Assembly (NCBI GenBank): GCA_000310025.1
Contig: FN649750.1
Location: forward strand, 4,195,246-4,259,245
Length of the DNA stretch: 64,000 nt
Direction of reading: 5' to 3'
Origin: Ectocarpus siliculosus
Lineage: Eukaryota > Sar > Phaeophyceae > Ectocarpales > Ectocarpaceae
The notes beneath the pieces are model-generated. The model was not told the origin of the DNA. It made no database searches and saw only the letters and a program-made list of their open reading frames with translations. The position numbers were made by a program, and so were the translations under genes. Each line of letters starts with the position of its first letter. The first letter of the stretch is position 1. Of this stretch, positions 1 to 64,000 are shown in pieces.

Positions 1-283
1 TACTCTACTGCAGAGTTACTTCTATCCACGGTTCCCCTTACGCAAATTTGTGGAAATTAGAGTCCCCCCCCCCACTGACGGACCTCGATTACACTAGTAG
101 TCTAGGCCTATGATACGCATGTGTCTTGATTTTTGTTTCACGAAGACCCTTGGTAGAGGGTGCAATCGTGCACAGATGGATGGTCTAGGTTATGTACCAG
201 GTCAGACAACCATACGTAACAGCTGAACAACTTTTTTCTGTCTCGTGGCCAACTCTTGGGATTGTTATCCGAACGACCCTAAC

Positions 284-435
284 CTCCAAGCTGGTGATAT
301 ACGCGATTGCCCTCAGCTTCGCCCATAGCATCGCGATTTTTTTGCGCGGAACTTGTTCCCGGCCTTCCGTGTGCGATTTAGGTTCCACTTTGACGCGAAC
401 TGTCAGTGGTGCAGACTCCGAAACCCCCGTTGACA

Positions 436-468
<33 letters not shown>

Positions 469-559
469 GTTGTTCTTCGCCGTCTGACGTCCGCGCATCG
501 GCGTTGACCAGAGGTGGTTGCTCTGCATCCTCGTCACTGCTCTCTCCATTCTCGTCTAC
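284..559 (-). CDS. internal exon of an unidentified gene, polyglutamine-containing
   Basis: A 92-codon open exon with phase 0 at both ends. The acceptor CGACAG lies just above 559 and the donor GAG|GTTAGG just below 284. It encodes an acidic stretch (DENGESSDEDAEQ), ten glutamines from a pure CTG/CAG run, a Ser/Thr/Val stretch, then a basic and hydrophobic end (RKKIAMLWAKLRAIAYITSLE). A small exon at 903-946 (residues SSFDSDYSWDVDEL) ends in the same phase and may be the preceding exon, although its donor (GTTTGT) is weak. Downstream exons would lie left of the window. I do not recognise the family. Acidic plus polyQ composition is common in nuclear regulators, but that is only suggestive. 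Confidence 0.5.
437..466. repeat. (CTG)10 microsatellite
   Basis: Ten perfect CTG units. On the minus strand they read CAG and encode the glutamine run of the exon at 284-559. Confidence 0.95.
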
Positions 560-959
560 CTGTCGGCAGCAATCAAATATCCACCACGCACTTGAGAGCA
601 TACAGGTAGATATTTACACTACTTTCTTGCGGACACGGCTCCTCCAGCGGAGTTTATTGTAGACAGGGATGGAGGTGGGTTCCGAGAACAAACACACCGT
701 TCGTTGTTCATGCCAGCACCACAGGTCAGTTAGGCCGCGTTCTTCAAGTCTTCTCCCTAAAACCGCCGCGCGATTTCCTACCGCAAGTTCTTGTTATTGT
801 CTTCAAATTAAACTAGTGTCAGTTGCTAACCCCAAAATCTAGCAAAATGGGGATGTACAAGTTGCTGGTATCGAGTCACTCAAGAAGTTGCAGCGGACAA
901 ACCAGTTCATCGACGTCCCAGGAGTAGTCCGAGTCAAAGGAAGATTCTGAAGCGATCGT

Positions 960-3900
960 TACGCTGTCCATGCTTCCTGCCGGCACCCACAAAGGTAACA
1001 CCCCAGAAGTCCACCGTCGGACTGCTGTGTGTATGTAGCACGGAGTACTTTACGAGATATCGTTTCGAGATCCGCACTACATCAGTCAACTGCTGTACGT
1101 CCAACATGCAAGTAAAGGGCGGCTGGACCATGGACGCATGACAGTCCGGGATCTACGGAGATCAATGCAGCAGTTTCAGCCACAACACCGAACTCAACTT
1201 CGGACGCTGGCTCTATGTACCATATATTCATACTCAATCAGAAGTATACAGAGAAAGCAACCTTCCCGCCGTTTCTAACCGCACCTTTGTACTGTTATCA
1301 GTAGAGGACGCCATGAAGACGTGCTGTCGTGTATGCTGGCACGTTCAGGTTTGCTTCGTCGGCAAAGTCTTGGGTGGTGATATCGACAATTCGTGGGCGT
1401 GATGAAGCTGTAGTACAGTGTACGTATGTACATAATGGCCTTTATCTGTACATATATGTATTGTGATAGCAACTCGACGAGTATCGTCGCGTTGCCTGTC
1501 TGAATCTTTCCAGTTTTTTAGCCGTTAATAAAGTCGAGGGCGCACACCGCGACACGCTCGCCCACCGAGCACGACAAAGAGTTCTATACACAGAGTAGAT
1601 GACATAAGATATCACACCCCCTTAACAATTTTTAATTTTCAAAGCTCGATTACTCCACAACAGAAATCGTGGCCGGGCGACGTTGGCACCGACCGATAGC
1701 TTTCCGAAACAAACCTACCTATCGTTTGACATGCTCGTCGTCGTGGACTAACATTATTAGCTGTGAATATTGATGATGCGATATATTATGTCACCTACTA
1801 CTGCCGGTACAAGCCATGCATAGAACAACGAGCACCCTCCATACTCCGTAGGTAAAAGTTACTGTATGTAGTAGTTGAATTGAAACGAAACCTCTCATTA
1901 CCCATCCATGAAGAAGTTGTTTTATACACAAATAGTTAAAAAACAGTGCTGCAAAAACTATCCATGGACGAACCCAGCAGTGCCGTTGTTGTTGTCTTCA
2001 CAATTAATCACAAAAAACCGTTCGTTCTGTTCTCTCTACCCAGTACCTAATTGTACCTTCTTCGTCTGTTCGTACCATAATGTATGATAGTCTGACACTT
2101 GACGCGGTCGATTCCCGCCGTGTGGTCACAGGCTAACTTACCCAAAAAAGTTATACGAAAATAAAATGGACCCGAAAAGGGCCCGCAAGTCAACGACAGA
2201 TTAGTCACCCTCCGCTCGCTTCAATACGCTATGCGAGGTAGTAACTATAGCCTGGACAAAAAAGTTATAAACCACTCAAAACAATAAAAAAGGGCAGGGT
2301 GTGTTGGCGCGCTCAAATCTACGTCTGTGGTGTTCGTATATCGAGGATCATACGGTATAGGAGTACACGTACAATCTCCGCAATTCTCCGCAAATTTCAG
2401 CAGCAGCAGCAGTAGATCGACACCCAGCGTCGCTACTGATCCCAACCTCCTGTGAGTATTTTCTGGTGCTCTTGCGGTTTCCTCCCAAAATCGGTCGACA
2501 TGAACACACAGAACGCGCCACTTAAAGGACCGTTTACTTTGCGCGAGGCTTGACGCTTATTGTTTGTCCCCGAACTGAGTCCATGTCTTATTTTCCCAGC
2601 TGATTTTTCCAAGTTCTATCTAAATAGAGCAGGCGCCAATGTACTGTAGCAAATCTAAGGTTGGCCACAAGAACAGACAGGTGCTCAGTTCCAACAATAC
2701 CGCCTTGGTCGTATACCAATATGCATACATACACATAGAATGAATGGAGACAAAATACACGGCAGCAGCAGATAGGCACTTACAATGGTAGGGACCCGAC
2801 AGCAAGTTAGTTTCAGTTTCGGGGCGGGAGGGGGGGGCACCTCTCGTGACATACTTAAGAGTCGAGATGGCACCGGGTGGGATCGATTTTTTTACGTTTT
2901 TCTTTGTATTCTTGTTATCACCCCGGTGTGATCTCTCCGACCCCCTGCGGACATGAAAATATATCATCAGGCGTACCGTACTACATTAGAACGTAGGCTG
3001 GCATAAGCAGTTTCCATGCAACGAGTGGTCATGGGTTTGAAATCGAGTTTTGATATTGCGTGAAACAAGGACAACAAACGATGTGGTTTCCATCTGGGGT
3101 ATCGGTACATTCGGTATCAGGTTGTTGTGGCTTTCTTTGCCGTCTTCCTCTACGAAATTACTGTAGATTTACTTGCCTCAGGTGGGGGTGGGTCACGGCT
3201 TGTACGTTGTGTACTTGGGTGGTGCACAGTTTGCAACTACCATGCCGACTAAATGAAAACAACAGGAAATCCCGCTTTGAACTGAGGGAAAGGGGGGGGA
3301 CGTCGCCCGATTTCACGCTATTGTAAGCATACTGTAGACTATGCGTACTCTTCTTGTTGTCACGATGAAATCCAACCAGGAACACCTGTCCGTGTCCTCT
3401 GTATTTGGCAATCGGCGTACAAAAAGAACGCCGTTTGTCCTACAGGATTTTGTTGGGCTCAAGTTCTTAACTGCAAAGTTTGAAGTGGTGGCGCGTTCTG
3501 CAGGGCTTCAGAATTAATCACATGTTGCTGATACCCGCGGAACAGTAGTCTTCACCCAACCTTATTTCCTGTGCTTTAGGGGGACCAGGGCCAACTACTT
3601 TCTGATCGACATGGTGGCTGTATCTCAAACGAACAGAGTAGGCTACACCAAGCCACCAAATTCGATACGCAGAGAAATAGTGAAGTTCTGGCGGCTGACA
3701 ACATACTGTAGCACCGCTCCTCTTGCTATATTTTCTGTGGGGTGGGCGCCCATCGCCGAACGCCTACATGTAGACTGCATGCAATAATTACGGAGCATCA
3801 TCAACGGATGTATCCAGTAGTCTGCACGTACATGCAGCAGTTCTTGCCACGCATCCAGTCCCCCCCCCCCCCCTTCCACCTCTGTCTCCGATTGCTGGGC

Positions 3901-4877
3901 GCTGTTCGAACAGGTAGCACGGCGAGCGCCATCAGACAGCGTTTGTTGTTCCCTGAGCTTAATTTCTTCACTGTACTCATCCTCCATGCGAACCTTGTGG
4001 AAGAGAGTATTCGTATGCTGTCGGTGGCTGATTGTTGCTGCTCTTACCCGTCAGTAGTGCGTAGACACTCGAGCTGACTTGCTTGATCGACGGGTACTTG
4101 AAAATTGTGATCGATTGGCGATAGCGATGGGATGCTTTGTTGTTCGCTTGTTTTCCCGACACATGACTGCAAGTCATCGAAACAAAATGTCTTCGCGTGC
4201 GTTCAAGTGCTTTTGCTGAGTTTTTCCCGCGCTGAAGGCTAAACACCAGCGATACTCGGGCAAGCGACGCCTGTAGTGTACTCAGCAAACAGGTTTGCAA
4301 AGTTTGGCCGACAGCTACGTAAAACGATACAAGAAACACACGCACGCGCAGCTGGCCGGCGGATCACGCGCAATAATGTATCGCTCTCGTGTTGTAGCCA
4401 AGGTTCGATCACGACGACAAAGCAAGAACCTCTTTGGCAGTTCTTGAAGAAATGCCGGGCGTCAGATGGAAAGAACAAATTTAGGGATGTCGCGATGGGC
4501 GCGAAATTCCCGAGGGGGTACAAAATATCAGGTCATCATTGCCTACAGCAGAAAATCGTGCGCGTTCGCTTTTTGTGTGCGTCGGAACTTCCACACGTGA
4601 ACACACACCTCAGCGCGGCCTTGCCGCGGACAGTGCACCAAACAGTATCGGTGTTGCCGAAACAAATTCCAAACGCAGACCCAATCTCCTTCGTGATGCA
4701 TCTCAGCAAAAACAGCAAGGACGCACGAGTTTGAAATAGACGGCTTTGGAACGCACAGCAGCCCGAGGAAAAGCAGAAAAGAAGAAAACTTACGCATAAC
4801 GACCGTTCTTCGGTTGCACGTGTCGGCCACAAACCGAATTATTAAACTACAAAGACGACAATACACCATGGACAGGC
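960..4877. other. gene-poor stretch, no confident gene
   Basis: I see only short frames without good splice sites. The region holds a copy of a dispersed repeat at about 1597-1690, a C-run at about 3860-3873 and AT-rich spacer. A 150-codon plus-strand frame at 4276-4734 lacks an ATG start and recognisable motifs, so I do not call it. Confidence 0.5.
1597..1690 (+). repeat. dispersed repeat, copy 1 of 3
   Basis: It shares a block with 14822-14895 and 15255-15325: a core like AAGATACCACACCCCTTGA, then TTTTCAAAGCTCGATT and CTCCACNACNG. It is diverged by substitutions and short indels. It has no coding capacity, and the family is unknown. Confidence 0.6.
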
Positions 4878-5352
4878 TCACTTCCAATCATCCCAGCAAG
4901 CAGTAGTACTGCGGCGTACGAAGCTCAGCCTCGGCCTCCCGCCACCGCTTAGAACAGCATCCACCGCCCGGAAAACGGCCAGTAGAGGGGCCCAAGGCGC
5001 TTCGTCCCTCGTTTCGTCGGAGGTGAGACCACATCTCCGCTCCTGCCCAGCGGGCACTGGCCGTTTCGGAACCGCCTCTCGCAAGGACTCCGTATTAATG
5101 CCGTGCCATTCGCTACGGCCAGTCTTGAATCTGCCTTGGGCGTCTTCTATCCCCACCTGCTGTTGTTGCTGTACTTCCGTCGCAGGTAAAACAGGTGGCT
5201 TTTCAGCAGATCGTTGACAGCGGCATGCATGCGATAGCTCGCGCGCCAGGGCGGGGACAACAAGGCGGGAAATGTCCGTTTCCGCAGCAAGAACGGAGGT
5301 GGTCCGCAGTTGTCGCGCGAAGAGCTCTGCTGTGTGTCCTAGCGCGGAGTCG
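4878..5352 (-). CDS. exon of an unidentified gene, possible 3' end of the gene at 5.9-8.8 kb
   Basis: Open frame of about 158 codons after a strong acceptor (TTTTCCCATCCCAG just above 5352), ending at a TGA at 4878-4880. The start has one base left over (phase 2). Residues run SDSALGHTAELFARQLRTTS, then a helical hydrophobic stretch (RLVVPALARELSHACRC), a Q5 run, a charged middle (RREAVP-like and TSDETRDEAPW) and APLLAVFRAVDAVLSGGG before the stop. Just before the stop the sequence GGAA|GTGAGC is also a good donor, so the exon may instead splice onward. The upstream exon at 5935-6025 ends in a different phase, so I cannot prove both belong to one gene. No family was recognised. Confidence 0.5.
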
Positions 5353-5934
5353 CTGGGATGGGAAAATTGCGGTGGGGCGTAGAGGCGGGGCGGGGGGGCG
5401 GAGAGAAGGGCATACCGGGTGAAGTTTCAGACAAGCGTGTGTGAGGGTGTGCGTTATCATCCTATCAAGTGTGGATGTTTCCTCCCGGTGGTGTGTGGAC
5501 CACCCGAAACGTCCGCCGACAAGTTGGTATAACATTTTTTCCCGATGAGGGCAACGAAGAAAACACAACACTCTCCCGTCTACCCTAATTTAACCCCGCG
5601 TTATTTTTACTATACCTGCAATGCGCGACAGCATGAGGCCAACGCACAGATGCGCTAGAATCGAAAAGTGCACATCAATATTGTACCAACCTAGGGTTAA
5701 TTTTTTGTCACAAAACATAGCCGGAATGAAAAACAGCGACTACCAGCAGATTCAGACAACACGTGGAAAACAAAAGAACAGAAGAAAACGGAGAAGAAAT
5801 CGAGCACCAATAGGGACAGAAGTCCCTGAACACGCTACATCCATGCCATTCAATTTGGGTTTGTCTATCTCGGGCTCAGCGAAAGCTAAGAGAGACAGTG
5901 TGCGTGACGCATGTAAACATTTGTTGACCTTCAC

Positions 5935-8766
5935 CCTGTCAGTATAATAGTAGATCCCTCCATTTCGATCCAATTTCCCCTTAGGTGGGGACAGCTGCGC
6001 GGCATGCGTCTGACCCCGTCTGCGTCTGGGGAAACCAAACAGGAATAGCACACGCCTACACCGACACCTGTTACTACCACCAAACACACCCAAGGTAAAT
6101 TATGTATGCCGGCCGAAGTGCCATCCGCCAAACTCTCACCTATCATGGGGCCAGCAAGAAGGCGCGCGACACTGCAGCTCTTCAACCAGAGCGAAACACG
6201 CAGTATTACGCAAGGCTTGGACCCCGTTGGCATGTTGCCAATCTTTCCGCCCAGCACAGTCACCAAACGGTCCCGGAAAGGTGCAGAGAGGATTCTCCCC
6301 CGTCAGCACAAGCGATGGGTTCTCAACGAGAGTTTTGGCTTCCTGGGAGGGGCGAAACAACGGGAAATGGGAGGTGGACTTAGCACCTGCAACGCGATAC
6401 AAAACGATTCAATATTCAGAATAGGAAAGGGTATCGTGGCTATCGGGGAAAAACAAAAATCCACACGACAAACGATTTCACGTCAGAGGAAGCTACGAAC
6501 TAACGCCGTTGCACCCTACCAACTTGCGTCGTGTTTTAAGTGTTATCATGCATGCATGTCAATGTGAACCGGGTGCCAGCATGTGTCGACAACGAATGAA
6601 CAGCGGCCGTGGTGAAGAAGAAGCACACCAGTCCAGCACACGTGAACCTTACCTCGGACAGTGTTGACAAGCCGGCATCGCCGCAAGAGTCATGCGTCAT
6701 CGCATCCAAAGTCTCCCGTATCAAGCCGGTAACGTGCCCAGCCTTGGTATATTCAACGCGCCGTTCGAAATCATAGAGCGCCGGAGGATCGCAGGGAGGG
6801 TTAGCGAGGCTGTAGACGGATCACCCACGGCTCTGAAACATTTTTGGGGATCACAGGACACACAACGCTGTACCCTTCAAGCGTTTCGCGATATCGTCCG
6901 AGACTTCCGCAGAACTTGCTCACGCACCTCAAACCTCAAACAACACTCAGTAGGGCGGTATTTTTTTCATGCTGCACACCACCAAGGAGAACACGACAGA
7001 CCGTATGCAGCTGTTTCTCGCCTAAATCTCGAATGGTCATCGTTTCCCTAGACTGTGTGTTGTATGCCGCAAAGGCTCCTTCCCCCCTGCCCCAAACAAG
7101 CATCTAAAGCGGACCAAAAAGATGACAAATCGATTGTGAACGCTGAGGGCGGTGCCTTGCTTCTCTCCTAAATTATGAAATTTTGGGCGAGCACACAAAA
7201 TCCAACTAAACGAATTATTACCTTGTTCCGGCAGTACCAGTCTTCGAACTCGTGCAACAATCGACTCATGCCTCCCTCGTCGCTGCGCTCCTCACGTTCC
7301 CGAGTATTCCTCCCTCTCCAAGTCTCCAAGCCCGTGTACCTGTCTCGCCTCCGCTCCTCTTGGGCGAACACTTCCCTCTTCCCGTTGGCTTCATCCAGCA
7401 GCATCAAAAGTGACCGTTGCAGCAGTTGTATTTCTCTCAACCTTCCGACCTCGCATTGCCCTTGTGCTTCCCCAGCGCCCACCGCACAGCCTTCGCTGCG
7501 CTCTGGACAATGTAGATCGGTACACCCAGCGTTATCGCCGCCAAGCAGGTCTTGGCCGTGACAGATGTCTTGCCGAGGTGTTGCATCATAACCAGGTGCT
7601 TGTCTGCCCCGAAGCATCTCTCGCCAACGGAAAAAAGCTGGGTCTGGCAGAGGGCTACCTCGTGCTTGAGGGTAACCATTGCCGCAGGAACCGACGGAGC
7701 CTGGTGCATCGAGATCGCGCAGAAGTGATTCCTCAGCGGCCTCGAACTCTCCACGCGAGCTGTGTCCCATGCTGCCGACGTCACCGCCGCTGCTGCCGCT
7801 GCTTCCGTCGTCTCGTCCCAAAAACCTTGCTCTTGCTGCTTCATAGCAAACTATCTCCTCCCACATCCCACTCTCAATATTTGCGGCAATTTCTGCCGCA
7901 ACCTCGTTAACAGCAGCCTCAGATGTTACCAAGGCCTGAGCCTCCTCTGCAGGATGATCCGAACACTCCGTTTGTGCGGCGGAACGTTGGGAACTAGTGA
8001 AATGGGATCGGTTAGCCCCAGAACGGCTAGAGCTCGATTCATTTCCACTTCGGCTAGAAGCGTTCTCCCGTCGTTCGTTGTCACGGTTGGCCACCAGAGG
8101 TGAAGTGGCCTTCCTGACAGTTCCAGTGCCTGCCTGACATGAAGGTCGCCCGGGAACAGAGTTGGCTCTCTTGGTTCTTGCGTCCAGAGCTACCCCTACC
8201 CTACCACCACTGCTCAATGGAGCGGTTGACCGCGCCTTCCCTGTCACCGGTCTTGCCGCCTTGAGGCACCCGCCACGTACGCTGCTGATACCGCTGCTAC
8301 GGATTTCCGCTCGCTTGGCACCAGTCGCGTCGATGAGCCCAGCAGACACCTTCTGCGAGACGTCACCGGTCCGAATGCTGCGAGCCTGCTCCAGGATTTC
8401 CTCCAGAGACTTTGTAATGCGCGACGATCCTTGCGAAACAGCCGAGTCGTTTGTCGACACCTGACGTCCATCCCTCGGAGATCGCGAGGTCTCCGAAATT
8501 GCGGCTTGCGTTGTCGCCGCGTCAAGTGCGGTGCATGTTTCCGACGAGGCGCGCCGGCACCTCGCTTGTCCACCAGAGGTGGCTGAAGCCACACCGCAAC
8601 CTGCCGCCTTCGAGCCTCGTCGACAGTCGAAGCGGCTCTGCCCAGCTTTTCGCCGCCGATCGGGTTCAGTCAATGGTTGCTGCTGTGGGGGCGGCGGTTG
8701 ATGTTCTGCATCCTGCTGTCGGGAGTCCTGCTGGATTAGGTTGAGTCGGCAACAGCAACGTTGCAT
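5935..8766 (-). CDS. multi-exon gene of unknown function, Ser/Arg-rich N-terminus
   Basis: Proposed exons on the minus strand: 8766-7222 (ATG start, 515 codons), 7103-6874, 6809-6653, 6342-6140 and 6025-5935. The first donor is AACAAG|GTAATA. The acceptor of exon 2 is CCGCTTTAG. The exon at 6342-6140 has a strong acceptor (CGCCCCTCCCAG), a strong donor (GATAG|GTGAGA), and only one frame open across it; that frame matches the exons on both sides. Exon 1 encodes a Cys-rich start, Pro/Gln run (PPPPQQQP), a long Ser/Arg/Ala/Gly low-complexity region and a C-terminal charged helix region (HEFEDWYCRNK). Later exons give helical segments such as ALYDFERRVEYTKAGHV and NGVQALRNTACFALVEELQ. Exon 2 contains an in-frame TGA at 6936-6938, which is unexplained. 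The last frame stays open to a stop at about 5752, so the 5935 end is provisional. No known domain was recognised. Confidence 0.5.
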
Positions 8767-9084
8767 TGTGAGTAAAAGAGAGTCGTTACCCAACCACCAA
8801 TGTTGTATAATCGCTGTGACACCCGGCACCCGGGAGGTCTAGCAGTTGACCTCACCTACAATAGTGGCATGTTGCGAGTGGATCTCTCCGTGGGGTGAAA
8901 CATTCCGATAAATGTCGCGAATACGCACACTTCGAAGTAGTAAATAGTCGACGAGGGAAACGAACGGCTTAACGCTTCTCGTGATAAGAAATAGGGGATT
9001 TACCACAGGAGGAAAGGTGGCGTATTCAAGCAAACACTACAAAACAATTCTTCATGATACCGTAAGGATGCGAGAGAACGGTCG
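8767..9084. other. upstream region of the 5.9-8.8 kb minus-strand gene
   Basis: It must contain the promoter and 5' leader of the minus-strand gene whose ATG is at 8766. I see no clear TATA box or other element. Confidence 0.3.
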
Positions 9085-9235
9085 GGGGTGCGATCGATTC
9101 TTCAATGATTTCGTTCTGCACTTTTTGTCGCACGGGGGTGCGATATTACCTGTACATGCGATATCACCGATCCCCGTGCGATATTCACATGAAATCATTC
9201 GACCCTGAATGGTTATCGCACGGGGGGTGCGATAA
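9085..9235. repeat. foldback (MITE-like) element with GTGCGAT arms
   Basis: The two halves are imperfect reverse complements. The left arm has GGTGCGATCGATTC, then CAATGATTTC and TCGCACGGGGGTGCGATA. The right arm has ATCCCCGTGCGATATTCAC, then GAAATCATTCGA and TTATCGCACGGGGGG. The element ends in a self-complementary TCGCACGGGG/CCCCGTGCGA motif. No coding capacity. Confidence 0.6.
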
Positions 9236-9539
9236 CCCCGATACGCCCGGTGTTGAGCAAACAATAGCCCCTTCAGCAGTAGCACTGGGTGGTAGTACAG
9301 CGCACAAACCTGTGCACAAACTCCGACACGTGCGATACCCAAAATATCACGGCCATACTGCTGAACACACAGTGTTTCAATGCGTGGCACTACAGCACCG
9401 TTCACCATGAAATCGTGAGGTACCTCTGGCGCAGTGAGTGTCCCGGAACCACTCGAAGCACTCGGTGTCGGTGACATCGTACCTCCGTGCGATGTCACCG
9501 GTCCCCGTTCGATAAGCTAATTAATCATTTTTGGGCCAG

Positions 9540-10540
9540 GCGTACTCACTGATCATTGATTGAAAAATTACAAATACTGGTGTGGTGACCAGCTGTGGAG
9601 TAGCCGTCCTCTGTAACCCTCCACGACGGGTGTTGAGAAGTTCATACGTGTGCTATTATTGTTTGCATCGACCGCGCTAACCGGATGACCACTGAAAACG
9701 GGTCAGTGCCAACGGAAAACTCTGTAGGTATCGGGAAGCGGGCCAAAATTCGAAAAATGTGCATGCGCTAAATGTGAATGCCAAAATTGATCTCGGTACG
9801 AAGTATTTCACAGACACACATCACAGCACCACGCATACTTTCGCCCGAACCTATGTAGTGTCTGATCCAAAGAGCGGAGGGATGCAAAAGGGGTATTTCA
9901 AGCCAAGCCGATCATATCGTTGTGTGTTGCTTCAATCTTTGGACAATCGTACCTTCCCAAGATCCAGCACTCATCGTGTCAGCAGCTACACTACAGCAGT
10001 GTAGACGAGTCAAACAAAATAGCAGAAGACAACATACACAGAATGGCTCCAAACACACCCTCGCCCGAACCTAGGAAGCCGCTAATATAGGTAGGTGTGT
10101 GATGCTATGCCGGTGTGCTTGTGTGAATGTGGGGGGAAAACAGGAGAGTCAGCAGGGCCCACATGAGGGGGGGGCAAAAACGTACAGAAAATGTACTACT
10201 ATACCAGCTACGAGCTATGGGGCTTCGAGCCCTCTGACTGACCACATTCATTGATCATTAGAAAATACTGCAAATAGAGAAGTTGAGGCAGCTAGACGGC
10301 TGATCATTGCAACGCCTACAAGGCTACCTGCCTGCCCTACCGGCCGCAGCGTGACCACTCGTCAACCCCTCCTGACTCTATGGCCACCACCCTGTCGCGG
10401 GCTGCCCGCATGGCCTACAGGTGGAGGTAGTTGTTTCGTCTAGAGAAGCACGCTTTGTCTCTTTCTGCACTTTTGTCTCTATGTTATCTGCGGTGGAAAA
10501 ATAAAGTTGACGTCGAAACGGAACCTAGGCCCGAAGGGGA
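9540..10540 (+). repeat. tandem 1-kb repeat, unit A
   Basis: It aligns over its length with unit B at about 10590-11520. Shared landmarks in the same order are GATCATTGAT, GTGTTG(A/G)(G/C)AAGT, TATTGTT(T/A)GCA, CGCCTACAAGGCT, TGGCCACCACCCTG and CCCGAAGG at the end. It includes AATAAAG near the right end. No long frame is open, and the class of element is unknown. Confidence 0.7.
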
Positions 10541-10589
10541 TACATCAGTCGTTATTGGTATTTAAGCCTTTTGGATCTTCAGGCGCTGA

Positions 10590-11520
10590 TGGATCATTGA
10601 TAGACCATTCGCATATGCTGGTGTGTTGGCATGCCATGGAGTTGCCGCCCTGTATCCATTCACGCTAGGTGTTGGCAAGTCCATATCTAGGTGTGTCTTT
10701 ATTGTTAGCACCGACCGAGCTCACCGGTGACCAATGAACAGACGTCAGTGCCAGCGGGAAAAATCAAGGGTACCGAAATTCGGAAATAACGCACATTGCG
10801 CTACATTCGAATGCCACAGCAGCGAATCTCGGTAAAAAAAATCCTTTCACAGAGACACACATCGTAGCTCCACATGCATGCCCTCGCCCAAATCTATGCG
10901 GCCACTGCAAGAGCGGATGTCAGCAAAAGGGGCATTTCAAGCCCAGCCAAGCCAACATGTCCTCGTACGATGCATCTCCAACTTTGGTAATTGTACACTC
11001 CGAAGATCCTACACAGCAGCAGTATAGACGAGTCCAACACAATCGCAACACGCATGTACACTACCATCATAGCTACATACCCCGCCCGAACTATGAGGCC
11101 GTTCATGAGAGAAGATAGGTGTGTGCTGTTGTGCTTGTGCGAAAAACACAGGAGCTGTAGTGACCCGGCAGGGCTCACAATAGTGGGGCGGCAAAAAAGT
11201 ACAGAATACAGATACCGGCTATTGGTCTACAAGTCCTCTAATAGATCATTCTCATAGATCATTTTATGATACTGAAAATACAGTAGTGTAGGCAGCTTGG
11301 CGACTGATCATTTCAACGCCTACAAGGCTGCGACCACCCATCAACCTTTCTATGACCCTGCCCGTGGCCACCACCCTGCCGCGGGCTGCCCTCATGGCCT
11401 ATGTAGGAGGAGATAGCTGTTGCATGTACACATTTGCTACATTTCTCTCTCCCTCTGTACTGTCTCTCGTCGTTTGTTTCATTGGCCGAAAAACTGAAAA
11501 AAAATACTAGACCCGAAGGT
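10590..11520 (+). repeat. tandem 1-kb repeat, unit B
   Basis: Diverged second copy of the unit at 9540-10540, in the same orientation, separated from it by about 50 bases. Differences include many substitutions and small indels, so the duplication is not recent. Small frames inside it do not match between copies, which argues against coding. Confidence 0.7.
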
Positions 11521-11580
11521 TAATCGCACTGGGGTCCGACATCACCGGTATGTGCGATATCACCGAACCGTGCATTCTCT
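11520..11580. repeat. GCGAT/CACCGG motif block
   Basis: ATCGCACTGGGGTCCGACAT followed by CACCGG and GTGCGATATCACC. It is roughly the inverted counterpart of the block at about 9480-9520 (GTGCGATGTCACCGGTCCCC), so the two blocks flank the tandem pair of 1-kb repeats. Confidence 0.5.
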
Positions 11581-11897
11581 CGCACCCGTACGTGTGGCCT
11601 TCCTGCCGTGTGACCCCGGCTGATATCAATTACACCAAACGTGTGTACAGATGAGACAAACACATGTGCAGTGTGGATCCGAGCAGGCCGTAGCCAGCCG
11701 CACAGTGGCAGCAGTGGGCTGTTGTTGAGACGATGCTTGGTGCACATGACGAACGTTCGGGGACGACGTGCTAGGCGCGCGTTCGTGTGTGCATGAAATG
11801 AAAAACAATGAAACATCACCTAAAAGCGAACCCGAGTCCTGCCACCATCAACACATGTTGCTGTACCCCTCGTGTGTACAGCAGTCTCCGGCACGCG

Positions 11898-12165
11898 ATG
11901 CATGCTGACCTGCCTAACAACTCGGTTCAGATGTCTTCTCGGAATACAGGTAAGTATTTTTAACTCAATCTGAACTTCAGGATTGCTCGCAGAACAGCTG
12001 GGCGTTTCGCGGAACTGTCAACTCAAGACGATTTTGGGCTCTCGCCCGCACGAGGACCCCGACCGACTCTCGTTCTTCGCGGCGCCGACGGGGACGACTC
12101 TCTCCGTCACGACTGACTCCGCTGCCGCGGGCTCAGACCCCAAGCGGGAGCCGAGTTATAACTAA
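11898..12165 (+). CDS. small two-exon gene or 3' end of a gene, unknown function
   Basis: Exon 11898-11949 (ATG, 17 codons plus one base) ends ACAG|GTAAGT. The exon at 11981-12165 follows the acceptor CTTCAG and finishes at a TAA. The phases match across the junction, giving a protein of about 77 residues that includes SSRNTG, GLLAEQLGVSRNCQLKTIL and a Ser/Thr/Ala-rich tail ending EPSYN. The second exon is GC-rich and clearly coding-like. The implied intron is only 31 bases, which is unusually short; the acceptor may instead pair with a donor further upstream. The frame stays open upstream of the ATG to about 11822. Confidence 0.4.
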
Positions 12166-12659
12166 CACAGCCATGTATAGCACAGCATTGTGAAGCGCGC
12201 TGCAATCACACGTTCATACTTGCATGTACTCCCTGCCAAGACTCGCGACGCTGAATGGGCGAAATATTGCTGTGTTCCGACTCCGACCTGTACCTCTCTG
12301 TGTATCTTCATTCTGTCGGTGATTTTTCACGTAGAAAGCTTGTTGTGTCCACGCATGAACACACTGCTGTGTTATGCGTCTTCCATTCACACCCATCCTC
12401 ACATCCCCGACGCACACAGCAACTGATCGACGCACCTAGGCCGTGGTGTAGCGGACTATAAAATCACCACCCGCAAAATGCGGGCAAACTCCTACTCTGT
12501 GTCAAAATAGTGAAATGACGCACAATTTGACGGGACAAAAAATATTGCCCAACGCTTTTACTCATGTAACATATCTAGCAGTGGCTTACACTTGGCATAC
12601 TCCACGCCTACGTCCACAGTCCACACTATTTGTAACCCTCACCCTTGAGAAAAGAGGCG

Positions 12660-12720
12660 CGGACGGCTACATTCTCAAAGGAGGACGGGGGGGGGGCAAG
12701 CCCCCCGCGGGGACGTTGTA
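12660..12720. repeat. G-run and hairpin
   Basis: A run of ten G followed by CAAGCCCCCC, able to form a GC-rich hairpin. Flanking GAGGCGC at about 12654 and GCGCCTC at about 12733 make an outer inverted repeat, so this may be a small foldback element. Confidence 0.4.
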
Positions 12721-12770
12721 AAAACTATTCTTGCGCCTCTGCAACGCGTTTAAGGCACTGTCTATCTCAC

Positions 12771-12902
12771 CTGCTGCAGGGAATCGAGGCGCGCCTCCGA
12801 GAGCCGTTCCAAAGCTACCTCGTATTGTGAGCAGCATGCGCGGAGAAAAATCGCCCGCCTTTCAGTCTCAGCCGTCAACAACCGGATGGCTCTGCGGTAC
12901 AT
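12771..12902 (-). CDS. candidate first coding exon, helical protein
   Basis: From ATG at 12902 the frame gives 44 codons ending in phase 0 at a strong donor, CAGCAG|GTGAGA. The residues are charged and amphipathic (MYRRAIRLLTAETERR, then YEVALERLSEARLDSLQQ), typical of a helix or coiled coil. The frame is open upstream to about 13067 without an ATG, and an acceptor-like CCCGTGTAG at about 12930 is an alternative start of the exon. I could not find the next exon. Function unknown. Confidence 0.45.
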
Positions 12903-13095
12903 GACGGAGGCAAGAGAGGGAATCAAGGGGACAGTTCTACACGGGGAGGCAAGATGCGCTGTTCGGGAACCCTGGAACAACACCAGCCTTTGTGTGGCCG
13001 TGTAACCGGCGCAATCCCGTTTATGCAATGGAGTGGTAGTGCGAGGTGCAACTTTCAGGGGTGACACGATGCGCGGCGTGTTTCTTTTCGGCGAT

Positions 13096-13130
13096 GCGGT
13101 GCGGTGCGGTGCGGTGCGGTGCGGTGCGGT
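13096..13130 (+). repeat. (GCGGT)7 tandem repeat
   Basis: Seven perfect copies of a pentamer. Related motifs in the opposite orientation (ACCGC, CACCG) occur at 13750-13845, so the two ends of this 750-base segment could pair. Confidence 0.9.
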
Positions 13131-14323
13131 TCAACCGCCCCCGTAGATGCGGTTATTATCACGGTGCGGTTTGTCTTACTCAGTCGCCAAGACCGCAGTC
13201 AAGATAAGTCACCGTTTTTCCATCCAGACACAACACCAAGAACGGCAAAAGCTATGCATGCCATCATTCCAACCTGCTCGTGCGGGAGGGCAAGTGGTTT
13301 GCCGAGGTTGACTCTGACTGAATGTCGCAGGGACGGTTATGAACATGAGCCTTATTATTGCTGGCAACTTTCCAACAGCGGTAGAGGCAAGTGAGGAATG
13401 TAGTGTAGCTGCATGTGTTGAGCGTGTTGTTGATGCGTGTTGTTGATGAACTTCTGGTGACATAAATAACAGCTCATTCGTCTGGGGTTTTCTGTCCGCC
13501 AGGCCGCGGAGTGTACCACTGGCGCCCTCCATGCACAGCACCATTTCCCCACAATTATATATTGCGATGGACCACAGGAGGACAGAAACCTACGCACGAA
13601 CTTGTAGGTGCTCCGGCCTTGTCACGGGTGCTGCCGTAACTGTAATATTTCGGCGGTTTTCTTCGGCGTGGCACCGCAACCAAGGCCGCGATTCCACCTG
13701 TTTTATACATGTATCGGTGTAGAAGAACAACGTTAACAAAACGTACGGCGGGTGCACCGTGGACCGCACCGCACCGTCTACTTTCGAACAGAAAAAATAT
13801 GCACCGCCATGCACCGCGACCATGTCGAAAAACAAAACCGCACCTTTGTGCGCTTGTTATTATTTCATCAGTATGACCCAACGAATCCCTCTCTATCGAA
13901 GAAAACAGCCGAAGATAGATTAGCAATAAATCCAAGAGTCTGTGAAAGTTCTGTTCTTCCACGATTTCCCGAGCAGCACACAGTAGTAGTGATATCTCCC
14001 CCGTGGGTAACAGGGTCAACAAGACAGTTTGGTAGCCGTCTTGTTGTTTGTTGTTTCTCTCACATCAGCTCTATAGTCCACAAAAATGGGGAGCCCATGG
14101 TCGCAAAACCCGGCACATACGACGCCGCGGGGAAACAAAACTAGAATAGAGTACAAACCACTCGGAAAAAGAAAACAAAACGATAGAAAGAAAATAACAG
14201 CTATATGGGCACCCTTATGGGATGGTGTGTATTTTATAGCCGGGCGTGTCAGGTCTTTGTGTGTGTGTGCAACAAAGTGCTCTTTCCGCAAGTACTGCTG
14301 TATGCATATGAAGTCTAATGTAC
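13131..14323. other. no confident gene; inverted GCGGT/ACCGC motifs at its ends
   Basis: A minus-strand frame at 13860-14000 reads like a helix (REIVEEQNFHRLLDLLLIYL) and could be a further exon of the candidate at 14324-14576, but its splice sites are poor. Otherwise low-complexity spacer. Confidence 0.35.
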
Positions 14324-14576
14324 CCCGCGCGAACATCTCCGCAACAATTTCAACTTCGATTTGACAGTCCAGTGATACATTGTACGGAAACAAAGCAAGG
14401 AAGGCCAATACAGCCTGAGGAAATATAGCGGCAAGTGTCTCTTGTGTCGAGTTATCCTGCCTAAGAAAGGCCTCGAGCATGCCGCCCCGCAACAACAGCA
14501 GCAGCCTCTGTGCTTGACGAACAACAGCTGCCCGCCGTACATTACAGAGTTGTACAGCCCGCAGCAGTTCTATAGT
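14324..14576 (-). CDS. candidate internal exon, helical repeat-like protein
   Basis: After an acceptor-like GGCGGCTATTTAG the minus strand is open in phase 0. It gives residues such as TIELLRAVQLCNVRRAAVV, QRLLL, GGMLEAFLRQ, FPQAVLAFLALF and EVEIVAEMFARG before a weak donor (CGGG|GTACAT). The pattern of leucines and charged residues suggests stacked helices. The frame remains open to 14016, so the right-hand limit is uncertain. I cannot name a family. Confidence 0.35.
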
Positions 14577-14821
14577 CTAAATAGCCGCCGGTTGACACCA
14601 ACTAGATGCTACCCTACGCACCTTGATGCGAGGGAGCATGAACTCAGCAGATCATCCAGCGAGTCGGACATGCACAGGACCAGGCAAGAGGGATAAGATA
14701 AGAAGGATAGGCACGCGAGGCGAGACCTCTCCGCTCAATGTGGTATGTATCGCGGTGAGCGATGAGCGGCGCAATTATGTTTCAATGATGATATTGCGGA
14801 GCTCCCTGTATCGTAGGAATA

Positions 14822-14895
14822 CATGATGCAAGATACCACACCCCTTGAACCGGTTTTCAAAGCTCGATTTCTCCACGACGAAGAAGACGCGAAAA
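14822..14895 (+). repeat. dispersed repeat, copy 2 of 3
   Basis: Best-preserved form of the repeat also seen at 1597-1690 and 15255-15325: AAGATACCACACCCCTTGA, then TTTTCAAAGCTCGATTTC and TCCACGACG. Confidence 0.65.
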
Positions 14896-15254
14896 CCAAG
14901 CGATACTCTCTCGAAAAGCTCTCCGCGGGACGGTTCCAGCGACGCCATTGTCGGCACCGTCCCTGTTTTTGCAGCAAAGTACTCTATCTTTGATAATCGA
15001 CCAGGTGTTGTTTTATCTTCTGCAACCTGATGGATTTCCGTTGGTGGATTGGCGGGAATTGCGGGGGGAAATGGGGGATCAATAGCAACGACCGTGTGCA
15101 ATGTGCTCTGTGGGGCTATTGTGTTGATATTGGTAGGTCTGTGTGTTGAGACTCAGAAAGTGGCACCCCGCAAAAACTTTATTGGTATGCTACATATGTA
15201 TACCAGTATGCATACGAACAACTAAAATTGCAGGTGACGCAAGCTTGGCTGGCG

Positions 15255-15325
15255 CCCGTAGGTGACTCAAGATACCACACACCCTGGACCGATTTGAAAG
15301 GCGATTCCTCCACAGCAGTATTGGA
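15255..15325 (+). repeat. dispersed repeat, copy 3 of 3
   Basis: CAAGATACCACACACCCTGG, then ATTTGAAAGGCGATTCCTCC and ACAGCAG; same orientation as the other two copies. Confidence 0.6.
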
Positions 15326-15399
15326 AAGAATGGCGGTGACGACAATGGCAATCTATGTTTGAACCGCCCCTAACCCTAACCCGAAGCCCAAGCGAATGC

Positions 15400-17982
15400 G
15401 AAATTTGCTTCGTGTGCACACAACATTCGTCCACGGTAGGCGAGGGAAAGGATCGGCAATAATGTATGTACAGTAGTTCAAGGCAAGAACCGCTCTACCT
15501 GTTTTGATATGAACGCAAATCACGAGGGAACACCGCCGCAACAACAGCTCATTCGTGTCATAACATTCGACCTAGAGGGGACACCACCCGGGCATGCACC
15601 ACACCACCCACGACCACTGAATTTTCCACCACTCCACATCAGCCTCGACACGTACTTACAGTTTCAAACACCAATTGAAGAGAACATCCACCGGGTGATG
15701 ACAGCCCTGTGCTGACCGAGAAAGAACCGAACAAAATAAGGTAGACAGTGCCCACTGCTATGGTCCTCCAGCAAACGCTATTCGCATGTACGGCACTTCG
15801 TCATCAACTGGTCTACACTATGCACCCGTTGGCCACCAGAGGTACCGACAAATTCCACTCGTCACAAGGTATAACCCAAACAAAAACGGAGGTTGTCCGT
15901 GAGTGCACACGTAGATCAATAACAACCAAACAGCAACAGTACGTCCATGGTTCCGAAACAGCGTGGCTGAAGCACGCGATCGATGACTTTCCAACTCTTA
16001 ACCCAACCTACTTCTCATATCTATCTTGCCCTTCGAATGAAGTTCATCGCTGGCTCCACCCAGGCAGGGAACAGAAAAAGAGGATACATATCCTGTCTTT
16101 CAGTCCGAACAGCGGCACGGCACTTGAGGCATCTTATAGCCGAAACATAATCAGAAGACCATACAAATATCAACCCGAGTCTTGCATACAACAATCGACA
16201 TCCATCTTCATAGTAACGACATAATTTACGAACACAGGGATCCGGACAATAATTCTACAACCAAGACTGTTCACGTTTCACAAAGGTTTTGCTTAAAAAA
16301 AAAAAACGTCAACAAGCACCGAACTCGCGCAAGCAGACGTCCATTTTTTCGTCCGTCTTACAAAAGTGGTAAAATGACATCTTCTTTTGCGGCACCGGGT
16401 GGGTGAAGCACTTGCAGTAGAAGCTTCCACCGATGTCAAGCATCACCTGAATGAGAAGAAGCGGGAGAGGAAGGGAAATAAAAAATGTTAACAGCACGAA
16501 ACAAGAGAACAACAAACCGACACATCGGTGAACAGTATCAACAATCTGGAGCAAAACTCGAAGAACGGCAGGCGTGCCTCCCGAAGGGCCGGAAGAAAAA
16601 TACGATGAAAGCACAATAAACGGGCGACCAGCGAAACGAGTGCAGTGGGGACAATAATCAACAGCGAGGATTGATGTAGACCAGGCCGTGTAGAGACAGT
16701 TGGGGGAGGTGCGTGTCCACATCGTGCAGACAAGAGTCAAAGAGAGGTCTAAGGGAATGAGGAAGAGATGCTAATATGTAGCCCTTTGCTTAGGTTCTCA
16801 CGTGCAGCAGGAATGACGAGGGAAAGCTTCAAGCACTTCTTTCCGAAATACAAAGATAGCCCTGACAACCATGCTTTTTCACGAATAGCAATAAAGGAAA
16901 CAACTGAACGTGGGCATTCCTTATCCTTGGCCACGATGGGCTGCCCCATGGGGCCCTCCTGTTCAAAACGCCGCTACGGATGCACGGCTGGGAGGCCATA
17001 ATAGAGGGTAATAGCTCTGTCCCGATGTGGCAGTAACCAGGACAGCGGCGCCGTGGTTTCGTCTCACACGCACACTCGTAACTGATGGGGGGTGCACTAT
17101 TGGGGTGAGCTCTACTACCACTTTTGGCAGAAAACGTATACCTGGTAGTCCTGTTTCGGTTGTGGTGTTCCTACTGCGAAATAGGACGCGACCAATACGG
17201 TTAGGTAGAGTGTGTCTGCCTCTCTGCCCGAAAGTGTAACATGAGGTGAGGTGACACCCCTACCGTAGCACCACTCACGTGCAGAACACGCGGTTTCCCC
17301 GACGCACGCACTAAATAGATAGGTGCCATGCTCACAAAACCAAGGGCAGGTCCTCGTGCTGCATACGAAAGCAACTCGCCGTTGAGTCTGTGTCCTGCCG
17401 CCGATGACTCGAGGCGCCCTCCCCCCTCTGCAGGTGCCAAAAAACTTGTAAGCAATCTTAAGCTATATAACTCGATTGTGGTATCATCATGTGCCTGATA
17501 TTCACCCACGAAGTTGAATCCGATGATAGTTCCGGCGTGTGATCAAGACTAACACCACGAGGGGGTGCAGCGCCGTGTCGTTTGGCGAGCGGTGTTGCAT
17601 GTACCGCGTGGGCAACGGTCGTATCTACTGCAGAACACACAACACTTCTTCGAGCAGCGCCATGTTCAGATGCGAAACTACCGAAGCGGATGAGATTACC
17701 GGTACTTCTTCGCGTTCATCAGGATGGGTATTGATGGCGTATGACTTACGGAAGATGTGAACAAATACAGCGATCGAACGCAGTCCAGCCCCAAGACCAT
17801 ACAGACCATACAGACCGTACACGCCATACAGACCACACACTGTAAACACACCGGTGGCAAACACTATCGTGCTTTCTAAATCGCGGCTTCGATTTCTTGG
17901 AGCGCGTTGCTCACAGCTTGAAGATGGCGAGGAATGGCCAAAGGGGGGGGTTCCAGCGAACAACACGTTGTTATCGCACGAG
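15400..17982. other. gene-poor stretch between candidate exons and the GT31 gene
   Basis: A minus-strand frame at 16309-16740 carries a good acceptor (TTCTTCTCATTCAG near 16450) followed by VMLDIGGSFYCKCFTHPVPQ, but no partner exons fit. A 40-codon ATG frame at 17329-17449 (plus) ends at CTT|GTAAGC and is proline-rich. Neither is firm enough to call. A 9-base tandem repeat lies at 17797-17838. Confidence 0.35.
17797..17838 (+). repeat. 9-base tandem repeat (CATACAGAC-like)
   Basis: Four to five imperfect copies of CCATACAGA(C) in a row, just downstream of the end of the GT31 gene. Confidence 0.7.
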
Positions 17983-20900
17983 TCAATACCCCGAAACAGT
18001 GCACATATGGCCCGCTGCGATGTAATCAAATGCCTGCAACAGTAATAATCATTCGCTTCGTGAACACGTAATGGCCCATGAGATCTGGTAATTTGATCAA
18101 GAATCACTGATACGCTGGCTAGTGGGCGGTAATAGACAGGGGTGACTACTGTAGACACGTTGTCTTCGCTCTTGTTTTCACCTTATCGACACCAAGCAGC
18201 CACAGCCCCATCATAGCGTCCTCCACCGACATCACCGTGAGCATATCCCTGCTCCTGTTCAAGTAATTTACAATATCCACCCCGAGAATATAGAATGCTC
18301 CCTGCAATCGTGCGAAAAATAAGGAAGAGCAAAAACACAACAAAGGTTGGAGGATTGAAGTCAGGCGAACAGTCAACCCGACAAAGTTCACGCGTACAGA
18401 ACACACGTGTTTCGAGCACTGCTATATTCCACCTCAGGCGGTACAGTATTCGCCGAAGAGAAGCCTACATCCTCTATATGGAGCTGACCCGTTCCCTTGT
18501 TTTTCCCTTGTTTTGGTGCAGATTCGATCGCCTACAAGAACCACAGAAGTAAACCATCGGAACCCTGGAATCAATCAATACCGACAGCCCTCAGACCGCA
18601 ATCAAGACTGCAGAGGCCTGCAAACCACAAATGTTCCATTCGACGATGGGTACAACGTTTCAGTGTCAATGAAGGGGCATACCATGCCTCGCGTCGCGAT
18701 GAATCACCAACCCTACCTGGTGGTACATCGGATGGCAGTCGATGGTTCCCCCAGTTGCAGCCAAGAACTCTGGGTCGTACAGCTTGTGCCCCTTCGGGAA
18801 AACCGTACCACACCTTTGCATTATGGCCATGCAGTTCAGGCATACAGTAAACATGGGCAGCATGGCTTAGGAGGTGATACGAAGCGGGCACGGCTTGCAT
18901 GCACACGACACCCGCAAGATAAATGACATTAATACGTCTCATTGTCGGTACCGAAGCACTCGTCCACCCTGTTCCCGTACCTCACGCGTATTCTTGGCTA
19001 GAGGGCTGGTCATCATCCACTACATTCTAGACCTAAACCTACGGACTGCTAATGCATCGCTCACGCGTTAAGCGCCCGCAGAGGGCTGGTCATCATCCAC
19101 TACACTCTAGAGGTAAACGTACGGACTGCTAATGCATCGCTGAAGCGTTGAGCGCCCGCTAAACCGGCATTTTTCTCGTATGATATGCATAGTTCCCCAC
19201 TGAAGGGCGGTCTAAACCTACAATGCATGCTATGCGCATAATTGATTGCTTGCTCTTCAGCCTACAGAACAATAGCGCCTTGCTGGCATGCACCCCCTCA
19301 TCTCGAGCGCGGATTGACGCCGGCGTTAATATCAACATTTCTTGCATGTTGAATGCATACACGACACACACCGCTATACCCTACGCCCTAACATAAATCG
19401 AAACGACGGTCCACAAACGAGGCCAGCAAGCGAGGCAAGCGAGATGTGATTTTAAGAAAACTTGAAACAAGCAGGCTCGAACGAGACATTCACCGTCCAA
19501 AGACGATTGTGTCACAAGGTGTACGACACGTTCGTAGCCCTTGTTCGCTGGATGCAGATCTCACTTGTTCAACATCCCAGCGTAGACTCTCGGCTGCTGC
19601 TCCCCGGGCAAGTTTACCAGCTGCTTCGTCACGCGCGCGAGACACGGAAACGTGTCCCCGTCCGTCTTGGCCAAAAAACGAAACCTGGTCATCGGTGTCA
19701 GCGTAAGCAACAAAAACACTTTCTCGCTTAGTGGTGGCGGGGTTTATGGAGTTCTGGTGTTCTTGTTGGCGTGCTTTGTGCACGTGATGGCAGAACGGTT
19801 GTTTCACTCAACTCATCCTGAGCGTCAGTGGAGTGCATTCGTGCATGTCTGCTGCTTCGCTTGTTTTGGACGTGTGCGGGTGACAATAAATAGGGTTTAC
19901 CCCCCGGTGGTCTCAATAGAAATTACATCGGGTGGCCTGTGTTGTAGAATACCCTCAAACAATTTGGTTTCGTGAGACGCCACCGCCGGGAGATCAAGGG
20001 GCGGAAGGAACCATAACAGCAGCTTCATAGTCTAAGCTTTAGTTAAGGGCTACCCTGACGCTACAAGTACACCACACGTGAGGGGGCCATTGCTGTTGTG
20101 GCATGTCATCTCTAAGGCACACTACCTCACGAAGCCTACACACATAGTATAACCGCGAAGTAATCTGCACGGACAAGCAGCAGGAAGGGCAATGCAATAT
20201 CGTGGGAACCCTGACTGCTGTAGCCCTTGTACCGGCGGTGCGCTTGCTGACAAAATGGGAGCCGCAGGCTAATGTGGGGAATTGTACGTTTGTACTGCCA
20301 TGTGTTTCTGTGGTTTTGGACTGCCGCAGCAGCAGCAGTAAGAAGGAGACCGTCGCGTGGGAATGCTCGTGGCAGAAAACATCTGATCGGAACATGCTCA
20401 AGTCTTGTCCATGGCATCGAGTTTCTCCAGTATGAGGACAACCTACTGCTGTTGTTCATAGAAGTAGACACACGTCACGGTACATGTTACAGCAGTACAC
20501 CTTGACAGCGGCAGAGTACAGCAGCGAGCCAAATCAACTGATTCAACAAGTTCAAGTTCGCGTTCTGTTCAGGTTTCTGCACTTGCGGTGCACAACCAGC
20601 AGTCAGTTCTGTATAACATTGCGGTTCATCATATTGCGCGCTGTCTGAAAGCACATGCGGTGCAAAACTCACCGCATGCTGGGGACATTCAAACACCCAA
20701 AATCCTGGGTATGTAACCTGCTGGGATCCACGTACAGTAGTGGTCTACCGCTGCCTGTCAGCTGTGTCTCACCGGAGATGCTCTGCCAGTCCTGCCATGG
20801 CCTTGGTCTTATCGCTCAAGTGGGCGTATCCCTCTCGGACGTCCACGTGATAGAAGTCTCCCCGCAGCAACCCCGCCTCCGGCAGCTCGTGATCGTCGGG

Positions 20901-21461
20901 CAACCCCGCCCTGCCGACGACAAACACGACTCGAAACGTCAACGGCGGTGCCTCAGATCCACCATCAGGAACAACCTCCGAGCCGTATCTCGCGTACACC
21001 TTTCGCACTCTCGCGATCTCCTCCTGAGATTCCTTGGACTCTCCACCCATAGCCAGCACCGCCACAACTAGGTCGTAGTACGGTCGATGTCGCGGGTCTG
21101 GAGGCAAGGCGGCAGCGTCGCCGTTGGTTGTTGCATGTACCGTGAGCCCAACTCCGTCCCTCTCACTACACGGAGCACAGCTGCTGCCGACGCACGAGCG
21201 GGATCCTGCAACGAAGACTAGGAGAAACAAGGCAGCTGCTACAAGCACACCTCGTGCAGTCAGAAGTCTTGGCTGCTCGCGTTGTTGTTGTTGTTGCTGT
21301 TGCTGCTGCTGCTGGAGTGGCTGCTGCTGCTGTGTTCCGATATCTGGACTATTTCGGGTGGGGCCTGGAAAACTCCGATGTGTCGACAGCGCCCGTGTCC
21401 CCTCCTCCAAAGTGGGTGGCAGTGCAATGAAGCTTCTGCGGCGGGTAGGAGGAAGAGACAT
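17983..21461 (-). CDS. family GT31 glycosyltransferase (beta-1,3-galactosyltransferase-like), 5 exons
   Basis: Exons on the minus strand: 21461-20773, 19684-19565, 18813-18717, 18301-18182 and 18033-17983, about 358 codons, with all phases matching (2, 2, 0, 0). Exon 1 starts at ATG and has a short cytoplasmic part, a Q-rich run, a signal anchor (GVLVAAALFLLVFVAGS), then the family start (YYDLVVAVLAMGG, VRKVYARYG, FRVVFVVGRAG) and GDFYHVDVREGYAHLSDKTK, which matches the GD-(8)-Y-NLT-KT block of GT31. Exon 2 has FRFLAKTDGDTF, the metal-binding DxD site (usually DDD). Exons 3 and 4 give VYAGMLNK, GTVFPKGHKLYDPEF, then MYHQGAFYILGVDIVNYL and SVEDAMMGLWLLGVD, matching the YPxYxSGxGYVLS and EDVxVG motifs. 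It is probably a Golgi enzyme adding beta-1,3-linked galactose or a related sugar to glycans. The last exon (AFDYIAAGHMCTVSGY, stop) is less certain. The start faces the giant gene across about 500 bases. Confidence 0.85.
19000..19159 (+). repeat. 80-bp tandem duplication inside an intron of the GT31 gene
   Basis: Two consecutive 80-base copies (19000-19079 and 19080-19159), both beginning AGAGGGCTGGTCATCATCCA and ending AGCGCCCGC, differing at about ten positions. They lie in the intron between exons 2 and 3. They have no frame related to the gene. Confidence 0.9.
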
Positions 21462-21966
21462 CACAAGCACAGGGCCCTACCTCCGCGGTAGTAGGGCAAG
21501 CCCCAACAGAGCGTTGCAGCAACAGCAGCACATCAGCAGCAGGGAACATCGCAAAGGGAGGGGCGCAGAGCTCCTCCACGAAAAACGCCGCCTGAACCTT
21601 TGTTTGTGTGTAACGGCGACGATTGCACCGGAGATCGGAGCCTTGGGTTTGGATCGCATCCTTGTCTTCACAGTTTTCAGCGCCCTCTGAGCTGGCAAGC
21701 AGCCGGTCCCGTTCGGTAGTGGGGGGGAGGGCTATACCTGGCTGATCTAAGGCATATCAAGTCTGCTGCAGTAGAGGAAGGCGGACCTAGGTTGCGGACG
21801 GACATTGGCCCCTCTACTTCTGTGGATATCTTTTTCGTGTTAGCGGGACATGGGTCCCGGCCCCGACCCACCGGCTGTGGCAGCTCGGGGCCAAGGCCTA
21901 CCGCCGAGGTCTGAGCATAGAAGCAGCGGAGAAAGTTTGCAGACTGGATCCACTGCCTCGGTTGCG
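21462..21966. promoter_or_regulatory. divergent intergenic region
   Basis: It separates the ATG of the GT31 gene (minus, 21461) from the chosen ATG of the giant gene (plus, 21967), so it should hold both promoters and leaders. I see no clear TATA box. An in-frame upstream ATG at 21850 would lengthen the giant protein by 39 residues, but those residues are Pro/Gly/Ser-rich and would bury the signal peptide. Confidence 0.5.
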
Positions 21967-22740
21967 ATGGCGAAGGCGAGGAAGGGTGTCGCGGGCATCA
22001 CGAGGAGGAGACGACGCGGATTGCTGGCGATCCCTGTTCTTGCTACCGCTACTGCTGCCGTCCTTGCTCTCGGGGTTGATGCGGTGTCCGTACCTGAGGC
22101 CCCGGCGAGGGTAGACTTGGATGTGATGAGCGGAGACGAGGTGGCGGTGGCATTTTCCGCTCCGCTGAGCGATGGAGGGTCTGCGGTGCAGAGCTACGAG
22201 GTGTGTGGGCTGTTGTCGTGAGTCGGCTTGTTGTGTAAGCCAAGAGCATCTCTCAGGAACACCGCGCAAATGCAAGTAAAACACGTTTTGTATGCACGTG
22301 TACTGTAGAATACCGTGTGTGGTATTCCGTGAAGACTGTAGTGTTTCAACATGTGTGTTTCTTGTTGCGACACACTTGGAAATTATAACAGGGAAGGTCA
22401 TTATCCTTCCTGACACTGTGCTACTGAACGTGCCGCGAGGAAACCGTGTAGCACATGTACTGTAGATGGGCCGTGAAAAACAGAGGCTTTGGCGGCGACA
22501 TTCCCTCGAAATGCTTCGAAAACATAATGTGCACGTCCTGACTCGGAATCTTGTTTTCATCTGTATCACCCTTCCTTGCAGATTGAGTGGGACACCGACC
22601 CTGGAACACGAGAGGTCCAGTGGATAAAAACCTATGCCGACACCGGCCCAAACGAGATCCAGTCTATCACAACCACCGCCGACGATGTTGATGAGGTGCA
22701 ACAGCTCATTATCTCTACAAACGAGACCCGAGAAGTTCAG
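21967..22740 (+). other. giant gene exons 1-2: signal peptide and first FN3 domain
   Basis: Exons 21967-22200 and 22582-22740. After the signal peptide come PEAPARVDLDV and FSAPLSDGGSAVQSYE, then EWDTDPGTREVQW, the usual fibronectin III pattern (proline start, DGGS turn, Y-x-VEWDT). Exon 2 ends with IQSITTTADDVDEVQQLII, which begins the repeat array. Confidence 0.8.
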
Positions 22741-25700
22741 GTGAGCAAGGGTGCCGCCTGCTGTTGGCCGTATTCATGTTGGCTGAAAGGAGCTATCCTC
22801 CGCCCGTCCGTTGGACAGGACCCTCCCACGGTGTGTGTCGTCATAATGGTATCGGCTGTTCATGCTGCTGAGTCTTTTCTCGGAATTGGCATGCTCGTGA
22901 AACATTTACAATCAGATAGTGCGACGATACTTTGACATCGAATACCTCCAGAAAGAACGACGAGTCTTTCGGTGTGAGCAGCCTGGTCGATGCGGGAACC
23001 GCTCCTCCCGAGTCTAAACAACGGGTCGTATTGGTAGTGGCCTGTAGCGAAGTGTACAAAACTTCCTTCAACTTTCACGCATACTGAACCGCTTTTCCAA
23101 GAAATGCTTCGCTTCAGATCGAATCGGTACAGAATATCGGACACACCTTCTCCAAGCCCCATTCTTATGTGCCTTGAGTGGCCCCTCTCCGGAAACATTT
23201 CGAAACGGAGGGCCACCGCGAAACGTTTCCGGAGACGGGCCACTAATGCCACAAGAGAGAATGGGGCTTGGAGGAGCTTTGTCGGCCGTTGTGCACAGGT
23301 TGGCTCTGCAGAAACAAGATTCGTCAGAAACAAGCCGACTACTGATCCCCGGCCAAAATTGTACTCCATATTATCTGCGGGAAACAACTCTACAGTGTTC
23401 CCTTGTATCCGACACATCTTTCTCTTCAGATCGAATCTGAAAAGAACGACCGACAAAGCTTCTCCAATCCTCAATCTCTTGTGGCTTGAGTGGCCCCCCT
23501 CCGACAGCATTTCGTAGTGGCGCTCCATTTCGCGCGCCCCACGACGAAGCGAAATTTATTGTGGTGATCGTGAAATGGCGCGTAAATACGAAACGTTTCC
23601 GGAGAGGGGCCACTTGAGCCACAATAGATTGGGGCTTGCAGGAGATTTGTCGGTCATTCTGTCCCGGTTCGATCTGAAGAAAAAGATTCGTCGGAAACAA
23701 GGTGACCAGTGATCCCCGGCCAAAGCTTGTACTCCATCAAATCAACGGGGCACAACTCTACAGTGTTCTCTCCCCCCCCCCCCCCCCCCCTGTCCACCCC
23801 TTTCCCCGACCCCCTTATCCTTAAACCCACCCTTGTTTTCGNNNNNNNNNNNNNNNNNNNNNNNNNNNNNNNNNNNNNNNNNNNNNNNNNNNNNNNNNNN
23901 NNNNNNNNNNNNNNNNNNNNNNNNNNNNNNNNNNNNNNNNNCCCCCCCCCCCCCCCCCCCCGTGTCCACCCTTTTCCCGTACGCTCTATCGTCTACACTC
24001 ACCGTTGTTTCTGGCTTCTGGCAAGATACCGTCCAACACGTCGTGACTGTTCCACCCCACCATTGCCATGTGAATCGTTTCAACTTGATCCCCGTTCGTT
24101 TCCCTTGCACCTCTTTGGGTGCGCGTACGTTGATTGGGGATGATTCCAGTCCATCACCGTGTCCGATGCAAGCGCGGGATCGTTCATGGTCACCCTCGAC
24201 CTCACGGCTAGTGGGGGCTCCGTGCAAACGTCGGGGGAAATTGCCTACAATGCCGACGCGACCGGCGGGCGTACTAGCGTCCAGGGCATCCTCGAGGTAA
24301 ATGGTTAATAGTTGTTAGCCTAACCCTTTGTCCTGTATTGTGAGCAGGGAGTGGGGAAGGTAGCCGGGGGGATTTCGTTGTTCTCCAGTCGATGTGTTGT
24401 TGACCGTCCACGAACTTGGTGGATGAACATATGCTTGTGATGACGCCGCTTTGTTCGCTTACCCAATCATGTGGCTATTGGTTGGTTTGTTGGGCTCAGG
24501 TAGCTCGTAGCCTCGCAGACCAACTTTGTTTCCGTTCTTCCTCGCTTCAACCACCACCGTCTCGGATAATCGTATCAGTACCGTGATTCACAACGACCTC
24601 GTGTGCGGCAGTTTCCTCCACCGAACCGTTCGCTCTTATCGGAACCCCATGTTTTGATCCATGATTATTCGTTCTACCTCTACATTTCCGTTTTACAACC
24701 TGCACAGGCGATGAAAAACCTTGGCCCGGATTCCATTCACAACGTCACGTCTACCTACGACCTCGTATCCGGGTCGACCTACACCTACACGTGGAACGTA
24801 ACCTTTTCGGCGGCCTTCGGCGATGTCCCGGAGATGTTTATCGGAGAAGCTGATGCCGACCTTTCGTCCGTCGGTGCGGACGTCAACATCGCTACCGTGC
24901 AGGTATGCCGTTGCACAGCTGCGAAGTAAACCCCTGGGTGTCCCTCGTAGGTAGGTCTGGAAACGAAGGGAACTGTGAAAGGCGGGGCACAACGCTTACG
25001 CTATTGTTTGTAAAAGATTGTCGGTGCCTATCATCGTAGGTCTTGGCAGGGGAAAAAGCAAGCGTTGATGTTCCTTCACTTAAGAGTGTGGAGGGGGTCA
25101 ACATCGCCCCGGCCATCAATCGATGCAGTAGTGGTAGTGAAGGAATAGCAAGGAACATTGAGTTCGACGTTCAAAACCTGAACGTGTCATGCAGCTCCAA
25201 TGGTCACCAACATCTGCCCTTCGCCCACAATAAGCGCCTGACACAACGATATGTACCCACAGGATGGCAACGTCATCGGTGGAGACTTTCGCCTGGGCTT
25301 CAGCGGCTACACGACATCGACCATTTCCTACGATGCCACTGCGTCTGAGCTCGGCAAGGCTCTTGCTGACCTACCTAGCATCGATTCCGTCGATGTGAGT
25401 ACCCGACAATTTCAAACCAATCTCTTTGCGATCATGCGATCAGAGTACCAGTACACTCTGCAAATACTGTCTAGCCGCATGCAGGGAAATGGTTTGGTGG
25501 ATCACAGCTTCGGTGCGAAAAACGTACTTGCATCAACGTGCCACAGCCTTTCGTTCCCCCTTCATGCGGGCACAAAGAGTATTTAGAATAGCTAGCATGG
25601 ACGCCCACCTTGCTTGCGTCACGAAATCCTGACCAACTACATTTTTCTGCCAAAAACAAACAACAGGTGGAGCGTTTGGGCCCAGATGACCAGGGCGGTT

Positions 25701-28700
25701 TCAACTGGACGGTAACCTTCACCAGCGACAACCAGGATGGCGACCTTCCCCTGCTTACCGTTGAAGCAGACGACATCACGGCAACGGGCGCGTTCATGGA
25801 GGTGTACTCGCTGGAGGATGGCAGCTATCTTGGCGGTTTCGTGAATGTTACGTTTGCTGGGAATTCGAGCCAGGTTGCGGCCAACGCGACGGCGGAGGAG
25901 ATGCGGGTTGCCCTAGAGGCCCTCGGCACTGGAGGCCTGGCTGTCTCCAGAGAAGGTATACCAGTCAACCGTATGCTAACAGATTTATAAATTTTTCTTT
26001 TGGGGTTCATTGAGGTTCGCTGGGATGTTCGAGTTTTGGTCACACCACAGCTGGTGTAGCGAGCTGTGCGTTGGTCCTGCCTGCCTGCTTTATTTTTTCA
26101 TCTTGCATCACACCACTGCTGTGCTCACATGAACCCACTCCAACAGGGATTTCTTGTATCCTGTATTCATTTTTCCTGCTTTGTGTTTCGTTCTCAGCTT
26201 CGAACGCTGGTGTTTTCTTCGTCGGCTAAGATGTGTTGGTGCACAACCTTGTTGCTTCACTTGTCTTGTTCGCTGAGGTGGGAAACACCCCAATAGCGCA
26301 GCAGCAATCTGCAGCAGAAAGCTTTGGTTTCTCGGTGGAGGCTGTAGCATCGTGCGAGTTTGCAACAGAGTCCAGGCCCATTTGATCAATGTGGGATTGG
26401 GTTACACAGTGTTCAGAATGTCTGCCCTTGCATTATCGACTGATTCCTGATGCCCCAGAGAAAGTTGGTAGAACCGCCGGTTCACTGCTGCAGGGCAGCA
26501 ATGGCCTGAACCCACACCTCCAAACTATCAGGTATATAATTGAGCTGACTAGCGTTACGGTAAACCGAGTAAATCAAATATTTTCTCGCACGTCTGTCTC
26601 TCCGTGCCGCTGGACTGGTGAACACGATGGATTAATGGCGGGCAAACGCTTCCAGGCCCGGATAACCAACAAGGCTACGTCTGGACGGTGAGTGCCAATT
26701 TGTTACAGGTTTGACCCGTTGCTATCGTCTCTTGGTTGGTATCACTATGTGAGTGCTGTTGTTTCGGGAGCCTGGTTGTGGGGGCGTTCCTAGTGTTGCA
26801 GTTGCTGTAGCTTCGCTGGCGCGGGTGTTCGTAGCCTGACGCCTTTCTCTCCGTCTGGATGACCGATGACCACCCGATTTCACCGCTATCTAGGTGAACT
26901 TTCTAGAGACGGAGGGAGACGTTGACATAATCGAGGTGCATGGGCCAGACCTCACGGGAGACGGGAGCGCCGTTGTTTCCGAGGAGGTATGACATCAGGC
27001 GCAGTCTTATCTGCTCTCTACAAGTGTTGAAAGTTTACCGCGTACAGGTTTGCTTTTCTTTAGATTGCCAAGACCTCGGTACTAAACCTCTACAAGCACG
27101 TGCAGACGTCGTCAAGACGAAACGTTGGATGGATGCCTCTGTGGGGAGAGTAACTTCGAAGCACGTCGCATCTTCCCCACCATGGCGGGCCTGTATCGTT
27201 AGACATGCTGCTGCCAAGAAACCCTGATATGTTGTGCAATGGCATGCCAAGAACCCTGATTGTTTTGCAATAGCACACGACAGCGGATCCGAGTGGACGT
27301 GGCACACCAACAAGCTGAGTTCAATCATCACATTTTGTAAGGTATCCATGTTGGCAAGCTCAGGTCAAGATTGTTTTTGATCTTGTTTTCATGGCGTTTC
27401 AAAAACCCCGCGACAGGTTCGCAAGGGTACCTGGCAGGAGATCCAGACCATAGTGGTCACTGCCGCGAACGACCTGTTGGCCGTGGACAACTCTACGTAT
27501 TTCGTTCTTTCCTTCGGGGGTGAGGTGACCGGTCCTATCTTGGCCAACGGCAATGGAAGCTGCGAGCCCGCCGTTTCCGAGGTTCAAGTTATATCAACGT
27601 CCACATCCGGTGAGGGCAACGCGCAGCCTTTGCTGTTTGTCGGAAAATGCCTAGCAGTGTTTGTGTTTCGTTGGACTACTCTGCACTACTTGTAGTACTT
27701 GCTGCACGTGCAGATAATGGCTGTTCCCGCGACAAGTTACAATGTATAGCCCGTGTGTTGTCGCATGATTTTCAATGCCTCTGTCACCAACAGAGAACAG
27801 CTTGTTGAGCCCAGAATTCGTCTTTTCAACCAATGTTATTAACGAATACTGTTGCTTGGGACGATCGCCACATTCGTGGTTTCTTGCCAAACCTCGAACC
27901 TTGCTCCGTGGCTCTAGAAACTGTGACTAACTATTATGGGTTCCGGACGCACGCGTCCCACGCCATTTGGAGAGTTGCGAGCTGGAACGATACCCATGCT
28001 GTTTTCGGATACATTTTTGCAGAAAACATACCATATGTGAGAGGGCGGGCGGCGTGCACAGGTTCCACAGGTTTTCTACCGATACATATCCATCCAATTG
28101 CGCTAGTTCGTGTGTACACAGAGGGAAGAGAGTGCTGAACTCTTCTCGCATTAAAAGTCGAAGGCAAAGCACCGCAGAAGGGGAAGGTAGAGAGTACTCT
28201 CCTGTGTGGCCACGGGTTGGAGTAAAGGGGACTAGTCCTGTGAGCGCTGATTTGAAGTGAAGACAAAAAAAAAAACAAATGTCGAAAGCGCAAACCTCGG
28301 ATCGTGTGGCACTATTGACGCTTTGATGTCCTAGGGTAAGCGGTCAAACTTCTTGTCGTGCTGCTACAATCCGCAGATACTACTTCTGCGGGCGGAGATG
28401 CGCACGTCTCATACGGCCTAGCTTTCCAGCTGGTGTTCTACTCCAGAGACGGCATGGTGGCTTTGAGCGACACCATTGATGCCAACCCTTCGTTCGGCGA
28501 CTGTTCCGAGCCTGCAGAGTCCATCCAAGACGCTCTAAGAGAGGTGCTTCCCACAGGGCGAACATCTGGTTTTGCTGTGTTTGTCTCGAGCGCCCCTGGG
28601 AATTCGTCGGGGTTACCTTCCAATGCCGTTTTCGTGTGAAATATAGACGGGGTGATCCAGCAACATTTCCTGACCATATTGAAAAACTACGTACAATGTG

Positions 28701-31700
28701 CATCATATGGCCGTTCAACTAGTCGCGTTGCATTCAAGCGCAACGACAGAAACATCTGTCGTGGTGGAGAATGTATTTGCATTTTCTTCGTGTCAAGCGG
28801 CAGCATCTACTGTCTCGGCTGTACTCTTCCAAGTACGTGACACCCTTGAACATTCCGGCACCTTTTCGTGGACGGAGATCGCATGGATAAAAAAAAACAG
28901 CGGCGTGGATACAACCATTGCCTTCACATCGGTGCTGCTACTGCTACACACAGGTGGAAGGACTAGCAGGCGTTACCGTCAGCTCCAATAGCACCAGTGC
29001 CGGTGACTCTTGCGACTGGTTCGTGACCTTCACGGACACACCCGGAAATCAGGACCAGGTACAGCGGGTGGTGGATGGCTGGGAAAAGATGGCGGATAAA
29101 AACGTACATGTTCGGGTTGATACATTGTCAATACCAATGCTGGTGAGCGCATTTCCATCGTCCGTGAGCTTTAGTTGAGAGTGCACGGTGCTTCTGAGGG
29201 GTGACGAGATGTTTGTAGTCTTTGAATGGTCGGACAGAGCAACGTTCTTGGTTTACCATAGGGGGGAGAGAATCAACCATGCCCTCTTCTTCGCAGCCTG
29301 ACCCGCCATTGCAAGCAGAGAGGCAGGTGCCAGTGCCAACGCACTCTTCAGCGAACGGCAATCATCTCCATGCAGCTGTTTTTTTTAACACTTACATGAA
29401 AAAAACGTACGCATGTTGTATGGATACACTGTGGCAGATGGCTGTGGTGATTGACACCGAGGGACCGGCATCTTCGGTAACGTTTGGGGATGACACCGTG
29501 ACGGTGGGGACGCTCATCAACGGAACCGTTGACTCCATCAAGCTTGAACTGGAACTGCTCCCTGCCGTTGGCGAGGTATGTCCGCGCGCTTATCATCAAC
29601 GCGCTCATGTCTTACTGTACCGATCACAAATTGCAGCCGCTCGAACCCGACAACGCCCTCTCTTGTATAGAAGTATGCTTGGATTCTGACACTCAACTCA
29701 AAGCTTGGTTGTTCCGTATCTGTTTTCAGTGTGCTTCTTGGCCGTCTTCTCCCATCGTTGTCGCAGCTCTTGTGCGACGTCGCCGTAATGACATCGGATG
29801 CAATCTCCTTTCCGGCTGCCACACGTATGTTCTCGCCCGCGGTATACCCGTAGCCTCATTGCTGTTGCATATTGCATTCTTCCCCTGCCCACTACACATG
29901 TCTCCTATCCCCTGTCCTCCTTCAAGGTAACCGTTCACGCTCGAGAGAACGAAACCACCAGCGAGACATGCACCTGGGACTTAGTGTTTGAAACAAACAC
30001 GGGGCTGGAAGGAGACGGTGGCGAACTGCCCCTGATCACGGCTGCCTTCTACAACATCACCAACTCGAGCTACTCCGATCTCGACACCACCGTAACACAG
30101 GTACCGACACCACCGTTGGGCTGTGGGAAGATGCTCACTTTGTAGCTTTGCCGTAACGATATATTGTAGTTTACGTACGTACTGCAATGTTGGGTGTGGT
30201 GTCGATAGTTCCTCGTGCTCATGACGGCTCTCTACGCAGCATCTTGTTGTTTACATCGTTCCTCGTAAGTAGCTAATCGAGCGGGCACCAGCCAGCCACA
30301 GAAAACAACATGAAGAGAGCCGTCCGCACTATAACGGTCTGGGCCATCTCCCGGTCATCTTTATCGCCGGTACTCTCCACGATGACCCCATCTCTATACC
30401 GTACAAGTAGAAGTGGCAACGGGAACAGACTATCAGAAATACATTACCAACAGTATTCGGCACCCCGTTGGTCATGTGTTGTCCGTCACAACCTCCTGGT
30501 TCCATGTTGTCCGTTTGGAGACAAAGCGGTCGGCAGGTACGGACCCGGTAGCACTGCCTCTATCGCCAATACGCAATCAAGGTTGTCTGCCTGCTCCGAA
30601 GTCTACAGTGTGTTAAGTTTCCAGTAAGGCAGCGCATCGAAGTGAAAGTATTTTTTCGGCACGGCGTGACCCTTTCTCGGGTTTTCCCATGCAGGACATG
30701 CACGAGATAGTGGTCTCCAGGAACCGGTCTGGAACTAGCGTCCACCTCGGCGGAGATTTCGCCCTGTCGCTAGATGGGTCGAGGTCTCAGTATCTCCCCA
30801 GCAACGCATCGGCCAGGGACGTTAAGCTAGCCCTCGAGGCGCTTGACACTGTGGGGACAGTGGATGTCGAGAGATACGACGGCGACGAGGAGGTGAGTGG
30901 AACGGTTCTCCTCCAGCACTTCTCTCAACACGGTTCTGATTCATTGAACCTTTTTTGTTGAACCCGGTCGCAGTGTTTCCTTCAATACATCATGCGAAAT
31001 CGTCGAGCGGTTTTTGCCCACCACATATTCAAGAGATTGTCGTTCAAGACTGTTTACCAGCAGTTCAAACGACAGCGATGTTTTCGGTGGATTTGTGTAA
31101 CCTTTCCGTGTGTAACTGGCCGTTTGACTTCATTCCGCAACCCGGGTTCCGAAGAGTCTGCATCGGATACACTCGTGGGTTTCGCGAGAAAGTCGTTGTT
31201 GTTCACGGTGGCATGTGGAAGTTACGCTTCATGCGTAACAGCGAAACGGGTCCGGCCCGGGGCGTTCACAAAAGTCGTGCTTAGCGCATGTCTGGTCGAA
31301 CAACCTATGGTTCTCCACGACTGCGACTAGGGACTAAGAGGCAATAGCAGCCTGAGCTTGGTCGCCATTGCAGACAGCCCAGCTACACACCCAACTGACA
31401 CGCACAGTTTTCACGCCGCCCGTGAAACCACCATTCAACGAATTTTCGCGTCAACTTTCGCTGTGTTTTGATAGGTGTACGCCGGATACACGTGGATAGT
31501 TACCTTCAACACCGACCTCGGCGACGTCAGTAGCCTTACCGCTGACACCATGTCCATGACCGGTTCAGCACCTGTCCTCGCGGTTTCTGAAAGCGTCAAG
31601 GGCGTGGGCCCCTCCTTCGCATCCCTGGATCCCTACAACTCCTTGCCCCTGGGCTCGGCCACTCTGACCGACCTGTCAGACTTGTCTATGTCCGTGGCCG

Positions 31701-34700
31701 GATTGGAGGAAGGGGTCGCGTATTATTTCCGCGTGACGGCGTCCAACTACATCGGATCAGGTACGGCTTTGTGGTAGTGCTTATTGTCGTCTACGCCTTT
31801 GTTTTTGGATCTGATCATCGCTTTGCCGCCATGGCTTTGCATGTCGGTGTCGTCTCCACGCTGAACATCGTCGCCCCACCTTTTTGGTTGTGAGGTTAAT
31901 CCTACTGGATGCTGCTGTCGTTGTTGCTGTCGTCCTTGCTGCTAACTTCGTCTTTGTTTTTTTGTTGCCGTGGGGTTCCTTGCAGGGCCTCCTGCGGTGG
32001 CGGAGACACCATACGCTATTCCTCTCCCGCAACCCAGCCAGCCCCCGTCCAACATCACGTTAGAGGCTGTAGATGGCAGCACCCTTAGAGTCGACTTCAG
32101 CCCTCCTTCCTCCACCGGTGGAGAAGAAGTCGACAGGTAACACGAAACACTTGCTACACGAGTAGCACCGGAAATCGAGAGCAAGTTGTGATACAGGGTA
32201 GTGTGTGTTTTGAAGATGATATTATAGCGAAAGGTCTGCAGTGCCCTACAAAAGAAGGAGGTGTGTCTTCAATCTTTCCTTGTCCACCGGCGATAATCGC
32301 CGGCAACACGTCTATGAGAGATACATCACAGGTAGCAGGCTTGTAACAAGGATCACATACGAGGATTTTTTTTTCCTGTAGGATTTGAAAAGGTGCCACT
32401 TTTTGTTCGCAGCCACCATCCTGAAGCTTGACCATTCGTCCGGCGTGCAGAGTCCGACATGTTTCCTCCCCCAAAGGCCCGTAGCCCTCACCGACTCCCG
32501 CAGTTCTCCTTGCAAGAGTGAGTCACCCTGCACCGTCACAATGCGTTTTCGATCATCGCTACTCTTCAACCTTACCTCGATGGGCTCGCCCGAACCAGCT
32601 ACCGCGTGGAGTACTCGACGTCCCCATTCTTCGAGGAGGCCCAAGCCCTGACCATCTCCTGCGAGTCAGAGCCGGAGGTGCAGGTAGTCACCACCAACGC
32701 CACCGCCGTGCCTGAAGTCCAGCTTTTGCACCTCAAGATGGACGACAACTTTACCGCCGACTATCCCGGGACGACGGTCTTCGAGGTCCAGGCAAGTGTG
32801 ACTCTAAAGGAAACGTGGTGTGGCTCTCAACGGTGTGTTCTAAATTGAAGTACAGGATAGTCGACTGTGCAGGTGAATTCCGTTTGCATCATGAGAGCAT
32901 ATGGGAGCGGTGAATACTGTCGCAGCGGGACGTACAATGGCCCCACGGTACATGGCCTACATTGTAGCCGCATGCCGAGGTCGTTCTAACAAGCAACTCC
33001 GAGCCCTGCCCCGCATTCAGAAAGAACCAACACGAGCGAAAGTTCGTTGGTGGGGTTCACACTGAAGCACACGCCCCGGCGCCAATTTGAGGGACGTCTC
33101 CCCAATGGCCCAACTTTCAACGGCGAGCAGTGATGACTTTGCCCCCGCCTTCAACCTTCGAATTGAACAAACAGGAAGTATCGTGCGACGCTAGCGCGGG
33201 CACGTTCACGCTAACCTTCGACGGTGCAGAGACCGACAGCATCAGCTTCGACGCCGATGAAGCCGGAGTGATCTCCGCTTTGGAAGAGATCTCCACGATC
33301 TCCGAAGTCAACGTCACCTTCAAAGACGGAGTTTCGCAGGCCTGTCAGGCCTACCCTTCGTCTCTGGGTTTCAACGTCACCTTTTTGGAGGCTGTTTACT
33401 ACCGGGGAGATGTCCCACTCATGACTTCAAACATCGACAACCTAGAGGTATGCACATCAGACGTTGACTGGAACATCGTTTGCTCAGGGTTGAAGTCAGG
33501 CACCTCATGCGTGCTGCCTTCAGATACGCCGCGTCGGTTGGGTTGAACGTGATAATTCCTCTTGACGTACTATCTGTCGAGTTCTAGGTATCCGATGAGG
33601 CGGCCTTTCTGCCTTTTTCGATCATCAAGGGGAACGCAGGATGACCCTACAATAACACGGTTCTCAACCACTGAGTAATGTACCTTCTCAATAGTTGGGG
33701 AGGTTTGCAGCTTGGGGAAGGTCACCTCGCGCGTCGGTGCTCGTGAGTTTGCTACAGCGACGGTAGTAGTTGGAGCTCTGCAGCACACAGCGAGCCCAAT
33801 AAGGGCGGAGTTTTGAGAAGACTGCAGTTTAAGATATTTCGACGTTCTGCATTTCGTACTACGTTAGGGTGCTCGGCGCGCGGACGTGACGGAGGTGTCG
33901 AAGGGATACGCCAGCATGGGAGGCACTTTCAAGCTTACCTTCAACGGACACACCACGGATATCATCAGCTACAACGCCGGCGCAGCCGATATTCAGGTAG
34001 AGTATACCCGGTACCTGGGGAACTGTCTTTAATGCTACATGACTGTAGCTGTAGTACCTCATTGAAAAGGGATCGATTCGGTGATAGGCTGGAGTTCACA
34101 GAATGCCTGGCAAGGCTCGTGAGGGCGAACTATCAAAGGTGACAGTCGAAGCCTGCGCCACAAGATGTATGTTTGTTGGTGTTTCATTGGCTCTCTCTCT
34201 TTCTGCGTAGCCCAAGCCCGTACGGCCGTCCCATGCACGTTCTCCATGACGTCCATCCACTAACCATGCCGAAGTTGGAGCCCAAGGATGCGATTCGAAT
34301 AATGGCAGGAATGTCATTGAACCCTCCTTGCAGCCAATCTATCTCGGAACTGCCCAACATATTTTACACTGTGACGACCGTGCTCGAACCGTTTCCCCTT
34401 CACTCTCTGGATTGTGCGACTCATTTCGAAACCTAGGCGGAACTCGAAGCCCTAGACCCGATTGGCTATCTCGGCGTCAACGTCACCTCGGCGGGTCTCA
34501 GTGCGCAGTACGAGAAGATGTGGCGAGTGTCGTTTGTCGGCTCCACCGTGGAAGGCGATGTGGAAGCGATGCAGGTGAACCATTCAAACATACTTTTTCA
34601 CCTTTGGCGACGCAAGAAGGTGCTGTTGTTTGTCACAACATATTGCGGGTAGGTTACTGTGTTGCTTGTAGGGGGGTGGTCCGGAAACAGATGAAAAGTG

Positions 34701-37700
34701 AAAGTTGACGGCGTTGTTTCTTCACGCGGGAACCAAGGTCGGGGCTGCGTCAGTGGTGCATCGCAGCCGTTTCAAGCTCGGAGGCTTTACCGACGTGGAA
34801 GGAAACAGCGCGATTGATGCCAGGAAACTTCGTCCAAACCATCACTACGTAAACCAAAGGAGAAATTTTGAAAACATATAGAATAGCTTGGTCTTGACGT
34901 TCGTATTCTCGACTCTGTTTTGCTGATGACTGCTGCTGCACGCATAATGTCCCACGTAAACGTTCACGGGAGATTCTAGAAATACAGCGACACCTTGGCT
35001 AAGTTTGTCCCATATTTTTTCAGCTCAACCCGTCGACAGAGAGTCGATTACTTCACTGCTGAAGTACCAAGGTTCAGGTTTGAGTCGCTGTTCGTTTTGC
35101 TTGCACGTTCGTCGATTTTTGACGTTTCGTACACACTGAAATTTGCCACGTACTGTTCAGGCTCTGGACTACAACACCGCCTTGACGGGCAACGGTGCTG
35201 CAGTTGCGATCTACGCGGATGGAGAGGAGACTTCCTCGGACAGACGAGGCGCAGACCCCTCGGTTGTCGGCAACCAGCTGTCAGGCACCTTCACGCTCAC
35301 GCTGAGAGGATGGGAGACAGAGGTAGGAGCATCTGAGGGCATCAACGAATGCGGACGAGAGAAATAAACACCGTCCAAGTTGCAACGTACTTTCGAAACG
35401 CTCACGGCAAGATCCTGAAACATAAGAAATAATGTGTCCGGGGGGTTTTACCAGAACGTCTCGGCGAAGAGGAATCACAGCAACTTTGTCACTACTAGTG
35501 CTGGTCGTGGGGGGGTTCTCTCAGGTAGGATTGCGTGGCTTGGTCGGTGTAAGGGTGGCAACAAGAAAGGGTGGGAAGACACGGCCAGGATCGCAAGCAT
35601 GTTGAGGAAGAGTACGGCAACGTTTACTCTGATCAGCGAACAATCTTCTAGAATGTCTGATTGTGTTTCGAGTAGAGCACAAAGCCCTGAATGCGGCTGG
35701 CGCAGGTGGGTATCATGGTGTTTCGGCATGCCGTATCCAACATCAGCATGTAGCCAGAAACGTCGATGAAAAGCACAACCAAGTTTCCGGCTTCCAGCCC
35801 ACAGAGCATGCTCACCGACCACCTGCTCCCCCTTTCGCCTTGTCCTATAACTCTCAGAGCATCGACTTCAACGCCGCCGACACCGAGATGGAACTGGCTC
35901 TCGAAGCCCTGCCCAACGTAGGCTCTGTGTCCGTCAACCGCAAGGGGCCCGACGGACAGCTCGGCTACTCCTGGTATGTCACGTTCGTGGAAAACCCTGG
36001 ATCATTCCCAGCGGGGTCCGGGGACGTAGCTCTCCTGTCTACGGACTCTTCTTCCCTGGGCGGGGACGGGGCCTGGTGTACGGTGGAAGAGATGTCTGCG
36101 GGCACCCCGGAGCTGTCGGGAGCGTTTGTCCTTGCGTTTACAGCGAGTGACGATGGTGGCAGTGGCGGAGTGACGCGCTACACGGACGAGCTGCCGTACA
36201 ACTCCTTGGCTGAAGAGGTGCGGCCTTTGGCATTGGTCGTACATGTTCATGTGTGCCCTCCGACCTGCCTTTGGTGTAAACGATACCTTGAGCTGCGGCT
36301 CTCCGATATCAATGCTACGGGCGACTTAGAGACCCACGACGTCGTTGATACGACCAGACACGCTCTCAAACAGTCACACAAGTCACACAAGTCACACATT
36401 GTGCACAGAACTTAAGGTCCCGACTTCAAAATAACTGACGGGTGGCCTGTTGCCAGAAACACACGACGTGGTGACAACCATGCCTTTGATTCCACCACTA
36501 TTCCAACCGCAACTTGAACAAGCATCGCCTGCTCGTGGTAGCAAATCATTCTTGTAGTATGTGTCCGATATTCTGCGCGTCAAAGCATCATTCGTAGCAC
36601 CAGATGATAAAACACGAAATTACCGCAACAGGTGGAGGCAAGCCTCGAAGCCCTGGACGAGGTGGGCAACGTGGTCGTCACGCGGACGACGCACACCGAC
36701 GGTTACACGTGGACCGTGACCTTCGCATCCTGCCGAGCAAATGACACATCCGGTGCCGACGTGTGCAATACCGGAGACGTAGAGCTGATTTCCTTCGCGG
36801 CCAACGGAAGCCTATCCGGGTGTTATGGCGGGAGCGGGCCGGCGTCGTCGTCTATGGTGGTGGTTAACGGGTCTGCTGGGGAGGAAGTCGACATGATGGA
36901 TCTCTCGGACGGTCCCCCGTACAGGTGAACAACAAACTTGAACTGCTGATTGCATTATTTGAAATCGAAACAAACACCCAGAACTGAGTTGAAGGACACA
37001 TAGGCTGCTTGCATGATAGCGACACTGAAAGCCACACAGCAGATGCCATTTTCTGTTTTTTGTACCGCTCCGTGTGCACAAGAAGTTCGACATGATGGGC
37101 GTGCGACACGACCCTCCATACAAAATCTGTTTTACTTGGTTGTTTTGAGCTAGGTCCGTTCCCCACACCAGGTATAACGACTAGCAAGGGAAAAAATCGT
37201 TGTTCGCTGGCGTTTGTCACGACCACGTCTGGACATCGCTGTCGTGCCTTTGGACGCCGAATCGTATCCAACAGGCACGACATTACGGGATTAGAAGCCG
37301 GCACAGCCATTTACGCGAGGGTGAGCGCCCACACGCTCATGTCCTACGGGTACGCCGGCCTGTCCAAGCCAGAGTTTGCGACTCCTTCGAATGTGCAGCC
37401 AGGCCCCCCCGCGGCCGTACGCCTCGTGGAAACCTCCGAGTCATCGATCGCGGTTGAGTGGGACCATCCCACCGTGGACGGAGGGGCAGACATTGCCGGG
37501 TACGAGCTGTGGATGGGAGAATGGGCGACTTCTAGCTTCCGGCTTGTGTACGATGGAGTGGATGACGAAGATACTACGTCCTTCACCGTCGACACCAGGT
37601 AAAGTTGCACGACATATTAGTTTCGCGCAACATGTCACAGGACGATGTTGATCTAGGGGAAATTGTTTTGCCCGTGGAACATGTTTATTGATAACGATCC

Positions 37701-40700
37701 GATCCCTCGGTAGAGGGTAGATTTGGCAGAGAGAATCAAGATGTATGGTGGCATTCTTCGGCGACAAAACGATAGATGAATATTTCCACGCCAACCTTGA
37801 CTTATTCAATAAAATGCAGTGTACGAGACTAAACAGGGCAGCAGTTACGCTTGGAATAGGAGGGAATTCCTGTAAGGCTGTCCAAAGTTGTATGATCTTC
37901 AACAGTATAACATAGCATTCCGTAGACAGCCACGTTACATACGTGTGCAACGGTTCTTCGCCGCCAACTGCCCCCCAACCCACCGGGGGGGTAGACCGAT
38001 GAACCCGGGGAAAATGAAGTTAGAGTCTGACCTAACACCGTTTGTGCTTACAGCAACTTCCCCGAGCTGGAGAGCGGACGCGCTTACCGTTTCAAGGTGC
38101 GGGCAGTTAACTACTGCTCGGCAGTGGACACGGGCAGCATCTGCTACGGTGACTTTTCGCCATCAACGGCCTACACTGTCAGGTGAAGTCAGTATCTGGT
38201 ACTGTAGTCGTGCCGTTGTTTCGTCGTTTATCGTGGAAACGTTAATGGTACCCGGCATCCGTGATAGAGAAACTATTCTTTGGGCTTGTCCTAGAACAGC
38301 ACATTGTCGCCGAGTACGCTTGCGACGGACGAAGTAGACATATACCAAGCACCTCCATCTCTTCTTATGCCTGCGCTCTGTGCCGTCCGTGACTTGTTTT
38401 TCATTCAGGGAACCACGGATGCCCAGCGCGCCAACACAGCCCCTTCGGGATTCTTTGACAAACCTCGGGACTGCTGCGTACGATGATGCAGAGGTGATTC
38501 GACATGACGGTGTTGCTATTGGCATTCTCTTCGCGATCATTTACGATTGCATGGGTTGTAGAGTAGTGCGAAGTATTTGTCGACATGTGGTGGTAAATTC
38601 CTACGCTGACGTCAGTGACTAGACTTTACGCTATCTTACGCCCATTTCCTCTCACGCAACCCCAAATCAGCCTATATCTATTATTGTAGCCTCTTAACGC
38701 TAACCGCCTTCTCTCCCGTTGAGTGCACTTCTCTCCCCGTGGGGCTCCACCCACCACCCTTTAAATACAACCCGGCGGATCGGTCCAAAACGAACAACAG
38801 GTAGGGATCTTGTGGTCAGCTCCCATGGACAATGGAGGCTCCGAGGTGCTGAGTTACAAGGTGCGGTTCGAGGACCAGGCCGGAACCCTCACCTCGGTTG
38901 ATGTCGACGCCGGGGACGTGTGGGGGCCCCAGGAGCTGCTGGTGTCCAGCCTGTCAGAGGGGGAACTGTATACGTTCTACGTGCAGGCCGTCAACGCGTA
39001 TGGGACGTCTGGGGCTAGCCCTGCTCTCACCGTCGTCGCAGCCCTCCGTTCAGGTAGGATATCGCTACGAGAGACGAATCCCCCGATGGCAAGCAGAGAA
39101 GAAGAAGCATGTCTCCGTGGAAAGCGAAAGCAAGTACCTTTACTTTCTCCGTTCGCTTGGGATAGATACGGTGCGCTAGCAGGGTTTGGCGCACTCAAGG
39201 CATGACCTGGCGAGCTGGTCCCGCCGGTCGTCGAAACCAACCGCTTTCACCCTCGTCTTATGCAAGTCGTAATCAGACTTGAAGATGCAATACAAATGGG
39301 AAAAAACGAATTAACGCCGATGACGTCTGCCAATCGCTAGCCTCATTTATTATGGGGTGGTGTGCAGCACTGTTCCTCTAGGGGTGACACCATGTGGTTG
39401 TCCCGGCGCCACCTACTGAATGATGTCACAGTCTTGCCGGCTCTCGTGACACAAACCCTGACCATCCTTCTGCCCAGGCATGGCGGTGGGGGGTAACCAG
39501 ACGTACGCAACCGTTTCGCCCACGGTGTTGGCGGTTTCATCGAGCGAGGTAACTCTATCCTGGGCAGCACCCGTCGACACTGGAAAGTCTCCGGTCACAG
39601 GGTACCACGTCTACATGTTCGATGGCGTTGGTCTCAATTCTCAGGCCGACCCAGAGCCTGTCAAGCATGAGATTCAGGTGAAGTGGGGATTCGAAGCTTG
39701 GAAGCTTCCGGATAGGTGGAGATCATGCCCAAGCCTAGGAACGAGATGTACGCCGAACTGCATGTTGAGACAAAATCCAAACCGCCCCACGGGGGCTGTG
39801 AAGATGTTTTGTCAATAGCAGGCGAATAGACGACTCCTGTTCGCGTGCCCCCACGAGGACTTAGCGCGTCCTTCATTGCAGGGCGTCCGTCAATCATCAC
39901 GCATTGCATGCAACACACAGGCCTTCCTGGACCACATCCACCACATCCACCCGGTGACGTGGTGGTGTCAACGTGAAGGAAAATCACGTTACGGTCGATG
40001 TTCACTATCAAAGGCAGCTCTGGAACGCCACTTGGACAAGCAACAAACCCTACCCGTACCCCCCACCGCCACGTGTGTTTGCCTTCACCGCAGTTGGTGT
40101 CCCTCAGTGTAGATGACCCTGTGCCAGCCATCCAGGATGTGACGATATCGGACGTGGCCGGTGGCACCTTCACGTTGAGGGTGATGGCCGACGCTCTCGG
40201 AGGAGAGATTGATGTCGAGACGGCGGAAATTGGCTACAGTGCCTCCGCCGCAGCTGTTGAGCTCGCCCTCGAAGCGGCGTCTAGCACGCTGGGTGACGTC
40301 GAAGTTGCGAGGACCATTTCAGGTGACTTCAAACGTGTTGCGATAGCTCTCGATTTGTTGCTACCACTTCCTCCACCCATCGCACCAGGGTAGCAATGCC
40401 AGAAACAGCAATCTGTATGGCTGCGGTCACACGAGGTTTTCAGGGTTAGCACAATCCGGCGGGGGGTTTCGTAGTTTCCACCCCGAAGCTTCTCTCCCAT
40501 GCGTTATCACACCAGTGACTGCCGGCATCGAACACAATTACAAAGTTTAGAGCCATCGTTAACTTCTGCACTTATCGCAGACGAATGTGAGATTTCATTT
40601 TGATGTCAAACGCTTTCTCGTCGTCCTACCAGGCACAGGAACGACAATAACCTACGAGATAACCTTCGACGGATACACTGGGGCTGTTGAGGATCTCGTC

Positions 40701-43655
40701 CTTGACACCACCGAACTGGAGGCCGACTCTGGAGCAGTGGTTTCTGCGGAAGTGATCACGCTGCAGGAGGGAACGGAACCGCTACGGGGGGACTTTTCGC
40801 TGATCTATCGGGGCCACGAGACGGCGGCTTTGAGCTATGATGCCGACGCCACCGAGGCAAGTCGCGCAGCAGTCCATACGAAGCGTTTTCTGGGCGAAAA
40901 CGTGGGCCAGAATAGCTTGAAACGTACAAGGAGTTCTGCCGTTCGTGGTTTTCCCATCAAACCGTCGTTCCGCCACGACCTTCGGAGGGCTCACTGTCCA
41001 CCGGGCCGATGGTATTCGAGATGTGTTTATTTTGTCAGGATTGTTGGAATGTGAGTCGCTTGCGATCCAACCACGTGAAGAGGTTTAGCATGAAGCACGA
41101 ATTGCAACAACCTGTATTTCCTCAGTGAAGGATTCATATTGACCCCTGGGTCAATGAATGCGGTACACGGCGCCGTTACCTGGGTTCTTGGGCTTCCCTG
41201 TGCCTCTTGTTGGATATCTTGCGCTAATTTTGCTACTAGACCAGTTGTAAAATGGAGAATCAATCTGAAAACTACCTCACAAGAACGGTTGCTTTTGATA
41301 TTGCTCCACCAGGTCAAACGACAACTGGAGAACCTGGACACGGTTGGAATCGTTTCGGTCGAGAGAAACACCACCCTCTCTGACGGAGCGTCCGAGTGGA
41401 CGGTTACGTTCGAAACGGAACTTGGGGATCTCCCGATGCTGGAGATCACTTCGGGAAGACTGACGGGTAATTGCGCTGACCTTGACATACAGCCGGATAT
41501 TCAGACGTTTCCTCGGGTAATCCTTGGTAACCGGCGTCTACGCTAGTTTTCTTGGTGCAGATGCGCGGTTTCCATTCGTGTCGGTTTCATTCCTTGTTGG
41601 GAAAGCTTTGTGCTGAACGCGAGGTGTGCGTGTTGTTGACAATGCCAACGTCATCGCAATGGCGGGCATGCTCCCGCACTTGCCGGTGCTAGACATGTGT
41701 TCCGCTACTCTTCTTCTTACCCAAGCATTGTTCAACGCGTCCTCTGCACGTAATGCGAAGGTGGGGGGCGTGAGGCGACGGTGACCGAGACCCTGGCTGG
41801 TTCGGCAGCCACCCTAGTGTACGACGGCAGCGGCAAGTCCTCCGTCAAGGAGTTCACCGCCTCCGGTCTCGTGGAAGACTCGCTCTACGCCTTTAAGGTG
41901 GGATTCTTTGGGTGCTGTTGATGTTGATGATCGTGCAGGCCTCAACTCCGCAAGGTTCATTTCGGAAGGTTGATCTACCAATTCAACTTCGCGTTCTGAC
42001 GGTTATGGAGGAAATCGCACTTTTATATTCCCTCACCGAAAGCAAGTATTCTCTGCTAACGAATTGATGTACAATCGGCAGTCGGTTGTTGCTCGACGAA
42101 CGTGCGTGACCTAAGCAATCTCTCCCTTCAACCGCTACGTACCTTCACTGAACCATGTCAGCACCGTTTTTAGCGCGTCACAAAGAGCCACAGCCGTAGC
42201 AACCTCAACCCTGACACGAAGAAGAAAAACAACGATAACGACAATAACAACCGCATCGTGACACGTACTGTATCAGGTGGTGCCCCTCAGCGCAGTCGGA
42301 CTCGGAATTCCGAGCGCTGCGAGCCCTACGGTAGTAGCCCGGGAGGGAGCGGTGGCAGCGCAAACCGTTGCTAGCGGGCCCTCTCTAGCCCAGGGTATGG
42401 CCGGTGTCGTCCACGAGCAGCAGACAGTCACGGCGACGGCAACGTCTGGGAATTTCTCGCTCAGCGTCTCGGGAGGCGGCATGGAATCAGTCTTGATCAA
42501 CGCCGATGTTACCAACGGCAAGATCGCATCCGATGCCGAGATCAAGGCGGCCCTCGATGGCATTGTCGGGGAGGTGAGACAAGAAGAACGATGAACACAG
42601 CTGGGCCTTTCGTGTTTCAAATGCGATAGGATTCAGTGCCGATGATTCAGTGTAAGGTAGAGGTTGAAGCTGTGACGGACTGTGGATGGACGCATAGAGA
42701 AACATGAATGAGGTGCCGGGATGAACGCAACAAAACCACCAACTTGACACGACACGCAGCTCATTTGATGACGCCGTTGTTGTCGGAAGAGATAGCGCCG
42801 AGGACAGCGTTAGTTCGAGCTGAAAGGTCCTCGTTTTACCGGGCAGTAGACATAAAACCTTTGAATGCTTGGGTCAACCACGTTTGGTCGAGGCATTTTC
42901 GCGCGAGATCGGATTTCTCTTGGGCTACTGTTACCCATTTAGCCCAGTGGTCACAGAGGTTCGTCGTAACGCCAACCCCAATGATATTGTCGGATTATCG
43001 GCATGGTTGGTCATTCGAACATCGACGTTCCTGGCATCACGCACACAGGTGAACGTTTCGAGCTTCAACGCTTCTCACAGCGGACAGCAGGCGTATGCCT
43101 GGACTGTGACATTCATGTCCATCTCCGGAGATGTTGGAGAGCTCCTTGTCAATGAGACAAACATCCTCAGTGGGGATGTTGCCGTAACGGAGAGGGTCAA
43201 GGTGAGCTACTCTTGACCATTGAAAATGAACAACATTTCGGTTTCAGGTGTCCCAAAACAACAATGGAACGAAACCGTGCCTTTTGGTTTGAATGTAGGC
43301 TGATGTACTACTGTAGACTCCGGGGTGGTAAACGAATGTTTCTATATATCTTTTCACAAACTTCACTGTTCTGCTGCTACCTCCAGTTTGGGCTAGCCCG
43401 GAGTTGTCAAATCTTGTTCCCGTCGCTCTTGCTGCTCCCCTTCGCAATACCTGGGTTACCCCTCATGTGCACACGCTCTCCCGTGGAATACTTCCTTCAT
43501 CCAGGGCCAAAGGAACGAGTTTGTCGTGTCTCCTCGCAAGGCGACTGGCGCGCCGGTCACGGACGTCACAGCCGCCTCTGCCTTCGCAGCAGAAGGTTCT
43601 ACATACTCATTCGCAGGTGCGACAGAGAGAGCGGGAGGCAGACAGACACAGAGAT

Positions 43656-43721
<66 letters not shown>

Positions 43722-46700
43722 CCGGAAGCACCGTTCCCACAACACCGCGCGCCTTAGCTTCGATCATATGTACCGTACGAAAGTCGTCATTCCGACGCAA
43801 TAGATGCGCAATTTGTCGTTGGTTGGAAACGTTGGTAGTGCGTTTCTTGGTTCGGTACGGTTCTCATTCGCTGATTTGAACGCGCATAATATCCCCGCTA
43901 CCGTGGCTACAATCGTTCTGTCGCACGCTCCCTAACGACAATGCGGGTTTTTTACAACACCAAGCAAGCCAACTCAACCTCCACATATACACGACGAACT
44001 AAAGGTCGCTGTGAAGCGCACGGGTCTTGACCCATTGACTTTCGGTGGATTTTTCGTGATACTTGTCTCACGCAGCTTCAAGAAACACAACACATTTCAC
44101 CCACCTTCCCTTCCCACAAGTCTCACGCAGAGACTACAGTTCCAGCTACCCCGTTGGCAGAACCGTTACGCTGAACATGAAGACCTCGCCGACGTCGATT
44201 ATCACCTACTCCCTTCCGTATATTTTTGTGTTGATTCTCGACTGTGAACAATGTAGGTGGCGACCTGTTTTTCACGGAGCTATACAAGATCGAAGAGGAT
44301 GGGTCCATCGAGTGGGAGTCGGACGGAGGCGTGGCCATGTACAATCCCACCGCCTACGAGACGCAGCGTCTGTGGATTCCTTCGGGGTCATCGGGCAGGT
44401 ATATACAGACTATTACACATACAGTACGAACCGAATCCGGGGCTTCAAGCCCCCCAACTTTTCAACTCACGTCTTTGTATGTGTACAACTATCTTGCATT
44501 TCATCAGTATGGACACTGACGCAATCTTTCTCAGAATACTCGGGACGAGCAGGCTTTCTAAAATTCGCACTTGTTTCCAAAACATCATGTTCCAAACTGA
44601 CGGCGAGCGTCATCAAAGCCATTGTGTCCCTTAGTGACGAAGTTTGCGCCTGCTTCTTGCGTGCATTTGTTTGTCTGTGTTTGTTGTTCAGCTTTTGCTT
44701 GGTGTTTGAGTGGGAGAAGGTCACCTATACAACCGGCAATGGCACTGGATGCCCCGAACCAGATGGTGGTGCCATCGCGCTCAAGGTAAGAGCAGGAATG
44801 AGAGTCAGTCCGTCACTGCATTCAAAAGAGGATAAAGACTACTCTTGCATGGGACAACCGCCACCACCACCACGCGTAGAACAGTAAAAAAGCAGCTGAC
44901 ATCGGCAACATTGCGAAGAAGGTTGGGGTAGATTCCACTTGAGATTCCGTCACCGCTGTGAAAGGTTTCCGAGGTCAGGCCACGCATGAAAGGTTGTATT
45001 CAAGCAGTCTCTTGTCCGGGTCTGTTGACGTCACCAACGATTCGGACCCCCCCGTGGTCGGTGGTTGAAAGGTCGAGTCCCAAAAAAGAACGGAGAGACG
45101 TAGGGAACACGTATCGTAGGCATCACTTTGCTTGAGTGCGTTTGATTTCATGTGCTCTCAAAGTTCGTCGAAGACTTCCGAGGAGCACTGCCGTGCCGGG
45201 ACAGAAAATGGGGCGACCAGGCATGGAAAGGGGACGGGGAGACGCGCATATACTTTAGTGTGATAGTTACCTCGGGAATGTGGGCGTGGTTCATATTTGT
45301 CCTGATGTTTTATTGAACTCCCCAACCCACCTTGCGTCATGTCTTTATTGCCGTCGACCCTTAGGATGCTTTGGAAACGATCGATGTCATTGGGGAGGTG
45401 GATGTGGCATACACTCGCGAGGAGGACAGCGATGCCCATGTCTACGATGTCTGGTTCAAGGTACGATGTTTCATCTTTCAATGTTGGATCACCACCGTTA
45501 TCCCAATGTCAATGTTTTTGACTCGTGGCCACGTGGTGGAACGTTTCGTCTTTCGATCCCGCACCACACTTTCAGGTGTAGCGATTCCCTGATCGTTGAT
45601 GACTCCTCGTACAAACTTGGCTGTGTTTTGCGTGAGATGCCGTCGTGTGCAGGGAGTAGACCAAACTACTCTGTATAATGTGATCGTTCTCGGCAAATAG
45701 GATACGTTCGTAGCGATCAGCAACCTCGCTCCAACATCCACGATCATACCATGCTGCGCCAGGGGTACCTTGGTCCATTTTTCGTCTTGTCTGGATGGTG
45801 GTTGAACTACTATTTCGTCCTCAAAACGCACCATTCGCTACCGCCTTTACCTCTGCGTTGCCATCTCTGACGCTGACGAACCATCAACACCGGCATCAAA
45901 CGAACAGACTCTCTTGGGCGACTTGCCCCTGCTGGAGTACGACGAGTTCACAACCGATCCGCTAGTGCCGGGGCACATCAACATCACCGAAACCTCTGCG
46001 GGTGTTGCAGAAGTGCAGAAAGTGGTCATTTCTTCCGACGCCGGGTTTGTGAGGGAGGTGCAGAGCCTGTCTTTGACCGCAGATGACACTTCGGTTGATG
46101 TGTCGGGTAGCTTCAACATCACCCTATCCGGGGCGAGCAACACCGTTCTGGTGCCTTTTGACGCCAACGCCACCGAGCTCGAGGTAAGTCTCTGCTGTTG
46201 CCAAGCCACCACCGTTTGCTGTTAAGGCCACTCAAGACATGCTTGGGCGTTTGGTTGCAGCACTCCATGGGTTCATGCCTTGTGGTGCCGCTGCTTTCTG
46301 TTCGGTTGCCATGAGGATAGACCAGTGACCTTAGGCTTGCCTCACATCCTAAACGCGCACTGTTACCGATTTTCGTGCTGGAATCGAGGGACCTGATGCT
46401 TGCGTTCAGTTCTTGTGATGTCCCTCTGTCTGGAAAGAAATACTCCGCGTATCGAGCAACGCCCTGTGTATGTACGAGCTAGGTCTTGTGTTTCAGTCGG
46501 TTTTGTCGACCAAAGCTGCGGTACCCCAGGACCCGAGCTACACTTACGATTGGAACCTCCAACTGGTTGCTACACTTGCGATTTAGAAACATCCAACTGG
46601 GTTGTGTTTTCTGCCCTGCGTCCTTCGAGAGAGCCGCAGCTAAACTACAAATATGGTCTACAAATCGGTACCAGTACAGCACTACGCAGTCTGTAGTTCG

Positions 46701-49700
46701 ATGTCAAACACTCATACTATACCGGTGATCACTTCCGCATAATTTCGACAATATCCTAACCTGGGTTTAATTTTGGATTTTTCTTCAACCCTCGCAGGCG
46801 CTCCTCGAGGAGCTGAGTAGCGTCTACGACGTTTCTGTTTCGGTCGTGGACAAGTCGAGCGGGAACTCGTCCGTTGACAGTTACATAAACGCCACCCTCT
46901 GGACCGTCGTCTTCAACGATCCCGTTGGCGACGTTCCCAGCCTCCTGGTGAAGATCATGTGTCAATAGTTGCCGTTTTTGCCACATGGTGTTACCACCTG
47001 GTGTTGATCCTGAACCCCGTTGGCTCTTTCAGTATAATCCCATGTTCTTGTGCCCGTGTGTTTACCGCCGATGGAAGTTTGGAATTTTTCACTTGAGAGG
47101 TATCCCTACTGCTGTGCGGCGGTGGTAATTCTGCTTTACCTACGTGGTTGATGGTAATTTTACCGAGGCGATTTGTCTGAGTGAAGATAAGGAGAACCAA
47201 ACGGAGGTACTCGCACAAACTCCGTATTGTAAATAGCTAGATAGCGGTTTAGCTAGGATTATTTTTCGAACTGAAAAGCCGGTGGGATTTTCAGTTGATG
47301 CACTCGGTTCTGTGGTAAGGTACCGAGTTTGTTTGGTGGATGTGACGTATCTTATTTCACAGTTTCACATGTGGGCTGCTGGACACGCGACAGCGGTTAC
47401 GTTGCAAATTTCAATTGTGAACTTCTTTGAGTGAGTGTGAATGAGAAATGCTCGTCAACTTCAACCTACGACAAACAACGCTCTGATTTTGACAGGTGAA
47501 TGGGTCGAGCTTGGATGGCAACTCTCCGCGAGTAGATATCGTGGAGGTGGTCAAGGGCGTCTCTCCTCTTGAGGGCACTGTAACGCTTGCTTACCGTGAG
47601 GGGTTTTCTCAAGACCTGGCTTTCGATGCCTCCGAGGAAGAGGTAACACACCCCGCTGAAGAAATGTATGTTCTCGACAAGCAGTTTCATGCGATACGTC
47701 ACATGTTCTGGGATGTATCTGAATGAAAATCAACTTGATTCCATATGAGCTTTCCCTCAAAGTGTCCTGCTGCACAGCGAAATAAAGAATTTTGAAGCTC
47801 TTTTACAAGCTCTTTTACAGTCATGATCCACTCCAAGTGAGTGTCATTTACTTGCTTTTGATGCTTGTCAGGAAGAGACAAGAGGAGAGCACCTTGTTTG
47901 TGTGCCCCAAGCAAAATATCATCTCTTCCGTCGATCGCTGCGGCGCCTTCACGTCATATCAGTATATTCTCTTCTTGACCTCGTGCTGTCCCCCGCGAAG
48001 CCTCCGTGCATGTATCGTTCTAACATTTGCTCAAACGTCGCCCCGCGAAACGTGTCCTTGGCAAAAACAAACAAAATCATTCAGATCAAAGCAACCCTGG
48101 AAGCACTGGACACAATCTCCACCGTCTCCGTCTCCAAGTACGACATCGGTGCCGGCTTTGAGTGGTGGGTGACCTTCTCCGGAGAACTCGGAGACCTAGA
48201 ACTCATCTCCGCCTTCCCCTACTCCTGGGAAGTTCAATCTCTCCGCACCTACGGGGGAGACCCCACCCCCCTCGGCGGTTCCTTTTCGGTGGAATTCGGC
48301 GGTTACACGTCCGGAGATCTCCCCTACGACGCCTCCGCGGACGGTTTGAAGGCAGCTCTAGAGGCATTGCCCGGGCCCGGGAGGGTGGACGTCGACAAAA
48401 TCGTTTTGGAGAACGGCCGAAACGAGTGGCTGGTGACCTTTAGAGACCTGGTTGGCGATGTCGAGCTTGTCGCGGTGGATGGGTCGGACCTCACTGGCAC
48501 TTCGGCTACGATTACAACCACCGAGGTGGGTATATAGTAAAGTTTCGAATCCTGCTCCCATTGTGTTTAGATGTTCTTGCCCTTCCATCGTCTACTTTCT
48601 ACGTTATACCACTTGAATTCTTGTAGACACCAAAAATGTTTTTCCCGTGACAAGTGCGTATATAGACGCACATGTAAACGGCTGTACCACTCTTCGTAAG
48701 AGCAGGTAACTGTCTTCTTTTCGCGTGGTGAAGCCCACGCGATCCTAACCCTCCTCCCAACCTCACCAAAACCGAAATACAGGTTGCCGCTGGGTCTAAC
48801 AGCTCTCTGACCGGAGAATCACCCGCCCTTGCGGTGGAAGAGATGCATTCCGGGAGGCCGAGTTACACCGCCAGCTACCAGCCTGTGGGCACAGGGCCGT
48901 ACCAAGTGGCGGTGACGCACATGCTGCCGGGTGGATTGAGCGCGACGTATTGGGACAACCAGTGGCTGTTTGGTGCTCCTGCCGTTCAGAGGGTGGACGC
49001 CCAGGTATGTTTAGGAGTTCAATACCGGAACAGATTATGTCGGTTTGTTGGCTTCTTATACGGGGCGTTTGACCCGTATTCCCGGTGATCGCGTCTCGAA
49101 GTGCGTTGGAACCTAAAATATGTCTGGCGCAACAGCGAAACAACGCCAAGTTGTTCTGGTACTCGTGTTTCGGCGTAAACGTTTTGCGAACAATGTGTAC
49201 CAAGTCGCCCAGGTAGTGCGACTTCCAAAGACGCATAATCTTGAAAGCGGGCACCTGCTTCCTACAACAGGAGGCACGAAATTTCATTAGCAGCGTGAAC
49301 CCCGATTCCGCTGTATTGCAGCTTGCAGCTCCTCCTAATCTTAACCTCGAACGTGCAACCCAGCAATCGATCAAACGATCAGGGCGATCATCCCATGGCA
49401 GAAACAGAGCGTGACCCCAAAACAATTATTCGCACTGCCAGGTCAAATTTAGCTGGGGAACTGGCGCTATCACCCCGTACGGGAGAGACTACGTGTCTGC
49501 TAGGTGGAGTGGAAAGCTTCTGGCCCCTTCGAGTGAGACCTTTACTCTGTACGTCAAGGCCGACGATGGCGCTAGGCTTTACGTGGACCATGAACTCGTC
49601 ATCGATGCTTGGGAAGGTAAGTTTCTTCGACAACGACTACCGTGTCGCATGCCTCGCAGAGATAATTGTGTCTTACCGTTGCTCGTTGAATATTCCGAGC

Positions 49701-52700
49701 CTCGCTGATAAACACCGACCCAATTGCTTCAAATCTCTTGCTTGTCTGGAACATGGCGTTGTACTGAAACGAGTTGGCGGTTTCTCCCTACGCGGCACAT
49801 TGACCAGGTGTTTTGCCAGGGGCCATCGAGTACCGTGCATCAGTAGACCTTGTCAACGGGACGTTCCACGACATCGTGCTGGAATACAGGGAGAATGATG
49901 GTGCCGCCAGCATCCAGGTCTGTCTACGTTGCTTCTATTTTCCTGTTGCTGTTGTTGCTGCTACCGTTATTGTTGTTAAGGTAGTGGGTAGCACTGGTAA
50001 TGCGGTGTCTTTGCTACCGTTGCGAGGTTTTCTTTAACCTGTGGTTGAAATATGTAGGCCACCGATTGGATACCGAGTGGGCGATCTCTCTGGGGTTAGC
50101 GACGTCGAAAACAGCCTCCCGATTTGATGAAACATCGTGTCTCTTAGCCAATGATAATGATTGTGGTATCTCCACAGCTTCCTGCTATTACTTCCAAGCT
50201 GTTGAAATTACCATCAGAATCGGAGGACGTAAATCGACTCATCCCCGTCATTGATGCCCCCCGCCCTCGGTAACACTCGGGTGCGGTGCAGCTCATGTGG
50301 AGCAGCTACAGCACTGCGCCGGCGGTCATTCCCGCGTCCGCACTGTTCTACACGACGCCTATCTCGGGCTCACCGTACAATATTTCCGTCGTACCTGGGG
50401 CGGCCGCCTATCCCTTCACCGAGGCCTTCGGGGAAGGGGTAACGAACGCCTCCGCCGGGGTGTTTGCATCTTTTGTCATCCAAGCCAAGGTATGTATACG
50501 TGGGGATGCCGAATAAGCTTACCATGGTGGGATTTAGCGATTTTGGTTGTTTGTGGTCGACACCCCTGGAGGGTAGAGGTGTTGCGTGCTAGAAGGGGGC
50601 TAACGAACGCCCTGGCCCAAAGGCTTGGTCCTGACGTATCGTGCACACCCAGGTGCGAGTGACGCTTGGTTTGGCATGATGCTCGACTGCTTTGTAGCTC
50701 AACTCCTATTTTTTTTTGGATGGTGTCGGTGAGGTAGAAAAGAGGGCACAAGAATACAAGAAGTTATCCGAGAATGGATACTGTTTTTTGCCAAGGTCTC
50801 TTGATGCTAGTGTGTGTTGAAGACGTTTGGGGCTAGAGCTAGCAATATATCGTTCACAAGGAAATACGCACAGGTTTCAGGGTCAGTCCAAAAATGCCCA
50901 TACATCTGATAGCCTATTTGCCAGATTTTTGCCTTGTTAAAGCATTCTCTCTCCGTGCTTGGGGGGCGGTGCTGGGAAGTTTTTCTGCCTTGCCCCAATA
51001 CCTCTGCCTTTATACCCCTGCCCGTTCTCAGGACGCCTGGGGCAACAACGAAACCCGTGACGTGGCCGACGAAGAAGGGAGCGCTTTCCAAGTAGAACTT
51101 AGCTTCGGGTCACGTACACTAGGACCCAGCACCATGGGAGCTCCGGAGTACATCGGGGATGGCGCCTACAGTGTCAGCTATGTGGCCACAAAGGTGAGTT
51201 CAATAGTTCGAGGGGTGGAGCTGGAGCTAGCCGAGGAGAGTGAGGTGATGATGATAATCCATTACCTTAATCGTCACACCGCAGATGCTTGGGACCCGAC
51301 CACGCCGGACGCTGGTCATCACCTCCGGAGGCGCTATCGCCAAGCACTGGGCACACACGATTCGTCTACTGCACGTTTGGTGTTTACTGCTTGTCGCTCC
51401 CCACTTTCGACTTATACGAAAAGGGATTGATGGAAGGCAACGCTACCTGTTGTTCGTGTTAACCTTAGCACTACACCAATGTTTGGCGACGAAACGTACT
51501 GCCGAATGGGGCCTTTAACGTCGAATGTTGCTGTTTGCATGCACGGTAGGCCGGAAACTACAGCCTGTCCGTTAGGACAGCGGCTGGGGCGCACATCTAC
51601 TGCGGCCTTGCTCAGGAAGAGGCGTGCTCCCCTTTCGAGGTTGTCGTCTCACCCGGTCCGACCACCGCTTCCACTTGCGAAGCCGAGGGGGACGCCTCTC
51701 CTGCCATGGACTCCCTCGCAGAAGGGGTTGCAGGGATGACGGGATACTTCAACATTCAGGTGACACACACGTACATGCCTTCATTGCTTGCTCTCGGACT
51801 ATCTGGGCGAATCTCAGCACAATATTCTGTGTATCCCGGGAACCATATTGTGTCGGATTCGCTGAGTTGCGTCCCCAACTCGCAGCAGATACTCTGTTCA
51901 TTGACGTGTTTTGGGTAATTCTGGACGCTTTAATATCCTGACGGATTTATTTTCGGCTCTTGGACACATGCACTATCTCGTCGGCTGACTCTATGCGCCT
52001 GTAAGAAGACATTGCAGCCTGTGACCTCCTGAATAACGCTCGCCATTGATTTCCTGGTTGAAGTCGCCACATGGCGCATTGTGGCGAGTTCAGCTCAATG
52101 CAGAAATTGTGGCATTTTCTGTTTCGTGCCCAATCCCATGTTATCTGCAGGGCTTTCCAACGAAACTGCTGAGTTGTCGAGCCACTAGTACACACTCCAA
52201 GCCCCGACCATTGACACCCACGTTGGCCCGTTCGTTGTCATGCTTTCTCAGGCGAAAGACACTTTCGGCAACAATCGCCTTGAAGGGGGCGACGAGGTCT
52301 CCGTCCATGCCGCGCTGTCGGAATCGACGACATCCTACAGGGGGACCGTCGTTGACAACGCTGATGGGACCTACCTAGCAGTCTACACCGTTCCCCGGGC
52401 CGGGTGCGTGCCAGAACGGTTTGCAGACACTGCTGCACTTCTACCTCCTGCGAAACACCGCTCGATCGGAGAGTTTCGTTTCTTGAGTTAGTAGGATTGT
52501 CTTGCTACAGTCAATATCTACATTGTATCGAGAACCTCCAGCGAGCAATGGCTGTACGACGTGTCCTTCACCGCGTACACTGTTCGCCGACAGTCAACCC
52601 CAACCAAGACGTCCATCACAGTTTGTAGGTGTCCTTCCTAGTTCGGGTGTCCTCCGTGGCCATGAGGGACAGTCGTGCTTCCTCCTCCGATCGCTCTGCC

Positions 52701-52715
52701 CTTCCTCTCCCCTCG

Positions 52716-52759
<44 letters not shown>

Positions 52760-55700
52760 CCCTCTCCCTCTAACCGCCATTTCTGTCTCTTGCTCGCTCC
52801 ACAGGACGTACTCCATGCGAGTTACCATCGGAGGCGAGGCCGTCCAGCACTGCACCCCTCCCGTCAACAGCACCACCACCTCCGTGCTTAGTCGCGAATA
52901 CGATGGTATCTCGGTCTACTCGCCGCCATCGGGATGCTCTCCGGACTATCCCACCCTCACCGTGGTTCACGGCGACCTGCACACCCCGAGCTGCACTGCG
53001 GAGGAGGTCGCCAATAGCGGAGACGAGGGGCTTTCGAAGGCTGTCGTGGGTGTCCCAGCGAACTTCCAGGTTGTTTCCCGCGATGCTTTCGGGAATATCA
53101 GGTTCGTGGTTGCTGTTCTTGTTCTTGTTGCTGCTGCTGCCGCTGCCACTCGTTACGATTATCTGTTGAGGCATGTTGCCGTGGCGATACTTGTGGTACG
53201 TTTCAATTTTACCATGTTGATGTCATGTTCGTGCCAGTCTGCGCAAAAGTGCGTTGTTGGCGTGCAAGTGTAGAAGAACACCGTTCTTCCACATAATTTT
53301 ATACCGAGATATATACATTATTTGTCAGAGATATTTTCCAACTTCTGCCGAAAATCACGACTCCTCGAGACAGTTGGAGACAACTGGAACGGGCACTACT
53401 GGCTATCACAAGATTACGCGACTCAACAACTTTGTTCGCAACGTCATAGGTGCTCAATCAACACAATTTCGTTCTTGTTCCACTCGCACCTTCACATTTC
53501 AGAACTGGCGACTCTACGACGCACTTCGGGGGCTACGGGGACGGGAGCTCCGACGTCTTCATGGCCATCCTCTCCGGCGCGAACGGCTACCGTGTCACGA
53601 CTTCTTCTGCTGTACAAATCGTCACCGTCGCGAACGGAACCGCGGAAGGGTAAACGTTCGTCGCACGTATGCTAGAGCTGAACCGACTGGGCATGAACAA
53701 AACCCTTTGGGTTACTCCTTGAAACGGGTTATCCACGCGATCCAATCAAAGCTTCCCCGTTCCAAGAAAAAGCGAAAGCGTAAGTTTGGTCTTCTCTGCC
53801 ACTAGTCTTTGTCTACGTTTTTCGAACAGACCCTTGCGCACTAGTAATATCAAGCAGACCTCACACAATTGCGTGTCACATCCTTACGCATATCCCGCCT
53901 AACAAAACACTACCGTCCTTCGCTGGCCATATTCTCTCTCTCTCTCTCTCGCTTCATGCATAGATCTTTCCGGCTGTACTTTGCCGGGGATGTATCCCGA
54001 GAGGTACCCAACGGAGCAAGCGCCGCAGAGTTCCAAGCGGCGTTGATGGGCATCAAGCAAGACCAGGCCACCGCTAGTGGGGGAGAGGAGATCGTGAGCG
54101 CGACGGTATCGCTGGATTCGGATGCCGATTCTGGGGCTGTGGCGTGGCGGGTGACCTTCCTTTCTCACCTGGACGTGAGTGCTGAACACCTCGGGATATG
54201 GGTATAAGTGGAAGGAGACGCTGTCAGACTGATTCTGAGAAAGATTGCCTGATGGTTGGTTTCTGCCAATTCGGAGAACTTTCTTGGCCGGTCGATATGA
54301 AGTTGTTGCTATTCGACTTGTGTATCACACATGGATTAACCGAATCTCTAAGCGGACCAGCATCACGGACGCCACACAATGCACCACCAAGTGTTGGTAG
54401 ACTAGAGTATGGCAATACGTCCCTTAATTCGCGTGTCTTTACGTTGTCTACTTCGATGCCCCCCGGAATACCATCTACATATCCTCTATTTATCTTGGAA
54501 GGAGGCGCCCTAAGCACTGCCCCTGGCAATAGCTTGCGTCTCGACAGCCAACGACAACCATTATGTCACGTCGGCCTTGTCCTGCACGTACACAACCTAA
54601 CGTGATCAACGGCTTTATTTCCGCTGCGATCGGCATCCAACGCCACGGTGAACGCAGGAATGGATGTCTGATCCGCTTCAAGTCATGGCCGCCTCAGACG
54701 GCTCGACATCGATCAGCGACATGATCACCGTCAACAAGACGGCGTCGGGGGGAGTGTACCCAATGGAATACACCCTCCACTACCGCGGCACGTATGTGAT
54801 GAACGTCACTGGGGCAGACGGCCAGGTGAAGGGCGACTGCGGTGTGTTGAAATCGTTGCATGAGAGGTCACGAATGTGTAGAGTGTTTTCGAAGCAATGG
54901 GAGAGGATAGGTCGCGTGTCCTGTCGTAGCTATGGTTTCGTTCCAATAGCCCGCAGTATCGTTTTTCGTGCGGAGCCAAAAGGTAGCGATAGGCTCCGTC
55001 GATCTCTGCTGCTCGTTAGTATTCTTCTCAAATAACACCCCCTAGTGGACAAGCTTTCGTCGTATCTTGTTGTCGATAGATACGGAAACGCACCTTCGCG
55101 GATAAATAATTGCTTTTCGTCTCCCATGGCATCGAAACCCTTGCTGTCAGAGCTGCTTCGACTTGCTCTCCTTTGCATTGCACCGTTCGAGCACGTAACG
55201 CCAATGTGGCACATTTGCACCGTGTACCTGCATCATTCCCCGTTCCGTTTCTCTTCAGCACATTACTGGGTCGAGTTTCTTCGTAGACACCGAAACCAGC
55301 GACACCGATGCATCATCCTCCACCGCGGAAGGCATCGGGCTCTCGGGAGGGGTGGCGGGAGAGCCCCTGCGCTTCATCGTCCAGGCCAAAGATGAGAGGG
55401 AAAAAGAAGTCCAAGCCCTTGTCGCTTGGGCAGAGGTAAGGAAGCTTGATTGACCCTTTGACCGCTCTCGAGAAAAACAAAGCTTGCAGCATTCAGAGGC
55501 TGCACAGCATCTGGTGTACATGCATTTCTCCAGAACGGAAGGGTTAGCGTACAGAATCAGGAGCCCTTTCCTCTCTTCTTGAATGCCTGTGCCGTGTGCA
55601 CAGTGTCTCTTCTGCGTGTTCTGGCCTACTGGCCTAGGTCGCGGCCCCTTGCATCTGTGGGAAAAATCGTCGAGGGAGCTCACCATACATTTCTCGGTTG

Positions 55701-58700
55701 ACATGGATTGGGCGTTAGTTGGGTGTTTCCCATCAGGGAGGTGTCGCGTTTAGTCTTCGCATCCCACTCGTCGTTCACGCTCCCTTCGCCAGTTCCTAAC
55801 TCCTTCTACCATTCTGTGTATGGCATTGAATAGGTTGTGGATGTCGTGCCAGAGGTGCAGAGCGTCGCTCTCCTAGGAGCTTCGGCCGAACCTGTCTACT
55901 TGTCCTTCCTGGAGCAGAACATTACAGTAACGATCGGCACAGACACTCCGGCGGACATCCAGGCCTCCCTCGAGGCTCTCCTTACGGTACGTGCGCAGCA
56001 TCCTCAGTTTCGCCGTAGCTTAAGGTATCATGTCATATTTGTCACGGTACAGAGTCCCAGCTCTATACCTTCAGGGAAATACGTATATGGTCGTTGACCT
56101 TCGTGTTGAGCAGTCTTCCGTCACCAAGAGCTGAGACAAGCCATGGAAGTCATCAGGGTTCACCCCAAATACCCCCGGTATGCTACACTGCCGCCGTCAC
56201 TGCGACCATCTGTACAATTGCCGCTTACCACCGTGCCTCGTGTAGTAGGTGGATTGACAATAACTTTCTTCTCATACCCTGGTGACGGCTGAATCCCAGA
56301 TCGGGACTGGGAACGTGGAGGTATCCAGCGACGTCGGATCATCGACAGCTCTGGACAATGGAGACACCTTCTCCGTCACCTTTACCGGCGTATACGGGGA
56401 TGTTCCCCTCCTCACCCCGGTTCCGTCTTCGCGAGCGACGGTTACATCGTCCACCGAGGGAGACGCCCCCTTCCGAAAGGAAACCCAAGCTTTTTCTTGC
56501 ACACTTGGTGCAACGGGGGACCTCGTGTTGAACTGGCGAGGATTGGGGAACGTCACGGTGGCGGCGGACGACGACCTCGACGCGTTCGAAAGTGCCGTTT
56601 CGTCGGGGCTGACGAGTGTAACCGTCGTCGGGAGTGACACGACGGCGGTCTGTTCGGGTGAAATCGTGTACATCACCTTCCATGAGGTAAGATCACAGCG
56701 TCACCGTTATATGCCGTACCGCTGAAGCAGGGATTGTTTTCTTGTTGGCACGGGACAGACACAGCAAACGAACCAAACCCTAACCAATATTTTCCTATAC
56801 ACGCTTCCGAGAACACAAGACATTTGGCCCTCAGATGCTCACAGATTTCTGTATTCCAATTTTGGAAGGGTGCTTACCAGAGTTGACACCACACGATGGA
56901 ACTGTTATACCGGGGGTGGGCGTATGCCCGCATTCAAGGTATGAAAGAGGTTCGATGAAACTGCGCCATGTGTTCGGGGCAAGCAAGACCTAAACCGAAC
57001 GTCTGCGAGACGATGGATCCGATCCAGGGCCTTCCAATATGTGTAAGAGAAACCCTCTTCCTGTCCCTCGCCCCCCCCCCCCCATTTCAGGCCCGCGGAG
57101 ATGTGCCTTCTTTGTCCTTCGCACCTGCGGACACCTTTACCGGAACCGTGACAATTTCTACAGCTGGATCGCTAGAAGGGATTGCTCCCCTGTGGGGGAC
57201 GTTTGAGCTGGGGTACGGAGGAGAAACGACGTCTCCTCTCTACGCAGATGCCACTGCTGGTAAGCTCGGTGCTCCAGGCGCAACAACGTCTTGAACCCCC
57301 AAGCATATACTGTAGTACTAGCGTGTTCGCACGTTCACCAATACGACGTGCGTGCAAGTCCGGACCATGCCACCGTTTTTGCGGCATGCCCTACGTCTCC
57401 GTGGTAACGATGCCGTAAATTGGCTTTCTCGACGAGGGGTATCTCAGCGTGGTGTTATGTCATATGCGACAGGACGTACTTAACAGACGTTTGAACGTTT
57501 GTGCTTTCCCCTCATCAGCACGAACGCCGCTTTCACTGAATAAAGGTCGAAGGCGGGGAAATCCTCCATTCCACAATACGTGTCTTCCCACCCGCCGTGC
57601 TTCCCACGTGTTTCGTTGTATGCTGCATTCTCGATCACCTCACCTCACCACGCAGATGACGTGAAAGCGGCCCTTGAAGATCTCTCTACCGTAGGAGGCG
57701 TTAGTGTAACGTTGGGGCACATTGGCCTCTCCCTCGGGTCGGACGGTACTGTCTTCCCGCCGGGAGGCGATGACAGCGGCAACGACAACGTGACGTCTCT
57801 CTTCCCTGTCTGGACGGTCACCTTCGATGGAGATTGCTCGTTCGAGAATGACGTGTGGACCTCCTGCCCAGCCAACATCGGTGATTTAGAGGTATGCGTC
57901 CCACCCCATGCTGCAGCTTTGAAGCGATACGGTTAGTGTAATCCTCGATATGAATACGCGAACGTAGCACAATTTTCCGTACGTTCAACGCTGCCCCCTC
58001 GCTCCCGTGGGCACGTTATCCCGCCTGGGTACCCTACACATGCAGGGGGGCCCTGCCGAACAAGGCGGTTGTTGGGATCCCTTGATGGACAGTAGACCAT
58101 CAAGCTTTAGCTCAGTATCGCCCCTCGTCCCCTCGTGAAGATATCTAACGTTATGAAGTTGGGCAAGGAAAACCTTGTACCTCACGTTATTTTCAATAAC
58201 ATCTGGCGTTTTCTTCACGATTGGCAGCGGCCTCTTCCTGCACGTTCAGCTGCACACGCTTAGGGTTGAACCCATGATGTTGACGTTTACGCCTGGTTAT
58301 ACCGTAGAACAGCTAGCGTTAGAGGTCACTTCCAAGCGCTTTGAGTAGACTCAACATGTCAAGGCGACCACCTCATATAATACCACCGATTTTTCCCTCC
58401 GCACACACGAAACGTCAAAGTATCACACGCTTCACACCAACGTTGTCCCATCCCGCCTGTGGTTTTCTTAACACTCCAGCCGCTTGTGGTGGACACGTCC
58501 GGACTGGGATGGGAGGAATCTCCTTACAAGCACCAAGCGCCTCCCGAGATTCGCGTGTACGAGATCACCAATGGCACCGCTGGCAACAACCAGGTATATT
58601 GCCGACCTGACGCCACAAGAGATGCGTGTTTGTAACCTCCGACCGTAGTCAAGCTGCAACCAGAAGGTATGCGTGTTGTCCGCCTCTGCTAGTACATTGT

Positions 58701-61700
58701 TTGCTTGCTCTTGCCCGGTTTAGACGATGAAACTGTTGTTGAGTAAGAGAGTCTCCGAAACGGCGATCAGAGAAGCCCAAACCCTAACTCACCTTTTGTG
58801 GTGTGATATCAGGTGGACGAGCGCGACTGGAATGCTCTGGCTGTATCCCTCTTCCTCGAAGACAATAGCACCGACATCGCGGCCATCGGCATGAACGAGA
58901 AACAGGGATTCACCTGCCACACTGAGGCGGGGGGATCAAACTCGTCTGCTTACGTCGTGCTCGAGTTCATGGGGCAGAGTGCCACGATCAAGGCTAACGC
59001 CACCATTCCCGATTTCGCCGACTACATCGAGGAGATGGCCCGCGACGCCGGCTTAGCCAACTCGGTGGTCAACATCACGTCTCACGCGGGACAAGCGATG
59101 ATATGCGGAATCCATGGAGACGAGGTGGGTCAACGTTGCAGGGATCAACAGCCTTGAAACATGTACAGGCACACTTTCAGAGTTTTGGTTGGGCCTTCAT
59201 TGAATCACCTAAGCACTTGGAAGCCTTGAGGTCAAGCGGTTCGCTCCATTCCGTGCACGGTAGGAGTCAAACTTGCAATCGGCTAGGGTAAGATTTGCAC
59301 CCGTCCGGAGCTCAGCCAAACTCCAACCACGTTTCGTGTCAGATTTTGGTCGAATCGTTTGTGAATGTTCGTGCTACCATCGCTGGTTTCGTTATACACG
59401 GTGGATCGCCGCCGGACCACACGAGGTGGCTGTTGTCGAGACAACGTACGACCACGGTCATTGTACGATCACGATTACAACCTAATTCTCATTGGGCAAC
59501 CCTCTCTGTACCCTGCAGGTGGTTATTGAGTTTGCCGCCAACTACACGCTACCGGAGATTGTAGTCACAGGCTACAACGGGGTTGCCGATATCAACGTGC
59601 GCGAGATCACCAAGGGTATCGACTCCATTGCCTACCTTGGAGGGGGCAGGTAAAAGTTCTGAACGAGTGTTGCTGTAAAAGCAGCTGCATCTATGCATAC
59701 GAATAAAGCCGAACTTTGACCGCAGCTTTACGATAATGTCCTTACTGACCCGTTTCCCATCGCACCCTATATAGCGAGTTTCCCCTCAAGCCGAACGACA
59801 CCGTTCAACCAAATTCCTAGGTCCCTTCCCCTCTACGCCCCACAAACCCTCGTGGCTACACAATGCCGTGTTGACCCCATACCTCCTGCTGTTTTTGAAA
59901 ATGGCACACCTCAACCTCAGTTACCTGGTTGAGTACACTCCTGTTGTCGCTGGAAAGTACTACCCAGTTGTCACCATCGCCGACGAAGAAATCTCGACCG
60001 ACATGTCCGGAGGGGTTACCGTTACACCGGCCAACGCGTCGGCGGTGACGTCCACCCTTGCCTCCGATCGGGTGAGTGTTATTGGCAGAGTTGGTGACAG
60101 TGGCGGTGCTTTGTGACCGCCACGAGATATTTTGACTGTCAAGCAAGCACTTGATTCGACTTGACTATAATACCAGGCTTTAGATGCCAAGCATACAGTA
60201 TAGACAAGAGAAACCGAAATTGCTGCGTGTTGAACACCATCCGACATGGCGTCTGTCACCTCAATACATCTGCGCCTCCGCAACGGCGCTTCACGTACTT
60301 AGTAGGATGGTCCACGACGCTTGGAAGCTAACTATTGCGAGACGTATTTCCGATAGGTATGCATTTAATATTCTGGACCCTCAATTCTGCCCCGATACGA
60401 TACTCCACGGGGTAATCACAAACCCGGTCTCTGCACATTTGCGCGCAGGTGGCTTTCCAAGGCGTGCCCCACTACCACAGCCTGGAGATCCGAGACCGGT
60501 TCGGAAACCTTCTCGACGGTCACCCAACTGGTGGAGGCTTTACCGCCACCATCACCGGAACCCCTGACGCTCGCGCTGGCGTGACACAAGAGCACGCTTC
60601 TGATGTTACCATCGCGGCGACGGTTTCAGAAGAGACAGATGCAAGCGGGAAGCTTTCGGCCAATTTCACCCCCGATATCGCGGGGACGTACGTGATGAGC
60701 AACGAGTTTACTGGGCCGGGGGGGCTCCTGGGCACGTTTTTCCGGACCAAAGATTTCATGGATCCTGTTCTTGAAAACTCGGCCTACGCGACTGAGGTGA
60801 AACTTCTTGTTCAAGCTTGGTTACCACAAATCGTTAGAGTGTGGTGTTTCGAAATCTTGCCTTGCGTTCGGCACTGGTGTATCGTAGCCTCCTTACCACA
60901 CGCACCATCAAGCGTTTCTCCTTTCACCACCGATTTTGCTTCGCCTCTGCTTCGCAGGAGCCGTACCACGAGCTTCCTTTCTGCCCTTCTACAATGGTGG
61001 AAGGGTGTGATTCTACAGAGCTGGTGTCCAGCTTGACCCTGGACTGGGGGACCGCTAGTCCTCTGCAGGCCTGGCCTGGCCTAGGCTTCCCTGCAGACTA
61101 CTTCAGCGTGAAGCTCGAGGGCTTCATCATGGGTCCCACCGACGGAACGGTTTCCTTCCAGGCCACGGCGGACGACTTGTTCCGGTTCACAGTGGACGGG
61201 GTCGTCGTGATGGACACCGTCACGGCTGGGGGGGATGCCTCTACGTCCATCCTTACGGCAGAGGTCGACATGACGAAGGGCGCTTTGCACGCAGTGACAA
61301 TCGAGCTGGTGGAGGAGCTAGACGAGGCATCGATGAGCCTCCTCTGGTCCTACGACGGCGCCGCGGAAAACTCCCCGATGGAAATCCCCTCGTCGGCCCT
61401 GTACTTCACGAGACACCTCGAGGGCTCTCCTGTCACCATCTCCGTATTTCCCGGGGAGGTGACCGCAGGCACTACTTCGTTCGATGGAGACGGCTTGGTC
61501 GGCTGCGTTGCCATGGAGGAGTGCTCCTTTACGGTAACCGGGCGCGACGGCGGCAACAACATTCGGTTCACGGCCGGGTCAGACGAGTGGGACGTGGCGG
61601 TGGATGGGGTGGGCGGCTGGGCCGCCGAGGGTAGGGTAGGAGAGTTTGTCCACTCGGAGGACGCGCCTCTGTCTGCGGGCGCCGTGGCATGGTCGCCCGA

Positions 61701-64000
61701 GGACTGGACCTACGCAGGGAACGTGACGTGCGTGGCCGAAGAATCGTCCTGCACATCGCAGCGAGATTTGAGCGACCTCATACAGAGGGGTGACGCGATA
61801 GTCATCGCCGGGGAGACGCACGTGGTGGACCCAGACGTCACCGAGGCGTTTGACTCTACCTCGCTTCCGCTGGCTTCCCCCTTCCTGGGAGAGTCGGGCC
61901 TTTACGAAGTCTTTAAGGTCGGTGACAACACGGGTAACTACACAGTTACCTACACCCCGCTCGTTAGAGGTGACTACTCCGTGACGGTCAAGAAACCCGC
62001 CATTTGGGAAACGCAGCTGGTGCAGACAGTGGTAGAGGAAACGGGTGATGACCTGGCTGGCACGTTTACGTTGGCATACGAAGGCGAGATCACCGTCCCC
62101 ATCGCCTACGACGCCATCGGGAGTGACGTGGCGTCCGCCCTGGGCAACCTGTCCGCCCTAGCCGACGCCAACGTGACCGCCGAGACGTCAAACTGCTCCA
62201 CGCCTGAGGTAACCTGCGCTTGGCTAGTGACGTTTGTCGGTCTGTATGGTGACGTACCGCTGCTAGAGGCCGACGTGGAAGTGCTCGAGGGAAACGCTGC
62301 GAGCGTGGCCATCGCGGAGGAGATCAAGGGGCAAGCTGCCCTGGACATCGGTGGCTCACCCGTGACAATGTCTGTCGTTCCGAACGATGCTAGTGCCGGT
62401 CAAACGACCGCGTGGGGCCGGGGACTCTACGAGGCGACCGCAGGAGAAACAGCCACCCTCACGGTGCAGGCGCGGGATGCGTACCAGAACAACAGGCTCG
62501 ACAGCCAGAACGATTCCGTGTTCCTTGCGCTGGCCTTCGCGCCGGACGCTGATCCCGCCGACGTTCCTCCGGTGCACGGCACCGTCATCCCGCTAGGCGA
62601 CGGAACCTACAACGTATCCTACACTCCGACGTTTGCCGATACATACGTCCTGGCGGTCCTCATGTCTACCGCCGTAGAAACGCAGCAGTTTTCGTTCGTG
62701 TTCGATTCGGACGCAGAAGCGTCTGGGCGTTTCACCCTGAGGACGGGGGACGGAGCCCAGCAGACAGAAGCACTTTCGTACGATGCAACCGCTGACATGG
62801 TGGCGTCGGCCCTGTCTGCTGTGACCGGCATCGGACCGGTACAAGTTACACGAGAGGTTACATCGGTGACGTCAGGAGCGGCCAGCTGGTCGTACACGGT
62901 GGCTTTCATGTCTGTTGTGGGAGACGTCGAACAGCTCACCGTTGGCTCTGAGGACCTAGTAGGCCTATCGGAGCCCCCTTCTGTCACCACCGTCACGGAG
63001 GGAGAGGCTGAGCACATTAAGACGGCAGAGGCCTCCCTTCTCCCCGAGATCCAGGTGGTGCGGGTGAGCTCGCCCTCCATGTTCAACACCACTCTTCTAG
63101 CTGACGACGGTTTCACGCTGTCATTCAAGGGGCACACCACTGCCGCCCTTGCCGTCAACTCGTCCGCCGAAGAGCTGGAAACTGCGCTCGAGGAGCTGAC
63201 CACCGTCGGTGGCGTCAGTGTCTCAAGACAGGACGTGGCGGGAGCGTCTCTGTACGGCTTCGAGTACGCGGTCGAGTTCGAGCCTTGGGGAGCTCACGAC
63301 CTCGAGCACTACCTCAACTACGGGGACATGCCTGCCATGGTGATCCAGCCCTCGTTCAGGATGGCACTGCACAACGTCACGGCGAGAGTGTACTCCGGCG
63401 GAACCCCTAGCGCCGACGCCGCTATCACTCAAGACGGCGCCTCTCCCTTCGTTCCGGTAGTGTCTCCGGGCGTCGTGTCGTGGGAGGCGTCTACTCCTGT
63501 AGACGAGGACGGCGTGGTGGACAAGGACGGGTTGAGCTCGGCCTACTACGAGGCGCCCACGTCGTTCCAGATCGAGAGCCGCGACAGCTTCGGCAACCGC
63601 GTGTTCGACGGCCCCGTGAAGGAGGTCCAGATTATCGAGGTTTCCACCACCTTGGGCGGCGTGTTGGCCGGGTCTTTTGAGGTGTCCTACCAAGGCCACA
63701 GCGTCGGACTAGACGCCGGCGCAAGCCTGGCTGAAGTGGAAGCCGCGATCGAGGGACTGTCAAGTGTGGGTGCAGTGACTGTGTCAACCGCGTCCGTTGT
63801 CAACTCAACAGCTTTCGGCGCCAGAACTGGGAGTGTTATCGCTGGCTCCCCGTACGTGACGCCATCTGCCGACGTGTCTTCGATACTATCGGAAGGGGAC
63901 TGGCTCCGGTTGTGCGACGTCAACGACGGGCTCGTGTACGCCGTGAGGAGCGTCGATGCATCGTACCCCTACACCATCACCCTCGACTCCCCTTACGGTG
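21967..64000 (+). CDS. giant secreted mosaic protein with fibronectin III, PA14, filamin-type and novel repeat units (3' partial)
   Basis: About 66 exons and 15.3 kb of coding sequence (about 5,100 codons) are in the window; the frame is still open at base 64000. I chose ATG 21967 because it gives a classic secretion start (basic RRRRR, hydrophobic GLLAIPVLATATAAVLALG, then VPEAPARV opening the first fibronectin III domain). Almost every exon joins the next in matching phase between a GTAAG/GTGAG-like donor and a pyrimidine-AG acceptor. The order is signal peptide, FN3, ten or more repeat units, FN3, more units, an FN3 group, more units, PA14, filamin-type repeats with an inserted block of units, filamin repeat, PA14, then filamin repeats and units in one long exon. 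NxS/T sequons are dense (more than 25 in the first half), which fits a secreted glycoprotein. It has no catalytic motif. It is probably a cell-surface or extracellular-matrix adhesion protein; the ligand is unknown. The separate entries below give exon coordinates. Confidence 0.85.
23098..23330. repeat. foldback element 1 (inverted repeat)
   Basis: The left arm reads CAGATCGAATCGG, CTCCAAGCCCCATTC and GAGTGGCCCCTCTCCGGAAA. The right arm is its reverse complement with changes (CGTTTCCGGAG, GGGCCACT, GAATGGGGCTTGGAGGAG, TTTGTCGGCCG). The hinge is near 23211. A tail at 23351-23405 (CGGCCAAAATTGTACTCCAT and ACAACTCTACAGTGTTC) is repeated after element 2. Confidence 0.75.
23402..23772. repeat. foldback element 2 (inverted repeat) with shared tail
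   Basis: A second copy of the same family. The left arm is at 23402-23515 (CTTCAGATCGAATCTG, GAGTGGCCCCCCTCCG), the loop at about 23516-23589, and the right arm at 23590-23703 (CGTTTCCGGAGAGGGGCCAC, GGTTCGATCTGAAG). The tail at 23717-23772 matches the tail after element 1 (CCGGCCAAAGCTTGTACTCC, ACAACTCTACAGTGTTC). Confidence 0.75.
23842..23941. other. assembly gap (100 N)
   Basis: Exactly 100 unknown bases, with C-runs at 23772-23790 and 23942-23961. The 50 bases after each C-run resemble each other closely (TGTCCACCCCTTTCCCC and TGTCCACCCTTTTCCCG). This suggests the same locus was read twice and the gap is artificial. It falls inside intron 2, so the coding model is not affected. Confidence 0.95.
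24150..30892 (+). other. giant gene exons 3-15: first array of ~100-residue units
   Basis: Exons 24150-24296, 24708-24902, 25040-25183 (donor AAC|GTGTCA weak), 25263-25394, 25667-25955, 26656-26687, 26894-26986, 27417-27609, 28377-28543, 28954-29058, 29438-29575, 29927-30100 and 30695-30892. Each unit has an EVQ/EIQ-I start, then GGxFxLxFxG (GGDFRLGFSGYTTSTISYDA), YDATAxE, ALExLxxVxxVxV, a YTWxVTF strand and a GDLPLL loop. Several copies are degenerate, for example 28377-28543, which has an unusually long loop with a cysteine. The smallest exon (32 bases, 26656-26687) encodes only GPDNQQGYVWT. Confidence 0.8.
31475..32791 (+). other. giant gene exons 16-18: unit end and second FN3 domain
   Basis: Exons 31475-31760, 31986-32136 and 32599-32791. 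Residues VAGLEEGVAYYFRVTASNYI then PPSNITLEAVDG, RVDFSPPSSTGGEEVD and SYRVEYSTSPFF are fibronectin III strands. The last exon ends VFEVQ at a GC donor (CAG|GCAAGT) instead of GT. Confidence 0.8.
33175..36924 (+). other. giant gene exons 19-24: second array of units
   Basis: Exons 33175-33447, 33868-33996, 34437-34574, 35161-35322, 35858-36217 and 36632-36924. Signatures include AGTFTLTFDGAETDSISFDA, GGTFKLTFNGHTTDIISY, LSGTFTLTLRGWETE, SIDFNAADTEMELALEALP, YSWYVTF and VEASLEALDEVGNVVV. Introns fall just before the ALEAL helix in several units. Exon 24 ends with the start of a new FN3 domain. Confidence 0.8.
37275..39677 (+). other. giant gene exons 25-29: group of FN3 domains
   Basis: Exons 37275-37598, 38054-38182, 38409-38493, 38801-39053 and 39478-39677. 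Strands include DITGLEAGTAIYARVSAHT, PPAAVRLVETSESSIAVEW, DGGADIAGYELWMG, SGRAYRFKVRAVN, WSAPMDNGGSEVLSYKVRF, EGELYTFYVQAVNAYG, VTLSWAAPVDTGKSPVTGY. This is about three consecutive fibronectin III domains with good core residues (W, DGG, Y-x-V, L-x-x-x-T-x-Y). Confidence 0.85.
40094..43616 (+). other. giant gene exons 30-36: third array of units with a partial FN3
   Basis: Exons 40094-40322, 40633-40856 (ends at a GC donor, GAG|GCAAGT), 41313-41526, 41761-41897, 42277-42573, 43049-43201 and 43505-43616. Units are marked by AGGTFTLRVMADALGGEID, GDFSLIYRGHETAALSYDA, VKRQLENLDTVGIVSVERN, WTVTF, GDLPML and SGNFSLSVSGGGMESVLI. Exons 33 and 34 (FTASGLVEDSLYAFKVVPLS) carry an FN3-like end. Confidence 0.8.
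43662..43719 (+). repeat. (GA)n microsatellite in an intron of the giant gene
   Basis: Pure GA run of about 29 units following a GA-rich stretch that starts near 43620; wholly intronic. Confidence 0.95.
44133..48525 (+). other. giant gene exons 37-44: unclassified segment and more units
   Basis: Exons 44133-44217 (tentative), 44257-44398, 44692-44785, 45365-45460, 45908-46183, 46798-46947, 47496-47642 and 48085-48525. Exons 37-39 encode SYPVGRTVTLNMKTSPTSII, GGDLFFTELYKIEEDGSIEW and FCLVFEWEKVTYTTGNGTGC, a segment unlike the units. Exon 37 cannot be joined to exon 38 in phase. The rest are units again (LKDALETIDVIGEVDVAY, LLGDLPLLEY, ALLEELSSVYDVSVSVV). The 441-base exon 44 holds nearly one and a half units in one exon (IKATLEALDTISTVSV, GGSFSVEFGGYTSGDLPYDA). 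Confidence 0.75.
48783..50489 (+). other. giant gene exons 45-48: first PA14 domain
   Basis: Exons 48783-49004, 49442-49616, 49808-49917 and 50292-50489. PA14 hallmarks appear in order: GLSATYWDN, VKFSWGTG, DYVSARWSGKLLAP, FTLYVKADDGARLYVDHELV, DAWEG, GTFHDIVLEYRENDGAASIQ, LMWSS. PA14 is a carbohydrate-binding beta-barrel in fungal adhesins and bacterial glycosidases. The DDGARLYVD core with adjacent aspartates is intact, so sugar binding is plausible. Exon 48 continues into the first filamin-type repeat (YNISVVPGAA, FVIQAK). Confidence 0.85.
51032..53649 (+). other. giant gene exons 49-53: filamin-type repeats
   Basis: Exons 51032-51193, 51550-51759, 52252-52403, 52805-53101 and 53503-53649. 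Each repeat shows the filamin/ABP280 pattern: AKDAWGNN or AKDTFGNNRLEGGD or SRDAFGNI, then DGAYSVSYVATKAGNYSLSV or DGTYLAVYTVPRAGTYSMRV. The third repeat has long cysteine-containing insertions (HTPSCTAEEVANSGDEG). Confidence 0.8.
52721..52756 (+). repeat. (TC)n microsatellite
   Basis: Eighteen TC units in the intron before exon 52; probably lengthens its polypyrimidine tract. Confidence 0.95.
53964..59649 (+). other. giant gene exons 54-63: units inserted within a filamin-type repeat
   Basis: Exons 53964-54174, 54658-54825, 55259-55435, 55834-55986, 56300-56686, 57091-57259, 57656-57891, 58480-58593, 58813-59124 and 59519-59649. The segment opens with SFRLYFAGDVSREVPNGASA and AEFQAALMGI, then PADIQASLEALLTIGTGNVE, GVYGDVPLLTPV, WGTFELGYGGETTSPLYADA and DDVKAALEDLSTVGGVSVTL, all unit signatures. 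The filamin strands resume only after it (SYLVEYTPVVAGKYYPVV in exon 64). Confidence 0.75.
59921..60796 (+). other. giant gene exons 64-65: filamin-type repeat and start of second PA14
   Basis: Exons 59921-60071 and 60449-60796. YLVEYTPVVAGKYYPVVTIA closes one filamin repeat; HSLEIRDRFGNLLDGHPTGG and SANFTPDIAGTYVMSNEF make another. The segment then runs into GPGGLLGTFFRTKDF, the first strand of a PA14 domain that continues in exon 66. Confidence 0.8.
60958..64000 (+). other. giant gene exon 66: >3-kb uninterrupted exon, second PA14, filamin repeats, units (open at window end)
   Basis: It follows the acceptor CTGCTTCGCAG and reads 1,014 codons without a stop. Rough residue order: PA14 (1-130; FSVKLEGFIMGPTDGTVSF, ADDLFRFTVDGVVVMD, less canonical than the first), a filamin-type repeat interrupted by a DLIQRGDAIVIAGE/SLPLASPF segment (about 135-350; ends GNYTVTYTPLVRGDYSVTV), a unit (355-440; LAGTFTLAYEGEITVPIAYD, GDVPLLEA), a filamin repeat (VQARDAYQNNRLDSQND, DGTYNVSYTPTFADTYVLAV, about 460-580), a unit (GRFTLRTGDGAQQTEALSYD, about 580-680), further units (FTLSFKGHTTAALAVNSS, AEELETALEELTTVGGVSV), a filamin start (SFQIESRDSFGNRVFDGPVK) and another unit (AGSFEVSYQGHSVGLDAGAS). 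Codon use is strongly GC-ending. Confidence 0.85.

What the first reader, a model, noticed from the sequence alone, without database searches (positions are those of the whole stretch)
21967..64000. Giant FN3/PA14/filamin mosaic gene of about 66 exons
Joining exons by phase gives a single secreted protein of at least 5,100 residues. It mixes FN3, PA14, filamin-type repeats and a recurring unit I cannot assign to a named domain. PA14 in fungal adhesins binds sugars and filamin-like Ig folds build rods, so the protein could be a long sugar-binding surface rod. The role is inference.
Basis: partly seen in the sequence, partly recalled or inferred. Interest (0 to 1): 0.7.

Follow-up and report, generated by a model that had tools for sequence, protein, structure and literature searches.

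The report
Giant algal protein with phage-tail domains
A brown alga appears to carry one huge gene for a secreted protein of about 17,500 building blocks, in which dozens of copies of a small domain best known from phage tails are tucked inside fibronectin-type domains, an arrangement that suggests a new kind of extracellular cable or adhesive.

The parts
21967..64000 (+). 5' part of the giant gene: 64 of 172 predicted exons, 5,049 of 17,536 residues; the gene continues to 144104 in coordinates extended beyond the window (G000:C25:4217212-4339349)
   Evidence: 169, 168 and 161 of 172 exons recur under three other intron penalties
21967..22092 (+). start codon and signal-peptide-like N terminus (polyarginine then hydrophobic stretch); the highest 19-residue hydropathy window of the whole protein starts at residue 19
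   Evidence: no signal-peptide predictor was run
22093..32011 (+). first FN3 domain, split: N half 22093-22602, six guest units 24177-31603, C half 31694-32011
26656..26687 (+). 32-nt exon probably missed by the gene model (which used 26231-26277 instead); restores the third guest unit
   Evidence: unit score 51.6 to 68.7 bits, AG acceptor and GTGAGT donor present
32039..37371 (+). second FN3 domain, split: N half 32039-32632, four guest units 33196-36808, C half 37276-37371
37399..39034 (+). at least two FN3 domains without guest units
   Evidence: Pfam fn3 3.2e-27, 3 stretches over residues 1400-1730; exon hit at 38786-39034
39522..48794 (+). FN3 N half 39522-39611 followed by seven guest units (40160-48794); a degenerate C half is visible by eye near 41855-42328 but was not detected by my HMM
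   Evidence: exon translations, segment printed
48933..50318 (+). PA14 domain 1, spread over four exons
   Evidence: Pfam 8.5e-23; exon hit
51661..52850 (+). filamin-type repeat (best of two stretches in the scanned segment), coordinates approximate
   Evidence: Pfam 1.2e-23
53648..58509 (+). three further guest units (53648-54750, 55912-56431, 57196-58509)
61075..61377 (+). PA14 domain 2, in the large exon 60958-64701
   Evidence: Pfam 4.8e-10
62056..63798 (+). guest units inside one exon: 62056-62331, 62722-63003, 63112-63348, 63667-63798 (partial)
   Evidence: AlphaFold model built on 62020-62346
62389..62664 (+). filamin repeat in the same exon (two filamin stretches reported for the exon)
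   Evidence: Pfam 1.3e-18

Best explanation
The region is the 5' third of one giant gene of the brown alga Ectocarpus. It encodes a secreted, strongly acidic extracellular protein of about 17,500 residues. Its backbone is a chain of about 30 FN3 domains. In more than half of those that could be paired, the stretch after strand C (fn3 profile positions about 41-48) carries an inserted array of 1-15 copies of a 90-residue alpha/beta domain that also occurs in phage tails and capsids and in bacterial proteins. A block with PA14 and filamin-type domains sits in the first third. Most likely it is an extracellular matrix or cell-surface cable: the FN3 chain spans distance, the looped-out guest arrays and PA14 domains offer many weak lateral contacts, and unfolding of an FN3 host would release the length stored in its guest array. 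Supported by computation: gene continuity, domain identity, nesting, secretion-like start, acidity. Inferred: matrix location, adhesion, the hidden-length behaviour.
Against: No transcript or protein evidence. At the two laxest start/stop penalty pairs (-2/0 and 0/0) the model breaks into several genes. 50 of 171 introns are bridged by neither a unit/FN3-half match nor an FN3 N..C span (PA14 and filamin matches were not counted). Three C-to-N gaps with units, two C-C and four N-N steps break the grammar, and the FN3-half HMMs were trained on this same protein. No ligand is known for the guest; the phage Ig-like domains shown to bind glycans (Douge, PMC13033339, passages read) did not appear among sequence matches. 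No membrane or wall anchor was identified: apart from the N terminus only two hydropathy peaks exceed 1.6, at residue 387 (in the exon I reject) and 7186 (1.70).
Confidence: 0.5

Rival explanations
1. Several neighbouring giant genes of the same family lie head to tail, and the model has fused them.
For: With start and stop penalties of -2/0 the region splits into seven pieces; 50 of 171 introns are not bridged by a unit or FN3 match or span; tandem duplication is common for repeat genes (general knowledge).
Against: No internal stop or start is preferred at the other four penalty pairs from -12/-10 to -4/-2; only one signal-like N terminus stands out in the hydropathy scan; FN3 halves on either side of long arrays call for each other.
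Confidence: 0.25
2. It is a surface protein of the swimming cells (flagellar hair component or gamete recognition protein) rather than a matrix cable.
For: Filamin-type repeats also score as GEX2 N-terminal Ig-like domain (31.7 bits, cut-off 27), and GEX2 is a plant gamete adhesion protein (recalled). A chain named OCM5 (PDB 9ufe) appears at E 0.2 with the unit profile; that this is a flagellar-hair protein of a related alga is my guess from the name.
Against: The OCM5 match is not significant and is absent with the algal-only profile at E up to 1. Filamin outscores GEX2 in the same segment (84.2 against 31.7 bits).
Confidence: 0.2
3. The FN3 'halves' pair as C half with the next N half (circularly permuted FN3), so the units lie between domains, not inside them.
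For: C-to-N linkers are short in most cases (23 of 28 gaps at most 34 residues), so the sequence alone allows it.
Against: 12 of 29 N-to-C gaps have the ordinary FN3 length of 19-37 residues with no unit, which is the canonical order; N and C halves joined across the guest align to fn3 in order in four of four cases.
Confidence: 0.12
4. The unit resembles the phage domain only by convergence of a common alpha/beta fold.
Against: Sequence profile E 1.2e-30 in PDB; an HMM trained on algal units finds full-length copies at up to 83 bits in the phage and bacterial loci; the EVQ motif before the units is shared.
Confidence: 0.03

Closest known systems
Bxb1 virion domain (tail tip cage gp23, C-terminal domains of major capsid and major tail protein; PDB 9d93, 9d9w)
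   Same: Same 90-100 residue domain by sequence profile and by predicted fold; several copies in gp23 (5 stretches)
   Different: In phage it belongs to a virus particle; in the alga 78 copies sit in a secreted protein, 51 of them between the halves of FN3 domains
Bacterial proteins with the same unit (planctomycetes, actinobacteria, proteobacteria by record title; loci L040-L062)
   Same: Same unit; long open frames exist, e.g. 6,356 residues with 16 listed copies and 8,353 residues with 14
   Different: Single open frames; FN3 nesting was not looked for there; in L040 and L043 the guest interrupts a GSDH dehydrogenase
Animal fibronectin and other FN3 matrix proteins
   Same: Secreted, many FN3 domains, RGD present (15 copies)
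   Different: Guest-split FN3; introns mostly phase 0 (120 of 171) rather than the class 1-1 pattern of animal modules (PMC8001218, passages); RGD number is partly explained by GD-rich units (15 seen, 6.5 expected from GD count)
Two other unit-bearing giants of the same genome (C2:8.12-8.17 Mb, cadherin-like or bacterial-Ig-like host; C12:0.585-0.615 Mb, IPT/TIG)
   Same: Same unit, 13 and 25 copies; in C2, read by eye, at least two of three arrays seem to interrupt the host repeat
   Different: Different host domains; no FN3-half hits by my HMMs
Titin
   Same: Size class and FN3 chains (recalled)
   Different: Secretion-like start here; no kinase among Pfam hits of the segments scanned

Membership tests
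Fibronectin type III (PF00041) | Profile match above the curated cut-off | tested here: met
   2.3e-33, 3.2e-27
Fibronectin type III (PF00041) | Contiguous domain without insert | tested here: inconclusive
   12 of 29 paired domains are contiguous, 17 are split by units; split ones give a normal fn3 hit once the guest is left out, four of four tested
PA14 (PF07691) | Profile match above cut-off | tested here: met
   Three domains: 8.5e-23 and 4.7e-22, 4.8e-10; the 4.7e-22 one lies past the window end
PA14 sugar-binding adhesin | Calcium and sugar site residues, sugar binding | not tested
   No residue-level or binding test made
Filamin | Filamin/ABP280 repeat | tested here: met
   1.2e-23, 1.3e-18
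Filamin | Actin-binding calponin-homology domain | tested here: inconclusive
   None among Pfam hits of the scanned segments, but not every exon was scanned
Phage Bxb1-type virion domain (here called the guest unit) | Sequence profile similarity to gp23, capsid and tail-tube domains | tested here: met
   1.2e-30, 1.7e-6, 0.0068; 7.9e-65, 3.5e-12, 5.3e-6
Phage Bxb1-type virion domain (here called the guest unit) | Same fold | tested here: met
Glycan-binding phage Ig-like domains (Douge) | Sequence kinship with Douge capsid and tail Ig-like domains | tested here: inconclusive
   No Douge chain among PDB profile hits; I did not check that the Douge entries are in the copy searched
Plant GEX2 | GEX2 N-terminal Ig-like domain | tested here: inconclusive
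   31.7 bits against cut-off 27 and 26.8, just below, but filamin scores far higher in the same segments
Integrin-binding matrix protein | RGD motifs used for adhesion | tested here: inconclusive
   15 RGD, 6.5 expected from GD content; function not testable here

The most novel reading that the evidence does not exclude
The guest unit is a general-purpose 'plug-in' domain that inserts into loops of unrelated host domains across phages, bacteria and an alga (phage virion proteins, a bacterial dehydrogenase, cadherin-like repeats, FN3). In Ectocarpus it was multiplied inside FN3 loops to build a matrix cable with stored length: each FN3 host acts as a force-sensitive clasp that, on opening, releases a guest array of 155 to about 2,700 residues. 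This would give brown algae their own route to a tough, extensible protein matrix, with a module otherwise known from phage particles.
Probability: 0.3. Interest if true: 0.88.

Novelty: new variant of a known kind. Interest (0 to 1): 0.72.

Why it matters
A 2021 review states that brown algae have integrin-alpha-like proteins but lack collagen, fibronectin and vitronectin (PMC8307928, passages read). This gene is a candidate for a home-grown large FN3 matrix protein in an independently multicellular lineage. It links a phage-particle domain for which I found no Pfam or NCBIfam model to eukaryotic giants, and the split-FN3 design makes a clear, testable prediction about mechanics. At 17,536 predicted residues it is in the size range of the largest proteins listed in a survey of plant and green algal proteomes (22,244 residues in Volvox, 21,004 in Chlamydomonas; PMC6681478, passages).

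Full report
What the window is. The window lies in an unnamed 189 Mb eukaryotic genome at C25:4195246-4259245. A type III polyketide synthase exon of that genome is identical over 90 of 90 residues to PDB chain 4b0n_A; that 4b0n is the Ectocarpus siliculosus enzyme is my recollection. I therefore treat the genome as Ectocarpus, a brown alga.

Is the gene real? I wrote an exon-chaining program (codon usage trained on large open frames, splice matrices re-estimated over five rounds). With strict settings it gives one + strand gene from the ATG at 21967. Adding 160 kb of downstream sequence (the last 3.4 kb read N), the dense exon chain continues to a stop at extended coordinate 144104: 172 exons, 17,536 residues, 1.835 MDa. 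In one search the raw model ran on through sparse weak exons to 192912; I ended the gene at the first in-frame stop after the dense part, and when the sequence is cut at 150 kb the program itself chooses 144104. A further small last exon cannot be excluded. Under intron penalties of -9, -13 and -15, 169, 168 and 161 of the 172 exons recur. At start/stop penalties from -12/-10 to -4/-2 (four pairs) the gene stays whole; at -2/0 it splits into seven pieces and at 0/0 it shatters. As a control the opposite strand of 15495-118748 yields a false chain of 95 exons with a summed coding score of 838, against a total path score of 4,445 for the forward strand, so isolated weak exons deserve no trust. 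One was caught: the model's exon 26231-26277 should very probably be 26656-26687.

Independent support for splicing comes from domains that run across introns: 91 of 171 introns fall inside a unit or FN3-half match, and 121 of 171 if the span between paired FN3 halves is counted; 50 are not covered. Introns are mostly phase 0 (120 phase 0, 21 phase 1, 30 phase 2), unlike the class 1-1 rule of animal modular proteins (PMC8001218, passages).

Named domains. Pfam confirms FN3 (3.2e-27 in residues 1400-1730; 2.3e-33 in part of the exon at 102358-108627), PA14 three times (8.5e-23 and 4.7e-22; 4.8e-10) and filamin (1.2e-23; 1.3e-18). The N terminus is a signal-like stretch. Elsewhere only two hydropathy peaks (19-residue windows) exceed 1.6, at residue 387 (in the exon I reject) and at 7186 (1.70). 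The protein is very acidic (pI 4.05).

Nested architecture. FN3 N halves (33) and C halves (31), found with HMMs trained on this protein, largely alternate along it. Of 29 N-to-C gaps, 12 are 19-37 residues long with no unit, and 17 are 155-2,686 residues long with 1-15 units (51 units in all). Of 28 C-to-N gaps only 3 hold units, 7 in all (Fisher p 2.2e-4). Exceptions: those three gaps, four N-N and two C-C steps (20 units in all), one of which (1725 to 5456) contains 16 units and the PA14/filamin block. Four split FN3s lie entirely within single exons, so no splicing error can make them. With the guest left out, all four give a single fn3 hit (6e-6, 6e-11, 8.4e-15, 1.3e-11); in the three whose halves were scanned alone, the N half matches fn3 positions 2-38, 3-39 or 3-41 and the C half 48-79, 51-76 or 51-78. 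The guest therefore sits after strand C (strand naming is mine). Short EVQ-type motifs stand before many units: 44 in the protein against 1.8 expected, 31 of them 5-30 residues upstream of a unit; the same motif precedes the phage and bacterial copies.

The guest inserts elsewhere too. In Solirubrobacter soli (L040) a GSDH dehydrogenase matches profile positions 1-134 before the unit and 137-223 after it; in Microbispora (L043) 1-134 and 167-223, the second part at 24.8 bits just under the cut-off of 25. In the C2 algal gene at least two of three arrays seem, by reading the flanks, to interrupt cadherin-like or bacterial-Ig-like repeats. This looks like a recurrent plug-in domain.

Function. 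Supported: a large, secretion-ready, acidic, FN3-based protein with guest arrays. Inferred: a matrix or surface cable with many weak lateral contacts. Glycan binding by the guest is only an analogy: Ig-like domains on the capsid and tail of phage Douge bind mycobacterial glycans (PMC13033339, passages), but Douge chains were not among my sequence matches. Hidden-length release from split FN3s is my proposal.

Known or new. I saw no paper on this gene or this arrangement (capped listings, open-licence library only). The parts are known, the assembly is new to me: a new variant of giant modular extracellular protein.

Noticed in passing
G000:C12:585001-615000 (L028-L030): A second giant gene model (about 6,000 residues in the 30 kb fetched) with many IPT/TIG domains (9.6e-78) and 25 units.
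   Followed up: partly
G000:C2:8120001-8170000 (L023-L027): A third giant gene model (about 8,800 residues in the 50 kb fetched) of cadherin-like or bacterial-Ig-like repeats with 13 units, some arrays apparently inside the repeats.
   Followed up: partly
G000:C455:341454, C11:4614872, C11:419726, C26:3754890: Further single matches to the unit elsewhere in the genome (E 1e-6 to 3e-3).
   Followed up: no
L040 and L043: Actinobacterial ThuA/GSDH/PKD/CBM6 proteins with the phage-type unit inserted in the GSDH domain.
   Followed up: partly
PDB 9ufe chain EA (OCM5): Non-significant match (E 0.2) of the unit profile to a chain named OCM5; could be a flagellar hair protein (guess from the name) and worth a structural comparison.
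   Followed up: no
window 22740-24150 (intron 2): Intron 2 holds a 100-base assembly gap (23842-23941) in long C runs and, by eye, a repeated inverted stretch near 23130-23690; a small exon could be missing.
   Followed up: no
window 7171-8838 minus strand: Longest open frame of the minus strand in the window (556 aa), no Pfam match.
   Followed up: partly
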